A stretch of 64,000 nt of DNA, from assembly GCA_029204225.1 (NCBI GenBank), contig CM055108.1:24993803-25057802 (forward strand), in the 5' to 3' direction. Below the pieces are notes generated by a model. That model worked only from the letters and a program-made list of their open reading frames with translations. It made no database searches and was not told the DNA's origin. Positions 1 through 64,000 of the stretch are shown in pieces (position 1 is the first letter of the stretch; the number at the start of each line of letters is the position of its first letter). This DNA is from Diphasiastrum complanatum. Taxonomy: Eukaryota; Streptophyta; Lycopodiopsida; Lycopodiales; Lycopodiaceae. Position numbers and translations under genes: made by a program.

Positions 1-49
1 CGAAAAACCCGACTCCCGACAATATCGCCTTTCCACCTTCGGGCCATCA

Positions 50-1065
50 TGAGCAACTAAGTGTTCCGTGACACTTGTGCTAACTCGGGTTTTTGGCCAT
101 TTCAAATACTTCCAGAAATGCGACACTGCATTTTTACATGCAATTTCTGACACGCGACAAAAGCGAAAAATGAGACACTGCATTTTTACACAGGATTCCA
201 CACAAGCGAAAAATGCGACACTGCATTTTTACATGGGATTCCACACAAGCAAAAAATGCGACACTCTGTAGAAATACATAGGATTCCAAGTACAGATTGT
301 CTACGTCTTCACGCTCCAATAACAACTGTTCTAATTAGTCAGTTAATCAACTGTTAAACAATCTTGTAAATGCAAAGATAGAATAATGCAAGATCTTCTA
401 GTTGCTATATATATGTTAATGAGCGACTGAAGAATATAGAGATTCAGATAGAGAATTTTTGAGAAAATGGATACTCAAGCCATAATTTTTAAGAAAATGA
501 TACTGAAGCAGAGATCAAACAACTAGAACGGGTCTTCTAGTAGCTGACTCCTCAGAGTTAGTGATTATAGAGAAAGGGAGATATTCAGAACTTTAGCAAT
601 TGAATTGAATATGTAAGTAGGATCACGCGAGTATATTGTGGTTTGATTGTCGTTTTACAACATTATTATATGGATTTGCTATTGTTCTACATCTTTGCAT
701 TCTTGTTGAATGAAATTAACTCTCACTCCTCTTACGCAAACATCATTATAAAGAAAAATGTATGGCTATCTCTGACGTCTAGATTATTTCTACATTCTCT
801 TCATATCACATTATTAGCAATAGAGGATTGCATGGCTGTCTCAGACGCCTAATCGTTTCTACATTCTCTCTTTCACGATAGTCTAAGACTCCTACATTGA
901 TAATCTTATTCAATTTAAAAAAATAGCTCGTAATCTCTGTTCTCTAAATAATCCACGATTCTATTAACACAATTATTACTGTGCTTTCATGATTCATAAT
1001 TGTCTTTCATCTTGTTGATATGTAGTAGCTGACGATCTCCATACAACCAACATACTCACCCAACA
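50..1065 (+). repeat. 5' LTR of Copia element 1
   Basis: This segment matches 4,433-5,381 over most of its length, so the two are the LTRs of one element. It starts with TG (TGAGCAACTAAG) and ends with CCCAACA just before a tRNA primer site. Inside the LTR, at about 116-285, a unit of roughly 45 bp with the core GCGACACTGCATTTTTACA is repeated three to four times in tandem. The two LTRs differ at many sites and by indels, so the insertion is old. I found no clear target duplication: the left flank reads CATCA and the right flank TCCAT. The exact left edge is uncertain because the window begins 49 bp before it. Confidence 0.8.
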
Positions 1066-1069
1066 GATG

Positions 1070-1081
1070 TGGTATCAGAGC
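1070..1081 (+). other. Primer binding site of Copia element 1
   Basis: The sequence TGGTATCAGAGC starts 4 bp after the 5' LTR. It is the usual plant retrotransposon primer site, complementary to the 3' end of initiator tRNA-Met. It fixes the LTR/internal boundary and the plus orientation. Confidence 0.85.
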
Positions 1082-1182
1082 ACTGGTCTAGTGGATTTAG
1101 GATTTATAATAGAACTTAATACGTTTTTGTTCTATAGAGCTAATTCATTCTGGTTCTGTTCTATCTCTGCTACTCGATTACA

Positions 1183-3823
1183 ATGGAAAGTTCAACCTCA
1201 GAGATCCACTTGATCAACAAATTCAATGGAGATGACTTCCACATGTGGAAGTTCAAGATGAGGATGATCTTAATCGAGAAGGAGCTTTGGACGTAAACGG
1301 TGCAATAGCCAAACTCAAATTAACAAATAATCTATTATCTATTAGCAAGATCACTGATCAAGGCTATAGAACTTTGTTTACTGCTAGTCGATGTACTATT
1401 TTTTATGAGAACTCTAATGAAATCCTCTTTGCACACAGAGAAGGAAATTTTTATATTCTGAGTCACAATTATGCACTTTTTGTGAGTAACTCTGATGCTC
1501 ATGTTTGGCATCAAAGACTAGGTCATTTAAACATGCATTCAATCTTGTACATGCATCATAACAAATTGGTCGAGAATATGAATATCAATGCTGTTTCTAC
1601 AGCTAATCAGACTGTCTGTGAAAATTGTCTACTAGGGAAACAACCTAGAACAAAATTTTCAAGAGGACAAGCCAAAAGAGCAAAGTCCATTCTGTCACTA
1701 ATTCACGGTGACTTATGTGGTCCTATGAGCATACCGTCTTTGGTTCAGACTCTATATTTTATAACATTTATTGATGACTTCTCCCGGTTCACCAGAGTCA
1801 TGTTCATAAAGAACAAGTCAGAAGCATTCAATTGCTTCAAAGAATTCAAGCAATATGCTGAGAATCAGACTGGTCAGAGAATCAAAGCCCTGCAGTCTGA
1901 TTCAGGGGGAGAGTATCTATCAAATAAAATGGCGTACTATTTATCATCATGTGGCGTGCACCATCAGTTCATAGCCAGCTACACTCCACAACAGAATGAC
2001 ATAGCTAAGTGAAAGAATCGAACACTATTGGAAGCTGCATGATCCAGCCTACTACGGCTACAAACCAAGTTTGAAACATTTATGTACATTCAGATGTCTC
2101 TACTATGCTCAAATTTTGTCTGATCTGAGAAAGAAGTTAGACCCTGTAAGTTTTAAGTATATCTTTATCGGCTATTCAGTGTCACACAAGGCATATCGTA
2201 TCTATGATATTGATACAGGTCAGATCTTAGTCAGCCGTGATGTTGTCTTTCTTGAAGACAAATTTCATGATTTCAAGCAAAAGCAGCCAATGTAGGAGTC
2301 TGTCACAGCAGTTCCATTCTCCATCGATAGACATCGACCTATGAATGTTCAAATACAGGAGTTTGTCCCAATAGCTCCATTAAACATCAATGGGCCTAGA
2401 CCCACGATTGTTCAACCACAAGCTGAAGCTATCCCAGTCATTTACCCAAAAGAAACATCCACTCAAGCACCTGCAGTTTGAAGGCCTGCAAGACAACGAC
2501 ATCAACCTGATCGTTTTGTCCCTCAGGCGTTCATCAGTCATGATGAATCTGCCACTGTTGCAGAAGCACTATCAATGCACAATGCAGACGAATGGAAAGC
2601 TGCCATGGATGCTGAGTGCCATTCCTTGATGAAGAACAAGACCTGGAGTCTTATTAATCCTCCTGTAGGTTTTAAACCTATTGACTCTAAATGGATCTTC
2701 AAGCTAAAGCTTAAGCCAGATGGATCAATATCCAAATGGAAAGCTTGATTAGTGGTTAAAGGATTTGAGCAAGTTTATGGAATAGATTACTCTGACACCT
2801 TTAGTCCAGTGGTAAAGCATCAATCTATTCGCACCTTGCTGGCTATAGCTGCTGCATAAGATTTGGACATTCACTAGATGGACGTCCAGACAACATTCCT
2901 TCATAGATATATACAAGAAGACATATTCGTTTATCAACCAGAAGGTTACGTCCTTCAAGGCAAAGAGCATTTGGTATGTAAATTGCATAAGGCATTATAT
3001 GGTCTTAAGCAAGCTCCCAGGGCTTGGTATGAAAGAATCAATCATTTCTTGTTGCAGCATAATTTCACTTCTTGCTCCGCAGACTCTAATGTGTATCTCA
3101 AACGTAAAGGGTCAAGCTATGTAATAATAGCATTATGTGTTGATGATTCTTTAGTATCAGCAATTCAGATCAGTTGTTGCGTGAAACCAAGTCCTTGCTT
3201 TCATCAGACTTTGAATGACTGATTTAGGCCCAGTTCATTACCTTCTCGGTATGGAGATCTGCAGAGATCATGCAAGCAAAAGGATCGCCATAAGTCAAGA
3301 GTCCTATTTAATCAATGTGCTTCGCAGATATGGCATGGAGGACTGCAAGCCCATAGACACACCTATGGATCCAAGATCTAAGTTGTCCAAAGACATGTGC
3401 CCCAGAACTCAAGCAGATCAGCAAGAAATGTGCATGTATCCTTATCAGTCTGTCATAGGATCTATAATGTATTCTATAGTCTACACACAACCTGATCTAG
3501 CATATGCAATAAGCACACTGTCTCAATACATGTCCAATCCAGGCTTACAGCACTGGAAAGCTCTTGAAAGAGTACTGAGGTACATTCAAGCTTCAAAGCA
3601 CTATGCTTTGAGCTACAATGGTAATACAGAAGCTGCACTCACACTAATCACATATTCAGATTCAGATTGGGCAGGAGATGTCGATACCAGAAAATTCACA
3701 CCGGGTTATATTTGTTTCCTTGCAGGAGGATCCATTTCATGGAACAGCCAAAAGCAGAAATACATTTCGTTGTCCTCCACAGAATTCGAATATGATGCAG
3801 CTACATCAGCAGTGAAAACTTAA
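1183..3823 (+). pseudogene. Degenerate Copia gag-pol with internal deletion
   Basis: Translation starts at the gag ATG (MESSTSEIHLINKFNG, then WKFKMRM) but stops at TAA 1,294 after 37 codons. The next readable frame is already the GAG-pre-integrase region (LGHLNMHSI at about 1,530), so most of gag, the CCHC knuckle and the protease are deleted. The integrase core follows with HGDLCGPM, FIDDFSR and SDSGGEY, and breaks at TGA 2,010 within the usual NGVAERKNRT motif. Reverse transcriptase continues from about 2,590 to 3,220 with several in-frame stops (for example at 2,746 and 2,857) but keeps ALYGLKQAPRAWYERI and LCVDDSL. RNase H ([19 protein letters not shown]) reads cleanly from 3,215 to 3,823. 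The element is dead and cannot supply its own enzymes. The domain order IN-RT-RH shows Copia. Confidence 0.9.
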
Positions 3824-4432
3824 AATAGAGTGGGAACCCATTCAAAATTGGAGGGAACCAATTTGAAATTGAATTTGAACCAATTTTGGTAGGAGACCCA
3901 ACTTTATTCACTAACTTGACATTTAGGCCTGCGACATCAAAAGTCTCGCAAAAAGGCCTAAAGTCCTTTTCTTGACTTTTAACTAATAAAAAAACTATGT
4001 GATTATCGGGTTGGACTTAGAACGCAGGGTGCCAAATCTCTCTCACTTATTAACTAGGGTTAGGGTTGCCTCGGGATTCGCAAACCCTCCAACAATATCC
4101 CCCACCAAAACTGGTGGTGGTCCCACAACACCTCGCGAGATTGATTTATTGTGGACTTTTATTAGCATCCTGTCGTATTTTTATCATATGATGCTGCACC
4201 TTCTCCACGAAGTCAAGTTGGGCAGTGTTGAAATCCAAATTGTGTGGTAAGAAACATCTATGTGCTTCGGAGATCCACTTTGATGTTGTCCAAGCAGTGA
4301 ATCGGGATTCCCAAGAGCCTCGTGCGACAATTAGAGCTGCATAGCTCTATCTCTGAACCCACGTACGCATACTAGAACGAAACACATAGGAGTTTAGTTC
4401 CATTTTTTTATAGAGAAAGTTCAGAATAAAGA
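3824..4432 (+). other. Copia element 1 3' untranslated region plus unassigned sequence
   Basis: No coding frame or domain is visible between the RNase H stop and the 3' LTR. The last stretch (about 4,410-4,432, AGAAAGTTCAGAATAAAGA) is purine-rich and abuts the LTR, as a polypurine tract would. The bulk (3,830-4,400) is longer than a normal Copia 3' UTR and may contain an unrecognised insertion. Confidence 0.4.
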
Positions 4433-5381
4433 TGTTTTGTACTAAGTTACTGTCATACACGATACTTGTGCTAACTCGGTTTTTCGGCCATTTCAGACAC
4501 TTCCAGAATTGCAACACTTCTTTTTTTGCAAAAAAAGCAAAAAATGCGATACTGCATTTTTACACAAGATTCCTCACAGGCGAAAAATGCGACACTGCAT
4601 TTCTACACAGGATTCCACACAGGCAAAAAATGCGACACTCTGTAGAAATACACAGGATTCCAAGTACAGACTGTCTACGTCTTCACGTTCCAATAACAAC
4701 TATTCTAATTAGTCAGTTAATCAACTGTTAAACAATCTTGTAAATGCAAAGATAGAATAATGCAAGATCTTCCAGTTGCTAGATATATGTAAATGAGCGA
4801 TTGAAGAATATAGAGATTCAGATAAAGGATTTTTGGAAAAAAAGTTACTCAAGCAGAGATCAAGCGACCAGAACAGGTCTTCTAGTAGCTGACTCCTCAG
4901 AGTTAGTGATTATATATAGAGAGAGATATTCAAAACTTTAGCAATTGATTTGAATATGTATCAACGCGATTGTATTGTGGTCTGATTGTTGTTTTACAAC
5001 ATTATTGTACGCATTCGCTACTATCCTACATCTTTGCATTCTTGTTGAATGAAATTAACTCTCACTCCTCTTACACAAACATCATTATAAAGAGAAATGT
5101 ATGGCTGTCTTTGACTACATTCTCTTCATATCACATTATCAGCATTGGAGGATTGCATGGCTGTCTCAGACGCCTAATCGTTTCTGCAATCTCTCTTTCA
5201 TGCTCCTAAACTGATAATCTTATTCAACACAAAAGAATAGCTCGTGATCTCCGTTCTCTAAGTAATCCACGATTCTATTAACATAGTTATCACTGTGCTT
5301 TCATGATTCATAATTGTCTTTCATCCTGTTGGTATCTATAGTAGCTGACGATCTCCATACAACCAGCAGACTCACCCAACA
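4433..5381 (+). repeat. 3' LTR of Copia element 1
   Basis: It matches the 5' LTR, starting TGTTTTGTACTAAG and ending CTCACCCAACA. It carries a shorter version of the same internal tandem repeat (about 4,505-4,655). It is a few tens of bases shorter than the 5' LTR. Confidence 0.8.
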
Positions 5382-5831
<450 letters not shown>

Positions 5832-5899
5832 TGCTATGCAGGTGAAGGTGGGGTTGACGCTCCTAGCGTTCGGACCCTATGCTACACGTACAACACAAC

Positions 5900-6530
5900 A
5901 GTTACAAAAAGACATAATCGATTTTGTCACAAAACATCCACTTGCAAACGATAAATGTTTTGGAATTTACTTTGCCACATGAGATATTCGGCACACTCAT
6001 GGCATAGACGAAATTTCAAAGACTTGTTGGCAATGGTGAGATATTGGGGCTTGCCAGATTTCTTTCTAACATTGACAAGCGACGAAAGAATTGAGTTACG
6101 ATAGTCAAAAATCAATAAAATAGAAGACCGTGTGAGAAAATATAATACCAATTTTGATTGGAAAAATTGCCCATTTGAATGTTCGAAGTTTTTCGTTAAA
6201 AAATTAGAATTATTCATGAAAATATTCATTGTTGCAAAAACAACAATTCTAGGCCATATTAAACATTATATGTTACGATATGAATTTCAAAATCGAGGTT
6301 CTGTACATGCTCACATCATGTTGTGTGTTAAAAGAACGAATTGGAAATGAAATCATCGCATTTATTCTTACCAAATTTGAATTGACCAAAAGAAATGTTG
6401 AAGTTCTGTTAGAACCAGCTCAAAAACAATTGTACGGACTAGTTGTACGAAAACAAATACATCAGTGTCGATTATCCTGTACAAACTAGCCCAAAAACTG
6501 AAAAGATTCGTACATATGGATTCAAAACAG
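5900..6530 (+). pseudogene. Helitron Rep (Helitron-like N domain) relic
   Basis: In one plus frame from about 5,983 the translation reads RYSAHSWHRRNFKDLLAMV then RYWGLPDFFLTLTSDE, and after a stop near 6,105 it goes on to YEFQNRGSVHAHIMLCV. These match the conserved blocks of the Helitron replication initiator: a GxPxFFxT block, then an FQxRGxxHxH block with the HUH histidine pair (HAH at about 6,307). A CT-rich block (LVVRKQIHQCRLSCTN, 6,438-6,487) follows, as in intact Rep proteins. No helicase domain or Helitron termini (TC...CTRR with hairpin) were seen. It is a fragment only, with stops and shifts. Confidence 0.7.
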
Positions 6531-7900
6531 GTGCGTCGTGCCCTGAGTTAGACACAAAAGCTGAATGGTGGAAGCTTGCAATAAGAATATTTCGAAATGT
6601 TTTTCAAATTTAAAACTGCACAAACTTCCGATGGCCATAACTGTTGCTACAGAACTTTGATTTGGTCGCTGTAAAGCACATTACATAGGGAGAATGGGTT
6701 AGCAAGATGGTTGCCATGTCACCCTGCCACCTAGACTTCATACGTGTGAGCTGTAACAGCCAGAAAAACCAGCAAGACAAGGAGAATTTACAAAAATCCT
6801 ATCCCAGCCCCACATGCCTTCAATCGAGGTTGCAAGCACTCTTCTAAGGTTCATTAGAGAGGCAAATAAGTTTCTAACAATCCAGCAGCCAAGCATAGGC
6901 TCATATCAAGCAAAATTTGCTTTTATGGAAGGCGTGAACAAGCAAAACTTCAAGATAACGGTGCCTAAGCCTCCCACCACCAAATTGGGTGCACGAAGGC
7001 TCAAATGAGAGGCAATCCATCATATCTTTCAGATTGTATACAGATTCATATATCCACTAACAAGAGTTATTCATGCTCAAAAATCACCAATAATACACTA
7101 ATTTTTGATTTTTTTGAGGTCCTTAACGGTGACCAAACACCACCAAAATTTATGACAACCCCTGGAAAACTTCATTACACCTTTGAGAATGTGCATGCCT
7201 TCATTACAACCTTTGTTTTGAACATTTTTTTTGACTTTTTTGTAATAAACTTGCGGATCAAATTCACATGCAAGTGAAATCAGACCCGATCTATTGTAAT
7301 TTGGTAGCATGCAAGCATAAAAAGTTTCGATTCCATCAAATATTGGTTTAGAACTGATATGGACCAACTGCTTGTAAACTGATCAGCATGGCACTCGCCC
7401 TGATACGGTAATATAACGACTTGGCCTATTGCTAAAATATTGCTTGTTTGGAAAGACTGGACTACAATTTAATTTACAAATTAAAGCTGTCAAGTAGTAT
7501 AACTTCTTTTGGACATGAATAACAACTGACGTTCAACTATGACACTTGTCTTCCTCATTAAACTAACTTGAGCGGTTTTGTTTGGTGGGATGGTGGCAGT
7601 GGACATCTTGGAAGTGGTTATGCTTTATGGTGCTTTATAGTACTGTATTTTATTTTTCAACTATACTTTACCTTGTTGGATTATGAATAAAAGCTTTAAA
7701 AGATTTCAGTCTTGCTTTGTCAAGATTCCCTCCTCCTTGCCTGCTTGCTAGGTGGCATGGGTCATTTTATTTGATAGACTTATGGGAAATGTGGACGTGC
7801 TCGTATGTATACTAAAAAAGCACCACCTTCTTGCATGTGTGCGTGAGGGCATGAGCACAAATGTCATTGTGTTGCTGTGCATGCTCGGGGAAATGGTCTC
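6531..7900. other. Unassigned sequence upstream of the host gene
   Basis: AT-rich DNA without a supported coding frame. Open frames here (for example 6,814-7,008) are short and show no recognised motif. I see no element boundaries. Confidence 0.4.
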
Positions 7901-7945
7901 CCGGAATGGTGCCAGGGACCAGGTGGCACTGGTGCCCCCAAAAAA

Positions 7946-8024
7946 GTGGGCCCGGGATGTATGGGACCACACAGCTTGGGGCCCGCCAAAAATTGGCCGT
8001 GGGACCACACGGCCTGGGACCCAC
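7946..8024 (+). promoter_or_regulatory. Cluster of TCP-type binding motifs
   Basis: GTGGGCCC (7,946), GTGGGACC (7,999) and GGACCCAC (8,017), plus related TGGGACCAC copies, fall within 80 bp. The consensus sites known for plant TCP factors are GTGGGNCC and GGNCCCAC. The cluster lies about 725-800 bp before the proposed start codon and would sit in the proximal promoter of the host gene. That use is inferred. Confidence 0.4.
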
Positions 8025-8275
8025 AAAAAAATCCATCCACGCAACCCGTGGGACAGGTTCCCTCACGACCGTGGGAAAATTCTTGTCCCCTTCATGGGCA
8101 CGTGTCAAGAGCTTACTTGTAAGGTCCAAAGATGGCCTCCTGCCAATAAGAGAATACCATACATGCATGCACCATTGGCTCATGTTTTATTATTATTAGT
8201 TCCATTGACCTTTTTGTTTGTTTCTCATGACCTACTTTTTGTCGCCAAAATCATCAATTCCCAAACAATCTATAT

Positions 8276-8298
8276 ACACACACACACACACACACACA
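8276..8298. repeat. (AC)n microsatellite
   Basis: About 12 AC repeats flanked by TATATA on both sides. It lies in the presumed promoter or 5' leader of the host gene. Confidence 0.9.
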
Positions 8299-8527
8299 TA
8301 TATACACACGATATCAGATCCAGTTCAATTCAATCCTCCTAGCTGCAACGAGAGGAGAGCTTCACCCAAAACCGGCATAAATATTTTGAGAGTTGCAACA
8401 ATCGCTGATCAATTTAGCTGATGGGAGATCCGATCAGAGCAGCCGAGCTTTCCAGCTTGTGCTTGCTTCAATTTAAGTTTTGTAAAGTCAGAAAATATTT
8501 CTCGTGTTTTTACACTAAAGAATCATC

Positions 8528-8722
8528 ATGAATTCCCATACCATCTCCAATCCATCTTCCAAATCTTTGCTCAAGTTCGGACTAGGGTTTCTGCAATTGC
8601 CAAGCTGCCACGCTGAAAACCCAATCAATACATCGGTTTAGACTAAAAGAATTTGGAAGCAGCGCATGGAATCTCAGTCTTGAACCTGAAGTAGTAAGAA
8701 GAGCATGGAATTTCACCATTGA
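8528..8722 (+). other. Three upstream ORFs in the putative 5' leader
   Basis: Before the proposed start at 8,749 there are three ATG-started short frames: 8,528-8,641 (37 codons, MNSHTISNPSSK...), 8,666-8,683 (MESQS) and 8,705-8,722 (MEFHH). The last two sit in a degenerate local repeat with the core GCATGGAAT. If all are in the transcript they would lower translation of the main frame. Whether they are transcribed is unknown. Confidence 0.35.
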
Positions 8723-8748
8723 ACTTGGAAGTCCCTAGAAGGGTTTGC

Positions 8749-9263
8749 ATGCAAAGCATGGAATCTTCTTTCGAACTGCAGCAGCTCGACGCAGAAGCTG
8801 CTGGTGCATTCTTCATGTATAACGAGTCTGGCGGGGCTGCAGGAGAGTTGAGACACGATCAATTCGAATGGGTTGAAGATGAAGAAGAGGGGAGGGGAAG
8901 GGGCAGAAACAGGGGAAGGGGAAGAGGAAGGGGACGGGGACGGGGACGGGGAAGAGGAAGAGGAGGGGTCATAGGGATGGAGTCAGCTCAATTTGTTGAA
9001 GAAGCATGTTTAGCTGAAGAAAGTGGCGCATCAAAAAGAGGGAAGGGGAGAGGGAGAGGAAGAGGAAGAGGGAGAGGAAGAGGTGGAAGGGGAGCACAAG
9101 GAATAGGAGAAGAACACCAGCCTCTTTCAACAGAAGGACGTACTCCACAATCACTAAGGGGGCATCCCGTGATCCACGATGGCCAGAATCAACAATTTGA
9201 AGATAGTTTTACTGAAGCAGACACAATGCAAGCGCAATGGGCTTCCGAAATCAGCATGATACC
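8749..9263 (+). CDS. Host gene exon 1: Gly-Arg repeat, AT-hook-like N terminus
   Basis: The frame is open from ATG 8,749 (or the in-frame ATG 8,758) through two Gly-Arg repeat blocks: residues about 48-72, after an acidic run EWVEDEEEG, and about 96-112. Alternating GR can bind DNA or RNA like an extended AT-hook. The proposed donor is ACC|GTTTGT at 9,264, which is a weak consensus. It leaves phase 2 (CC), which fits the single G that opens exon 2 and forms a Pro codon. The frame itself runs on to 9,346 if unspliced. A start further upstream at 8,719 would need a TTG codon and is unlikely. That this exon belongs to the WD40 gene rests on phase, strand and the lack of another candidate. It could be a separate gene. 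Confidence 0.5.
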
Positions 9264-10300
9264 GTTTGTCTCTAAACCCATTTTTTTTTTCAAGAAATTG
9301 TTGTTTACTTCTTTATACTCCTTTGCATATAAAAACGGAATACCTTAATATTTGGTAATTCGTTTGAGGAAGTAGTTGAGAGTGGCATTATTTTAAACTA
9401 TCCATCTCTAATCTCTTAAGATCAAAATTGATGAAAAGAAACTTCAAAAGGACTAGAAATTTAAGAAATCTATGTATGTATGTAGTAATCTCACTTGGAT
9501 GGTTGCTCCCAATGTCTCACTTCAAGCATCACTTAGTTGCATTCAATTTTATCAAAGGACGAATAATCTTACACTTTCAGACAAAACTTGGATTAACCAG
9601 GACCTGCTACTAAATGAGGATCTCCAATTCTACTTATGCTCTCTAAAATAAGGGCCAAAACCCTAGCATAGAAACCAAAGAGACTGCGAGTTGGCCAACC
9701 CTAATCCAGTCCATCTGCGTCGATCGAATAGAGGCCCAGCGACACGTGGATGAAAGCAATAACTGCTCCCTACCGAAGAAATGGGCAAGGTTGCCCATGA
9801 TGTCAAATAAGCCCTAAGTTTCTCGTATGTCCATGATACTCCTGTACTAACACATTTTTTTTCACTCAATGTGGGTAGTAAAACAAAAGAGCATATTTTG
9901 AAATGATTGAAGAAAGCTGTTGTCAATGCAAAAAAGAAATGTGGTCTCATAGTTAATGTGGAGTAGCCAAAACCGTCTAACAAACAATAGTAGCTTTGAA
10001 GTTATGAACTACAGAATTGCAAATGCTGGAAAGGTAGTTGGAAAAATATCCTTGTTGAATACAAACTTCTGACATCATCGACTTCTCAAAATCAAATTTG
10101 TGAATTTGGATATATTCCAATCTCAAAAATAGGTGTATATGAATTTAAAGTTGCAAGATTAGGAGCATTACTGCTAAATAGTAACATGAAGGTTTGTTAG
10201 GCTATACAGATGGACTAGGAATGTCAAAAGAAGGCATTATGCTGAGAATGAATGTCGGTTTGTCCTAGAAGGATGATGTTGCAAACAAGTATGCACCAAG
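9264..10300. other. Left part of intron 1, no element recognised
   Basis: Non-coding DNA between exon 1 and the first LINE. Short open frames (9,428-9,613; 9,663-9,983) have no recognisable motif. Confidence 0.4.
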
Positions 10301-12057
10301 CTAATTGTATAGACCAAAATGCCACATAAAGGCATTTTGAATGTATAGGAGGTTAAAGCTCAATAATCTATAAAAGCAATAATTGCAAACTAAAACCGAA
10401 TATACAATGCATGAGAGATGGCTGTCCCAGTCAGGGTCCATCAGCCCGGTATAGTACATCATGGTGTCCATCAGCCTGGAAGAAATAATGTAGGGTATGC
10501 TGTGAAGGTAGCACTGGATGTGCTGTAGACCTCTGTCTCCTGGTGGACTGTCAATGTCGTCTCTGCTGCTGTGGCACTCTGGACTGTGGCTTGCTGGCTC
10601 TCTTTGGGCGTCAACACTGTTGCTACCGATGTATGGAAGCATTCGGAATCTCAGCCTCTCCATCTGATTCAGTACCCTGGGATACCTTGGATCTCTGTCT
10701 TCGACGGGATATGCACTCATTGATGCTCAGCTGAATCAAGAAATGTCTATCAATTTCTAGTCTCCTCCTCCTCAAGTCCGACATCTCTCAGATCATCAGT
10801 GCGACACTAGGGTCCTCATAGGATATCAAGGTGGAAAGTGTGCCTGGGTGCTCCCTGAACAAACAATAGTACTTCCCCCGAATCTCATAATACGTTGGAC
10901 ATCTGAAGAGGAAATGTGACTCGTCCTGTAACTCATGCATATCACACATGCTACAAAGCCGAGCCTCTCGTGGGGTGCCGCTATATCTGCCGGTCTCAAT
11001 GGCCAGCTGGTGTGAGGAAACCCGAAACTGACCCATCACTATCTGCAGTTTGTGTGATATACTCCTTAGCTATTAATTAGGTACTATGGGGCATCCAGCT
11101 GGATCAAGGGATAAAAAGTGCATGCGATAGAAATCACTCTAGGTCCCCAGTGGACCCTACCAGGTGCTTTGAAGATACAATTTGTACAAGTGACCCCTGA
11201 TATACTGGTGGGTGCCCGCAGGTAGATCAATAATATGAATACCCAAGGTGGAGAGAAGACGACAGACCTGAGAATACCATGAGAAGTGGTGTCCTGAGTG
11301 CAAACTCCTGGAGGAAGACAGAGCAGCAACAACATAGTGTGTACCCTCGACTTGAAGATCATCCAACCGCTGTATAAATATGACAATATGAAATAGGGCC
11401 TCAATCTGAATGGGGGGGACCGCATACTCCACCAATATAATCTGATGCAGCATGGAGGGCTTAGATTGTATTATCCGAGAGAGCATATGAATCTGGAGGC
11501 GGGAGATGTGTGTCCAATCAGTAGTTGTCAGACCCGTACTCCATGTCTCGGCTGCCTACATAGCTGAGGGCACAACCATAGTGTCAAAGAGTCGGCACTT
11601 ACTGGTTGCATCTCTAATGTGAGCTGAAGCATAATCTCTCTAGATCTACAAGTGAGGCATAGCCTTTCTGTACCCAAGAAATAACTACATGTCTCATGCT
11701 GAAGGTGGGACTCGAGAATACGACCCCCAGGTACGTGTAGAAGTCAACAACCTCAAGTGGGTGACCATCCCATAGAAGCTCCTGTCGCATCATGAAGGAC
11801 TTGAAGGTGTTAAACACCATAACCTTAATCTTGGCCACATTCACTGACAGACCCCACCATGTACAAAAGGAGAAAAGAGCATCCAAATGCTGCTGCAAAC
11901 CCTCACTCGTCCATGAAAGCAGAACCACATCATCAGCATACAAGAGGATAGCAATAATGAGGTCGCCCAGTGTACAACCCTCCCCTCCATCACTCCGTAT
12001 AACATGCTCCAACTCATCAATGTAGAGACCAAAAAGTGTACATGAGAGTGGGCAGCC
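10301..12057 (-). pseudogene. LINE-1 (leftmost copy): RT C-terminal half, zinc finger and 3' end
   Basis: On the minus strand the frame enters reverse transcriptase at GCPLSCTLFGLYIDELEHV and keeps the catalytic ILLYADDVVLL. The thumb follows (KIKVMVFNT, TYLGVVFSS), then the C-terminal zf-RVT domain at 11,039-10,788 with CSMC...HFLFRC and YYEIRGKY. Frameshifts and stops break it into at least four frames. The 3' end has a stem AAAATGCC/GGCATTTT (about 10,317-10,342), the counterpart of the hairpin at the end of the other LINEs here. No (CT)n tail remains. It is more diverged than the other copies. Confidence 0.8.
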
Positions 12058-12449
12058 TGTATCCGCCCATCCATAGGGTCACAACCGACCCACTCCCATG
12101 CACTAGAGCTATCGTGCCTGATCAAGCCTCCTGCGATAATTGGCGTCCCATACCACCAGCCATCGCCCTTGGCTCTCCCTAGCACACATCGCCTGGCCTG
12201 GAGATACATCCTAGCTAATGCACGTGCTCTCCATCCACCAACTCCCGGGTAGACTGAGTGAATGGCAAAAGGGAAACCCCACCACTATATAGGCATAGCA
12301 TAGTGGGTCCCATCAAGCACGGTGCTGTTGGCGACACGTGACCACCTAGGATGGTGACGCGTGGCACCAAAACATGTTGATAACACCAAACCTGTGTCAT
12401 GCCCCTTGAGAGGCCGTCACTGAAGGGCGTACTGTTATGGTACATAACA
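12058..12449 (-). repeat. 3' LTR of a Gypsy element inserted in LINE-1
   Basis: Read on the minus strand it starts TGTTATGTACC and ends GGGCGGATACA, a TG...CA LTR of about 392 bp with a TATA box (CTATATAGTGG). It lies directly after a polypurine tract (ATGGGGGAGGGAA, 12,450-12,462). The LINE reading frame resumes right after its end (GGCTGCCCACTC = GCPL), so the element inserted into the LINE RT gene. Confidence 0.75.
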
Positions 12450-12900
12450 TTCCCTCCCCCATAAAACTTCCTTCTATGGGAGAAAACTAGGGAATCTAAG
12501 TCGTAAATCGTCTTTGTTCTCCCAGGTGTCCGAATCAGATGTTCAAAAATCAAACGATTTCTCAGCTGATGATGTCGGGTATCCATGATCCTCTCCGATT
12601 CATGGGGTATAAAGGCAGTCAAATCCTCCAATAACACTAGATCATCTGTTGGAATCAGGTTATCCTTTCCACCAAGTCGTTCCTTTAAACGACTAACATG
12701 GAATACAGGGTGAACCTTGGTTCCAACAGGGAGTTCTAGTCGATACGCAGTCCTACCAATCTTGTTAACAACCTTGAAAGGACCGCTATAACGTGGAGAT
12801 AACTTCGGACATTTCGCCGTTCGAAGTGTCTTAGAGTCCTTTGGGATTCTAAGATACACCCAATCATTTCAGTATGAGTGAAAACGGGCGATTGACGCTA
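12450..12900 (-). pseudogene. Gypsy pol C terminus (integrase tail)
   Basis: The minus-strand frame gives NDWVYLRIPKDSKTL, KLSPRYSGPFKVVNKIGRTA and HPVFHVSRLKERLG, the integrase C-terminal region of Ty3/Gypsy. The polypurine tract and LTR follow. All upstream domains and the 5' LTR are missing. Confidence 0.8.
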
Positions 12901-13610
12901 GCGTGGGAGTCCTTGCAGGCGTAAAGGAGTGTAGTGCAGGCCTAAACCACGCTGCTGGTAGATGCTCCACGCCCAAACCCTAAAAAACATGGAATTAGGG
13001 CATGGAAATTGAAATTTGTGATACGGACGTAGACGGGCGGAACGGAGGTCAGAGGAGTCTCTGCAAGCATGTGGAAATGCATTCTAGGCTCAAACATCAC
13101 CTGAATTGGTTCATTTTGTGAAAACGGCAAAAAAAAACAAGCATTTGGAATGTGGTGTTCAAATCTCGCCTGGCGTGCCGTAACGGCTGAAACTGATGCT
13201 GTAGGAATCACCGTGGGCATGAAGTAAGGTGGTCTAGAGGCAAACTACGCTCGATTTGGTTGCCTACAGCTCAATGTCAACACTTGCAAAAAATCAAGCC
13301 TACACTTACCAAAAATCGAAAACTGATCGTTTCGCTCTCCACGAAGCTCAGATCCCCTTGGCACCGTGCACACTACCTCCGTATCGCCGAGTAGATGCCT
13401 GCCGATTATGCACACGCCTTGATTGGACACCTGTAGCTCAAAATAAAAAAATTTACCTCCTCCACAGCTGGCGCGATTCTGGCCGTGAAGAGGAGCAATT
13501 TTTTTTTTTATAAACTGTTTTTTTTTAATCACGTTTTTGGGAGGAGAAACGCGTTTCTCAGAAACGCAGTTTCCAAAACGTGTCCTCCAGAAACGCGTTT
13601 TTGGGCATCT
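12901..13610. other. Unassigned insert in LINE-1 endonuclease, rich in GAAACGCGTTTC-like palindromes
   Basis: No coding motif. At 13,538-13,606 the motifs AAACGCGTTTCT, CTCAGAAACGC and AGAAACGCGTTTTTGGGCA recur. Read on the minus strand, the LINE frame ARYIW breaks at the GCCCAAAAACGCG sequence, which suggests the edge of an inserted element. Related motifs occur at 50,943 and 51,760. Confidence 0.4.
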
Positions 13611-14422
13611 ATGATCCAAATATAGCGAGCCTGCTCGTCAGTGTATAGTAGCTCAACCCAAGGCTGGAGGGAGTCTCAGAATAAGTAGGCAACACCACCC
13701 GAACCGCGACTAGTCAGTGCCCTCGTCGTCCCTCGAGATGTAGAAAACAATCAAAAGCCCTCAATGAAAGGAAGTCCATGTGTCTCTGTAAGCATAAGGA
13801 TATCAGCTGTAGTGCAAAGAGCTCTAAAATCTCTTACTGTAGCTGAGGAGCGGATACCACTGCAGTTCCATAAGCTCAACCGCAATGCTTTTGCGAGGGC
13901 CCTCGAACTGCTCCTAAGTCCGGGGGCCCCTACTCCCTATTTCTCAGCTTTCTTAGGATCAATGTACCAAGCCTACCATCTTGGTAGACCACCCTTCTGC
14001 CCAATGCTTTGGCTTTGCTAAGAACCTTTCTCCTTTCCGCAACTTGCACTGGTGTGAGATCATCATCCATAAAGATAAGGGTACCTCTCGGCTTAGCCCG
14101 TAGCTTAAGGGCTATTGACGCTCTTCCAAACTCGTGAACCGTACAATAAGTGTAGGGGAAAAAGAGAGGGGAGCTTGATAGGGGGCAGGAGAGCCGAGGA
14201 GAGAGGAAACGGGAGCCGTCAGAGCCGAAGAAGAAGAAGATAGAGGAAAGGGAGCTAGGGGGGCAGGTGGCTGCCTGCTGGACAGGCAGCACTTCGGCCT
14301 GCTTGTCAGCCAGTGCGGCTGCATGCTGGGGCAGAGCGCCTGCCTCAGCGGGCAGCCGCTGCCACAGCGGGTAGCCAAGGGGAGCCGGGGGTGGTGAGCA
14401 TCGGCGGCTTTGCAGCAGCGCA

Positions 14423-14424
<2 letters not shown>
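13611..14424 (-). pseudogene. LINE-1: ORF1 and start of ORF2 endonuclease
   Basis: On the minus strand, right after a (CT)n tract, a 5' region leads into ORF1. Its C-terminal part reads LKLRAKPRGTLIFMDDDLTP then QVAERRKVLSKAKALGRRVV, ending at about 13,929. ORF2 follows with an endonuclease start (LSLWNCSGI, ILMLTETHG, GSGGVAY, ARYIW) that is cut off at 13,610. The ORF1 N-terminal part is frameshifted. With 10,301-12,057 this is probably one LINE copy split by later insertions. Confidence 0.7.
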
Positions 14425-14484
<60 letters not shown>

Positions 14485-14505
14485 AAGAAAGAAGAAAGAA
14501 AGAAA
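14425..14505. repeat. (GA)n/(GAAA)n tract: 3' tail of LINE-2 joined to 5' end of LINE-1
   Basis: About 56 bp of GA plus GAAA repeats. On the minus strand LINE-2 ends ...hairpin-GGAAAAGACATTAATAAAGC then (TTTC)n(CT)n, and LINE-1 begins directly after the CT. Confidence 0.95.
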
Positions 14506-17500
14506 GCTTTATTAATGTCTTTTCCATGCCAAAAGGCATATAAGACTAGTAAATGTACCTGTCAAGTATGTGGTAACCATAGGAGCGTATGAAATGTCTC
14601 CAAAACAGTAACAAAAGTAGCAAATCTAGAGCTAAAGCTATAAACTGAAATAGATGTGATGCTACAAGAAACATGTGGGAGCATGTATATTGCTAAAAGT
14701 CATGCGTGAGGCATGACGCCATCATCTAGTCCTGTCCTGCTGATGCTGATGCTATAGAAGGATGTAATACGGCCTGCGGCATGAAGGGCCACTGGTGGTC
14801 TCTGACGTCGTCTGGGAGGATGAAGAGGTCTCCTCGTGATAGGTCGAGTAGCTCGTGCTGCAACATGGGTATGTGTGGGACGCTGTCTTTGGTCTCTGTG
14901 GGCAAGTAGGTCATCATCATCATCATTGTCACTGTCATCAAATCGTCCTCTCCTCCCGGAGAAGAAAGAAGTGATCTGAGGTTGAGAAACCTGACTCTGC
15001 TGGGCTGTCTGATACAAATCTTGTCATAGTATACACATCTCTCGTATCATGAGTGCCGCGCATCGGGAATCCTCATAAGCTATGAGCGATCGTAAGGTGA
15101 CAGGTGTGTCTCGGAACAAACAGTGGTATCTCCCTCTGATCTCATGATATACCGGGCACCTAAAGAGAAAGTGCTCCTCTGACTCCACCTCCTCTAAAGA
15201 GCATAACTGGCAAATCCGCTCCTCTCTCGGGGTATCCTGGAATCTACCAGTCTCAATAGCCAACTGATGTGATGATACGCGGAGCTGTCCCAATGTAAAT
15301 CTGAGGCAATGTGATAGTCTCGAGTCCAAATAATGTGGTAAGACCAGGAACCCTGCTATGTCAAGCTCAATAAAATGAGTCCAGTAGTAGCCAGGTTTAA
15401 TCCCAAGCTGTCGCCCCCAAGTACGGTCGGGAGGAAATGGGATGCCTGAGAGAACCACGATAGTCGATAACCCTGGTCCTGAAGAAAGTGTGAGGAAACA
15501 AGTGCTGTCTGTGTATATCTCATATCCTCATCGGGCAGAGCCTGGATTCTCTGAATGTATGCGATAAGCTGGAACGCGGCATATATTTGAATGGGTGGAA
15601 TGGCAAACTCTGCAAGAAGGATCTCATGTGGAACTGAGGGCTTCGCTCGAATCATACAAGCTAACGTGGTGGTCTGCAATCGTGAAATGCTGGCCCAATG
15701 TGCTGAAGGGAGGCCGGTACACCATGTCTCTGCTGCATATAAGGTTGTGGGGGTGACAATAGTATCAAAGAGTCTACACTTACTGCGAGCATCTCGGATG
15801 AGCTTCCTGAAGCAAAACCGCTCAAGCTGAACAAGAGAGGAATGCCCCTTCCCAAGTCGGGTGGTGGCAGCTTGCCGCATGCTGAAGGTAGGACCAGAAA
15901 AGAGTATCCCCAAATAGGTATAAGAGGAAACTACCTCTAAGGCCTGTCCATCTAGGATGAGCTCCTGGCGCTGCATGAAGGCTCAAGAAGTGTTGAAGAC
16001 CATAACCTTGGTCTTCACAGTATTCACCCCCAACCCCCATCTGGTACAAAATCCCTGTAAACAATCCAGCTGCCTATGCAAACCCTCTCTGGTCGGGGAT
16101 ACTAGTACTACATCATCCGCATAAAGGAGAATAGCGATCAGAATGGTGCCAAGTCTACAACCACCCCCGCCATACTGTGAGATGACTCGCTCTAACTCAT
16201 CAATATACAATCCAAAGAGAACCGGTGAAAGAGAGCACCCCTGTTTCACCCCAATGGTGCTCCAAATGTGATCAGATAGGCTACTGCTATGTCGGAAACA
16301 TCCCAAGACCTTCTCATAAAGAGCCATCACTGCTAGAACAATATCTGTGGAGAAACCAAGGTCACGAAGTCTCTGAATGAGCAGGGAGTGTGGTACAGAA
16401 TCGAAGGCTTTCCTGAAATCCACAAAACAGCAGTAAACCCTCTCTTTCCTGTACTTAGCTTCCTCAATCAAGGCTCGAAGTGTAAAAATATGGTCAGCGG
16501 TAGAATAATGAGATCGGAAACCTGCCTGCCCCAATGCATGTAATCCCCGAGCGTCCGCCTTTGAACTCACTGCAGACTGGAGTATGGTACCATAGAGCTT
16601 CGTGAGAACATGTCCGATCATGATGGTGCGGTAATTACCAGGAATCATGGAATCACCATTTTTATGAATAGGGTGGATGATGTTGGTGCACCAGGATGAG
16701 GGGAAACCAGAGACAACGGCGGGATTGAGGAGACTGGCTAGTGTGGGAGCAAGGAGGTCGGAAGCATGGGTTAGGAGTTCAGATTCAAGGTCTTCGATAT
16801 CTCTTGTTTTATGGGACTTCATTCTCTTGATGGCCGTAAGTACCATGTCAGATGTGAAGAAGGTGAACTCAGAGGGGCGTGGGGAGATAGAGATGGGTGC
16901 GTCAGTGGCTATGTTATATAGGTTGGTAGCGTATTCGGTCCATATGCGGAGGTCATCCAGGAGGGGTGGTGGAGCACGAGGGATAAACTCACGCCAAAAG
17001 GCGCCTGAAGAGGAAATGAAGAGAAGATCAACAAGACTCGTTCCTTCGGAGTCATCATAGATACACTTTTTTCGGCGGAGTGTGCGATGGTAAGAGCGCC
17101 TGGCGGAGTGGAGGAGATGAGGATCGTGAGTACGGGCATGGTGACAAGTTGATGAAGAGAGCGACATTCAGCATCATACCACAGGGGGTGTGGGGGTCGT
17201 ATCGATGAGGAACGGGTGCCTCTGCTTTTATGGGGTTTAGATGGAAAAGCAAGGGAAGCAGCGGTATGAAGAGAAGTGCTAAGAAAGGCAGCTTGAGTCT
17301 CGACTGTACTATCGTGAGGGAAGAAATGGAGCAAGGAGGTTAGGAACTCCTGGTAGATTGGTGTATAGAGAGAACTGAATGTATACCTGGTGGGTGCCCG
17401 TGTAAACAGGGGGTGTGAGGCTGGCTGGGGAGGTGGGAGGCGGCCGATAGCGAAGGAGAGAAAGGAATGATCAGAGAGAGTGGTGGGAGATACATGAAAA

Positions 17501-17753
17501 TCAGAGATGAGAGGTATGGAAGATGGTGATCCCATGAGATAATCCACAACACTATGTCCACCACTGTGAGGGTGACAAGTATAACTGCCGGATTTTGGCC
17601 AACAAGTTAGGCCATTGTAAATGGCTAACTCATGGGCCTCTCCAAACTGCAATAAATGCTCATCGTAAGGGGTAGTAGGTCCCAAGCTGTCCTCTGAAAT
17701 CCTGGTAACTCCCATGTCATCGCTGTCAAGGGCATGAACGCGGAGCTGGTCGG
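14506..17753 (-). pseudogene. LINE-2 ORF2: endonuclease C half, RT, zinc finger, PIP-like tail, 3' UTR
   Basis: The minus strand reads GGHSVVDYLMGSP and LSDHSFLSF (endonuclease end), a linker, then RT from 17,167: GNYRTIMIGHVLTK, GQAGFRSHYSTADH, VDFRKAFDSVPH, GVKQGCSLSP and YADD at 16,112-16,123. One shift near 15,980 leads to the thumb, and another near 15,400 to the zf-RVT (CQLC...HFLFRC). A single TGA at about 15,024 separates this from an in-frame tail. That tail has QPQITSFFSGRRGR, an acidic run, HAAGRITSFYSIS and a stop at about 14,700. The 3' UTR ends with hairpin ATGCC-TTTT-GGCAT (14,526-14,539). It is nearly complete, interrupted by Copia element 2, and inactive through shifts and stops. 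Confidence 0.85.
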
Positions 17754-18095
17754 TGATAATTTGCAAGACCCAGCTATGGAGTATCTTAACTCAAATACTA
17801 GATCAACTATGAAAGCTTGAGAAACTTGGCTATGGAAAACATCACACACAAGGAGAATTGCATAAGCACCTCACAAACTCAAAAGTCTGAAGAAGAAATG
17901 AATTGCTAGAGAGAGAGAGGAGGGCGTGGGTCCTCCAAATCCCTTGTGAGGCAAGCACCTCCTTTACGTGCATGGAAAGTCTAGGTGTCAACCATAGGAG
18001 TGAGCTACTTGCCAAGTGGGCCACTTGCACTATGAGTTATGTACAACTTAACTAATGCTTAGCCAAAGGGGTAAAATAGGCATTACTCTTCAACA
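17754..18095 (-). repeat. 3' LTR of Copia element 2
   Basis: 342 bp, TG...CA on the minus strand. It matches 22,182-22,576 with one substitution seen by eye and lacks a 53-bp block present in the other LTR. It is flanked by target duplication GTCGG (17,749-17,753), which is found again at 22,577-22,581. A G-run polypurine tract abuts it (18,096-18,102). Confidence 0.95.
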
Positions 18096-18111
18096 CCCCC
18101 CCTTAATGGCA

Positions 18112-20570
18112 ATTTTATTCATCACCTGCCCAATCAGAATCTGAATAACCCTCCAGCTGAAGGTCCCCGTCATCTGTGTATCCAATCCCATAAGTCACTG
18201 TCCCTCTCACATATCGTAGGATCCGCTTGGCTGCCTTCCAATGTGCTTCGGTAGGCTTACTCATGAATTGACTTGCAATTCCAACCGCATAAGCAATATC
18301 TGGCCTGGTGGTAGTAAGGTAAATCAGGCTGCCCACTAACTGACGATAGCATCTCATCTGCAAATGCTGAACCATCATCTTTTGATGGCTTGTTGCTTGC
18401 ATCCATGGGTGTGCTGATTGGTTTGCTTTCTTGCATGTTAAACCTCTTCAATAATTTCTGTGCATACTTTGCATGTGAGATAAAAAGACAACGCTTCCCT
18501 TTCCAGACTTCAACTCCTAGCAATAGTGTAGCAAACCCAAATCTTTCATCTCAAACTCACTAGAAAGATTCTTCTTAACACAAGCAATAAGCTTCTTATT
18601 GCTTCCCGTGATGAGTAGATCATCCACATAGAGCACAACAACCACAAAGTCTTCTCCTTCCCTGAAGACATAAAGATTGCAATCAGACTTACTCTTCTCA
18701 AACCCTTGCCTTGCAAAGTACTCTTCAATTCGGCTATACCAAGCCCTTGGCGCCTGTTTGAGCCCATACAAGGCTTTCCTAAGCCTGCAAACCAGATTCT
18801 GCTTGCCTGTTATTTCAAATCCCTGCGGTTGTTCCATGTAAACCTCCTCCTGTAGGTGCCCATTCAGAAAGGCACTCTTGACATCCATTTGATGGACATC
18901 CCAATCAAAATATGAGGCTATAGCCAAAACGGTCCTGATAGATGTCATCTTAGCAACAGGTGTGAATGTCTCATCATAGTCTAGCCCCTCCTGCTGAGCA
19001 TAGCCTTTCGCCACCAACCTTGCCTTGTACTTGTCCACTGTTCCATTGGCATGAAACTTGGTCTTATAGACCCACTTGCAACCTATTGGTCTGGCAATGT
19101 ATTGAGCTCCCATGTGTCATTCTTGATGGAGTCGTACTCCTCCTGCATGGCATGTTGCCATACCTTTTCCTTCACGGCTTCGTGAAAGAACTGTGGCTCA
19201 TCTGCATTCAGAATAGTGGACATAAGAGCAAAGTTAGTCTCTTGTCTCTCATGAGACCTAAGAGATCTTCTGACACCCTGTTCACTGCTCTCTCCTTCTT
19301 CCATCATTTGACCTTCTTTGATTGTTTCCCAATACCACCTAGGTAGCTTCTTCCTAGCAGTAGGTGATGTGGATGGTGACCACGTATCCCAAGTTACTGT
19401 CTTAGTCTTCCGTTTGTCCCCAACTTCGGCTTCTGGTACTTGGCCAAAAAGAGGTCTCGAACTAGTAGGTTCGATTTCCTGTTGTTGCTCCTGCACTTGA
19501 GGCTCACAGGACTCTTGACTAGGATCCTCATCCGTGGAATCAATCAAGGGTATGAACTCAGTAGTTCCTTCCTTCTCCTGCTCCTGTATCTTGGGTGAAT
19601 GCTCTTCATCAAAGATGACATCTTGACTTAGGATCTTCTTCCTGTTTTCGAGATCATATAGCACATAAGCTTTCTCATCTTCACTATACCCAAGAAAGAC
19701 ACACTTTACGGATTTTGTATCAAGTTTCTTCCGCAAGTCCTTTGGTATATGTGCATATGCTATACACCCAAATACTCGAAGGCTGCCCACTTTGGGCTTG
19801 TTGCCACTAAAAACTGCTTTGGTTGGACTTCTATTCAATAGAAAAACAGCAGTTGCTACCGCTTCCGCCCAAAAAGAATTTGGCAACCCCTTTGCCTTGA
19901 GCATGCTCCTCGCACACTCAACTATAGACCTGTTTTTCCGCTCAGCCACGCCGTTCTGCTGCGGTGTATGTGGAGCAGTAAACTGTCTCTTTATCCCACA
20001 TGCTTTACAAAGATCTTTGAACTCATCAGAAATATACTCACCACCCTTATCTGACCTGAGAGTCTTTAACCTCTTCCCTGTGTGGTTTTCCACCATAGCT
20101 TTCCATTGTTTGAAGTATTTGAACGCTTCAAATTTCAGTTTCAGAAAATAGACCCATACCTTCCGTGCGAAATCATCTACGAAGGTCATGAGATAGTATG
20201 CCCCCCCTGCTGATTTGACCTGCGTGGGACCGCATAAATCTGAATGCACAAGTTCAAGAATGCCCTTGGCCCTGGTAGCTTTCTCCTTTGGAAACTTTTT
20301 CCTCTGTTGCTTCCCTAATGCACAAGCCTCACATGTATCTGAAGAAGACTTAATGCTAGGAAGATCTACTACCATTTTGTGCCTGTTCAAAACTTGCAAA
20401 CTTTTATAACTCAAATGACCATATCTCTCGTGCCAAAGCTTGTCCCGATTAGTATCTCTTGCAGACAAGGCCTCTTGGCTAGGAATGGTTGTGAAAAGCT
20501 TGTAAAGACCTCCTTCTTGCATTCCCTTGGCTACCACCTTGAAGTTTGATCTTTGTCTTTTACCAAACAT
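18112..20570 (-). pseudogene. Copia element 2 pol: integrase, RT, truncated RNase H
   Basis: Integrase (20,570-19,083) has the zinc region RYGHLSYKSL...CEACALGKQ and the catalytic LVHSDLCGP, FVDDFAR and QQNGVAERKNRS. RT (19,113-18,115) has YKARLVAKGYAQQEG, MDVKSAFLNG, QPQGFE, LYGLKQAPRAWY and LYVDDLLI. Frame breaks at about 19,100, 18,530 and 18,370 look like single-base indels. RNase H stops right after [10 protein letters not shown] at 18,115 and the polypurine tract follows at once. The rest of RNase H, normally over 100 residues, is deleted. The enzyme set is therefore incomplete although the LTRs are almost identical. Confidence 0.9.
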
Positions 20571-21715
20571 GTAGAATCATCAAACTCTACCACCATGTTC
20601 TGTTTGGTAATGGCAGCTAGCAAGTTCTTAGCCAACCCTGGTACATGCAACACACTTTTAATTTCCTTCACCTCGCCTGATGACAGCTGTACTGCAACTG
20701 TGCCTTTGCCCCTCACCATACGTGTAGAATTATCTCCAAGGCAAACATGCTGACCATCTTCTGTCTCCTCATAGGTGTTGAACCAATCTCTATGAGGTGT
20801 CATGTGCTTTGAGGCTCTAGAATCAATGTACCATCCACCAAATGTGGATTCAGATGATAGGGCTGCGGTGAATAGCTCAAGCACACCAGATTGCTCCTCC
20901 TCTGCAACTTTGTCAACAAAGTGACCCTGCTGGTTCTTTCCCTTCTTCTGATCACTTTGCTTCTTCCTGCATTCAAAGGCAAAATGCCCATACTTACCAC
21001 AATAGTTGCAGTTGCCCTTCCTCTTGGGTGTAGATGAGGAATTGGTGCTTGACTCCTCTCCAACCTGTAACTTGGACACCTGCTGCTCCAAGCTTTGCTT
21101 TGAGTTCTTCTTTTTGCCTTTACCTTTCTTCTGAAAGTTTTGCTTCTTCTTAGAAGCAAAAGCAAGCTCTGGATTATCTTCCCTTTCAGAAAGATTCTTC
21201 CTTCTACCACATAACTCCCCAAAGGTTGGGAGTTTCTCCCTAGCAGAAAGGGACATCACATAGTCTTGATAGTTGAATGACAAGCTGTTCAAGACTATGG
21301 GGACAATACTCCTGTCACTTACTTTCTCTCCAACTGAAGCAAGCTGATCCATTAGGTCCTTGACCTTTGTAATATGATCACCAATTGTTGCACCTGCTTC
21401 CATCTTGAGAGTATGTAACCCGTTTTGCAAATACACCAACTTGGCTGTCCAAGCATCAGCTGCATCCCTTGCATTGCAAATGTGAGGAATAATATTGTCC
21501 TTGACAGAAAGATTGATTATCCTATGAGCTTTCTGTCTCCTGTTCATGTAGTCCTTCAATTCAGGATCAGATGTTGGTATAGGTTCTGTACCTGTCATCA
21601 CCTCCCAGCAATTCTTGTCCATCAAGATATTAGCCATCTTGAACTTCCACACTCTGTAGTTTGTGCCATCTAGTTTGCTAGATTCACCCAGCAAACTCTC
21701 CCCAAGACTAGCCAT
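20531..21715 (-). pseudogene. Copia element 2 gag and protease
   Basis: The frame begins MASLGESLLG at 21,715, 466 bp after the 5' LTR. Gag has YRVWKFKMANIL at the N terminus, a Lys-rich stretch and the knuckle CNYCGKYGHFAFEC (CX2CX4HX4C). The protease active site reads WYIDSRASKHMT. The family has DSGAS, so the catalytic Asp-Ser-Gly triad is altered to Asp-Ser-Arg. A one-base loss near 20,540 shifts the frame before integrase. Confidence 0.85.
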
Positions 21716-22169
21716 GCTAAAATCTGTGGTCAAACAAAAGCTCAACCTGAAAAAGATCAGAAAAGAAACAACTTCCAACAAGGGTTTGACCACAAACTAG
21801 GGTATGTAGCCACTTCAAGGCAACCCTTTAGCTCTTGCTTTTGTCTTTGCCACTTGGTATGGCCTCACTAGCACAAGCACTAGGCCCCATTGGAACAGAA
21901 ACCAGAAGCCCCTACAGAAAGTGCGCCCTACTTTTGGGTAAGCTCCTCCAGAAAGACTCCCCAAAACTTAGCCAGATTTAGAAAGTTTTTGGTTCATCCC
22001 ACTCCCCTTGCCAATAGCTCTCCAACAGTGCAAGACTCCACCTGATCTGACACCTGTAGATCAAATGCTCCCTCTTTCAAGATTGAGGTGCTTGTAGAAG
22101 ATGAGAATCTTCTCAAGAATCTAAGCACTGAAGTTTCTCTCACTCACAGACCCACAGGCTAGACAACCT

Positions 22170-22181
22170 GCTCTGATACCA
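22170..22181 (-). other. Primer binding site of Copia element 2
   Basis: Minus-strand TGGTATCAGAGC directly follows the 5' LTR end (AAATTATCA). It is complementary to initiator tRNA-Met. Confidence 0.9.
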
Positions 22182-22576
22182 TGATAATTTGCAAGACCCA
22201 GCTATGGAGTATCTTAACTCAAATACTAGATCAACTATGAAAGCTTGAGAAACTTGGCTATGGAAAACATCACACACAAGGAGAATTGCATAAGCACCTC
22301 ACAAACTCAAAAGTCTGAAGAAGAAATGAATTGCTAGAGAGAGAGAGGAGGGCGTGGGTCCTCCAAATCCCTTGTGAGGCAAGCACCTCCTTTACGTGCA
22401 TGGAAAGTCTAGGTGTCAACCATAGGAGTGAGCTACTTGCCAAGTGGGCCACTTGCACTAATTTACTCAACTTACAAAAGGGGGTCTCATGCATTTAATT
22501 AAAACATGCCCCATGAGTTATGTACAACTTAACTAATGCTTAGCCAAAGGGCTAAAATAGGCATTACTCTTCAACA
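22182..22576 (-). repeat. 5' LTR of Copia element 2
   Basis: 395 bp, TG...CA on the minus strand. The full-length LTR keeps the 53-bp block (about 22,460-22,512) that the 3' LTR lost. Target duplication GTCGG lies at 22,577-22,581. Confidence 0.95.
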
Positions 22577-23180
22577 GTCGGTGATGTCATAAAACTCTGA
22601 CTGTCGTGAAGAGGTTCGGGCATTAAAATCCCCAATGAGGAGAATATGCCCCCGCTCTGCGAATCTGATAATATCAGGCGATAAATCAAGGTAGGGTGAA
22701 CCTGTGCCCTCAGCAAAGGACGAAGACTTTGGAGCAAAAATAACATGCCGCCACAAAGAGGTCCCTGTCGAAACCAATATCCTGCCCTGCAATACGAATC
22801 CATATATACCGTGCATGCTCGTCGTGTCTGATGAACTCGATGCTCGGATGAAGAGACTCTCTGTATAAGCATGCAATACGTCTGGATCCACGACCTCTAG
22901 CTGATCTAGTCTCAAGTCTGTATACGGAATCCCATACGTATCCTGGAAAAATAGGTAATCCTCTCTCTTGACTCTCATGAGTCTCCTAAAGAGCAGTAAA
23001 TCTCTATCAGTGATGAAATCGATCAAGTCGCCAGCAATGGAAGATGAGTGTAAACCATCACAGTTCCATACTCCAATCCGGAGATGGTGTGGATGGGGCC
23101 CCGGGGCACTCCCGAACCCGGGGACCCCAAATCCCTAGCACTGGGAGCTGCTAGGTGCGCTGTCAAGAAAACACACTCGT
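22577..23180 (-). pseudogene. LINE-2 ORF2 endonuclease N half
   Basis: Read on the minus strand: LRIGVWNCDGLHSSSIAGD, a frame disruption around the ETH motif, then RGHILLIGDFNARTSSRQSE and FYDITD, where Copia element 2 has inserted. After the insertion the frame resumes as DQLRVHALDSDDMG at 17,766. The DFNAR block is the APE-type endonuclease signature. Confidence 0.85.
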
Positions 23181-23185
23181 CCATC

Positions 23186-24402
23186 TCAGTAAATGACTCG
23201 TCTGCCAGACTCACGGGCTGCCTGAAAGGCCTTACGCCTCTCCTCTACCTGGATATATGTGAGGTCATCGTCCATATAGATAGTGGTACCACGTAGCTTA
23301 GCTCTGCACCGCAAAGCATCTCGACGGCTCTCAAGGGAGGTGAAACGAATAATGAGTGTGGCTGCATCTCTAGTGGTCCTCCATGCGGTGTCCAACCCCT
23401 CTGTCCTGTGCCCGAGAGTGATGTCGGGAAAGTGTTTGGCTTCAGCCAATGCATCCTGTGTATCTAGAACTCCACGAACTCTAATATTGTGGGCTTTTTG
23501 GTCTCGAGATTTCTATTCCGAGATGGTGGCTGAGATAACCGAGGAGATGGGAGCGTTGGGTTTGGTGCCCTTTCTCAAAACTGATGCCCAAGAAAGGGCC
23601 TCTTTGTGTTGCTTCTCAATCTTGGTTTCTAGCTCCCGTAGCATGTTGGTGGTGGATTCCGAAGCTGCAGCCTGTTTGATCCCGATGGATTGTTCGAGTG
23701 AGGCAACCTTGGACTGCAATAACTTCTTCTCGTTGATCAAAGAAGTAACCGTTTCTTTCAGCTGTGAAATTTCATGCCGCAAAAACTGGAAATCTGCCTT
23801 GAATTGATCAATCTGACAAGATGAAAAAAGTTCAGTTGATTTAGAAGGCGTATACGGAATATTGGCTGTAAACTGTGGTGCCGGTAAGGAGGAAGAGTGA
23901 GCAATGGTCGGTGTGGGAAGAATAGGGTCAGAAGACGGAAGAAGAGCCGAATCAGGGGAGCAGCCATTAGAGAGGGGGGTGGGAGTTGTAGCAGGAGAGG
24001 GAGATGGGTCATCGAGGGGGTGAGGTGAAGTGGCAGCGAGGGGGGGGGGGCTGGAATGACTATGAGAGGAGGTGAGGGATCAGCGAGGGGGGGTGAGGGA
24101 TCAGCGAGGGGGTGAGGTGAGGGGGCAGCGAGAGGGGGGGTTGGAGTGGCAGCGAGAGGGGGTGAGGAGGGTGGATGGGTGGAGGGGTCAGCGAGGAGGG
24201 TGGGTGAGGGGGTGGCAGCTATAGGAGAGGGATCAGTGAGGGGGAGATCGGGGAGGTCAACGAGGGGGGGGTATGGAGCAACGAGGGGGGAAGGAGGAGG
24301 AGCAGCGAGGGGGGGAGGTGAATGGTGAGCGAGGAGGGTGAGTGAGGAGGTGACAGGGGACCTTGACTTATTTTGCCTACATTGGGGGCAATGTTCTTTA
24401 TA
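23186..24402 (-). pseudogene. LINE-2 ORF1: Pro-rich N terminus, coiled coil, RRM-like and C-terminal domain
   Basis: From high to low coordinates: a Pro/Ser repeat region (24,360-23,900, made of PLADPSPP-like units), a coiled coil (23,782-23,560, LKETVTSLINEKKLLQSKVA), and then IRVRG...LIIRFTSLESRRDAL and RGTTIYMDDDLTYIQVEERR to the stop near 23,186. This coiled coil-RRM-CTD plan resembles animal L1 ORF1 proteins. Most plant LINE ORF1 proteins that I know of instead carry a zinc knuckle. Several stops and shifts are present. Its first codons probably lie in the inverted segment (24,921-25,050). Confidence 0.7.
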
Positions 24403-24866
24403 GCCAGGGACTACAGGATACAGGCCTACTGGGCTACTCTGCATATATTCCGCAGGCCTCTTTACATTTGCTGTTGGTTATGTATATTTCTGGTTACGCA
24501 TTTTATATTAGTCATGTACAAGCCCCAGAGCCTTTTTATATGCTTATGACCCGCATTGGGTCCTTTTTTATGACATTGACTGGCCTTGGGCCCTTATTAT
24601 ATGGTTATATGTGGAGTGGGGGCCCGTAGGAGGGCGCACTATTTTCCCTCCACATTTTGCCTCCCTTTACTATTGAATTCCTATTTTAGGGTTCATTGGT
24701 ATGGTATTTATAGGGGCATTTGTACACTCATTTTTCAGATTATTGATTGGTATTGCTTGGGCTTTTCGTGGGAGAACCTATTGTCTTGTCTATTGCTTGT
24801 AGGGCTTTAGTCTATTGCTGTCTTTTATGCTTCATTGATTCAACACCTGAGATTTTGATCATAACT
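24403..24866 (+). repeat. 3' LTR of Gypsy element 1, inverted relative to its internal region
   Basis: It matches the reverse complement of 30,339-30,786 with about eight substitutions and one 17-bp insertion. The Gypsy internal domains lie on the minus strand, yet this LTR lies on the plus strand. It ends CATAACT, followed by AAAGA (24,867-24,871), the same target duplication as at the 5' LTR. See the inversion feature. Confidence 0.9.
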
Positions 24867-24879
24867 AAAGACGTCAATA

Positions 24880-24923
<44 letters not shown>

Positions 24924-25050
24924 GGCTGCTCCTCCAGCTCCTCCAGCGATGGCTGCTGCCCTGTCCTAGGCCCTGCCCTTGCCCTGCCCTGGTCGGCCCT
25001 CTCTCAACACCATGGCCCCTCCTCCTCCTCGCGCCCCTGCTCGTAGGTCC
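24408..25050 (+). other. Inverted segment of about 643 bp bounded by GGACTAC/GTAGGTCC
   Basis: On the plus strand this segment holds, in order, the Gypsy 3' LTR, the last bases of a LINE 3' UTR (AAAGACGTCAATAAAGC), a (CT)n tract and a LINE 5' end (MAAPPAPPAMAAA, then MAPPPPRAPARRS). All neighbours of these parts are on the minus strand. Flipping it restores Gypsy-3' LTR-target duplication-LINE tail-(CT)n-LINE-2 ORF1. The ends carry a near-perfect short inverted repeat, GGACTAC at 24,408 and GTAGGTCC at 25,043. Confidence 0.8.
24867..24920 (+). repeat. LINE-3 terminal sequence and (CT)n tail
   Basis: AAAGACGTCAATAAAGC plus (CT)n (24,883-24,920) is the end of the LINE copy whose 3' UTR resumes at 30,787 beyond the Gypsy insertion. 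Its orientation is flipped with the segment. Confidence 0.8.
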
Positions 25051-26350
25051 TAAGAACCAGTGCCAGAGAAAAATACTGCATCAAGATATCCCATCTGAGA
25101 AAGGAACATCAAGAGAAGCCGGAGCATCCCGAGAAGCAATGGTAGCTGCAAGTGATTGAGCCTGATCAGCCAGGATAGGGGTATGATAAAAAACATCAAT
25201 GGGCTCCCAAGTAGCCTCCTCAATAGGACGACCATCCCACTGGACCAAAAACTGAACCTACCGATGGCGACGACTATGCAATAAGCGCACCTGTAAAATA
25301 GCAGCTGGCATGAATGGAAAAAGCTCTGGATCTGTAGGAAATGAGGAATCTTGAGGAGCATCATCCTCAATAGCAGCACGTAATAAACTGACATGAAAGA
25401 TATCACAAGCCCGAGTAGCAGCAGGTAACTCAAGACGATATGTAACTGAACTAAGGCACTCAAGAATCTGAAAAGGCCCATAATAGCGCGGCGCAAGCTT
25501 CTCAGTAGAAGCAAGACCCTGTACAAAACGATGGCGAGCAAAGCGTAACCAGAGAAAAACAGTATCTCCCTCTGCAAACTCAACATGGCGCCGATGACGA
25601 TCAACAATGGTCCTGTACCGCTGCTGAATATGCTGTAAATGAGTAGCAGCTCTAGTAATAATCTCCCGAGCACTCGAAAGATAAGATGAAATAGTAACAG
25701 GTGCATCATCTGGAGGAGCAGGTATACCGGGTAGAACTGGTGAGTATCCATGAGCAAGCAGGAAAGGAGAAACACCTGTGCTGGAACTAACAGAACTGTT
25801 ATAACTATACTCAGCCAAACATAAATGCTGATCCCAATCACGACCAGAAGGAGAAACATAATGTCGTAAATAATCCTCCAATACCCGATTAATAACCTGA
25901 TGTAAACTTGGTATCCCGATTAGTAAGTATAGATCGTGGGAGACCATGTAAGCGGAAAATCTCAGAAATAAATATACGACCACACTGCTCTGCTGTAATA
26001 GTACGTCTGACTGGTATGAAATGAGCTTGTTTAGAAAACCTATCAACTACCACCAAACAAGAGTCATGACCATGCTGAGTACGAGGAAGACCTAAAATGA
26101 AGTCCATAGATATATCAGTCCACTGGCGGGAAGGAATAGGCCAACTTTGAAGGAGACCGCCGGGTTTTTCACGGGAATACTTGTTACGAAGGCAAAAATC
26201 ACAAGTATGAATAAGGTGGGAAAGCTCACGCTTCATGGAAGGCCAGTAAAAATGTTCTTTCAAACGGAACAAGGTGAAAACCAAAATGGCCACCAACAGG
26301 AGAGGAATGGGCATCAAGGAGGAGCTGTGGACGTATGTCGAGAGTGCTGG
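25051..26350 (-). pseudogene. Gypsy element 1 integrase and chromodomain-like tail
   Basis: The minus strand gives HTCDFCLRNKYSREKPGG (zinc region), DISMDFILGLPRTQHGHD and VVVDRFSKQAHFIP, and ILTNRDTKFTSGY at about 25,905. There a deletion of roughly 120 nt removes the FW...SSAYHPQxDGQSE block with the catalytic Glu and shifts the frame to VINRVLEDYLRHY. The C-terminal part runs to 25,258 and, after one stop, ends VQFLVQWDGRPIEEATWEPI, a chromodomain-like motif typical of chromoviruses. A frameshift near 26,270 separates it from RNase H. The integrase is not functional. Confidence 0.85.
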
Positions 26351-28043
26351 GAATACATAACGAACCATAGTGAAACAAACGATGATTAACAATGGAATAA
26401 ACCCGGTGAGGGTGAGAGGAAGGATGAGAGGCAGACGACATAACATCACGAAAGTCTGGACATGTAGCATAAGCCTGAGGAAGATCATCATACCAAGAGT
26501 GGGGAGACGTAACAAGACTGTAAGTAAGAGAAGGTAAACGAGACAAAGCATCAGCAGCAGCGTTACTTTTACCAGGCTTATAATGAATATCAAAATGAAA
26601 GGACTGTAAAAACTGAAGCCAACGGTACTGACGATCACTAAGATCCTTTTGTGTATACAAATAACGAAGTGACTGGTGATCAGTAAAAACATCAAACGGA
26701 ACACGATACAGATAATGACGCCACTTCTTTAAAGCAAAAATGATAGCAAGCAACTCTTTTTCATGAGTGGAATAGCGCTGCTCATACGAACGAAGACGAC
26801 GGGATTCATATGCAATAACACACTGACACTGACATAACAAAGCACCTAATCCTGTGGAACTAGCATCAGTCTCAACAGCAAAACGCTGGGAAAAATCTGG
26901 AAGACATAAAACAGGGGTAGTGGTAAGCTTAACCTTCAAAGTATGAAAAGTTGACTGACATGCGGGAGTCCAAGCAAACGAAGTTTCCTTTTTCAACAGA
27001 GCATGCAAAGGAGATGCAAGAGTGGCAAAATGAGCAACTGGTTTACGAAGATGGATAGCAAGACCAAGAAACATACGAACATCATGAACATCAGCAGGCA
27101 CAGGCCATGAAAGAATAGAACGGACCTTACGAGGGTCGAGACGAACAGTACCATTAGTAACAAAGAAGCCCAAAAACTCGATTTGTACAACAACAAAAGA
27201 ACATTTAGAACGTTTAGCATACAGATGATGAGTAACTAACAAAACCAAAACAGAACGAACGTGCTGAACATGAAGAGAGAGAGTGGTGCTATAAATGAGG
27301 ATATCGTCAAAATAAACAACGACACACTTTCCAAGCAGAGGACGAAAGATGTTATTCATGACATTCTGAAAAGTGGGTGGGCCATTGGTAACACCAAAAG
27401 GAAGGACACGAAACTCATACAGACCAAAGTGGGTACGGAAAGCTATCTTGTGCTCATCAGGAGGATGCAGACGAATCTGGTGATAACCGGAACGGAGGTC
27501 AAGTTTAGAAAAGATCTCGGCTTGGCCTAACTGGTCAAACAGGTCATCCATATGAGGGATAGGGTACTGATTACGGATAGTAAGTTTATTTAAAGCACGA
27601 TAATCTATACATAGACGTTTAGTACCATCCTTCTTATCAACAAGTAAAATAGGAGCACCAAAAGGACTGTGGCTAGGAACAATAAGGCCTTGACGTAATA
27701 AATCAGACACCTGACGCTGGACTTCCTCGCGCTCAACAATAGACATACGAAAAGGAGGACGAGAAGGAGGTGATGCAGAGGAAACAAGGTCTATATGGTG
27801 GTTGACATCTCGTAAAGGTGGTAACTGAGTCGGCTCTCTAAAAACATGCTCAATTGAATTCACGCAGCAGTTCAGAAAATACCTGTGGCAAAGGTGGTGC
27901 ATCTGCAGTAGGCTGAACTGGCTGAACAGAAAGAATAGCCGCACAGTGGGCCTTCGGGAGGCTCCGTATGAACTGCTTCCCGGAAATAAGCTAATAGTCC
28001 TGTCGAGAATCAATACCGGAAAATATATGCTGAGTACCATCAT
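26351..28043 (-). pseudogene. Gypsy element 1 reverse transcriptase and RNase H
   Basis: A single long frame reads REEVQRQVSDLLRQGLIVPS, KKDGTKRLCIDYRALNKLT, FSKLDLRSGYHQIR, FGVTNGPPTFQNVMN and VVYFDDILIYS (YFDD intact, about 27,303-27,314). RNase H follows: VETDASSTGLGALL, YSTHEKELLAII, FTDHQSLRYL and KSNAAADALSRLP. The RT-RH stretch looks undamaged. Shifts lie upstream toward protease and downstream toward integrase. Confidence 0.9.
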
Positions 28044-28423
28044 GAGAGAATGTCAATGTCTGCTGCTGGAGGTCTACTGTAACCGCACCAAGGGATGCAA
28101 ACCAATCAGCACCGAGGATAAGATCGTACCATGTAATTGGAATAATATGAAAATCTGCCTGACCAAGGAAGTCTCCAATCCGATATAAAAGCTGCTGATA
28201 CATCTGCGTGCTAGGAAAAGAGTGTGCGCTGGCAACCTCAACATGCAGGGGATGAGGCGTAGTGACTGGCATAGCACGAATGCGTGTAGTAATATGACTG
28301 CTGAGAAACGTGAGTGCTACCCGTGTCAACAAGGGCAATAAACTCACGACCAGTGATACGTACGCGAAGACGGATATGCTCGACCCGGCTTACCGGCCCA
28401 AGTAGCATAAGAAAGCTGAGCAT
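27991..28423 (-). pseudogene. Gypsy element 1 protease
   Basis: The minus strand reads GREFIALVDTGSTH with the aspartic protease triad Asp-Thr-Gly at about 28,319-28,327, a one-frame shift, then a normal PR body (ITWYDLILGADWFASLGA). The shift right after the active site breaks it. Confidence 0.75.
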
Positions 28424-29592
28424 GGCATACAGCTAGATCAGGGGGATCAAGAACAGGCTCAATGGGTGTGGCAAACTGATCAACAGGTGGGTCATCATCA
28501 AGAATATGAAGGCATATGGCAGAATCAGGACTATCATCAGGTGTGTCAGCATCATGGAAATAGACGGCAGTAGCAGTGGCAGGCTGTCGGCAATCACAAG
28601 CGATATGATCAGGACTCTTACAGTTGAAACATAAGCGCTTCTCACGGATCTCAGACATCTCAGGCTGTGAGTAGCGACGAACAAAAACAAGACGAGGAGA
28701 AAAAGGAGGACGTGGTGTAGAAGGAAGAGTGGACGAAGGTGAACTGACAGATGTGGGACTAGCAGAGGATGGAGAGGAAAAAATAGGACGTGTGAAAGGA
28801 CGAGAAACAGAGGAAGAGATGGGAGAGTACTTGTGCTGCAGTGCGGTAGCAAGGGAGATGGCGTGAGAAAGAGTGAGTGGAAATAAAAGAAGAACCAACT
28901 ACATGAGTGCGCCTCGTCAACGTAGCGAGAAATGAGCTCCAATGTAGAAATATTTGGGAATAGATAGGAAAGCTCTGTAAACCGTGTCGTATAAGCAGCC
29001 AAGGCACCAGTGTGAGATAAACTGCGAAAGATGTCACGCTGTCGAATAAGCCACTGAGGATCAATCATCGCTAGGCGGAGTGCTGTCATAAACTCTGTCC
29101 AACTAGCAAGGCCAGGGTGTGAAGCCGTCTGGCGAAACATGCGCCACCAAGTAGCACACGGCCCTCCAAATGTAAAGCAGCCAAATGTATCCGCTGAATG
29201 TTAGTCTTAGGAAACATAAGGAAGTAGGTCTCAAGCTTAGAATACCAATTCTCGAGCTCATTCCCATCGGATGACCCAAAATACACAGTAAGCTGAACCT
29301 TATCCTTAAAGTCTCGTGGCAAAGGACCAGAAGATGAAGGAGTCTCGGATGGTGGAAATGTGCGCTGTGGGGGAATAGGTGGAGATAGTGGAGAAACACT
29401 GGACTGTAATGATAGTGTAGCAATCTGGGCAGAAAGAGCAGTGAACGTCTCTCGTAAGTCCTGGCGTAAATCAGTGCGTACATCACTCATGGCTTCCCTA
29501 AGATGATCTCGGAATTCATGCCGTACTTCGTCAAGGTAAGTGGAAGACGGTATGCGAGGCTCAGACGATGTAGGGGAAGTATCCATGGTCAA
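28424..29592 (-). pseudogene. Gypsy element 1 gag
   Basis: It begins MTMDTSPTSSEPRIPSSTY at 29,592. It has a coiled N-terminal segment, the capsid core (YFLMFPKTN, AALHLEGRVLL, then SWTEFMTALRLAM) and one knuckle CFNCKSPDHIACDC (CX2CX4HX4C, near 28,630). At least two frameshifts (about 29,120 and 28,900) split it. Confidence 0.8.
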
Positions 29593-30338
29593 GGAATGCA
29601 GGAAGTGAAGAGAGTGTAAGAAAAGCTTAATATCGGAGGGAGCGGACTTTTGTCGTCACCCCAAATACGCTTTAGGTACACAAACGACATTAAGAGCAAG
29701 AAAGGAAATGACAAATGTCAAGAAAAGGTGTGGAAAGCAAGGAAAAACCAGCAAAGATACTTCTTGATAGAGCTCCAAGCGTGTGCGAAGAGCTGGCTGG
29801 AAAATGTGACCACAAGGAGAATGAAAGTGGGCGCTGGACAGCCTCCAATCAATGCCAAAAATATGGCTGGAAATCTGTAGAAAACGTGATGAAATAGGGC
29901 GATGGACAGCCTCCAATCAAAACTGAAATATGGCTGAAACTCTGCTGGAACAATGGCTGAAAAATGTGATGAAGTAGGGCGCTGGACAGCCTCCAATCAA
30001 TGCTGAAAAGATGGCTGGGAATCCTCTCCCTGAATCAAATGGAGGATTCAAAAAAAAGAGGGAAAAGGATTTGGAACTTGGGCGCCGGAAATAATCTGCC
30101 CAATTTTTTTTTTTTCTGGCCGCCAAATTTAGCGGAAGTACTTCCGCTAACTATCTGCTAAAGCTCCGCCAACGAAAATGCTCTGATGAGAGTTGGTCCT
30201 CCTCCAAACTGTGCTGAATGTTGCTGAAGCAAAGAGACGAAAGCTCTCAGCAAAGAGAGAAAAATCAGCAAGGAAAATGGGCACCCAATCAGAAAATCAG
30301 ATCTGAAATTCAGCAATCAGGAAAGTGCTCTGATACCA
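29593..30338 (-). other. Gypsy element 1 leader with tandem repeats and primer site
   Basis: The untranslated leader between PBS (30,327-30,338, minus-strand TGGTATCAGAGC) and gag. A unit containing GGACAGCCTCCAATCAA occurs three times, at about 29,835, 29,903 and 29,983, spaced 68 and 80 bp. A palindrome-like AAGCGG/AGTACTTCCGCTAA block lies near 30,130. Confidence 0.75.
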
Positions 30339-30786
30339 AGTTATGATCAAAATCTCAGGTGTTGAATCAGCAATAGACTAAAGCCCTACAAGCAATAGAC
30401 AAGACAATAGGTTCTCCCACGAAGAGCCCAAGCAATACCAATCAATAATCTGAAAAATGAGTGTACAAATGCCCCTATAAATACCCTACCAATGAACCCT
30501 AAAATAGGAATTCAAAAGTAAAGGGAGGCAAAATGTGGAGGGAAAATAGTGCGCCCTCCTACGGGCCCCCACTCCACATATAACCATATAATAAGGGCCC
30601 AAGGCCAGTCAATGTCATAAAAAAGGACCCAGTGCGGGTCATAAGCATATAGAAAGGCTCTGGGGCCTGTACATGACTAATATAAAATGCTTAACCAGAA
30701 ATATACATAACCAACAGTAAATGTAAAGAGGCCTGCGGAATATATGCAGAGTAGCCCAGTAGGCCTGTATCCTGTAGTCCGTAACT
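30339..30786 (-). repeat. 5' LTR of Gypsy element 1
   Basis: 448 bp on the minus strand with short inverted ends AGTTA...TAACT. A TATA-like TATTTATAGG lies inside. Target duplication AAAGA (plus-strand TCTTT) is at 30,787-30,791. The element inserted in the 3' UTR of a LINE, at GGAAAAGA. Confidence 0.9.
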
Positions 30787-31020
30787 TCTTTTCCATGCCA
30801 AAAGGCATATAAAACAAAATAGTAGATGTGAAGTATATGTTAGAAATGGAAGTGTATGAAACGTCTCCAAACAATAAAGAAAAAGATACATGAAGTATGA
30901 CTGCTAAGATCAAAATGAATCTATTGCAAGAATATCTGACTGCAAATATAGATGTAATGATAATGGTATGACATGCTATCATAAAATCGTACTGCTACTG
31001 AAGAAAGATGTAATGTGGAC
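30787..31020 (-). pseudogene. LINE-3: 5'-truncated copy (ORF2 tail and 3' UTR)
   Basis: On the minus strand it begins near 31,020 with HITSFFSSST, the last conserved motif of the ORF2 tail, then the 3' UTR and the hairpin ATGCC-TTTT-GGCAT (30,795-30,808). Gypsy element 1 interrupts it, and its tail resumes at 24,867. Only about 0.25 kb of LINE was inserted. Confidence 0.75.
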
Positions 31021-31661
31021 TAGTGTTGGAGGTAGGCCCACTACGTGCTGCTGATGTCATAGTTGTTTGTGAGATGTGTGGGTCCTCATGAGGTAGCTTT
31101 TGCTTAGTATAAATACCCGCTAGGGCTCTTCATTATTTAGTCATGAGTTTGGAATCTTGAGCTCTTTGTTGGGGAGGGGTAACAACATGCAGAAGCTGCC
31201 TAAGGTACTAAGACATTTATTAGTGTTATTAGCATCTCCTAAAAGCATACAATTAGTAATCCCAGCCAACTTCAGCTTGATTTTGTTTTTAACCTCATTC
31301 ATGCCCACATGTTGTCCACAACAAGAATTGAAGAATTGAATGGGTTCTTGGTTTCTAAACTTGGTCTGAAAGTAAACCATCTATGTCGCTTTGCTTTTGC
31401 TATATAGGGATTAAACTTGGTGCAACTTTCAATCTTCTGACCAATTTTTTTTGTTTAGAACGAGAGGTACTCATAACAGGAAGCACAACTCCTTGAGCAT
31501 ACTTAGAAGTTACTAGCATGCAGTCAATTATCATTTATTGATTTTTGGTAGTGACTTGTGATATGCATTGTAGCACGACTATGAGCTATGAATGTGCATT
31601 TCTTGATGGTTTTTGATTATAGAAGCCATAGCTTGTTCACAGCAATTGCATTCTATTGCAG
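31021..31661. other. Right end of intron 1
   Basis: Non-coding sequence with no element recognised. It ends in the exon 2 acceptor. Confidence 0.4.
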
Positions 31662-31794
31662 GTATTGGCAACCTTATTGTCGATATGAAAGACACTCAAC
31701 AAAATTGCAATATGTTTTTGAGAAAGAAGGCAATCCATTCTTAGAAAACGTTGATCATGTTCTTTCTATCTTCCAATCGGAGGCAATTTCCTCG
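31662..31794 (+). CDS. Host gene exon 2
   Basis: Acceptor TTCTATTGCAG precedes 31,662 and donor TCG|GTACGC follows 31,794. After one phase-completing base it codes for 44 residues starting YWQPYCRYERHSTKLQ and ending IFQSEAISS, and it ends in phase 0. It follows 640 bp of plain intron after the LINE remnants. I did not recognise this block by family motif, so the support is the splice sites and the phase fit to exon 3. Confidence 0.65.
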
Positions 31795-34792
31795 GTACGC
31801 TTAATGTATCTATTCTTTTATAACATGATCCAGGTCTCAAGTAAAGATTGGAGTTCTTGCTTTTATGGAATTGTCTCGTTTTCAAGGATGTTTTAAACAT
31901 GTCCTACATCTAGCATTTTATTCCTATCATGGATACTTTTTGTTCATGACAATGGGGTGGATCAGAGATTCTTCTTTTTGTTCATGACAATGGGGTGGAT
32001 CAGAAATTCTTCTATGTATGAGGTGGAAACAGAATTTTTAATAAAGATAATTTTTTTGGGAAATTTTTTTTCTCACGTTCTTAAGCTAGTTTTAAGTGTA
32101 CGTGAGTGCCTGTACATTGTAATATGGTAAGAGAAGAGGGCTCAGTCAATGTTCTCATGTTTGGAATTTTCTATATTATATTGACCACTTGGATTGTGAA
32201 CTTAGCACCTAAAAGGTTTTAAGGATCAAGTTAATGTGGAGATTCATACACAACTAGTAGTATTGGTGCTGGGCATGGAATTTGTGATTAAGAAAGTAGT
32301 GGCCTCTTCAAATCTGCATTGTGTAACTCTAACTTTCCTTTTCTCAAATCTCAATCAAGCAATACCTTATGCTTGTTTGATCTCTGGAGGAATCTAGTGG
32401 CAGTTCTTTGATGTGACTAAAAGTGGTTATGAAACACATTTGCTGCATGCAACCATGAATAACGTTTCTTGTATGTCCCTTTTTTGTGTACCTGATTGGA
32501 ATCCAACTCCAAACCTGGACTAGAAGAAAGGAGGTTTTTAATCACTTGCTCGAGGAGTCAACTCATGAATACTTAGTTCACAGCATTTGAGTATTTTAAC
32601 ATTGATACCCAAGATTTAGCTGATTCGTAGATATGATGGCCAGACCAATCAGTTGCCAGAGGACCAGTTGATTGTAAGCAACAGTGATGGCTAATAACTT
32701 TAGATAGGCATCAGGCCCAAGCAACATTAGGTGTGTTGCAAATAGTGTCATGATCAAAGATGTAGGATTGAGATGATCAAATGCCTTAATGTGCCTGTCT
32801 GTGAGTGCTGATGTTAGCCGGGGGTGATGAGAGGCTACCTGGCAAGTTGATTGATCTCCTACTGCATGGGCACCATGTTCCTTAGAGCTATAGATGCTTC
32901 ACACAGAGATTAGGCAAAGTATGCTAAGTTTATATCCAACTGCCTACATGCTGCTATCTTGAGTGTTGGCCCAGCCAACACCATGCATGTCAATGGTCAT
33001 TATGAACAATGCCACAAACTACATGTGAAGGTGGATGGTGACGAGAGAGTTGCTCATTACTGTGGGGACATCATGCGTGTACCATTGCATCGATCAGCTC
33101 ATGTGTGACATAGGCCACCTTGACCGAGTATCTATTATCATCATCACAACCATGTGCATTGTCACCTTTGTGACAGACAAGCGGTTAATGGAAGTGGGTA
33201 GTGCTTGCTGTATTGTGCACTGATAGTTGCTTGGACTTGAAGAAGCATGCTTGGAACAAGTTTGTCTTAGACATGCTGAACTTATATTGTCAATTTGAGG
33301 AAAAACTAGTGGTTTTGGCAAATACTTAGATCTTCTCTGCATTTTGGAGATTGTGTTGTCCCTATACCAGCATGTAGTAAAGGAGTCCAAACTCTTTGAC
33401 TAGATAGTGATTCTTATTTGTTGTGATCTGCCTTTGTTGCTCTCCCTTTCTTCTAGTGATGTCACTATCAAGATAGGCGATTGTCAAATTGATTACACAT
33501 TGCTAAAACTAGTTAAAGCAAGTAACTAGCTTTATTTAGAGTGGTATAAGCTAATTAGAAGTCGACAATTGTTGATTTGAGCTGGAGTGAAATTAGCTGG
33601 AGTTAGATTGAAAAAGGTTCGAATGTTCGATTAGATAGTTGTTCAAAACGAACATTCGGGCTTTTGTTGATAGTCGATAGTTGACACTCAATACTCCTTT
33701 GATAGTTTGACGGTCAAGACTCCGTCAATAGTTTGTATTGAAATCTCACAATTCTAGCTTGTCTAGTTTGATGTAGTTCCACTTCTAAGTGGTGATGTGG
33801 CACATGCCACGTGTATAGATGCCTAGCCCTATGCCTAATCATGTTAATTCCTCACACGAGGTCAGATGGCAACCTTATTCATATTCTCTCCACGTGGTAG
33901 AGAGGATGGAAATAGTGGCTTAGAGCTACTGCTTATTGATAAGGTTTTGGGTGCTGATAAAATCTAAAGGTTGAAGCACCGAGTGTTGCTGCTAAGAACA
34001 TAAGTCCTACATGTCAAAAACAAAGTTGGATAGTTCCTTCTTGTAGAGTGCTTCCTCATGTATCTTCAAGATACTTGAATCTGCATGTCGTAGAGCCATA
34101 GATTTCTTGAAGAAATCAATCTTTGCACTTCTGAGATTAGGTTTGTGATAGTCTCAGTTCTTAAACTAAGAACAAGCAACAAATTTTTTTGGTTACACTT
34201 AAAAGTGAGATAAAAAGCACCAAATTTTTTTGGTTACACTCAACATATTGCTAAATGTCTTTAGAGGTTTTCTATCGGAGACGTCTTTACACTCCCTTGG
34301 TTCAAAACATATTTGAGATGTACTCTTCATTCTTATGCATCTTTTGGTACTCCAAAGACATTTAAAATTCTACCAACCAATAATCCGGGACGTAACAAAA
34401 ACGATGAGTCCCAAAGTGGTACGTAGGATTAACGACAAAGTTGAAACCATTGCAAGAACATCTGATGCAGGATTGACACCTTGCCAGCTATTAGTCGTAG
34501 CAGATAGAGACCCAAAGCTTGGACAAACATGGTTGTAGACACTCTGGTTCTAAAATATACTTCGATAGATAATTCATACATTTACAAATTACCAGCGATG
34601 TTATAACATTCGCATAGGCATGCAATTTTGTCACTTACTGTGCTGATAGCGTGAGTCATGTTGTTAGGTCTTTAGGTAAGAGTGGCTCTGTGTTCTTCTC
34701 TTGCTAATGTGAATTCTTCCAAACACTTGTTCTTGACTTTGCTTGAGCTCGTGTCAATCCACACTTCTGGTCTTAATCATTGCTATGATCAG
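31795..34792. other. Intron 2 of the host gene
   Basis: 3.0 kb of AT-rich DNA with no recognisable coding domain or LTR. A 31-bp stretch (TTGTTCATGACAATGGGG core) is repeated in tandem at about 31,938 and 31,978. Confidence 0.5.
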
Positions 34793-34836
34793 GTAAACAA
34801 GGATTCTGCTGAAGAAAGTGGAAGGCGAAAGTCTTG
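34793..34836 (+). CDS. Host gene exon 3 (44 nt micro-exon)
   Basis: Acceptor ATGATCAG and the strong donor CTTG|GTAAGT bound a 44-nt exon coding VNKDSAEESGRRKS plus two bases (TG). These join the T of exon 4 to make Cys, just before the conserved DDILLHVGGPVWSLDWCP. It is too short to show up as an open frame. Confidence 0.65.
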
Positions 34837-35033
34837 GTAAGTTGGGTGAAAATATTGCAAATTCTGTAGTTGTTTTGAGAAATTTGTAGTTCTTGGATAC
34901 CGTAATGTGAAGACAGTGCAAACTCACTTACTGACACATTGATGCTTTTGAAATGAGAGGCTTTGTGCTACAGTGTAGAGCGTTATGAAGTATGAACAGT
35001 TTATTGCTGATTATATATATGGCTTGTTTACAG

Positions 35034-35142
35034 TGACGACATACTTCTTCATGTTGGTGGGCCTGTTTGGTCTTTAGATTGGTGCCCAGAAAGGCCAGGT
35101 TGGAGAACATGGAGAACTCATGCCAAGAAACATGAAAAAGAG
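35034..35142 (+). CDS. Host gene exon 4: first WD-type block, with a GC donor
   Basis: Acceptor GCTTGTTTACAG precedes it. The exon codes DDILLHVGGPVWSLDWCPERP, which matches the (Y/I)xxxGGxVWALDWCP signature of the GTF3C2 family. No GT donor restores the frame to exon 5. GAG|GCAATT at 35,143 does, and gives KKHEKE|FLAVGAHP, as expected from the family pattern E-F-(I/L)-A-V. The GC-AG intron is therefore inferred. Confidence 0.75.
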
Positions 35143-36143
35143 GCAATTCACTCTTTCATAATGTAGAGAGCCTTATTCTTCTAGTGGAGAGATCATATGT
35201 ATTATCCATTTTTTCAAGCCTTTTTTGCTGAAAGGAATGAGCTTGTTATGGTGCTTTAAATCTTAATTTGGTGCTTTATCATTTTACCTCTTCTGACAGT
35301 TTTGTAGGTAAGCTTCTTGCTAGTCTTGGGGTCACTTTCATGCAACACGTCCGATGGCATTCATTTCCATGCTACTGTTAGAACATTTCAATTTCCTTGT
35401 ATATCTCTTTTATCAAGGGTTGTCAGTGATCTTTCTTTCATTATCTGTCAAAGATGAGTCACAACTTCTACCTTCTTTCACTTACATCTTCGTTGCGTTC
35501 TACTGTTCTATTTCAAACCATCAGTCACCTTGCATAATTGGGATAAGTCACTGTTATCGTTCTACCGTATATTTTTCAATAAGTCCCCTACCACTATAGC
35601 AAAGTGTATGATTAGCTGTACTTACCTCCTCTATATGTTTGTAAAGATAGTTTGTGATACGCGTTTTCTTGCCCAATTGTGGCTCATTGCTTACTCATCA
35701 AGGATATGGGAGGTTTCCTAGTCTCACTAAAGGAACCAAATGTATTCCAAATGTGAAATTTTTCTGTTCCTAGATTTCCGTAGCTCCAATGAATATGTTT
35801 CTACAGCATTCTGTTTCTCTGTAATTTACCCTTGGCAACAAACTGGCATGTAGCTTGCTTAGTCTTTTCTGATTACTTTGCTTATAGAATTTTCAGCTTT
35901 TGTATGCAACTCCTATTAAAGAGAAGATACTGAGACCGCTTCAGCTGTGCTATTTTGTGGTCTTTCCAATGAATCTGGAGATGTTCCATAAGTATTAGGC
36001 TTTGTTGTAGAAGTTTTAAAACCTTCCTTTTAATCTTACAATATTTGAGTGCACAAGCTACCTCATGCTGTTTGTACAAAGGTTAGCTTGATAACAGATT
36101 TTGGCTTTTGAATCTGTTCTCATTGTTTTATGTGTCCTTGCAG

Positions 36144-37057
36144 TTTCTTGCTGTAGGAGCACATCCTGTTCGTACTTCTTTGGAAAGGTTTGCTGAACCT
36201 TTGACAGCGAATCATAGACTTGGTGAGCCTTTGTCAGGGAAAGGCTTAGTGCAGATTTGGGGATTCAGTTTCAATGCGAAATGCGATTCAAGTTCAGATA
36301 AGCTGAAAAAGGACCAGTCTGCTTCAGTCAACGTACGAGAAAAACATTCCACAGCTTTAATGCACATGGGAAAAAGAAGTTTTCCTCTATCTGAGCAACC
36401 TGGAATAATTGGTCATAGTGGAGAGGCATCTTTCAGAAAGCAAGGTTTTGACTTGAGCAACAATAGACACGAGGCTACTTTTCTCAGTGAGGCTGGCAAT
36501 GCCGTGCATATGATTCTTAATAATGTCTCTAATATAACTGGACTTGATGGTGTAGGTAGTCCATTGGGTGCAAAGAATGTCGATGAGATCAGCAATCGAA
36601 GCGGAAAAAGGACAGAACAATCAAAGCAAAATTTTGAACAAGGTATAGGGACATCCTTTTATAACAGAGATCATGTGGGAGCACAATCTATAGGTGATGT
36701 CTGTTTGGATGAAGGCTTTCTTATGGCTTCATCTAACTTGATGGGAAGTTGTTTGCATCCTTGTCACACTGAGCATGGAAAAGGATTGAACAAAAATGTG
36801 ATCAAACTCAAAGACATGGCTAGAGGGAAAGGTTCAGACGTTTCTGGAACAACTTTATCCTCTGGCAAGCAAAAATTAAATGTGTCTGGTGGTCAACACC
36901 CGGCCAAAATGGTCCTAGCCTTAGTCCATGAAGGAGAGGTCACTTGGGATTTGAAATGGCAACCTGTTGGAGATATTCCTGGAGAAGAAGCAGACGATCG
37001 TGAATCTTTGCGGTTGGGTATCCTGGCACTAATTCTAGGAGATGGGTCACTACAAGT
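36144..37057 (+). CDS. Host gene exon 5: large central exon
   Basis: Acceptor TGTCCTTGCAG precedes it and donor AAGT|GTAAGA follows. The exon codes about 304 residues. It starts FLAVGAHPVRTSLERFAEPL and continues with GKGLVQIWGFS, which is a WD40 strand. A low-conservation insert of about 220 residues rich in Ser, Gly and Lys follows. It ends with MVLALVHEGEVTWDLKWQP and ILALILGDGSLQ, matching the family's LAHNGKVxWDxKWRP and LLGxGSLEVW. Phase 2 at the end fits exon 6. Confidence 0.85.
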
Positions 37058-37680
37058 GTAAGAAACTTTACTTTTTCATGCCATTTCATTTTTTTAATTA
37101 CAATCGTTCTATTTTATTTTTGTGGAGTGTCTTGTTTTGGTTTACACATTTCGAAAAGTTCTTTGGCATTCAGAACAGTTTTCCTGTTTTTTGAAAGGTG
37201 CTGGCTACTTTTTCCTGTTTTAGATGCATGTCTTCTCAAGTTCAACTCATGTTTTGGAGAAGTGTGTCACTGATTGTTATATGAGTGGTCCGAGCTTTGT
37301 ATGCTGATGTATTATCGACAAATAGTTATACACGAATGTTTGGAGTCTGGACCTTGGGTCCTTTTTGGTTTTTAGTAACCTCTATAATCTATTATGCAAT
37401 AAATAATTAAAGGACCAAATACCATATATCAGGGGTCCAATCTCTTATAAAAACTCTGGGACCCACTCTACATAGATCTTTTTGAAAATAGATATGCTAT
37501 TTGCTTATAGAGCATAGGCAACTTCAATGTGACCCATGAGATGGTTACATCAAATCTTAATTAGCTGCAGTGCAATTTGAATATTTATTTTACTTGTTTT
37601 AGGATTCCAAAATTGTCTTTGTTATTTGCTATATTTTTTGTAAGCTAGGGAACATGTGAGATGTAACAGAAATGTCCCTA
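37058..37680. other. Left end of intron 5
   Basis: No coding or repeat structure recognised. Confidence 0.4.
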
Positions 37681-37770
37681 AGGAAAATTTATGCTATCAG
37701 CCAGTGACCCTACGATCTTTGGTGGCCTATGAGGACCAGAGTTGTGTAGCCTTGATGATCAGATAGGTTC
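37681..37770 (+). pseudogene. Tiny plus-strand LINE ORF2 fragment
   Basis: The plus strand reads VTLRSLVAYEDQSCVALMIR. It matches the end of the zf-RVT region of the minus-strand LINEs (TLRSLIAYED...ALMIREM). It is opposite in orientation to the LINE chain next to it. Confidence 0.65.
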
Positions 37771-37839
37771 CGGTTGAGGAGTACCACATGCTCTACCAAG
37801 ATTGATAGAGGACAGAGTCTAAGGCAACGATCCATCACC

Positions 37840-38226
37840 TCATATTTCTCTTGACGCCGCGCATGGTACGGTGAGTCTTCATTCTCTTGATGGCCGCTAG
37901 GACCATATCACAGGTAAAGAATGTGAACTCACATGGACCAGGGGGGGGTGGGGGGTGGGGGGTGGGGCGCGGTGGGTATGGTGTATAATGTAGTCACATA
38001 TATAGTCCAGGTGTGTAGGTCTTGAAGGAGAGGAGGTGGAGTGTGGGGAATAAACTCATGCCATAAAGTACCTCTGGATGAACTGAAAAGAGAATCGACA
38101 AGACGTTTCCCTTCTTGTGTTTCATATACACATTTTCTACAACGGAGTGTGCAATAAAGTGATCGACGGGCTGTATGAAGAAGATATTGCTCATGTAAGG
38201 AGCGGCACTCGGCATCAAGGGGGGGG
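37840..38226 (-). pseudogene. LINE-4 fragment: endonuclease-RT linker
   Basis: On the minus strand, starting right after a (CT)n tract: DAECRSLH, RSLYCTLRCRKCVYETQEG, FIPHTPPPLLQDL and FTCDMVLAAIKRMK. These match the linker of LINE-2 and LINE-6. A G-rich run (37,940-37,975) and a break follow. It is truncated at both ends. Confidence 0.7.
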
Positions 38227-38256
38227 GAGAGAGAGAGAGAGAGAGAAAGAAAGAAA
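38227..38256. repeat. (GA)n/(GAAA)n tract: tail of LINE-5
   Basis: About 20 bp of GA then GAAA repeats. It links the 3' end of LINE-5 to LINE-4. Confidence 0.9.
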
Positions 38257-38552
38257 GCTTTATTAATGTCTTTTCCATGCCAAAAGGCATATAAGACTAG
38301 TAAATGTACATGTCAAGTATGTGGTAACCATAGGAGTGTATGAAACGTCTGCAAAACAATAACAAAAGTAGCAAGTCTAGAGCTAAAGCTATAAACTGAA
38401 ATAGATGTGATGCTATAAGAAACAAGTGGGAGCATGTATACTGCTAACAGTCATGAGTAAGGTATGACACTATCATCTAGTCCTGTCCTGCTGGTGCTGA
38501 TGCTATAGAAGGATGTAATACGGCCTGTGGCATGAAGGGCCACTGGTGGTCT

Positions 38553-38554
<2 letters not shown>
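38257..38554 (-). pseudogene. LINE-5: 5'-truncated copy (ORF2 tail and 3' UTR)
   Basis: It starts right after a (CT)n tract with QRPPVALHATGRITSFYSIS, the end of the ORF2 tail. The 3' UTR is nearly identical to that of LINE-2 and the hairpin is at 38,277-38,290. Confidence 0.8.

Positions 38555-38636
<82 letters not shown>
38555..38636. repeat. (GA)n tract: tail of LINE-6
   Basis: A GA tract of about 82 bp between the LINE-6 3' end (hairpin 38,659-38,672, then AATAAAGC) and the truncated start of LINE-5. Confidence 0.95.
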
Positions 38637-38640
<4 letters not shown>

Positions 38641-41188
38641 TTTATTAATGTCTTTTCTGTGCCAAAAGGCATATAAGACAGATAAAAGTACATGTCAAGT
38701 ATGTGGTAACTGTGGGAGCGTATATAAATGTCTCCAAAGACTATGCATAAAAAAGAGCAACGTAACTAAATACTATAAACTTAAGCCAGTAAGTAGGAGC
38801 ATAGGAAAAGCTGATGTAGAGCATATCATCCTGCATTGCTGCTGAAAAAGGATGTGATACGAGCTGCAACATGAGATAGTGTTGGTCGTCACTGACCTCG
38901 TCTAGGAGGGCGGAAGATGAGCATGATAGGACGGGTAGTGCGAGTTGCGCCATGAATATGAGTGGTGCACTATCTCTGATATCTGTGAGGGAGTGCATCG
39001 TTGTCATCGTCTAACTCTATATCTCGGCGTGGCTGTCTCCTAGAGAAGAAGGAGGTAATCTGAGCCTGAGTGCTGGGATGTGTCTGATGATGAGCTGACT
39101 GGTACATATTATGTCGTAGCAGGAACATCTCTCGTATCATAAGTGCAACATAGTGAGGGTCCTCATATGCTATGAGTGATCAAAGTGTAGTGGGCATGTC
39201 TCGGAATAGGTAGTGGTATCTCCCTCTGATCTCATAATATACAGGGCAACTGAAGATGAAGTGCTCCTCAGACTCCACCTCATGCAAGGAACATAGCTGA
39301 CATAATCTCTCCTCCCTCGGGGTGCCTTGGAATCTCCCAGGCTCGATAGTCTCTGGAAAAGAAGATGTCGTGGAACAGAGTCAAAAGCTTTGCGAAAATC
39401 CACAAAGCAACAGTAAATTCTCTGTTTCCGATGTCGAGCCTCCTCAATAATGCATCTCAAAATGAAGATCTGGTCTGAAGTAGAATATCCCGGTCTGAAA
39501 CCAGCTTGACCCATAGCGTGTAAACCCTCAGTTTCAGCAAAAGATCCAGTGACTGTCTGTAGTATAGAGCCATATATCTTAGCTAGAGTGTGGCCAATCA
39601 TAATGGTGCGGTAGTTTCCTACATTCATGGGATCACCTGCCTTGAGGATGGGGTGAAGGATATTAGTACACCAAGCCGTAGGAAAACCAGAAGTAACAGC
39701 TGTGTTAAAAACATGAGCAATGTAAGGGGAGATGAGATGTGCTACGGGCTTTAGGAAGTCTACACTTAAGGAGTCATAGTCAGTGGCTTTATTTAGTTTG
39801 GCATGTTTAATGGCGTTTTCAACCATGTCAGGGGTGAAAAGTGAGCAGTGGTCAGGTCTCGGTGAGAGTGAGGTAGGAGGAGAGTCCGTGGTATATAACT
39901 CCGTGGCATACTCGATCCAGGATTCGATGGCTATGGGGGCCAATGTTGAAGAGTGTCTGGTGAAATGTTTCCAGAAAAAAGAGGAGGAGGGTGAATCTAA
40001 AGAGTTGATCATTTTTTGGCAGAGTGATTGTAGGTACTTGATCTTCTTTGTTCTGGTGGTTCTATGATATTCTTTCTGGCATTGTTTGAGTGTGGCAGGG
40101 GAGTGTGACCTGGCATATGTCACATGATTGTGAAGAGAGCGGCATTCTGCATCATACCATCTGTTGTGAACACTTCTGTGAGATGATGTCGTTTTGGTGG
40201 GGAAGGATGAGGAAGCAGCAGCTAAGAGGGATGTAGAGAGAAAAGTGGCTTGCTGGTCAATTGGTGCCATGAACGGGAAGTTAGCGAGTAGTTGGGATAA
40301 GATTGTGGTGTAATTAGTGAATCCAGATTGGGTGAAAGGAATACGTTTATGAGTGGGAAGAGAGCAAGAAATTTGCAAAGAAGAGGTTATGTGACCAAGT
40401 GAGATGTGTAAGAGTGAGTGATCGGAAATGGTAGGGGGTGTGATGGAGAAATCAGAAATGTGAGAGATCAAAGCAGGTGATCCAATGAAGTAGTCGACCA
40501 CACTATGTCCTCCACCATGAGGATAGCATGTATATGCTGATGAGGAAGGCCACTGTGTGAGGCCATTCAAAATGGCAAGAGCGTGTGTCTCTGCTAGAGT
40601 GATCAACTGCTCCCCGAAAGATGTAGCTGGAGTGTCTGCATCCTGTGATACCCGGTCTAGCCCCATATCCAAAAGGTAAAGCCTGAGAAGATCCGTAGCT
40701 GCATGAAATTCGGTTTGTCTAGAGCTTGTGCGGGCGTTGAAATCACCTGCTAGTAAAATGGAACCCTGCTGAGAAAAGATAGCAATATCATCTGAGAGAG
40801 CCTGAAAAGGGTCCCCGCCAAACTCAGCAAACACTGAGGTCTGTGGAGCAAAATAGCATACAGCTATATAGATGTCCTGAGGTAATCCCAATAGTGAGCC
40901 AATAATGTGTAACCAAATATAGCGAGCGTATGGATCTTGTTTAACCATCTGAACTGTGGTGTCTCTGTATAAACAAGCTACTCCTCCAGATCCTCGACAA
41001 GTTTTTCCCCTAACAAATGGACGAAAAGCAGAATGCCAAGAGTACTCCTGTATATTTGGAAGAGGATGATATAAGGACTCATGAGTTTCAGCCAACAACA
41101 AAATGTCGCATTTTCTAATAAAATCAGCAAAGTCTCCGGCTGATGACGAAGATAAAAAACCATTACAATTCCAGAAGCCAAGTCTCAA
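38637..41188 (-). pseudogene. LINE-6 ORF2: intact endonuclease, RT deleted in the palm, PIP-like tail
   Basis: ORF2 starts MRLGFWNCNGFLSSSSAGDF at 41,188. It has an APE endonuclease with ILLLAETHE, ILLAGDFNARTSSRQTEFH, GGHSVVDYFIGSP and ISDHSLLHI, apparently intact. RT follows: GNYRTIMIGHTLAKIYG, MGQAGFRPGYSTSDQ and CCFVDFRKAFDSVPRHLLFQ. At about 39,345-39,350 a deletion joins this to the zf-RVT region (GRFQGTPREERLCQLC, HFIFSCPVYYEIRGRY), removing YADD and the thumb. The C terminus reads REMFLLRHNMYQ, then QAQITSFFSRRQPRRDIELD and further down AARITSFFSS. The 3' UTR and hairpin end at 38,637. Confidence 0.85.
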
Positions 41189-41236
41189 ATTGGTAGGGGA
41201 TCTCGGGTAGCTTCTATATCCGGGGGCCCCTAGTTC

Positions 41237-42145
41237 CTATTGTGGAAGGTCGAAAAATCTCGGTTTCCCGTCAATAAAAACAACCCTTTGCCCTTTCTCT
41301 TTCGCTTCAAGGATAATCTTTTTTCTTGCCAACCATTGAGTATTTGTTAAGTCATCATCCATATAAATGAAAGTACCTTTAAGCTTTGCCCTAAGCCGAA
41401 GGGCAGCATTGCGTTGTGAAAGCGAGCGGAACTTGATAAACAAAACATTGTCATCAAATTTACTGCGCCAAGCAGTATCAAAACCGTCAGCCACATGAGA
41501 TAACTTGGAAATGAGCAAATCCGTAGCTTCTTCCAACGGTTTTCCACCATTGGCAATGCCTCTTACTCTAATGTTAAAGGCTTTTTTGGCCCTTCTGGCT
41601 TGTTCACCCAAAACTGTCTCCAAATCGTTTTCCTTCGGAAAAGATGAAATCTGAGAGTGATTACCTTGCTTAAGGATCGATGTCGTTTCTTCAACCTGTT
41701 TTGCGAGTGATGAGAGTTTGCTGCCCATATCATCCGGTTTGAAGAGTGCTGCCCACGTTTTCGTCTCCTCGACTTGTTTCTCCAAGCTATTGATCTTGTT
41801 GGAAGTCTCCTCCAAGGCACTTTTTTCTGCAATTCGTTGCTTAAGATATATATTTTCTTGCTCAAGCTGCTCCACACGTTCCGTGACACCAAAAAGATCC
41901 TTAGCTAACTTGCTATTTTCAGCTTCAAAGAGGTGTAGTTGTTTCTTAAGTCCAAGAATTTCTTGCCGGATAAAACTAAGATCATAAGCAAAAAGACTTT
42001 CGGTAGGTTTGGAAGGAGTGTAGTCAATGGCAGCCATGTTGATAGTTTCTGTCACCGAAGACGGCTCCTCCATCACTACCGGTGATGGGGGGGTGTCCAA
42101 CAGGGAGGGGGGTGTAAGAACACCCTCCTTTTTCTTAGGTGCCAT
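41237..42145 (-). CDS. LINE-6 ORF1: intact coiled coil-RRM-CTD protein
   Basis: An uninterrupted frame of 302 codons from MAPKKKEGVLTPPS to GKPRFFDLPQ. Residues about 50-165 form a coiled coil (KKQLHLFEAENSKLAKDL, VEQLEQENIYLKQRIAEKSA, INSLEKQVEETKTW). Residues about 190-260 are RRM-like (FNIRVRGIANGGKP, VLFIKFRSLSQRNAA). The end (GTFIYMDDDLTNTQWLARKK) resembles the C-terminal domain of L1 ORF1, whose pattern is a strand, Asp, then an Arg-rich helix. The role would be RNA-binding chaperone and trimer. ORF2 begins 48 bp downstream. The upstream frame also opens through (CT)n as Ser-Leu repeats, but the ATG at 42,145 with its MAPKKK start is the likelier one. Confidence 0.75.
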   Translation of the reverse strand: MAPKKKEGVLTPPSLLDTPPSPVVMEEPSSVTETINMAAIDYTPSKPTESLFAYDLSFIRQEILGLKKQLHLFEAENSKLAKDLFGVTERVEQLEQENIYLKQRIAEKSALEETSNKINSLEKQVEETKTWAALFKPDDMGSKLSSLAKQVEETTSILKQGNHSQISSFPKENDLETVLGEQARRAKKAFNIRVRGIANGGKPLEEATDLLISKLSHVADGFDTAWRSKFDDNVLFIKFRSLSQRNAALRLRAKLKGTFIYMDDDLTNTQWLARKKIILEAKEKGQRVVFIDGKPRFFDLPQ

Positions 42146-42167
42146 AGGAGGCGGTAAGCAGATGGAG

Positions 42168-42171
<4 letters not shown>

Positions 42172-42217
<46 letters not shown>
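42172..42217. repeat. (GA)n tract: junction LINE-7 tail / LINE-6 start
   Basis: About 46 bp of GA. Here LINE-7 ends ...GGAAAAGAC directly in (CT)n, without the usual ATTAATAAAGC. Confidence 0.95.
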
Positions 42218-42219
<2 letters not shown>

Positions 42220-42735
42220 CTTTTCCATGCATATAAGACTAGTAAAAATACATGTCAAGTATGTGGTAACAATGGGAGCGTATGAAACGTCTTCGAAACA
42301 GTAAGAAAGAAACATCTAATATGAACTGAAATAAGTGCAGTAAGATATGTAGGAGCATAGATGCAACTGGATGTCTACAATAAATGATAACACTATCATC
42401 ATGTCTTGTTGATGCTGATGCTATAAAAAGATGTGATGCGAGTTGCAGCATGGGGGAGCTCTAATAGCTGCTTATGTCGTCTAGGAATGTCAGAAGTGTG
42501 TCTCCTCATAAGAGCTCTAACAACTTGGGCAACAACATGGCTATGAATGGTGCACTGTCTTTGATCTCTGTAAACATGTATGCCGTCCTCATCATCATGC
42601 TTTGGGTCGCGTCGTGACCTTCTCCTAGAGAAGAAAGAAGGAATCAAAGGCTGAGAAATAATATGCAGAGATCTTTGACATAGATCCCACCGCAATAAGC
42701 ATCAGCGACACAAAGCATCATATAGAGTGACAAAG
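42218..42735 (-). pseudogene. LINE-7: 5'-truncated copy (ORF2 tail and 3' UTR)
   Basis: The minus strand reads LRWDLCQRSLHIISQPLIPS then FFSRRRSRRDPKHDDEDG, and further down ELPHAATRITSFYSIS. This is the same two-motif ORF2 tail as in LINE-2 and LINE-6. The hairpin is collapsed to CATGCATAT (deletion) at about 42,225. Confidence 0.8.
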
Positions 42736-42739
42736 GTTC

Positions 42740-43084
42740 AAGATCGGGAAAATCCTTTTTTTCAAATGTGTTTTGACTACAGATTGATGAATAGTTGGCC
42801 ATATGATATTAGAGTGGGAGCCCTCTTGTAGGAGGGTGCACTATTTATCCCTTTTGACTAGGTTTACTAACATTATCTTATCCTCTAGAAGCCTTCATGA
42901 AGGTTCCATTTTAGGGCGTCCTTGTGGGTATAAGTAGGACCTATTGTCATTCATTTCATAGCTAATGATATTGATCTCTCTTTAGTCTTCTTAATCATTC
43001 TCTTTGCTGCTTTCTAGGGTTAATTCTTGCTTATATGTTGCTTTCTTAGCTTAGCGATTGATCTTTTGTAAATCTGTTTGTAGT
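42740..43084 (+). repeat. 5' LTR of Gypsy element 2 (truncated)
   Basis: It matches 48,357-48,591 (GGCCATATGATATTA, GTGGGTATAAGTAGGACC, GGGTTAATTCTTGCTTAT). It ends TTGTAGT and is followed by PBS-like TGGTATCAAAG at 43,086. It has a TATA-like GGGTATAAG. The start is not clear and seems cut at the LINE-7 border. Confidence 0.7.
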
Positions 43085-43370
43085 TTGGTATCAAAGTAGT
43101 TTCCTTGGTGGATCTTAAGCGGAAGCATTTCCGCTAAACTTGGCGGCTTGGGAAAAAAAAAAATCTGGTAGATTATTTCCGACGGCTATTTCAGCAGCTG
43201 CTATTGTTTCTGGTAGCTATTTTGGTATATTTTCTAAGCAGTACCTATTGCATTTTCTAGCATGTTATGAACAGATTCACAAGTATTAGTATCAACAATG
43301 CATAAAAAACAGCAAAAGGCATTCACATAGCATTCTCCAACTAAGAAATTGTATGAATATCAATAGCCGC
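43085..43370 (+). other. Leader of Gypsy element 2
   Basis: A degenerate primer site (TGGTATCAAAGTAG) followed by CTTAAGCGGAAGCATTTCCGCTAAACTTGGCGG. This resembles the leader of Gypsy element 1 near 30,130 in reverse orientation, which shows the two elements are related. No gag follows on this strand. Confidence 0.6.
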
Positions 43371-43377
43371 CGATAGC

Positions 43378-43839
43378 TTAGGCAGATCTCCAACAAAGAT
43401 CTGGGGGACGACCGTCCCATTCAACCAAAAACTGGACAAGACGACGACGACGACGACGTAAAACGACCCAAACCTGTAAAATAGCAGCAGTTAAAAATGG
43501 AAAAAGTTCAGGATCAGTAGGAAACAAAGGATCACAAGGTTCACCAGGAAAAAGAGACAAACGAAGTAGACTAACATGAAAAATGTCACAAGCACGAGTA
43601 GTAGCAGGTAACTGTAAATGATAAGTAATAGGCCTAAGTTCTTCCACAATCTGGAAAGGACAATAGTAATGTGCAGACAATTTCTCAGTAAGAGAACGAC
43701 CCTGTACAAAGTTCTGACGTGCAAAAGATAAACGAACATAAACAGACTGGCCCTCATCAAACTCTAAAAAAGACCTATGACAATCAGTCAAGGACTTATA
43801 GCGATGTTGAGCTCGCACCAAATGTTGTTGTGCTTGCAC
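43378..43839 (-). pseudogene. Gypsy element 3: integrase C terminus and chromodomain-like tail
   Basis: An open minus-strand frame of 153 codons: FVQGRSLTEKLSAHYYCPFQ, TRACDIFHVSLLRL, TDPELFPFLTAAILQV and then VQFLVEWDGRPPD. The match to the Gypsy element 1 tail is close. RRRRRR (about 43,440-43,458) is an arginine codon run. The tail is truncated at TWEP. Confidence 0.8.
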
Positions 43840-45330
43840 AATTGAATCATGAGAGTTAGTAAGAAAAGAAGAAAAAGTAACATGAACATCATTAGGAGGG
43901 GTGGAATACGTAATAGTAGCAGAGAATATCCATTAGCCAACAGAAATGGAGACACACCTGTGTTGGTACTAACCTACTTATAACTGTAATCTGCAAAACA
44001 CAAATGATGATTCCAATCGCAAACGGAACCATCAACCATATGTGTCAGCGATATAGGTGCCCCAAGAAAGGATAACAACATCAGAAGACCAGCACCAAGG
44101 AGTAGGAACATAAGCAAATGACAGTCACGCTGCAATATCGTGGAAGACCAAGCGATATGCCAGGAAACATGAAGCATAAAGACATCGTCCTAACAAAGGA
44201 TAGCTAGAATGGAGAAATGTGCACCAACATGGTCAAAAGCCCAAGGTATCCATAAGGCCCATGAATGAGAAGTAGCAATGGCACATGGTACCCTGGAGGC
44301 ACTTATCGCGAGAAGATCATCATGCCAAGAGATCCATAAGGTCCAAGAAAGCAACGCATTATCTACAAAAACATGATGCATGAAAGCAGTAGCAACAAAT
44401 CTAGAATTAGTAGAGGCCCCAACGAAGAATAGCCGAAATACTCATCTAGAAGGACCTCATATGGACATACCAAGCCATCATAGGATGCAACAAAAACAGA
44501 TCGAGAATTAGATGACCCATTGGAACTCGCCACAAGTGCCATCCCAAAGTACACACCAGGTGCACAAGTGAGGAATAGAAGAACATGAAAAGTGCAACCA
44601 CATAGAAAGGGCAGGGAGACCGCAACCAGGGAACTAGCATAAGGAAGAGCAGCAACTGAAGTCACTGGAATAACTGAAAGAAGAAATGCATTGGAATGAG
44701 GAGTAGCAAGCTCAACTGATATACGAAAAGTAGAGCAAGAAATCAATAGCAAGTGTCAGAGCAATATCCACCTGTAGCTGGGAATGCATATCAAAGCATA
44801 TGTGAGCAGCACTGAAGTACATGGCGGCAACATCCCAAAAAAATAACCAAGAAAGGAGAAGAATCTCTCTCAAGGTACTCTGATGGTCCAGGAACACCAG
44901 GAAAAAGTGGCAACTCAGTAACAACATCGAAGACCAAGTGATATGGAGCAACCGGAATTGCCAGGGAACCTGAAGATCATCCTGACAAACAGTAGCTAGG
45001 ACGGAGGCAATAACCCAAGCTATCAGGAGATGCCAAGCCTGACAATGAGCAACAATCCAACCAATAGATAAAGAGCCACATGCGTAGTCATGGAAACCAA
45101 CTTCCAAGATATCTGCACCACGGATGATTAGTAACATGGAAAAAGCAGCACCAATCAATAGGTCCAAATGAAATCCAAGCTATACGTAATAACCATGAAT
45201 GCCAAATATCAAGAGGTAAAAATGAATCAGTAGCATGAAAAGCCTCTAGAGCATATAAGGCCCAAAGCGGCAGTAGGGTAGAAACACCATCAAGGTATGT
45301 GGCATCAGTATCCTCAAAGGCTATCCAGAT
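43840..45330 (-). pseudogene. Gypsy element 3: heavily decayed internal part
   Basis: The only clear motif is DWNHHLCFADYSYK at about 43,980-44,020, with GVSPFLLANGYS after a stop; it is integrase. Between 44,190 and 45,330 the sequence has no reliable domain, though its composition matches the flanking Gypsy. Assignment of that part is by position. Confidence 0.45.
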
Positions 45331-45339
45331 CAAATGTGG

Positions 45340-45660
45340 CAATGTTTATGCTCAGGATCGAAGAAGTTGAAGGACAAGTCAAGGAAGTCAAAACAAAACC
45401 ATTGGCCAAGGTAAAACAAAGTGTGAAAGATCCAAAGATTCGGAAGATATAGGGTAAATTTTCCGATGTGTTTGCTGATCGGTTACCCAAAGGTGAACCT
45501 CCTACCGGATTTGTGGACCATCCCGTTGAATTGGATTCGGGGACTAAACCGGTCAATTTACCACCTTACAGACTATCAAAGGCCGAAAAAGAAGAAGTCC
45601 ATAAACAGGTTCAGGAATTACTTTCACAAGAATTTATCGTTCGATTCATGACCAGTGAAC
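45340..45660 (+). pseudogene. Gypsy RT N-terminal fragment from a different family
   Basis: The plus-strand frame gives FSDVFADRLPKGEPPTGFVD, HPVELDSGTKPVNLPPYRLS and KEEVHKQVQELLSQEFIV. This is the region just before the RT palm of Ty3/Gypsy. It is unlike the corresponding part of element 1 and lies on the strand opposite to element 3, so it is a separate insertion or capture. No flanking LTR was seen. Confidence 0.75.
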
Positions 45661-46381
45661 ATGATATCTGTGAATCAAGGCATATAGGCGCAAGGCACTG
45701 AGCAACATCCTGTAGATATGGAGCAACATCAACCTGTAAAGCTAGAGCAACACCAAGGTACTTAGCATCAACATGTAGAGGTGACTCTAACTCGCTACGT
45801 GTATCCCTCTCGATCTGAGAGTCGATCACTATACAAGAAGACTCAATAGGTATTGATATATGTGACTCAATCTCAATAGAACTATGTGACTCGACAATAG
45901 GACTATGTGACGCGACAATAGGACTATACGTCTCGACAATAGGATTATGTGACTCTATCACTATCTCAGGACTATGTGAAGACTCAACCTCACATGCATA
46001 AGGTAACGCAGAAAGAGTGGTAGCAAATAGAAGATCTTCTAAAAATATGCCCGATATCAGAGTAGGATGAGTGCGACGATAGATGGAAAAGCAAACTTTT
46101 GCATGGCCATCTAACCACAAAGAAGCCATCATGATTTTCATAACATCTGAACATGAATAAGTGAAAAAATAATCCTCAAAATTATTCACCCAGCCGGTGA
46201 ATTCGACAATGCCACAAGATGTAGAGGAAAAATTGAAATACTTAGGAAAAGAAAAATGTAACATCATTTTGTCGTTTATATATTTTTTAACAAAATGGAA
46301 AACTAATAAAGAAACTGGAATCAAAACGGGAAAATGTAAAGTGTTAAGGAAAACGAACAAGAAATGTGACGAATGATCCAA
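45661..46381 (-). pseudogene. Gypsy element 3 gag fragment with SH(S/N)PIVE repeats
   Basis: The minus strand reads GIVEFTGWVNNFEDYFFTY and IMMASLWLDGHAKVCF, the capsid core of Ty3/Gypsy gag. After it comes a run of short repeats (SHSPEIVIESHNPIVET...) encoded by GACTCGACAATAGGACTATGT-like units at about 45,860-45,975. No knuckle was seen. Confidence 0.65.
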
Positions 46382-47190
46382 CCTTCACTTTAAAAGGTCA
46401 AAAATGGATACAAAATGGTCTTAATTATCAAGGAACGATAGGAAAGAACAAGATCCAATCACATATGCAAAAAGAACAACTGAACAAAATGAAAAGTAAA
46501 AAGAATACCCCTTTGGAAATCTTTGGATGAGTCCTCCGTTTGACATGAGACTTGGATCAATAGTCTTGTCTCAGCTTAGCACCCTCATCCATATGATTTT
46601 GTTGAATGAAAAAGATGGGTTTTTCCAAAAACTAAAAAATAGGGTTTCCAATAAACGACCAGCAAAAAAAATTACATCATCATGCTGAAAAGAAATACAC
46701 AATCTAAGGGAGAGGACTTTTGTCATTACCCCAACTTAGTTGTGGAAAGTTAATTGGGGAAACGGACAGTGTTTAGAAAATTCACCAGAAAAAGTTTGTT
46801 TTGAGTTATATTGGTTGTAAGACGCATGATTTATGAATCATCAAGATTCATCAGTAAAATTGTGTGCATAGAATATATACGAGACATATGGAGTAGTGTA
46901 TGTATGTGTGACTGATGTATGCATGAGGACTGCATGGGAGCTGTGACCTATTTATAGTTGGATTGCATGGGGATTGCATGAGTTCATGCACCTGATTCTA
47001 CTCTCTATATGTTGGAGTAGAAACTCGCCCATCGACACTTTTGGTTCAGGTTACCAAATGCTCTCTTCTCCCCAAGCATTCACATGGCATGGCTCAGGGG
47101 CTAGATCCAAGATTGATCTAGGATTGGTTGGGAGGTTTTGCTCCTATATGTCTCATGTTGTGTTCTCCTATTATCTTAGGGACTTTTCCT
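46382..47190. other. Unassigned sequence between Gypsy elements
   Basis: A leader-like GGAGAGGACTTTTGTCATTACCCC (about 46,710) matches the leader of element 1 and so belongs to element 3. From 46,740 to 47,190 no LTR partner or coding motif was found. Confidence 0.4.
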
Positions 47191-48238
47191 AGTGGTCGTT
47201 ACAGATATGATCTGGGTTCGTAGCAATATCACAACCGAGCAATGTGCATGCTTATTTTTATCAGAGATTTTTCGATTACATGGGTTTCCATGTTCTATAC
47301 CATCTGATCGAGATAGTAAGCTCACTTTTCTATTTTGGACAGAGCTTATGCGTATTCTAGATGTTCAGCTCTTTATGGGTAGTGCTTATCATTCTATGGC
47401 CAATGGACAGTCTGAGGTCCTTAATCGGGTCCTTGAAGATTATCTATGACATTTACTCCTTTAGGGAAAGATTGGAATCAACATTTATGTTTAGCAAAGT
47501 ATAGCCGTAATAGCTCTGCCAGGACTAGCACTAGTGTATCCCCATTTTTACTAGCTCATGGTTATGCTCCTTCTTTACAAGGAGTTCCTCTTCCGCCAGG
47601 TGATACACTTGTTACCCTTGCTGCATTTTTATCAAGTGCCCGCGAGGTTAGTACTTGAGCTAGTATAGATTTACAGCATGTTCAACAACGTTATCAGACT
47701 TATGTAGACCGCCATCGTCACCATGTTTAGTTTCAGCTTGGTGATATGGTTTATCTTCGGCTTCGCTTTGCACAACATCATTTTGTTCTGGGCCATGCTT
47801 CTATTGAGAAGCTTGCACCACGCTACTATGGGCCGTACCACAGTCCAGTGATTTATTGTTTATAGCTACCGCCCATGTTAGTCTATTATGTGCTGCTATT
47901 GAGGACAATGCTCCTCGTGATGCTGCGTTTCCTGATGATCCAGAGCTATTTCCCTTATCACCAGCTGCTATACTTTAGGTTCGTCTTCAACATATACGAC
48001 GTTGACAACAGATTCAGTTTTTGGTCTAGTGGGATGGTCGTCCTGTTGAGGAGGCCACATGGGAGCCTATAGATGTTTTTTTATCTACACTGTTACTTGC
48101 GGATCAGGCTCGTGCTCTATCTGCCCTCGTTTAATCATCTACATTTGATATATTTGCTGATCCACCAGAGCTTGTTGTTCCATGATTATATGTTGCATCT
48201 TCATTTAGCCCGAGGGGCTTTGTTTTGCCGTAGGGGAG
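47191..48238 (+). pseudogene. Gypsy element 2 integrase and chromodomain-like tail
   Basis: The plus strand reads NITTEQCACLFLSEIFRLHG, SDRDSKLTFLFWTELM and SAYHSMANGQSEVLNRVLED, keeping the catalytic Asp and Glu region that element 1 lost. It continues with LCLAKYSRNSSARTSTSVSP and EKLAPRYYGP, ending WDGRPVEEATWEPIDVF near 48,070. Stops occur at 47,446, 47,656 and others. A polypurine tract GTAGGGGAG lies at 48,230-48,238. Confidence 0.8.
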
Positions 48239-48591
48239 AGTTATGGATTAGGCTAATTACATTCGCCACGTTCTTCTTTATTACTTGACTGTTATGCATA
48301 AGCATGCCCCTAGGCCCTTTTTATTCCTGTACTGGCCTTTGGCCCCATTTATTCATTTGTTAGATACTTGGCCATATGATATTATCCTCTGGAAGGCTCC
48401 ATGAAGGTTCCAATATAGGGCCTCCTTGTGGGTATAAGTAGGACCTATTGTCATTCATTTCATAGCTGATGATGTTGATCTCTCTCTTTAGTCTCCTTAA
48501 GCATTCTCTTTGCCACTTTCTAGGGTTAATTCTTGCTTATCTGCTGCTTTCTTAAGTTAGCTATTGATCTATTGTAAATCTGTTCGTAACT
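48239..48591 (+). repeat. 3' LTR of Gypsy element 2
   Basis: 353 bp starting AGTTATGGATTAGG and ending CGTAACT, the same AGTTA...TAACT ends as elements 1 and 4. It follows a polypurine tract. Confidence 0.8.
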
Positions 48592-50046
48592 TGAATAGGC
48601 AACTCTCTTGCAACCTCTGTGTATGACTAATCATCAATTGAGTGTAATGTGCTCAATAGAGTCAAGAGATCTTGGTTGAATGTGGATAAATACGCCTTAG
48701 CCACTAGCTTTGAGGAATCACTACCATTCACTAAAATCTTAAGCTATTTGCTCATTTCATAATCTCTTCCAACTCTTGGAGCCTAGGGTCATCAAGAGTT
48801 TACAAGGTGTCTAAGTATTAAAGTGTTTAAATTCAAAAGCATTTGGATTGAATGAAAAGCAAAATAAATAAAGAACAATATATTGCATAGAAAAATCACT
48901 CCAAAGTAGATATTTTCCTAGAATGTGGTGAAAGTCATCGTTGCCTATGCTTTAGTACTAGCTTGTATGACAATCATTGTAATATATGATGAACACCCTT
49001 GTAATAGCATGCACACAAATTGGCTCAAGCTTCTATAATTTGTTGCTAGATTATATCACTATCTGAGCAAGTTATACGAGGATCGGTAAAGTTTGAATCT
49101 TTCTCTTGGTCAATTTCTAGCCACTTTTTCTTGCACATTTTTAGTTTTCATGTCTTATGCTTAATAAAGTTGTTCATGCTTCTTAAGGTTTTGAACCAAA
49201 TTTAGTTGCTCTAGTTGATATTTCCTAGTTATTATTTCTAAAACAGGTTTGCCTATTTTCTTAGCTAGAATTCTGGTGTTTATGAGTTGGGTCAATAGAT
49301 TGGATAAGTTTTCTGGATGAGTGGGTATCAGTTGGTCATTGTTAGTTCGATTTAGTGATCTTGCTCAAGGCTCATGGTTTGAAATCTGCACAACCAAAAA
49401 AGGCAATGCCTGCTTTAGCATTCAACATCTTTCAAAAAAACTAATGTCAAGCTCTATCTAATCGCCGTAGGTTCTCACCTAGTGTGGATAAAAACTATTA
49501 CAAATTGGATTTGAAATCAAAGTAGTAGTATGATCATCTTGTTCTTGCAATTTGTATGTTTTTTGACACCTCTTTTTAGTGCATTTTCTGGACCCAAGAG
49601 GAGCCAAGCTGGTAGGATAAAAAATACATTAAATTGTTTCAGCTAGTCAAGAGGTTCCTAACCAAGTCAACAACTTTTAGTTTTTGCTTGCTTACTATAT
49701 CGAGTCATAATTATCGTCATTCTGTCGTGGTTTTGATTTATTCATATTACCAAAGGTCTCTCTAGCGGAGGACACAAAACCTCATGCTAGAGGGTAAGTT
49801 TGGAGTGTTGGTTGATGAAGTTTGTCTTGCAATTTTGATTATTGTGTATGCGCAACTACCGTTGGGTATTCAAGAATCTATGTTATGGAGGAGGCGATGG
49901 TGGTTTTGCTTTGTGCATGCTCCGTGAAGTTGAAGCTTGCATATTTCCATCATGTTTGAATGTTATCTTAGATTGAGCATTAAATCTGACCATTTTGCTC
50001 TTAAGCTTTGTATAACTAAGACATGTGGGCGTGAATATTCTTGCAG
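48592..50046. other. Right end of intron 5
   Basis: Non-coding with no element recognised. It ends at the exon 6 acceptor. Confidence 0.45.
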
Positions 50047-50172
50047 GCTTGATGTGCCCAACCCAAACATCTTAAAAGCTTTATGGAAAAGGAAATCACG
50101 AGATGATCCAACAGTTGTGAAAATTCAACCGGTATTAAAATGTTCTGACCTTCGAAGTGGGGGGCACAAGAG
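50047..50172 (+). CDS. Host gene exon 6
   Basis: Acceptor TATTCTTGCAG precedes 50,047 and donor AAGAG|GTAAAA follows 50,172. It codes (V)LDVPNPNILKALWKRKSRDD and then VVKIQPVLKCSDLRSGGHK, matching the family stretch EVPxP...DPxFVKLxPVxxCS. It joins exon 5 as DGSLQ-V-LDVP. It is isolated by a 13.0-kb intron on the left and a 9.2-kb intron on the right. Confidence 0.85.
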
Positions 50173-52227
50173 GTAAAATTTCATGATAAATTTCCTAGAC
50201 TCAATCCACAACTTAAAGAAAATCGAAACCATGACTACAAGCTTTTATAATTTTCTGGTTTCTCAAGTTCAAAATTGTTGCCCTTAATCACATATATGGC
50301 CATCTTAAGTTTTCAATGTGAAGTGGATATAATAAATTTTTGAAATTTGGGTTGCATCTAGAAAGTGCGTTTGACCTTACCACAAATGACTTACTAGTAA
50401 CAACCCATTTCTCATCTTCACTTTCATACACATTCCAATACACTATGCATTGTAGAAAATATCAATAGATTTGGACACCATTCATAGCTTCTTGGACACA
50501 ACTCTTTGAAGGGGATAGCAAACTGTTCTCATTTCACATGTAGGGTGCCAGAAGTTTTGAAATTGGCATTTCGTCTTGTTTAATTTTTGCTTCCCAAGTT
50601 TTAAATTAAAAAGTTGGATCTACTACAATTCTAGTCTTATAAGGTAGGGTGTGAAAGAAATACTTATGGATCATTATTCATAAGTTGACAATTGAAATTG
50701 GACTTATAGTTGGTTGTCTTCTCTATTAGTTAGAGCCAAAGTTTACCTACTTTTGAGGTGATGATTACATTCTAAATCTCATGAAATTGTCTTCCACACT
50801 TAACAAATTTACTGGCGTAGAAGGCCCAACTTTAGCATGGGTGGTTCAGAAGCTTGGATTTATCTAGATAATAGGATTTTGATGTTTATATTATCATGAA
50901 ATAATGTTGATTTTAAAGTTTATATCATAATTGCCCATAATTGAGAAACGCGATTCTGGGACCAGAATCGCCAAGAAAAAAAAAAAACAGATATTCAAGA
51001 TATTGCATTGCTTTGCAGGTTATTCTAAATTGTACCTTTCTTAGTTCTCCCTCAAAGAAACTCATATCTCTATCAGTAAAAGCTACCCATCAATGGTATT
51101 CACAGTTTCCAATAAAAGTTTCCAGCCTCCCATCCCACGATTTAAGGTCTCCTTTGTAGAAATGCCTGTGCCATGCATTTCAACCTTGAACCACACCATG
51201 CATCACATATTTTTGAGGTTCCAAAATGCACTAAATAAGACCCTTACTGCCAAAACAACTGAAAAGCCCAATAAATCCTTACTAGACACCCTAACTCTTC
51301 CCTATTTAACACAATCAATGTTGTCAACATTTGATTGAGTCATGAGAGCTTCTGATTGAATAGCCATATGACGATGATCCTACAGTAAAGGTTGATGATC
51401 AATCACATCAATGGGCTTCTCCCTTATGGTCTTGTCATTACGTCTAGCTTCCAATGAGCTAAATCTTGAACTTGACGTCAAGGTCAGTTGTGTTGTAGTT
51501 GAACTTGAGAATGGTAACTAGTAGGAATGAGAGCACTCTGGAAGTTTAAGCCAATTGGCATCATAGATTGACAGAAAAAATATCAAAAGTAACACAACAA
51601 GCCACTCTAAATTTTAACCTTGATAGAATCCAACAGGCATTGTTGCACCCTAACTGGACCACATTGTACCCAAAACATTTTGCAACCTACATAAATGAAC
51701 TGCCCTTAATAAATGCTTTAATTTGATACCGATATTGCCCACAAGAAAAAAAAAAAGTTTCTGAGAAACACTCCCCCATTTCAAAGACTCGGTTCAAAAA
51801 TGCGTTTTCAGAAATGCAGTGCAACTATGGTTTATATGCATTGAAAAAGCACTTTTATTGTTAATGTTATATTTAAATTCTATTTTGTTGAACATACTCT
51901 ATATGTAAATTTCGTTCTATTTCCTTGAAGTAGGGACTTCATTGATTGGCTTTGCTCTTTAGTGTTGGTGTTTATCGTGATTGAGTTGGTCGTTCACTTG
52001 TGGAAAGTGAGAGAAACTTAGTATGGTGGTTGTTGTACAAATGTATGAAAGCTAATGTAGAAATATATTTGTGCACCTGCACCTACCCAAGGGCGCTGAC
52101 GACTTGAGTAGGGATGTTATAGCATTTGGTCCATGCCATGCATGATGAAGTTGATGGTCTAAGTTGGTTGGACTCCATAGGGTTGAAGATTGCACGTCTC
52201 CTTTGTTAGCCTGGGCATTATCCTAGA

Positions 52228-52229
<2 letters not shown>
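50173..52229. other. Left part of intron 6
   Basis: Non-coding. Two blocks, at about 50,932 (TTGCCCATAATTGAGAAACGCG) and 51,735 (TTGCCCACAAG then GTTTCTGAGAAAC), resemble the palindromic insert at 13,540-13,606. The open frames at 50,941-51,338 have no known motif. Confidence 0.4.

Positions 52230-52272
<43 letters not shown>
52230..52272. repeat. (TA)n microsatellite, target of the hAT-like element
   Basis: About 21 TA repeats. A shorter imperfect TA tract follows the element at 55,439-55,460. Confidence 0.9.
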
Positions 52273-52274
<2 letters not shown>

Positions 52275-52678
52275 TAGGTCCCGCGGTACTGGGTACCGCG
52301 GATCCCGGTACCGCGGGACCGTACTGGTACCGCGGTACCATGTTGGTACCGCGGTACCATAATATAATATATTATTTATTATTTAATATTTTTTTAAAAT
52401 TTTTTTTAACCTAAACTACCCGCCCCCCTCGCATTTCATCAGAAATGTTTTTGCGCCCTCCTCCGCCTTGCTATCGCTACTGTTTCCGCCTGCCTGCCTT
52501 CGATTCCTTGCGTCGCCCTTCGCCCACGCATTGCCCTGCCTTGCATCTGACTTGCTTCGCCCTGTCTTCGCCCATTTTCAGCGTCTCTCACACAATGTAC
52601 CCTGCTGTTTTTTTTCCAGCGTTCCATCCTTGCAGCTTTCGCTTCATCTGCATTTTGTCCTTAGTTTTTTCCATCGCA

Positions 52679-53650
52679 ATGGTGCAATCCGACCTTTCCG
52701 GTCTGTGGGACGAGGTAGACATTGTCAGGCGGGTTGCTGACAAGGCCAACAAGACCGGTCAAAAGATCGTGCGCTGCCGATACTGTCTCGTCGAGTTTGT
52801 TGTATCCCTCACTCGCCTTAAAGGCCATCTGCTCGGTGCACGCGCCAAAAATGGTACCACCTTGAATGCTGCCCCTTGTGGCAGCATGACCGTCCCCGAC
52901 AGGCAGCGACTACTGGACACCTACGGGCCGCGGCTCATGGTAGGGAGAACACCATTTCGGAGGGCATTCTCCGATTTTGCACCGCTCCTTATGTGGCTGA
53001 CCCAGAGTTGCTGCCTGCTTGGCTGGCACGCACGAGGAGAGGGAGTGCATCCTCCTCAGGTCCCTTTGCCCCTCATCCCCCTCAGACAGTTCTGCCTCAC
53101 GCACCCCCATCTGCTCAGATTCCGGTGGATCCCGTCCCATCGCGTCCGCCAGTTGCCACTGCGGTTCCACCACCACCCACTGTTGCTCGCACTCCACCAG
53201 TCTACGACTTTCTCATGGACTCTCCGCCACCCGAGCAGGCCCAGGATGGTACTGGGCGGGCCTTCGAGGATGTGGAAGAGATCCCTTCTTCCTTCCCTTC
53301 CCATCCGGATGACCTCCTCAGCCAGCAGTTTTCGTACCCCATGCCAGATGTTGCCCCTCCACCAGTGCACCCCACCTATGCTGCTGCACCCATCCCTGCC
53401 AGTGCATCCCACTCTCCCCATTCCACGTCTACAGCCGATGCATCCACTAGTGCCCAGCCTGTCGCGTCATCGTCCATTCCCGTCACGGTTGGTGCACCGT
53501 GCTGGAGGTCCACCACCCGTCGCCCACCAGGGAGAGCCCTCGTGCAGCAGACCATTCGCGGCGCGCATCAGCCGCACATGGACAGAGAGGCCACACAGGC
53601 TGTGGCCAATCTGATTTACGAGCTGAACCTGCCCTTTGCCATCACCGACT
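52679..53650 (+). pseudogene. hAT-like transposase N terminus: BED finger and Pro-rich region
   Basis: From ATG 52,679: MVQSDLSGLWDEVDIV, then VRCRYCLVEFVVSLTRLKGH and LLG with a following Cys. This is a BED zinc finger (CX2C...H...C) as at the start of plant hAT transposases. Near 52,940 the frame shifts to a stretch rich in Pro and Ser (53,060-53,520). It ends with DREATQAVANLIYELNLPFA then ITDSEPF, matching the hAT block before the catalytic core (AxARFxYExGIPFNVAxSxxF). The rest of the transposase is missing. Confidence 0.6.
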
Positions 53651-54253
53651 CTGAGCCCTTTACCATCTGTGCCCAGGTTTTCTCTTGCAGCGCCTACATC
53701 CACAGTGGCTCCTCCAGTTGCAGCACCCACGTCACATCCTCCTCCTTTGGCAGCACCCAGGATGTACCAGTACCGGCCACCACAACGCCCCTTTCAGTAC
53801 ATATCGCCACTGTACTCGCCTCCTGCACAGCCAGTTCCTCCACCTGCAGCAGCCCCACGGGCACACACTCCACGAGCTCATCCTCCTCGCTCAGTTGCAC
53901 AGGGAGTTCCCTCTTTTGCTTCCCTATCCCAGCCGGCCTTAGCTTGGGCCCAGCCTAGCTAGCCAGGTGATTTGCATGGGGGTGACGAGGTATTGATAGC
54001 TCCTCTTGTCCGCAAGAGACCAGGAAGGCCCAAGGGTGCATCGAACAAGAAAGGCAAGGCACAGAAACTGCCAGGGAGGAGAGGACGACCACGCAGGGCT
54101 CCAGGTACAGGTAGAGGTGCAATATCACAGCCAGTTGGAGCAGGTGTTGTTGGTTTGGCCTGCTTGGGGGCTGATGCGGAGGCTGATTTGGAGGATGAGG
54201 ATGACGAGTCTTCCCCCTCAGATACACAGCCCACGCCAGTTCCAGACAGGTAG
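53651..54253 (+). pseudogene. Pro-rich segment and AT-hook C-terminal ORF in the hAT-like element
   Basis: The same frame as the BED ORF reads a Pro/Ala stretch (MYQYRPPQRPFQYISPLYSP) to a stop at 53,957. It then opens from 53,972 with RKRPGRPKGASNKKGK and GRRGRPRRAPG, two AT-hook cores (GRP), and an acidic end (EADLEDEDDESS) to 54,253. It may be the C-terminal part of the same protein. I do not recognise a family. Confidence 0.45.
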
Positions 54254-54854
54254 AGATATCGGCTGCGAGAGTCAGCTCGGGGCCCTGAGTTGTCTCCAGA
54301 ACATTCGTCTGAGTCAGAGCCAGAGCATTGATTGTGGCTCTGTTGTTTTAGTTTCAGTAGTTTCTCTCTAGCAGACGGTCTACCATTGTACTCAGATGAT
54401 TTTTCACATTATATACAGTGTTTGGCCTACATTATTTGCTGCACATTGTGCGTATGTCGCTCTGTACATGTGATGCTTTATTTTATGTCGAAGAATTCTA
54501 TGTGCGTGTCTGAGTCCTGTTTTCATTTAATTTCGTTTGAAGTGAATGCTAGCTTCACATATATGCACCTACATCATGAGCACAACAATCACCCCTACAC
54601 CCCAAACAACATTTCATAAACACATGTAATACATCTGCATTTAAAAAAATTACAGACATTGCATCTTACATGACCAGGCTCGCGTTGCACAAAAAGCAAC
54701 TATGTATATATTCAACCGTTGTATCAGGATAACATCACATATACTGTCATTTTTTTAAGTAGCCATCTAGTTATTTGCTGCACCATAAACTGCCGAAAAC
54801 TACATAGCAACAGTCCGCCACATACGGCTGGACCTCATCTATTCTAAATATCTC

Positions 54855-55181
54855 TCACTGATCCTCCACCGACTCCTCGCCCTCGTCTGGTGCATTGTTT
54901 TGTCGCTCTTGCTCTGCCTCCCGGTTAGCCCGAGCTGCCTCCTGGTTAGCCCGACGTCTGGCCGCCCTTTCCCTGACCATGATGAGTTGCCGTCGTGTGA
55001 AATTCATTCCGATCTGCTCATCCAGATCCAGCTCGACAGCGGGGACAGGACCCACAGCGGGGGCGGGTGGCTCCGGTTCCGGATTTCTCTGTCGAGTTTG
55101 TCGCAGCATCTCTCGGATATCTGCCTCTTGCTTCCGATGCCTCTCGTTGTGCCTCTCCCATTGGCCCCTCGGTCTGCTCAC
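54855..55181 (-). CDS. Hypothetical charged helical protein, convergent to the transposase ORF
   Basis: A 108-codon minus-strand frame: MSRPRGQWERHNERHRKQEA, a Pro-rich middle, then a long Arg/Glu/Ala-rich helix (RRQLIMVRERAARRRANQEA) and an acidic end. It lies inside the element, tail-to-tail with the plus-strand ORFs. Overlapping plus-strand frames of similar length exist, so coding is not proven. No family recognised. Confidence 0.35.
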   Translation of the reverse strand: MSRPRGQWERHNERHRKQEADIREMLRQTRQRNPEPEPPAPAVGPVPAVELDLDEQIGMNFTRRQLIMVRERAARRRANQEAARANREAEQERQNNAPDEGEESVEDQ

Positions 55182-55558
55182 TCGCAGTGCCCATGTGCCA
55201 CTGCAACAGTCCCCTGCATCATGTACTGTACCCTCTTTTTTTACACCCAGAACCCCCTTTTCTTACTTTTTTTTGTCCTTTTTTGGTAGTTAATATGCAA
55301 AAAAAAATTATTAAAAATATATTAAAAAATAAAAAAAATATTAAAAATGGTACCGCCCTGGCCAGGGCGGTACCGTACCTGCGGTACCACTGATATGGTA
55401 CCGGCGGTGCCATACCAGCGGTACCACAAGGTACTATGATATATATGTATATATATATAGTGCAATCTAGGTCAGAGACTGTTGATCATCCGAAACATGC
55501 GTTTCAGATTGTCAGTGTAGTAGATCGCGATTCACTGTGGATCTCTAGATTTCTTAGT

Positions 55559-56762
55559 TTATCTCACAGTTGCCAGTGGAACGTGTTCCACCTTGTTCAC
55601 GTTCAGGAACGCTAGCATTCCACGAAGAGTGAAGACATGATATGTGGTAGAATGGTGAGCACAAAAGCCAGCCTGGCTGAATGCAAGTAGTTTCTTGCCC
55701 TCAGCCTCAGAGCTGATCGCTCTCAATATAGTACCATAAAGCTTCGCTATGACATGGCCAATCATGATAGTACGGTAGTTACCAGGATTCATGTACTACT
55801 AGCATATGCCCTAAGCATATTTTCCAAGACCTGGTTCACTCGCTCTATCTAACCATCTGTTTTTGTGGATGGGATGGATGATATTAGTACACCAAGAGTG
55901 GGGGAAGCCCAAGATGGCAACACAATTAAGAAGAGTGGCTAGAGTGGGTGAGAGTAGATTTGCGGCATGGATCAAAAGTTCTGATTCAAGGTCTTCTATG
56001 TCTCTAGTGTGGTGGGTGGGTCTTCATTCTCTTTATGGCCTCACTGACCATTTTAGAGGTGAAGAAGGTGAATTCACTGGGACGGGGGGAGATGGAAATG
56101 GGTGAGTCAGTAGGTATGGTGTAGAGTGAGGTAGCATAGGTGGACCAGACATGTAGGTCGTCAAGAAGAGGGGGTGGAGCACAAGGGATAAATGCACGCC
56201 AAAGGTGCCAGTAAAGGAATTAAATAGGGAAGCAACGAGGCTTCTCCCTTGTTGCTCTTCGTAGGGGCGTTTTTTGCGGCAGAGTGTATGATGGAGAGAT
56301 CGATGAACAATGGAGAGAATAAGTGGATCATGTGTACGTGCATTTGTAACACGGAGGTGTAGTGAATGATACTCATCATCAAACCACGGAGGCCAAGTAG
56401 GACGAGCTGGTGTGATTGCATGACGGTGGGGTGTGGATGGAAAGGAAACCGAGGTGGCTGTATGGAGTGAGGTGGTAAGGAAATGAGCCTGTGACTCAAA
56501 TGTGCTGTCGTGTGGGAAGTGATGGAGTAAAGTGGCAAGGGCTTCCTGGTAAGTCTCGATGTAAGGGTGAGCGAAGGTGTATTTGGGAGCACGGTCATTG
56601 AGGAACAAGGTGAGGTTCGTGGAGTTGGGACAAAACCCAGATGGAAGGATAAAAAGGAGTGATCAGAGAGAGTATTGGGAATGACCTCGAAGTGTGATAT
56701 CAATGGAATGAGGGATGGTGACCCCATGAGATAATCAACAACACTATGCCCGCCACTATAAG
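55559..56762 (-). pseudogene. LINE-8: endonuclease C half to RT fragment
   Basis: On the minus strand, directly after the Gypsy element 4 LTR, the frames read VVDYLMGSPSLIPLISHFEV and TLSDHSFLSFHLG (endonuclease), a linker (WFDDEYHSLHLRVTNARTHD, HHTLCRKKRPYEEQQGRSLV), then MNPGNYRTIMIGHVIAKLYG and FSQAGFCAHHST (RT fingers). It ends at 55,559. Many frameshifts are present. Confidence 0.8.
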
Positions 56763-57143
56763 AGTTACAAGCTAAGATTCACAAGCTATGCTAGAAAGCA
56801 AGACTTAGGCTAGAAAGCATGAAAGAAAGAATAGTTAATGAGGCTAAAGAAGAGCAATCATCATCAATTGAATAAAAGACTACAATGCTGCCCTATATAT
56901 ACCCTACCAATGAACCCTAAAGTAGGAATTCAAAAATAGAGGGAGGCAGAAGATTTGGAGGGAAAATAGTGTGCCCCCCCAATAGGAGGACCGCCACTCC
57001 AAATCAATATGACCAAGTCCTAAAAATGTGACCAAATAGGGCCCAAGGCCAGTACATGAATAAGAAGGGCCCATAGGCCTGCTTATGCATAATAAAGAAT
57101 AAAAGAATGGACGCGACAAATGTAATGAGCCGAGTCCATAACT
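56763..57143 (-). repeat. 3' LTR of Gypsy element 4
   Basis: 381 bp on the minus strand, starting AGTTATGGACTCGG after polypurine ACAGGGGAG and ending GCTTGTAACT. It is related to the LTRs of elements 1 and 2. The element lies in the LINE-8 endonuclease frame, between its Cys-Asn-Ser and Gly-Gly-His-Ser motifs. Confidence 0.8.
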
Positions 57144-57152
57144 CTCCCCTGT

Positions 57153-57844
57153 TGAAAAACAAAGCCCTTCACCGGCTAGCAAGCATAATGACTATCTCAA
57201 AAACAACAATGTAAGTACGCTAAATACTGAAAAAGCATGAACTACTGGAAATATTGATGGAGAGGACATAAGTCGTCACAATAGATACCCCACAAGCAGC
57301 ATACAAGTGTAAAGCAAGTATTAATGTGATGTAGATGCAAAAAAGAAATAGCCATGGCTAGCCAAATCATGAGGTAGAGGGAACATCTGCAACGATATCC
57401 GTGGTAGATGAAATAACCAAGGCCATGAGGGCTTGAGCCTGATCTGCCAATAATGGTGTATGATAAAAAAATATCGATAGGCTCCCATGTGGCCTCCTCA
57501 ATAGGACGACCATCCCACTTTACCAAAAATTGAACCTGTCGGTGGTGCCGACTATGCTGAAGGCGACCCTGGTGAATGGCAGCTGGTAAGAAAGGGAATA
57601 GCTCAGGATTTGTAAGAAATGTGAGATCGCGAGGAGCATCATGGCAGCACGTAACAGGCTAACATGAAAGGTATCACAGGCACGTGTAGAAGGAGGCAAT
57701 TGTAAACGATATGTAATAGGACTGAGGCACTCCAAAATACGATAAGGCCCATAATAACATGGTGCAAGCTTCTCAGTAGAAGCGTGGCCCTGAACAAAAT
57801 GATGTCATGCAAAACGTAGCCGGAGATCAACCATATCACTAACC

Positions 57845-57846
<2 letters not shown>
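57153..57846 (-). pseudogene. Gypsy element 4 integrase C terminus and chromodomain-like tail
   Basis: The minus strand reads LAPCYYGPYRILECLSPITY, STRACDTFHVSLLRAA and VQFLVKWDGRPIEEATWEPI. It is truncated upstream at a (CT)n tract (57,847), where a LINE has inserted or a breakpoint lies. The 3' UTR runs to 57,153. Confidence 0.75.
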
Positions 57847-57941
<95 letters not shown>

Positions 57942-57963
57942 AGAAGAAGAAGAAGAAGAAGAA
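57847..57963. repeat. (GA)n plus (GAA)n tract: tail of LINE-9
   Basis: About 90 bp GA followed by about 26 bp GAA next to the LINE-9 3' end. It is a variant tail, (TTC)n(CT)n on the minus strand. Confidence 0.95.
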
Positions 57964-58958
57964 GCTGTATTAACGTCTTTTCATGCCCTAAGGCACATAA
58001 GACAAAAAAAAAAATAGTACATCCAAGTATGATGGAAATAAGACGGGACAGTACCGTCAGCCAGATAAGAAAACTAAGCTTTAGCTAACCACTATGCAAT
58101 AGTCTAGGAATATATGGTCTGAAAATGCAACCATTTACAAGGTCAACTGGATACTAAACTCAAACTCAAACTCAACTCTATTCTAACTCCAACTTTAAAA
58201 TCATCTATTTCGTTTCCGCTAAATGTTTAGCTTCAACAAAATGGATTTTACCGTCTCTGTAAATGAGATGTTTTCCTGTGTCTCTCGCTTTTTGCAAAGC
58301 CTCTTTTCTTTCCATCACTTGTACTTAAGTGAGGTCTTTGTCCAGGAAAATCTTGGTATCTTTTAGTTTGTGTCTTTGACGCAGTATCTCCTGTCGTGAT
58401 TCCAACGAGGTGAAGCGCAGGACAAGGGTATTAGCGTCTTTCTTGGTACGCCAGGCTGAGTCCAAACCTTTGTCGTGATGATGGAGAGTAGCTTTCAAAA
58501 CATTTTTGGCCTCAGTAAAAGCATCATGAGAATCCGGGATGCCTCTGACATGGACATTGAGAGCCTTTTGCTCGCGCAACCTCCTCTCAGTAAACATAGC
58601 AGAAATGAAAGAAACTGGAGCATTCGCCGATTTTCCTGGACCTTTGAGAATATCTGCCCAAGATTGGATAGATGTAAGATGCTGCTCCACTTTACTTTTG
58701 AGGTCCTCAATCGTAGTTGAAGTAGCTACTTGGGAGGGTACTGCACATTTGATGGCTGTAATTTCCTGCTTCAGTCTGCGGATCCTTCCCTTTCTTGTTC
58801 TTGGCCATATTTCCCTTAGCAAAAGGATCTGGGCAGTTGAAACGTGGACTTTCAGGGCATTGACAGCCAGGCAGCAGTGGTGGATCAGCAGTGAGGGATA
58901 AAGTGCGATGGAGCAGCACTGATGGAGCTAGAGGGCCGCTGGAGCAGGGCGCACCATC

Positions 58959-58960
<2 letters not shown>
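57964..58960 (-). pseudogene. LINE-9: ORF1-only element with LINE 3' end
   Basis: It starts right after (CT)n. ORF1 runs from MAKNKKGKDP at 58,808 to TAG 58,205: a short coiled region (IEDLKSKVEQHLTSIQSWAD), RRM-like (KALNVHVRGIPDSHDA, ANTLVLRFTSLESRQEIL) and the C-terminal domain (KDTKIFLDKDLT, stop, VQVMERKEALQKARDTG). One frameshift near the start and one in-frame TAA break it. No ORF2 sequence lies between ORF1 and the 3' UTR, whose hairpin is CATGCCCTAAGGCAC-type (57,983-57,996). It is a non-autonomous form like the ORF1-only derivatives of mammalian L1. Confidence 0.75.

Positions 58961-59015
<55 letters not shown>
58961..59015. repeat. (GA)n tract: tail of LINE-10 joined to LINE-9
   Basis: About 54 bp GA. 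On the minus strand LINE-10 ends ...GACATTAATAGAGC(TC)n and LINE-9 begins right after with GCGATGGTGCGCCC. Confidence 0.95.
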
Positions 59016-59017
<2 letters not shown>

Positions 59018-59335
59018 CTATTAATGTCTTTTCCATGCCAAAAGGCATATAAGACTAATGAAGTACATGTTAAGTATGTGGTAACCATGGGAGCGCATAA
59101 AACGTCTCCAAAACTGTAATAAAGAAAACATCTAGTACAAGCTAAAATAGACATGTAAGCGAGAGTGTGTGTGCATAATAATCATATGTATCCATGTCAA
59201 GATGTCAAGACTGTGCTGATGCTGTAGAAAGATGTAATGCAAGCCGCAACATGAGAAAGCGCTAGAGCCTGCTGGCATCGTCTATGAGCATGAGCATGTG
59301 TAGTAGTACGTCTCTGTGTAGGATGTCTGGTGATC

Positions 59336-59337
<2 letters not shown>
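59016..59337 (-). pseudogene. LINE-10: 5'-truncated copy (ORF2 tail and 3' UTR)
   Basis: The minus strand reads RITRHPTQRRTTTHAHAHRR then HVAACITSFYSIS, the end of the ORF2 tail, followed by the 3' UTR with hairpin at 59,035-59,048. It starts directly after another (CT)n tract. Confidence 0.8.

Positions 59338-59385
<48 letters not shown>
59338..59385. repeat. (GA)n tract next to exon 7
   Basis: 48 bp of GA ending 30 bp before exon 7. On the minus strand it is the (CT)n into which LINE-10 is set. Confidence 0.95.
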
Positions 59386-59387
<2 letters not shown>

Positions 59388-59415
59388 GAGATCTGACATA
59401 TTTATAATTATGCAG

Positions 59416-59488
59416 CATCCCTTTGACAGTGGAGTGGTCAACTTCTAAACCACATGATATGCTGTTAGCTGGTTGCCATGATGGAACT
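59416..59488 (+). CDS. Host gene exon 7
   Basis: Acceptor AATTATGCAG precedes it and the strong donor GTAAGT follows. With AG from exon 6 it codes SIPLTVEWSTSKPHDMLLAG then CHDGT, a canonical WD40 turn. The acceptor lies only 30 bp after the (GA)n of a LINE insertion, which has replaced the normal pyrimidine tract region. A possible branch point, CTGAC, is at about 59,394. Confidence 0.85.
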
Positions 59489-59858
59489 GTAAGTTTTCCA
59501 TTCTCTTAGCATATCTATCAAAATTTTTGACTTATGGGCCGTCATGGTGATAAAATCTTCACTTATTCAATGCTGTTAATTTGTGAATTAGAGATTGATA
59601 CTATGCCCGCTTTCTTATTGTTGTCATGCCAACATGAATTATTGATAGCCAGGTGTCCTTCCGAGTTGAAGAGGAATCCCTTCTCCTTTCTCTTATCTCC
59701 ACTTAGATTTCTTGGGCTGTTAAAACAGGCTTAGAAAGTAAAGTATTTTGCTTCCAAACTTGTCCAGTGGATGAAGTGAAGCATGTTCATGTTCTGATTA
59801 CAGCACCCTTACTCATTGTCTGAATCAAACTTCTGATCAAAGACATGCTTTGTGCCAG

Positions 59859-59901
59859 GTAGCAGTATGGAAATTTGAGCCAAAAGGAGTTTCTTGCTCA
59901 G
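59859..59901 (+). CDS. Host gene exon 8 (43 nt micro-exon)
   Basis: Acceptor TTTGTGCCAG and donor CAG|GTATTT bound 43 nt coding VAVWKFEPKGVSCS plus one base. It completes the WD repeat opened in exon 7 (CHDGT-VAVWKF) and passes phase 1 to exon 9. Confidence 0.8.
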
Positions 59902-61179
59902 GTATTTTGGTTCACACTTTGGTATTCAATATGACTATCAGTGAGCTTTGTGAGAAGTTTTTATGTGAACAAGCATGAAAGAAAAGAATCACATTCTTCT
60001 GGAAAAAATTGTGGTCATGGGTTCAATTCAAGTCATTTGTGAGTCTATGGCAGTTACTTATTTAGTATGAAAATTCTTCTAGAGTGTATGCTTTCCCCAA
60101 AATGCCTATTCTTTTTGCAATTGTCTCAATGGGTGATAGCCTGATGGTCATCATGCATGGCAGGTCATATTACTATTGTTTGCGCTTTCAAAGGGTTGGC
60201 AAGTGGACTGTTGTAGCTCCTTACAGTTTCGTGTTTAGATTGTTGGCTCTTTAGTAGTCATTTAATTTACTAATCCTGTTACAGCCACTTGTAGGCAGTA
60301 CAACTGAGCTGCCCGACAAGTCTTTTTTCCACCCAATTAGCTTACGAACCTTGCACCTGGGAAATGACCTCCATTTTGGGATCAATATGGTTGTTTGAAA
60401 TGAAAATCTCTTTATCATGATTTATGAGGTGAAACAATGCAGACAGATAGAGATTGCTCATCTCCTGGCAGACTAATATTTCTGGAGCCTCCTGTTCAGT
60501 TTCATTTTGTGGAATGTATTGTTTGATGTGGGGAATGTAAGGAGACTGAGAAAATTAATCTTTCACCAAACATTGGAAGCTTCAATCAATGGCATTAAGA
60601 ATGTGAGATTTTTAGGCATGAGCATGTTCAAGTTTAGGTTTTGGCAAGCTCAATACGATTTTTGTCAGGACAATGATGATAGGATTTCTAGTGACTTTTA
60701 CCACTAGGTATTTTGGCTGGTCACAGACTAGTTGCTTCTGTTACATTCTTCCAGATGCATCAGTTTTGTATCATTATTTGGTCAAAAGAGTAGTTGTTGT
60801 GGACAAATGGTTCCCTAGTGGTGGTATTGTCTCTCTTTGACTAACAGATTTCCTAGATAAGGAACTTTTGGACAAGTCTCTGTTGTAGAGCTGCTTGCTG
60901 TGGATTGTGGTTTTTTATATTACGGTCTTGTATCCATTTGCTTACGTATCCCTTTCCCCTCGATGTTATAGCTCACCGTATGGTCAATATTGAAACCTTT
61001 CCGTTTTCTTTCCTACATTTGATCCCATTTTTCTATCCACACTTCTTAAATTCTTTTGTCAATTTAATTTTCTTTGTGTGTTTTAACTTCAGGCTGTCTA
61101 GCTATAGCTTTTTTGATTTGCAAGAAATCAAAAACATCGAGGAAAATGATATTGATGGTATTCTCTTTTCTTCTTGCAG

Positions 61180-61252
61180 AAACACGTCCAATAATGTTTT
61201 TTACTGCTGACAATTTGCCTCTGCGCACGATTGCATGGGCTCCAGATGGCAG
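61180..61252 (+). CDS. Host gene exon 9
   Basis: Acceptor TTCTTCTTGCAG precedes it and donor CAG|GTGTTT follows. It codes (E)TRPIMFFTADNLPLRTIAW then APDG and ends in phase 2. It matches the family stretch DTRPLLCFSADTAPIRAVAWAP. The next expected motif (HGGLKFWD) was not found before 64,000. Confidence 0.85.
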
Positions 61253-61879
61253 GTGTTTTTATTTTATAAATCCTACATTATGTTATGCTCTTGAGTGATA
61301 GTTTCTCTGTGTCTGGAAGTTTGGAATGTCATCAGGCTCTTGTATACATTGATGAGATCTTTTTGACTCAAAACTGAGTATATTGTTTGTGAATTCCACT
61401 CAGCAGTTGTATGATTCAGGGAGATCTGTTGATCATTATTTGATCAGCTTGATCATTTTCACATGTGCATTGTAATTCTGTGTTGGCTGCATGTTTTCTT
61501 CGGAACAATAGACCTAAATTTTTTATGGCAATTTAAGCTTTTAAATGGTTTGCTTGCTAGATATTGGAAAAAGCTCAGCTAATGGTGAGCTTTTCTTTCC
61601 ATTTGTTTTATCGGTATATGTGCTTGTACCACTTCAGTGACTTGTAAGCCCATTCAAGTCAAATAGATTTGTGGAAGCTAAATGATTTGCTGCTCTCCAA
61701 AGTTTAAAGAAGCACTACAAAGTATCTTGTTAAGTACAAAAGCTTCAGTTGAAGTGTGAAGTCTTGAGTTCATATCTAGAATGGTGTTAATTGGGAGATT
61801 TCTAACGTACCATCCTGTTATGCATATTGAAGTCTTAATTGGTCTTGATACCAGCCGGATATCAATATTAGCAACCTTA
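61253..61879. other. Left part of the last visible intron
   Basis: Non-coding with no element recognised. Confidence 0.45.
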
Positions 61880-63260
61880 CATCGCAACCTACCTGGAGGC
61901 TCTTACCTCACTACTACACCACTTTCCACATGACAATCCGTTGGAGTCACAAGCCGATTTTCTTATCACCTCACTTCCTATTGCTGCTTCAATATCTTTC
62001 CCATCTAACACAGAAGTCAATCCAAATTACCTCGTCCTATTCGGCCTCCTTGTTCGATGAGTGTCACTCCTTATACTTCCGTGTTGCACATGCACACTTA
62101 TATGAACCACTTGCTCTTCATATTGCCCAACAATCTCTCCACTACACACACCGTTGTAAAAAATGTGCCTATGAAGGACGATAAGGGAAATGTCTTGTTG
62201 ACTTTCTATATAGTTCCTCCATAGGTGCCTTTTGGCGTGCATTCATCCCTCGTGCCCCACCTCCCCTCCTTGACGATTTACGTATTTGGACCACATATGC
62301 TACCTTGTTATACACACTGACCCATCTCCATCATTGTAAAGCAATATGGTACTATTCTCCAATCCGTGGTTAGTTCAGAAGCATAGATCAAGAGTTTACA
62401 TGCATTGGGCCAGGCTGGTTTTCGTGCTCATTATTCTACTACAGACCATATCTTCACTCTTCGAGCTATCATCAAGGAAGTTAGACATAGGAGACAGAGG
62501 GTTTACCAGTCATTTTGTTGACTTTAGGAAAGCCTTTGATTCGGTCCGACGGTCCCTTCTCATCCAAAGGTTACGTGATCTTGGCTCTTCCACTGATAGA
62601 GTCTTGGTGGAGATGGCACTTCATGAGCGAGTCCTTGGTTGTTTTTGGAGTGACGCTAGCATTTTAGCCCATATATGGAGCACCATTGGGGTGAATCAGG
62701 ATTGCTCCCTCCCCCCCACACTATTTGGACTATATGTTGATGAGCTTCAGAGAGTCATTGAGCAGTGTGACGGTACGAGCTGCAGACTTGGAGATATTTT
62801 TAAATGCCATCCTCCTTTATGCAGATTAGGTGATTTTAGTCTCTATGACTACAGAGGGCCTTTAGAGACAATTAGACAGTCTTCACACCTTTTTCACCAG
62901 ATGGGGATTAGGGGTTAATATTGCGAAGACCAAGATTATGGTCTTCAATACATCTAGAGCCTTTATGCAGCGACAAGAGATTATCTTTGACATCACATAC
63001 TTACCTAGGGTCCTTTATTTGGTATGTGGTAGGCTGTTGCATCTAGACTTGGGAAGGGTCATGCTTTCTTGTCCAGCTGGAGGGATTATGTTTTTGGAAG
63101 TTTATTTGGGATGCCCCAAACAAGTGTTAGCTCTTTGATACTCTTGTTTTTTTCCCACAACATTATATGCAACAAAGGCTTGGTGAACAGTCTCACTTCA
63201 GTTGACTAGGCCAACATTTCATGCTTGCAGATCCTTATGCTATCACGTATATATCGGGCT
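61880..63260 (+). pseudogene. LINE-11: plus-strand relic with endonuclease end, linker and RT
   Basis: Frames read DECHSLYFRVAHAHLYEPLA, FIPRAPPPLLDDLRIW (linker), a deletion, GQAGF, then VDFRKAFDSVRRSLLIQRLR, TLFGLYVDELQRVIEQC and NAILLYAD followed by a stop where the second catalytic Asp should be (about 62,818). Thumb: TKIMVFNTSRAFMQRQE. It is the only long LINE here that lies in the same direction as the host gene. It is heavily decayed and its 3' end is not clear. Confidence 0.75.
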
Positions 63261-63344
63261 AAGCCCTTCGTCCCTCATTCTATTTGCACCACATACCATG
63301 TACTATTCGTACCCTTTGTATATTTTCGACCCTTTGTACTGTCA

Positions 63345-63680
63345 ACTCGGAATTTTTCCGAGGGATCGAATTTTTCCAATGACTCGAATTTTTCCAAAGA
63401 CTTGAATTTTCCAAAAGACTCGAATTTTTCCAAAGGATCGAATTTTTCCAAGGACTCAAAGTTTTCCAAGGACTCGAATTTTTCCAAAGAATCGAATTTT
63501 TCCAACCCAACGTTGAGCTCCGACCCTTTGTACTGTCAACTCAAAATTTTTCCAAAGACTCAAATTTTTTCAAAGACTCGAATTTTTCGAAGACTCGAAT
63601 TTTTTTCCAAAGACTCGAATTTCTGACCGACTCAAATTTTTCTAAAGGATTGAATTTCTCCAAAGACTCGAATTTCTGAT
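63345..63680. repeat. Minisatellite with GACTCGAATTTTTCCAAA-type unit
   Basis: A unit of 17-18 bp is repeated about 15 times with changes, in two blocks separated by a duplicated GACCCTTTGTACTGTCAACTC (63,328 and 63,520). Open frames through it (SNFSKD-type repeats) are a by-product of the unit length. Confidence 0.85.
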
Positions 63681-64000
63681 CGACAGTATCAGATTTTACA
63701 ATGGGTCGGATTTTATACACTGGGTCGAAAAGTAACGTAGTATCGAAAAATATACAAAGGGTCAAAAATTTATACTGGGGTGAAAATATGCACATGGGTC
63801 GGATTTATCAGATCCGATTTGTTTGTTTGCTTAACTTTCATTCTAGCACACTGATCGGCACCACATATCTCCTAGTACGGAGATATTTTCATTCAAAGTC
63901 ACACTCTATTTCCCTCATCTATCAAATTTCAAACATATTCACATGTCACATTTCTAATCTATCATCTATGTATCTCAAAACTAGCCTCACACATTCCCTC
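63681..64000. other. Right end of window
   Basis: The text GGGTCGGATTT/GGGTCGAAAA recurs four times between 63,700 and 63,810, a looser repeat related to the minisatellite. Nothing is recognised after 63,820. Confidence 0.4.

Follow-up and report, generated by a model that had tools for sequence, protein, structure and literature searches.

A LINE family of Diphasiastrum complanatum that very probably inserts into (CT)n microsatellites and grows in head-to-tail chains

Results

LINE copies follow one another through CT tracts. Analysis of 64,000 nt of Diphasiastrum complanatum DNA (GCA_029204225.1, CM055108.1, positions 24,993,803 to 25,057,802 of the forward strand, C17:24.99-25.06 Mb of its assembly; here called the window) and of related copies in the same assembly revealed many LINEs whose start lies in the CT tail of a second LINE with the same orientation. 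A large LINE family very probably uses (CT)n/(GA)n microsatellites as insertion sites, and its tails would in turn become targets, so that head-to-tail chains grow.

The LINE copies on the minus strand of the window terminate in a hairpin, AATAAAGC, a run of pyrimidines, and (CT)n. The window has nine matches (E < 1e-4) to a profile of the LINE 3' end. Nine (CT/GA) tracts of at least 16 bp, 528 bp in all, were found; a previous sequence-only reading had named seven, and the tract at 57,847-57,938 is among those left out. A LINE 3' end lies directly before seven of the nine tracts (14,425, 24,883, 38,227, 38,555, 42,172, 57,847, and 58,961), and LINE sequence begins at the other edge of six (14,425, 38,227 [after C8], 38,555, 42,172, 58,961, and 59,338). 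The claim that the next LINE starts in the CT tract of the preceding copy thus held at 14,425, 38,227, 38,555, 42,172, and 58,961 and failed at 24,883 as the sequence stands. As had also been described, both full-length-type, ORF1-bearing 5' ends (42,171, 58,960, and 14,424) and truncated ones (59,337, 38,554, and 38,218) follow CT, the copy truncated at 59,337 being the one that starts directly after the tract at 59,338. No LINE 3' end was detected before the tract at 5,736-5,827. Two 3' ends lack a CT tail, that of the LINE whose end is near 10,301 and an old one at 34,274-34,365; the 3' end at 42,217 is without ATTAATAAAGC.

Three chains were reconstructed, all read on the minus strand except where noted. 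Chain A starts with a (CT)24 tract that follows non-LINE DNA (59,338-59,385) and has a 5'-truncated LINE with about 320 nt of the 3' region at its edge (59,015-59,337). The adjoining (CT)27 (58,961-59,014) is the tail of this LINE and the start site of the next, an ORF1-only derivative with ORF1, no ORF2, and its own 3' hairpin end (57,965-58,960), whose (TTC)n(CT)46 tail (57,847-57,964) leads into a Ty3 fragment. Chain B starts with a LINE 3' fragment (42,218-42,658), separated by (CT)23 (42,172-42,217) from a LINE at 38,637-42,171 that contains ORF1 (41,237-42,145) and ORF2 (39,170-41,236), the latter with endonuclease, reverse transcriptase, and an internal deletion near 39,350. Between this LINE and a 5'-truncated one that starts at the tract edge (38,247-38,554) lies (CT)41 (38,555-38,636); (CT)10 then C8 (38,219-38,246) and an ORF2 fragment (37,865-38,218) follow.

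Chain C starts with a LINE 3' end (30,787-31,015) cut by a Ty3 element at GGAAAAGA. The rest of its tail (AAAGACGTCAATAAAGC) and (CT)19 lie on the plus strand at 24,867-24,920, inverted together with the Ty3 long terminal repeat (LTR; 24,408-24,866), next to the likewise inverted 5' end of the following LINE (24,921-25,050, plus strand), in which 25,022-25,049 is a 96% match to the L048 5' end. This LINE is split by a copia element (17,754-22,576) into a first part with ORF1 and endonuclease (22,577-24,402) and a second part from the reverse transcriptase to the 3' end and pyrimidine tail (14,481-17,753). (CT)28 (14,425-14,480) separates it from a degraded LINE with a Ty3 piece inside and a 3' end without CT tail (10,301-14,424). 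At 24,883, the last 17 nt of the LINE tail, behind the Ty3 LTR, precede the CT, and undoing the local inversion restores LINE-(CT)19-LINE. The tract is probably a hidden chain link, in which Ty3 entered the LINE tail and the Ty3 end then flipped. A LINE tail fused to the LTR was considered and set aside, inversion being simpler given that L048 has the arrangement intact and that AAAGA stands at each end of Ty3; AAAGA also occurs within the LINE 3' end itself, so its duplication alone is weak evidence.

The family is large, dispersed, and ordered head to tail. The LINE 3' end occurs 6,113 times in the 1.74-Gb assembly of the window (at most 2 mismatches; the reversed control gave 0). These LINEs comprise several diverged subfamilies, seven 3' ends sharing 63.5 to 95.7% identity. 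The 100 matches listed lie on C1 (101.6 Mb) between 1.2 and 74.9 Mb, dispersed rather than confined to chromosome ends. Among these 100, 12 neighbours within 7 kb are on the same strand and 1 is on the opposite strand, the excess expected of head-to-tail order; random placement predicts about 0.95 such neighbours in all. A search of viral and prokaryotic contigs for the LINE 3' end and ORF2 returned no matches.

LINE ends in the assembly adjoin CT. A pyrimidine tract precedes all 35 occurrences of a 19-mer from the 5' end, which represent one subfamily and include duplicate contexts; in 33 of them, (CT)5 or longer ends 1 to 9 nt before the 19-mer. The upstream contexts fall into 23 distinct groups (clustering may merge loci), and a few contexts are present twice in the assembly. 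The 3' end of another LINE precedes the tract in 18 of the 35 cases; in the other 17, none was detected within 210 nt upstream. CT targeting is not universal among copies. Among 16 loci with a long upstream context, the LINE 5' edge is at CT in 8, CT is absent in 6 (including the ORF1-bearing L043), 1 is ambiguous, and in 1 the edge is off the stretch. Truncated copies start at CT in L012, L017, L018, L019, L029, L030, L040, and L041 and at 59,337 and 38,554 of the window; some others start elsewhere.

At the 3' side, 24 of 30 exact ends continue immediately into a CT run of at least 8 units, and 4 more have 3 to 7 CT units after (TTTC)n. Neither type of CT tail was found at the remaining L009 and L010, the latter of which has a short (TTC) tail and CT on neither side. 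Compound (CT)n(CA)n follows L040 and L053. Tracts of at least 8 units around LINE 3' ends, turned to the LINE strand, number 34 CT versus 4 GA at 16 loci, two of which overlap; the CT orientation exceeds chance. CT before a 3'-UTR motif gave a weak test, with 17 raw matches that represent 7 distinct loci (GA, 0), of which 4 could have arisen by mutation within the LINE itself. Non-CT target duplications around most copies elsewhere, which the sequence-only reading had named as an observation that would speak against it, were not encountered in these samples (35 of 35 5' sites and 24 of 30 3' ends).

An empty site consists of bare CT. One repeat has its CT tract split by a LINE, with CT left on both sides. 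A related copy of the same repeat carries a bare (CT)38 and no LINE, and its flanks are 91.3% and 94.5% identical to those of the filled site. The CT tract of this repeat is uninterrupted in 40 of 40 scored copies (of 2,124 candidates). The bare (CT)n site that the sequence-only reading had proposed to look for therefore exists, although it is a paralogue and not an allele, and together with the 35 of 35 5' sites it supports CT tracts as LINE targets. As in microsatellite-specific LINEs, the simple repeat that surrounds the copies also makes up the empty site, though this does not apply to every copy.

The LINE encodes an APE-type ORF2. PF03372 and PF00078 scored above the cut-off in window 39,170-41,236 and in ORF2 of L048, an endonuclease/exonuclease/phosphatase domain preceding the reverse transcriptase as in APE-type LINEs. 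The frequent 5' truncation of such LINEs was likewise observed, the copies being cut about 240 to 2,900 nt upstream of their 3' ends. Structure prediction of ORF1 (three window sequences; mean pLDDT 64.9, pTM 0.29) gave a coiled coil, an RRM, and a C-terminal domain, with human LINE-1 ORF1p (2yko_A, E 4.1e-05) as the best PDB match; this predicted architecture fits the L1/Tx1-like group. Endonuclease and reverse transcriptase in ORF2 are common to L1 and the present LINE, and the predicted ORF1 architecture is alike. In contrast to L1, with its typical poly(A) tail, tail and target here are CT, and poly(A) follows the CT tail at 0 of 25 sites with (CT)8 or longer.

Discussion

In the mechanism that we propose, the endonuclease would nick the GA strand, and (CU)n at or near the 3' end of the RNA would pair with (GA)n and prime reverse transcription. 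Each insertion would leave a new target at its own 3' side, whereby the chain could grow head to tail, and repeat pairing within the tract may also aid the joining of the 5' end.

Segmental duplication, a CT leader of the element as the whole story, and chance were each tested and rejected or reduced. CT tracts can recombine, so that chains might result from segmental duplication or unequal exchange between them; chain A is flanked on one side by a Ty3 fragment whose other part is missing, and the few contexts present twice fit such events. However, chain neighbours resemble each other no more closely than copies from separate chains do (mean identity, 76.5% within versus 76.8% between chains) and are cut at different points, so that tandem duplication fails to account for them. 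The 23 upstream contexts of one 5' end are not derivable from one array, and the 17 starts without a detected LINE 3' end also speak against duplication of a single array, which the sequence-only reading had raised against itself. This origin is highly improbable.

Chains could also arise in one event, by end-to-end jumping of the reverse transcriptase onto the CU tail of a second RNA. Other LINE enzymes are known to jump between templates, and such jumping yields the same head-to-tail product with CT between copies. It is nevertheless not needed, because 17 of the 35 LINEs start in CT without a detected LINE 3' end before it and the empty site already documents insertion into CT; as the general explanation it is unlikely, and it may make some of the chains. 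That the CT before a LINE is the element's own leader and not a target is suggested by its presence at all 35 places of the 19-mer, which is more regular than in truncated copies. Yet truncated copies, which are without a leader, also begin at CT (ten examples, e.g., L012 and window 59,337), and related sites carry CT without a LINE, which makes this explanation quite unlikely. Leader and target can both be partly true if the RNA starts inside the tract. Insertion into CT tracts remains the preferred explanation.

LINEs that target microsatellites are known in animals, as the sequence-only reading had noted. They include the R1- and Tx1-clade families Waldo, Mino, Kibi, and Koshi. One account names microsatellites among LINE targets, with Togen as a (TG)n-specific element (PMC4640811), and another places site-specific LINEs of the APE clades only in Tx1 and R1 (PMC13295347). 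The present LINE resembles the animal elements in its insertion into simple repeats and differs in that its host is a plant and its tail is the target repeat; LINE-to-LINE chains are frequent here. A limited literature search found no microsatellite-targeting LINE of a land plant, which the present family would be. It would also give rise to long CT microsatellites and offer a route for the growth of LINE arrays away from telomeres.

The telomeric HeT-A/TART/TAHRE and Zepp1 of Chlorella form head-to-tail arrays or insert into tandem repeats (PMC10088271), whereas the LINEs studied here are dispersed over chromosomes in CT microsatellites, with the CT tail as the link. RTE/Bov-B elements, according to PMC13295347, likewise end in a short 3' repeat, proposed to influence cleavage and priming; the same paper has Bov-B copies rarely flanked by targets resembling their own 3' repeats, whereas here the target is the 3' repeat itself. 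That paper also notes no general consensus on why many LINEs have microsatellite tails (PMC13295347). Since the tail is the target repeat, copies number in the thousands, and empty sites can be found, the annealing idea is directly testable in the present family.

The CT tract and the start codon are 3 to about 90 bases apart, the distance from the ORF1 ATG being 4 nt in L025, 7 nt in the 19-mer subfamily, 26 nt at 42,171, and about 90 nt in the chain-C LINE. With an ATG so near, the element is almost without a leader of its own, and the tract may also serve as a promoter. (CT)n in plants can bind GAGA-type factors. We consider it possible, though somewhat doubtful, that the tract serves at once as landing pad, priming site, and promoter. 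Were transcription to begin within (CT)n, the RNA would have CU at both ends, and each LINE would create its own start site; each tail would then act as promoter for the following LINE, making the chains into transcription units that propagate themselves. HeT-A draws on its upstream neighbour, and a LINE with such a promoter would be its microsatellite counterpart. A promoter in the tract would also explain why all 35 5' ends of the 19-mer subfamily lie at a pyrimidine tract and truncated copies do so less regularly.

Head-to-tail LINE chains in the window

Nine (CT/GA) tracts measuring 16 bp or longer were found in the window; seven of them come after a LINE 3' end. A 3'-end profile, built on the hairpin around GCCTTTTGGC within GTCTT...AAGAC and the following ATTAATAAAGC, gave nine window matches at E <1e-4; a degenerate 3' end near 10,301, spotted by eye, lies outside these nine. 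Read on the LINE strand (the minus strand of the window), three chains are present. Chain A (59,385 to 57,847) passes from non-LINE DNA through (CT)24, a truncated LINE, (CT)27, an ORF1-only element and (TTC)n(CT)46 to a Ty3 fragment. Chain B (42,658 to 37,865) consists of a LINE fragment, (CT)23, a LINE with ORF1 and ORF2, (CT)41, a truncated LINE, (CT)10 C8 and an ORF2 fragment. Chain C (about 31,015 to 10,301) comprises a LINE end with a Ty3 insertion, a LINE, (CT)28 and a further LINE. The head-to-tail LINE-CT-LINE order claimed in the sequence-only reading was thereby borne out.

The ORF1-only LINE derivative (57,965-58,960; about 1 kb) lacks ORF2 and ends in a 3' hairpin and a pyrimidine tail of its own; a similar arrangement occurs at assembly locus L044. 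A copia element with two LTRs (17,754-22,576) sits inside a LINE, and LINE pieces of opposite orientation adjoin at 37,690-37,763 (+) and 37,865-38,218 (-). Behind an LTR-like stretch lies a (CT)46 tract (5,736-5,827, +), with a LINE detected on neither side. Exon-like stretches at 36,087-37,061 and 59,440-61,200 (+) resemble one WD-repeat gene, so that one very long intron may contain chains A and B in antisense orientation. The encoded protein may be TFIIIC-subunit-like; a Pfam scan of 36,087-37,061 gave no match.

The tract at 24,883 is oriented opposite to the other chain tracts, as had been read before, but it is not a LINE link as it stands, because a Ty3 LTR intervenes. The LINE 3' end breaks off at GGAAAAGA (30,787), where a Ty3 LTR starts; the second LTR (94.6% identity across 459 columns), which lies on the opposite strand, ends at 24,866, and the LINE tail continues there as AAAGACGTCAATAAAGC(CT)19. 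The Ty3 element (24,408-30,786) lies inside the LINE tail, and its 3' LTR is inverted along with the adjoining flank. AAAGA is present at both Ty3 sides and fits a 5-bp duplication from a single insertion, a sign that is weak by itself because AAAGA also belongs to the LINE end. The 3' LTR would have been inverted together with its flank after the insertion. The flank behind (CT)19 contains a GC-rich stretch starting ATGGCCCCTCC. At the related assembly locus L048, positions 25-52 past the CT tract match window 25,022-25,049 (+ strand; 96%), and the sequence from position 60 onward matches the window minus strand from 24,360 downwards. This match to both the inverted flank and the minus-strand LINE indicates that chain C probably once had a third CT link.

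CT tracts at LINE ends across the assembly

The 33-nt LINE 3' end was searched in the assembly, which measures 1.74 Gb and has 23 to 24 large contigs. With at most 2 mismatches allowed, it yielded 2,996 + 3,117 occurrences, against 0 with the pattern reversed. We inspected the first 30 matches of the 100 listed, all exact and all on contig C1. (CT)8 or longer was present within 140 nt in 25/30, at L009 not as the immediate tail. Tails at L014, L015, L028 and L038 are (TTTC)n plus 3 to 7 CT units and that at L010 is (TTC)4; 18/30 open with TTTC. Within 1.5 kb downstream, a LINE protein match was found on the same strand in 13/30, antisense in 1/30 and not at all in 16/30. The match starts at most 10 nt from the tract edge at L012, L017, L018, L019, L029 and L030. 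An ORF1-bearing 5' region abuts the tract directly at L025 and probably also at L009, L013 and L034.

For 5' ends, we used the 19-mer GTGGAGATGGCTCCACGCG, which adjoins the CT edge at L042 and L054 and was found 35 times, against 0 for the reversed control. Inspection of about 210 nt upstream at all 35 showed at least five CT units ending 1 to 9 nt before the 19-mer in 33; the other two are mutually alike, with TTTTTTCTCTCTC upstream. By context groups, a LINE 3' end precedes the tract at 18/35 places and none was detected at 17/35. The 23 distinct contexts comprise 10 with and 13 without a LINE 3' end, counts in which loci with standard tails may have been merged by the grouping and some old LINE ends overlooked. 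Several contexts are present in two copies of unequal CT length, one of them often on a small contig (e.g. L063/L086, L070/L084, L081/L082); such pairs could represent alternate alleles or duplicates in the assembly. Among 16 loci with some 6.5 kb of upstream sequence each, a tract of at least 8 units lies at the LINE 5' edge in eight (L040, L041, L042, L044, L048, L051, L053, L054), the L044 and L053 calls resting on more distant ORF1 or 5' sequence. The L050 edge is ambiguous, and the LINE of L045 extends beyond the fetched stretch. CT ahead of LINE 5' ends is therefore frequent but not universal, being absent at L039, L043, L046, L047, L049 and L052; L043 and L049 bear ORF1, and L049 adjoins a Ty3 element.

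Tests of duplication and chance as possible sources of the chains

Segmental duplication of one array would also yield chains. The seven window 3' ends share a mean identity of 76.5% within chains (5 pairs) versus 76.8% between chains (16 pairs), and truncation points at CT edges differ, from about 240 to 2,900 nt ahead of the 3' end; duplication is very unlikely on these grounds. The same-strand neighbour excess and the bias of CT over GA speak against chance. Among the 100 matches listed on C1, neighbours within 7 kb were 12 same-strand and 1 opposite (0.95 in all under random placement), and within 10 kb 12 and 4 (1.37 in all). On the LINE strand, the 16 long loci contain 34 CT versus 4 GA tracts. 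The 17 raw matches with a CT run shortly ahead of a 3'-UTR motif represent 7 distinct loci. This sign is weak, as 3 of the loci are unambiguous and the other 4 may be mutated LINE sequence; the same search for a GA run gave 0 loci.

A bare CT tract as empty site

The flanks of L062 (contig C5) match L052 (C1) at 91.3% over 149 nt before the tract and 94.5% over 91 nt past the LINE, which terminates in AATAAAGC(TTTC)2TTT(CT)5. In L052, nothing but (CT)38 lies between the two flanks. The expected bare (CT)n site was thus present as a paralogue, but not as an allele. With the L052 flanks joined around a shortened tract as the query, 40/40 scored matches ran through without interruption over 248 to 266 bp; the first-look candidates numbered 2,124. 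L052:1,980-2,400 (LINE orientation) is a high-copy LTR-like repeat containing the CT tract (the same 2,124 candidates), and the repeat ends LTR-like at the L052/L062 site. These contiguous bare-tract copies and the matching flanks show that the tract is part of the repeat and that the LINE entered it with no visible flank loss. The repeat offers LINEs many more targets.

Proposed mechanism and encoded proteins

CT is both target and tail of the LINE. In the proposed mechanism, the GA strand would be nicked and priming would occur on CU. Because every insertion would deposit CT at its 3' side, the LINE tail would serve as a target just as well as a microsatellite elsewhere in the genome; of the 19-mer 5' ends inspected, about half are situated behind LINE 3' ends. 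Poly(A) follows CT at none of the 25 sites with (CT)8 or longer despite AATAAA at the LINE 3' end, which points to priming inside the CU stretch or to an RNA that lacks poly(A). The ATG comes 7 nt after the tract in copies of the 19-mer subfamily, 4 nt after it at L025 and 26 nt after it at 42,171. Such short distances leave little space for an internal promoter, and the CT tract may itself act as one. Plant (GA)n/(CT)n can bind GAGA-type factors. One report describes a TCTCTCTCT motif close to the CaMV 35S start as an enhancer (PMC1781443).

LINE targets include microsatellites, and site-specific LINEs among APE clades are said to be limited to Tx1 and R1 (PMC4640811, PMC13295347). Telomeric LINEs are known for tandem-repeat insertion and for head-to-tail order (PMC10088271), the latter shared with the window LINEs. 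For land plants, the literature searched, with partial coverage, yielded no LINE that targets microsatellites.

ORF2 has endonuclease and reverse transcriptase domains; no RNase H family was listed among its scanned C-terminal pieces, although one may be present. ORF1 gave no Pfam match and is predicted to contain a long coiled coil, an RRM and a C-terminal domain. The best PDB match of the predicted model, built from three window sequences (mean pLDDT 64.9, pTM 0.29), was human LINE-1 ORF1p (E 4.1e-05). A protein search revealed 25 relatives, including one from Branchiostoma belcheri (P0025) and one from the fern Adiantum nelumboides (P0016; 37% identity across 39% of the query).
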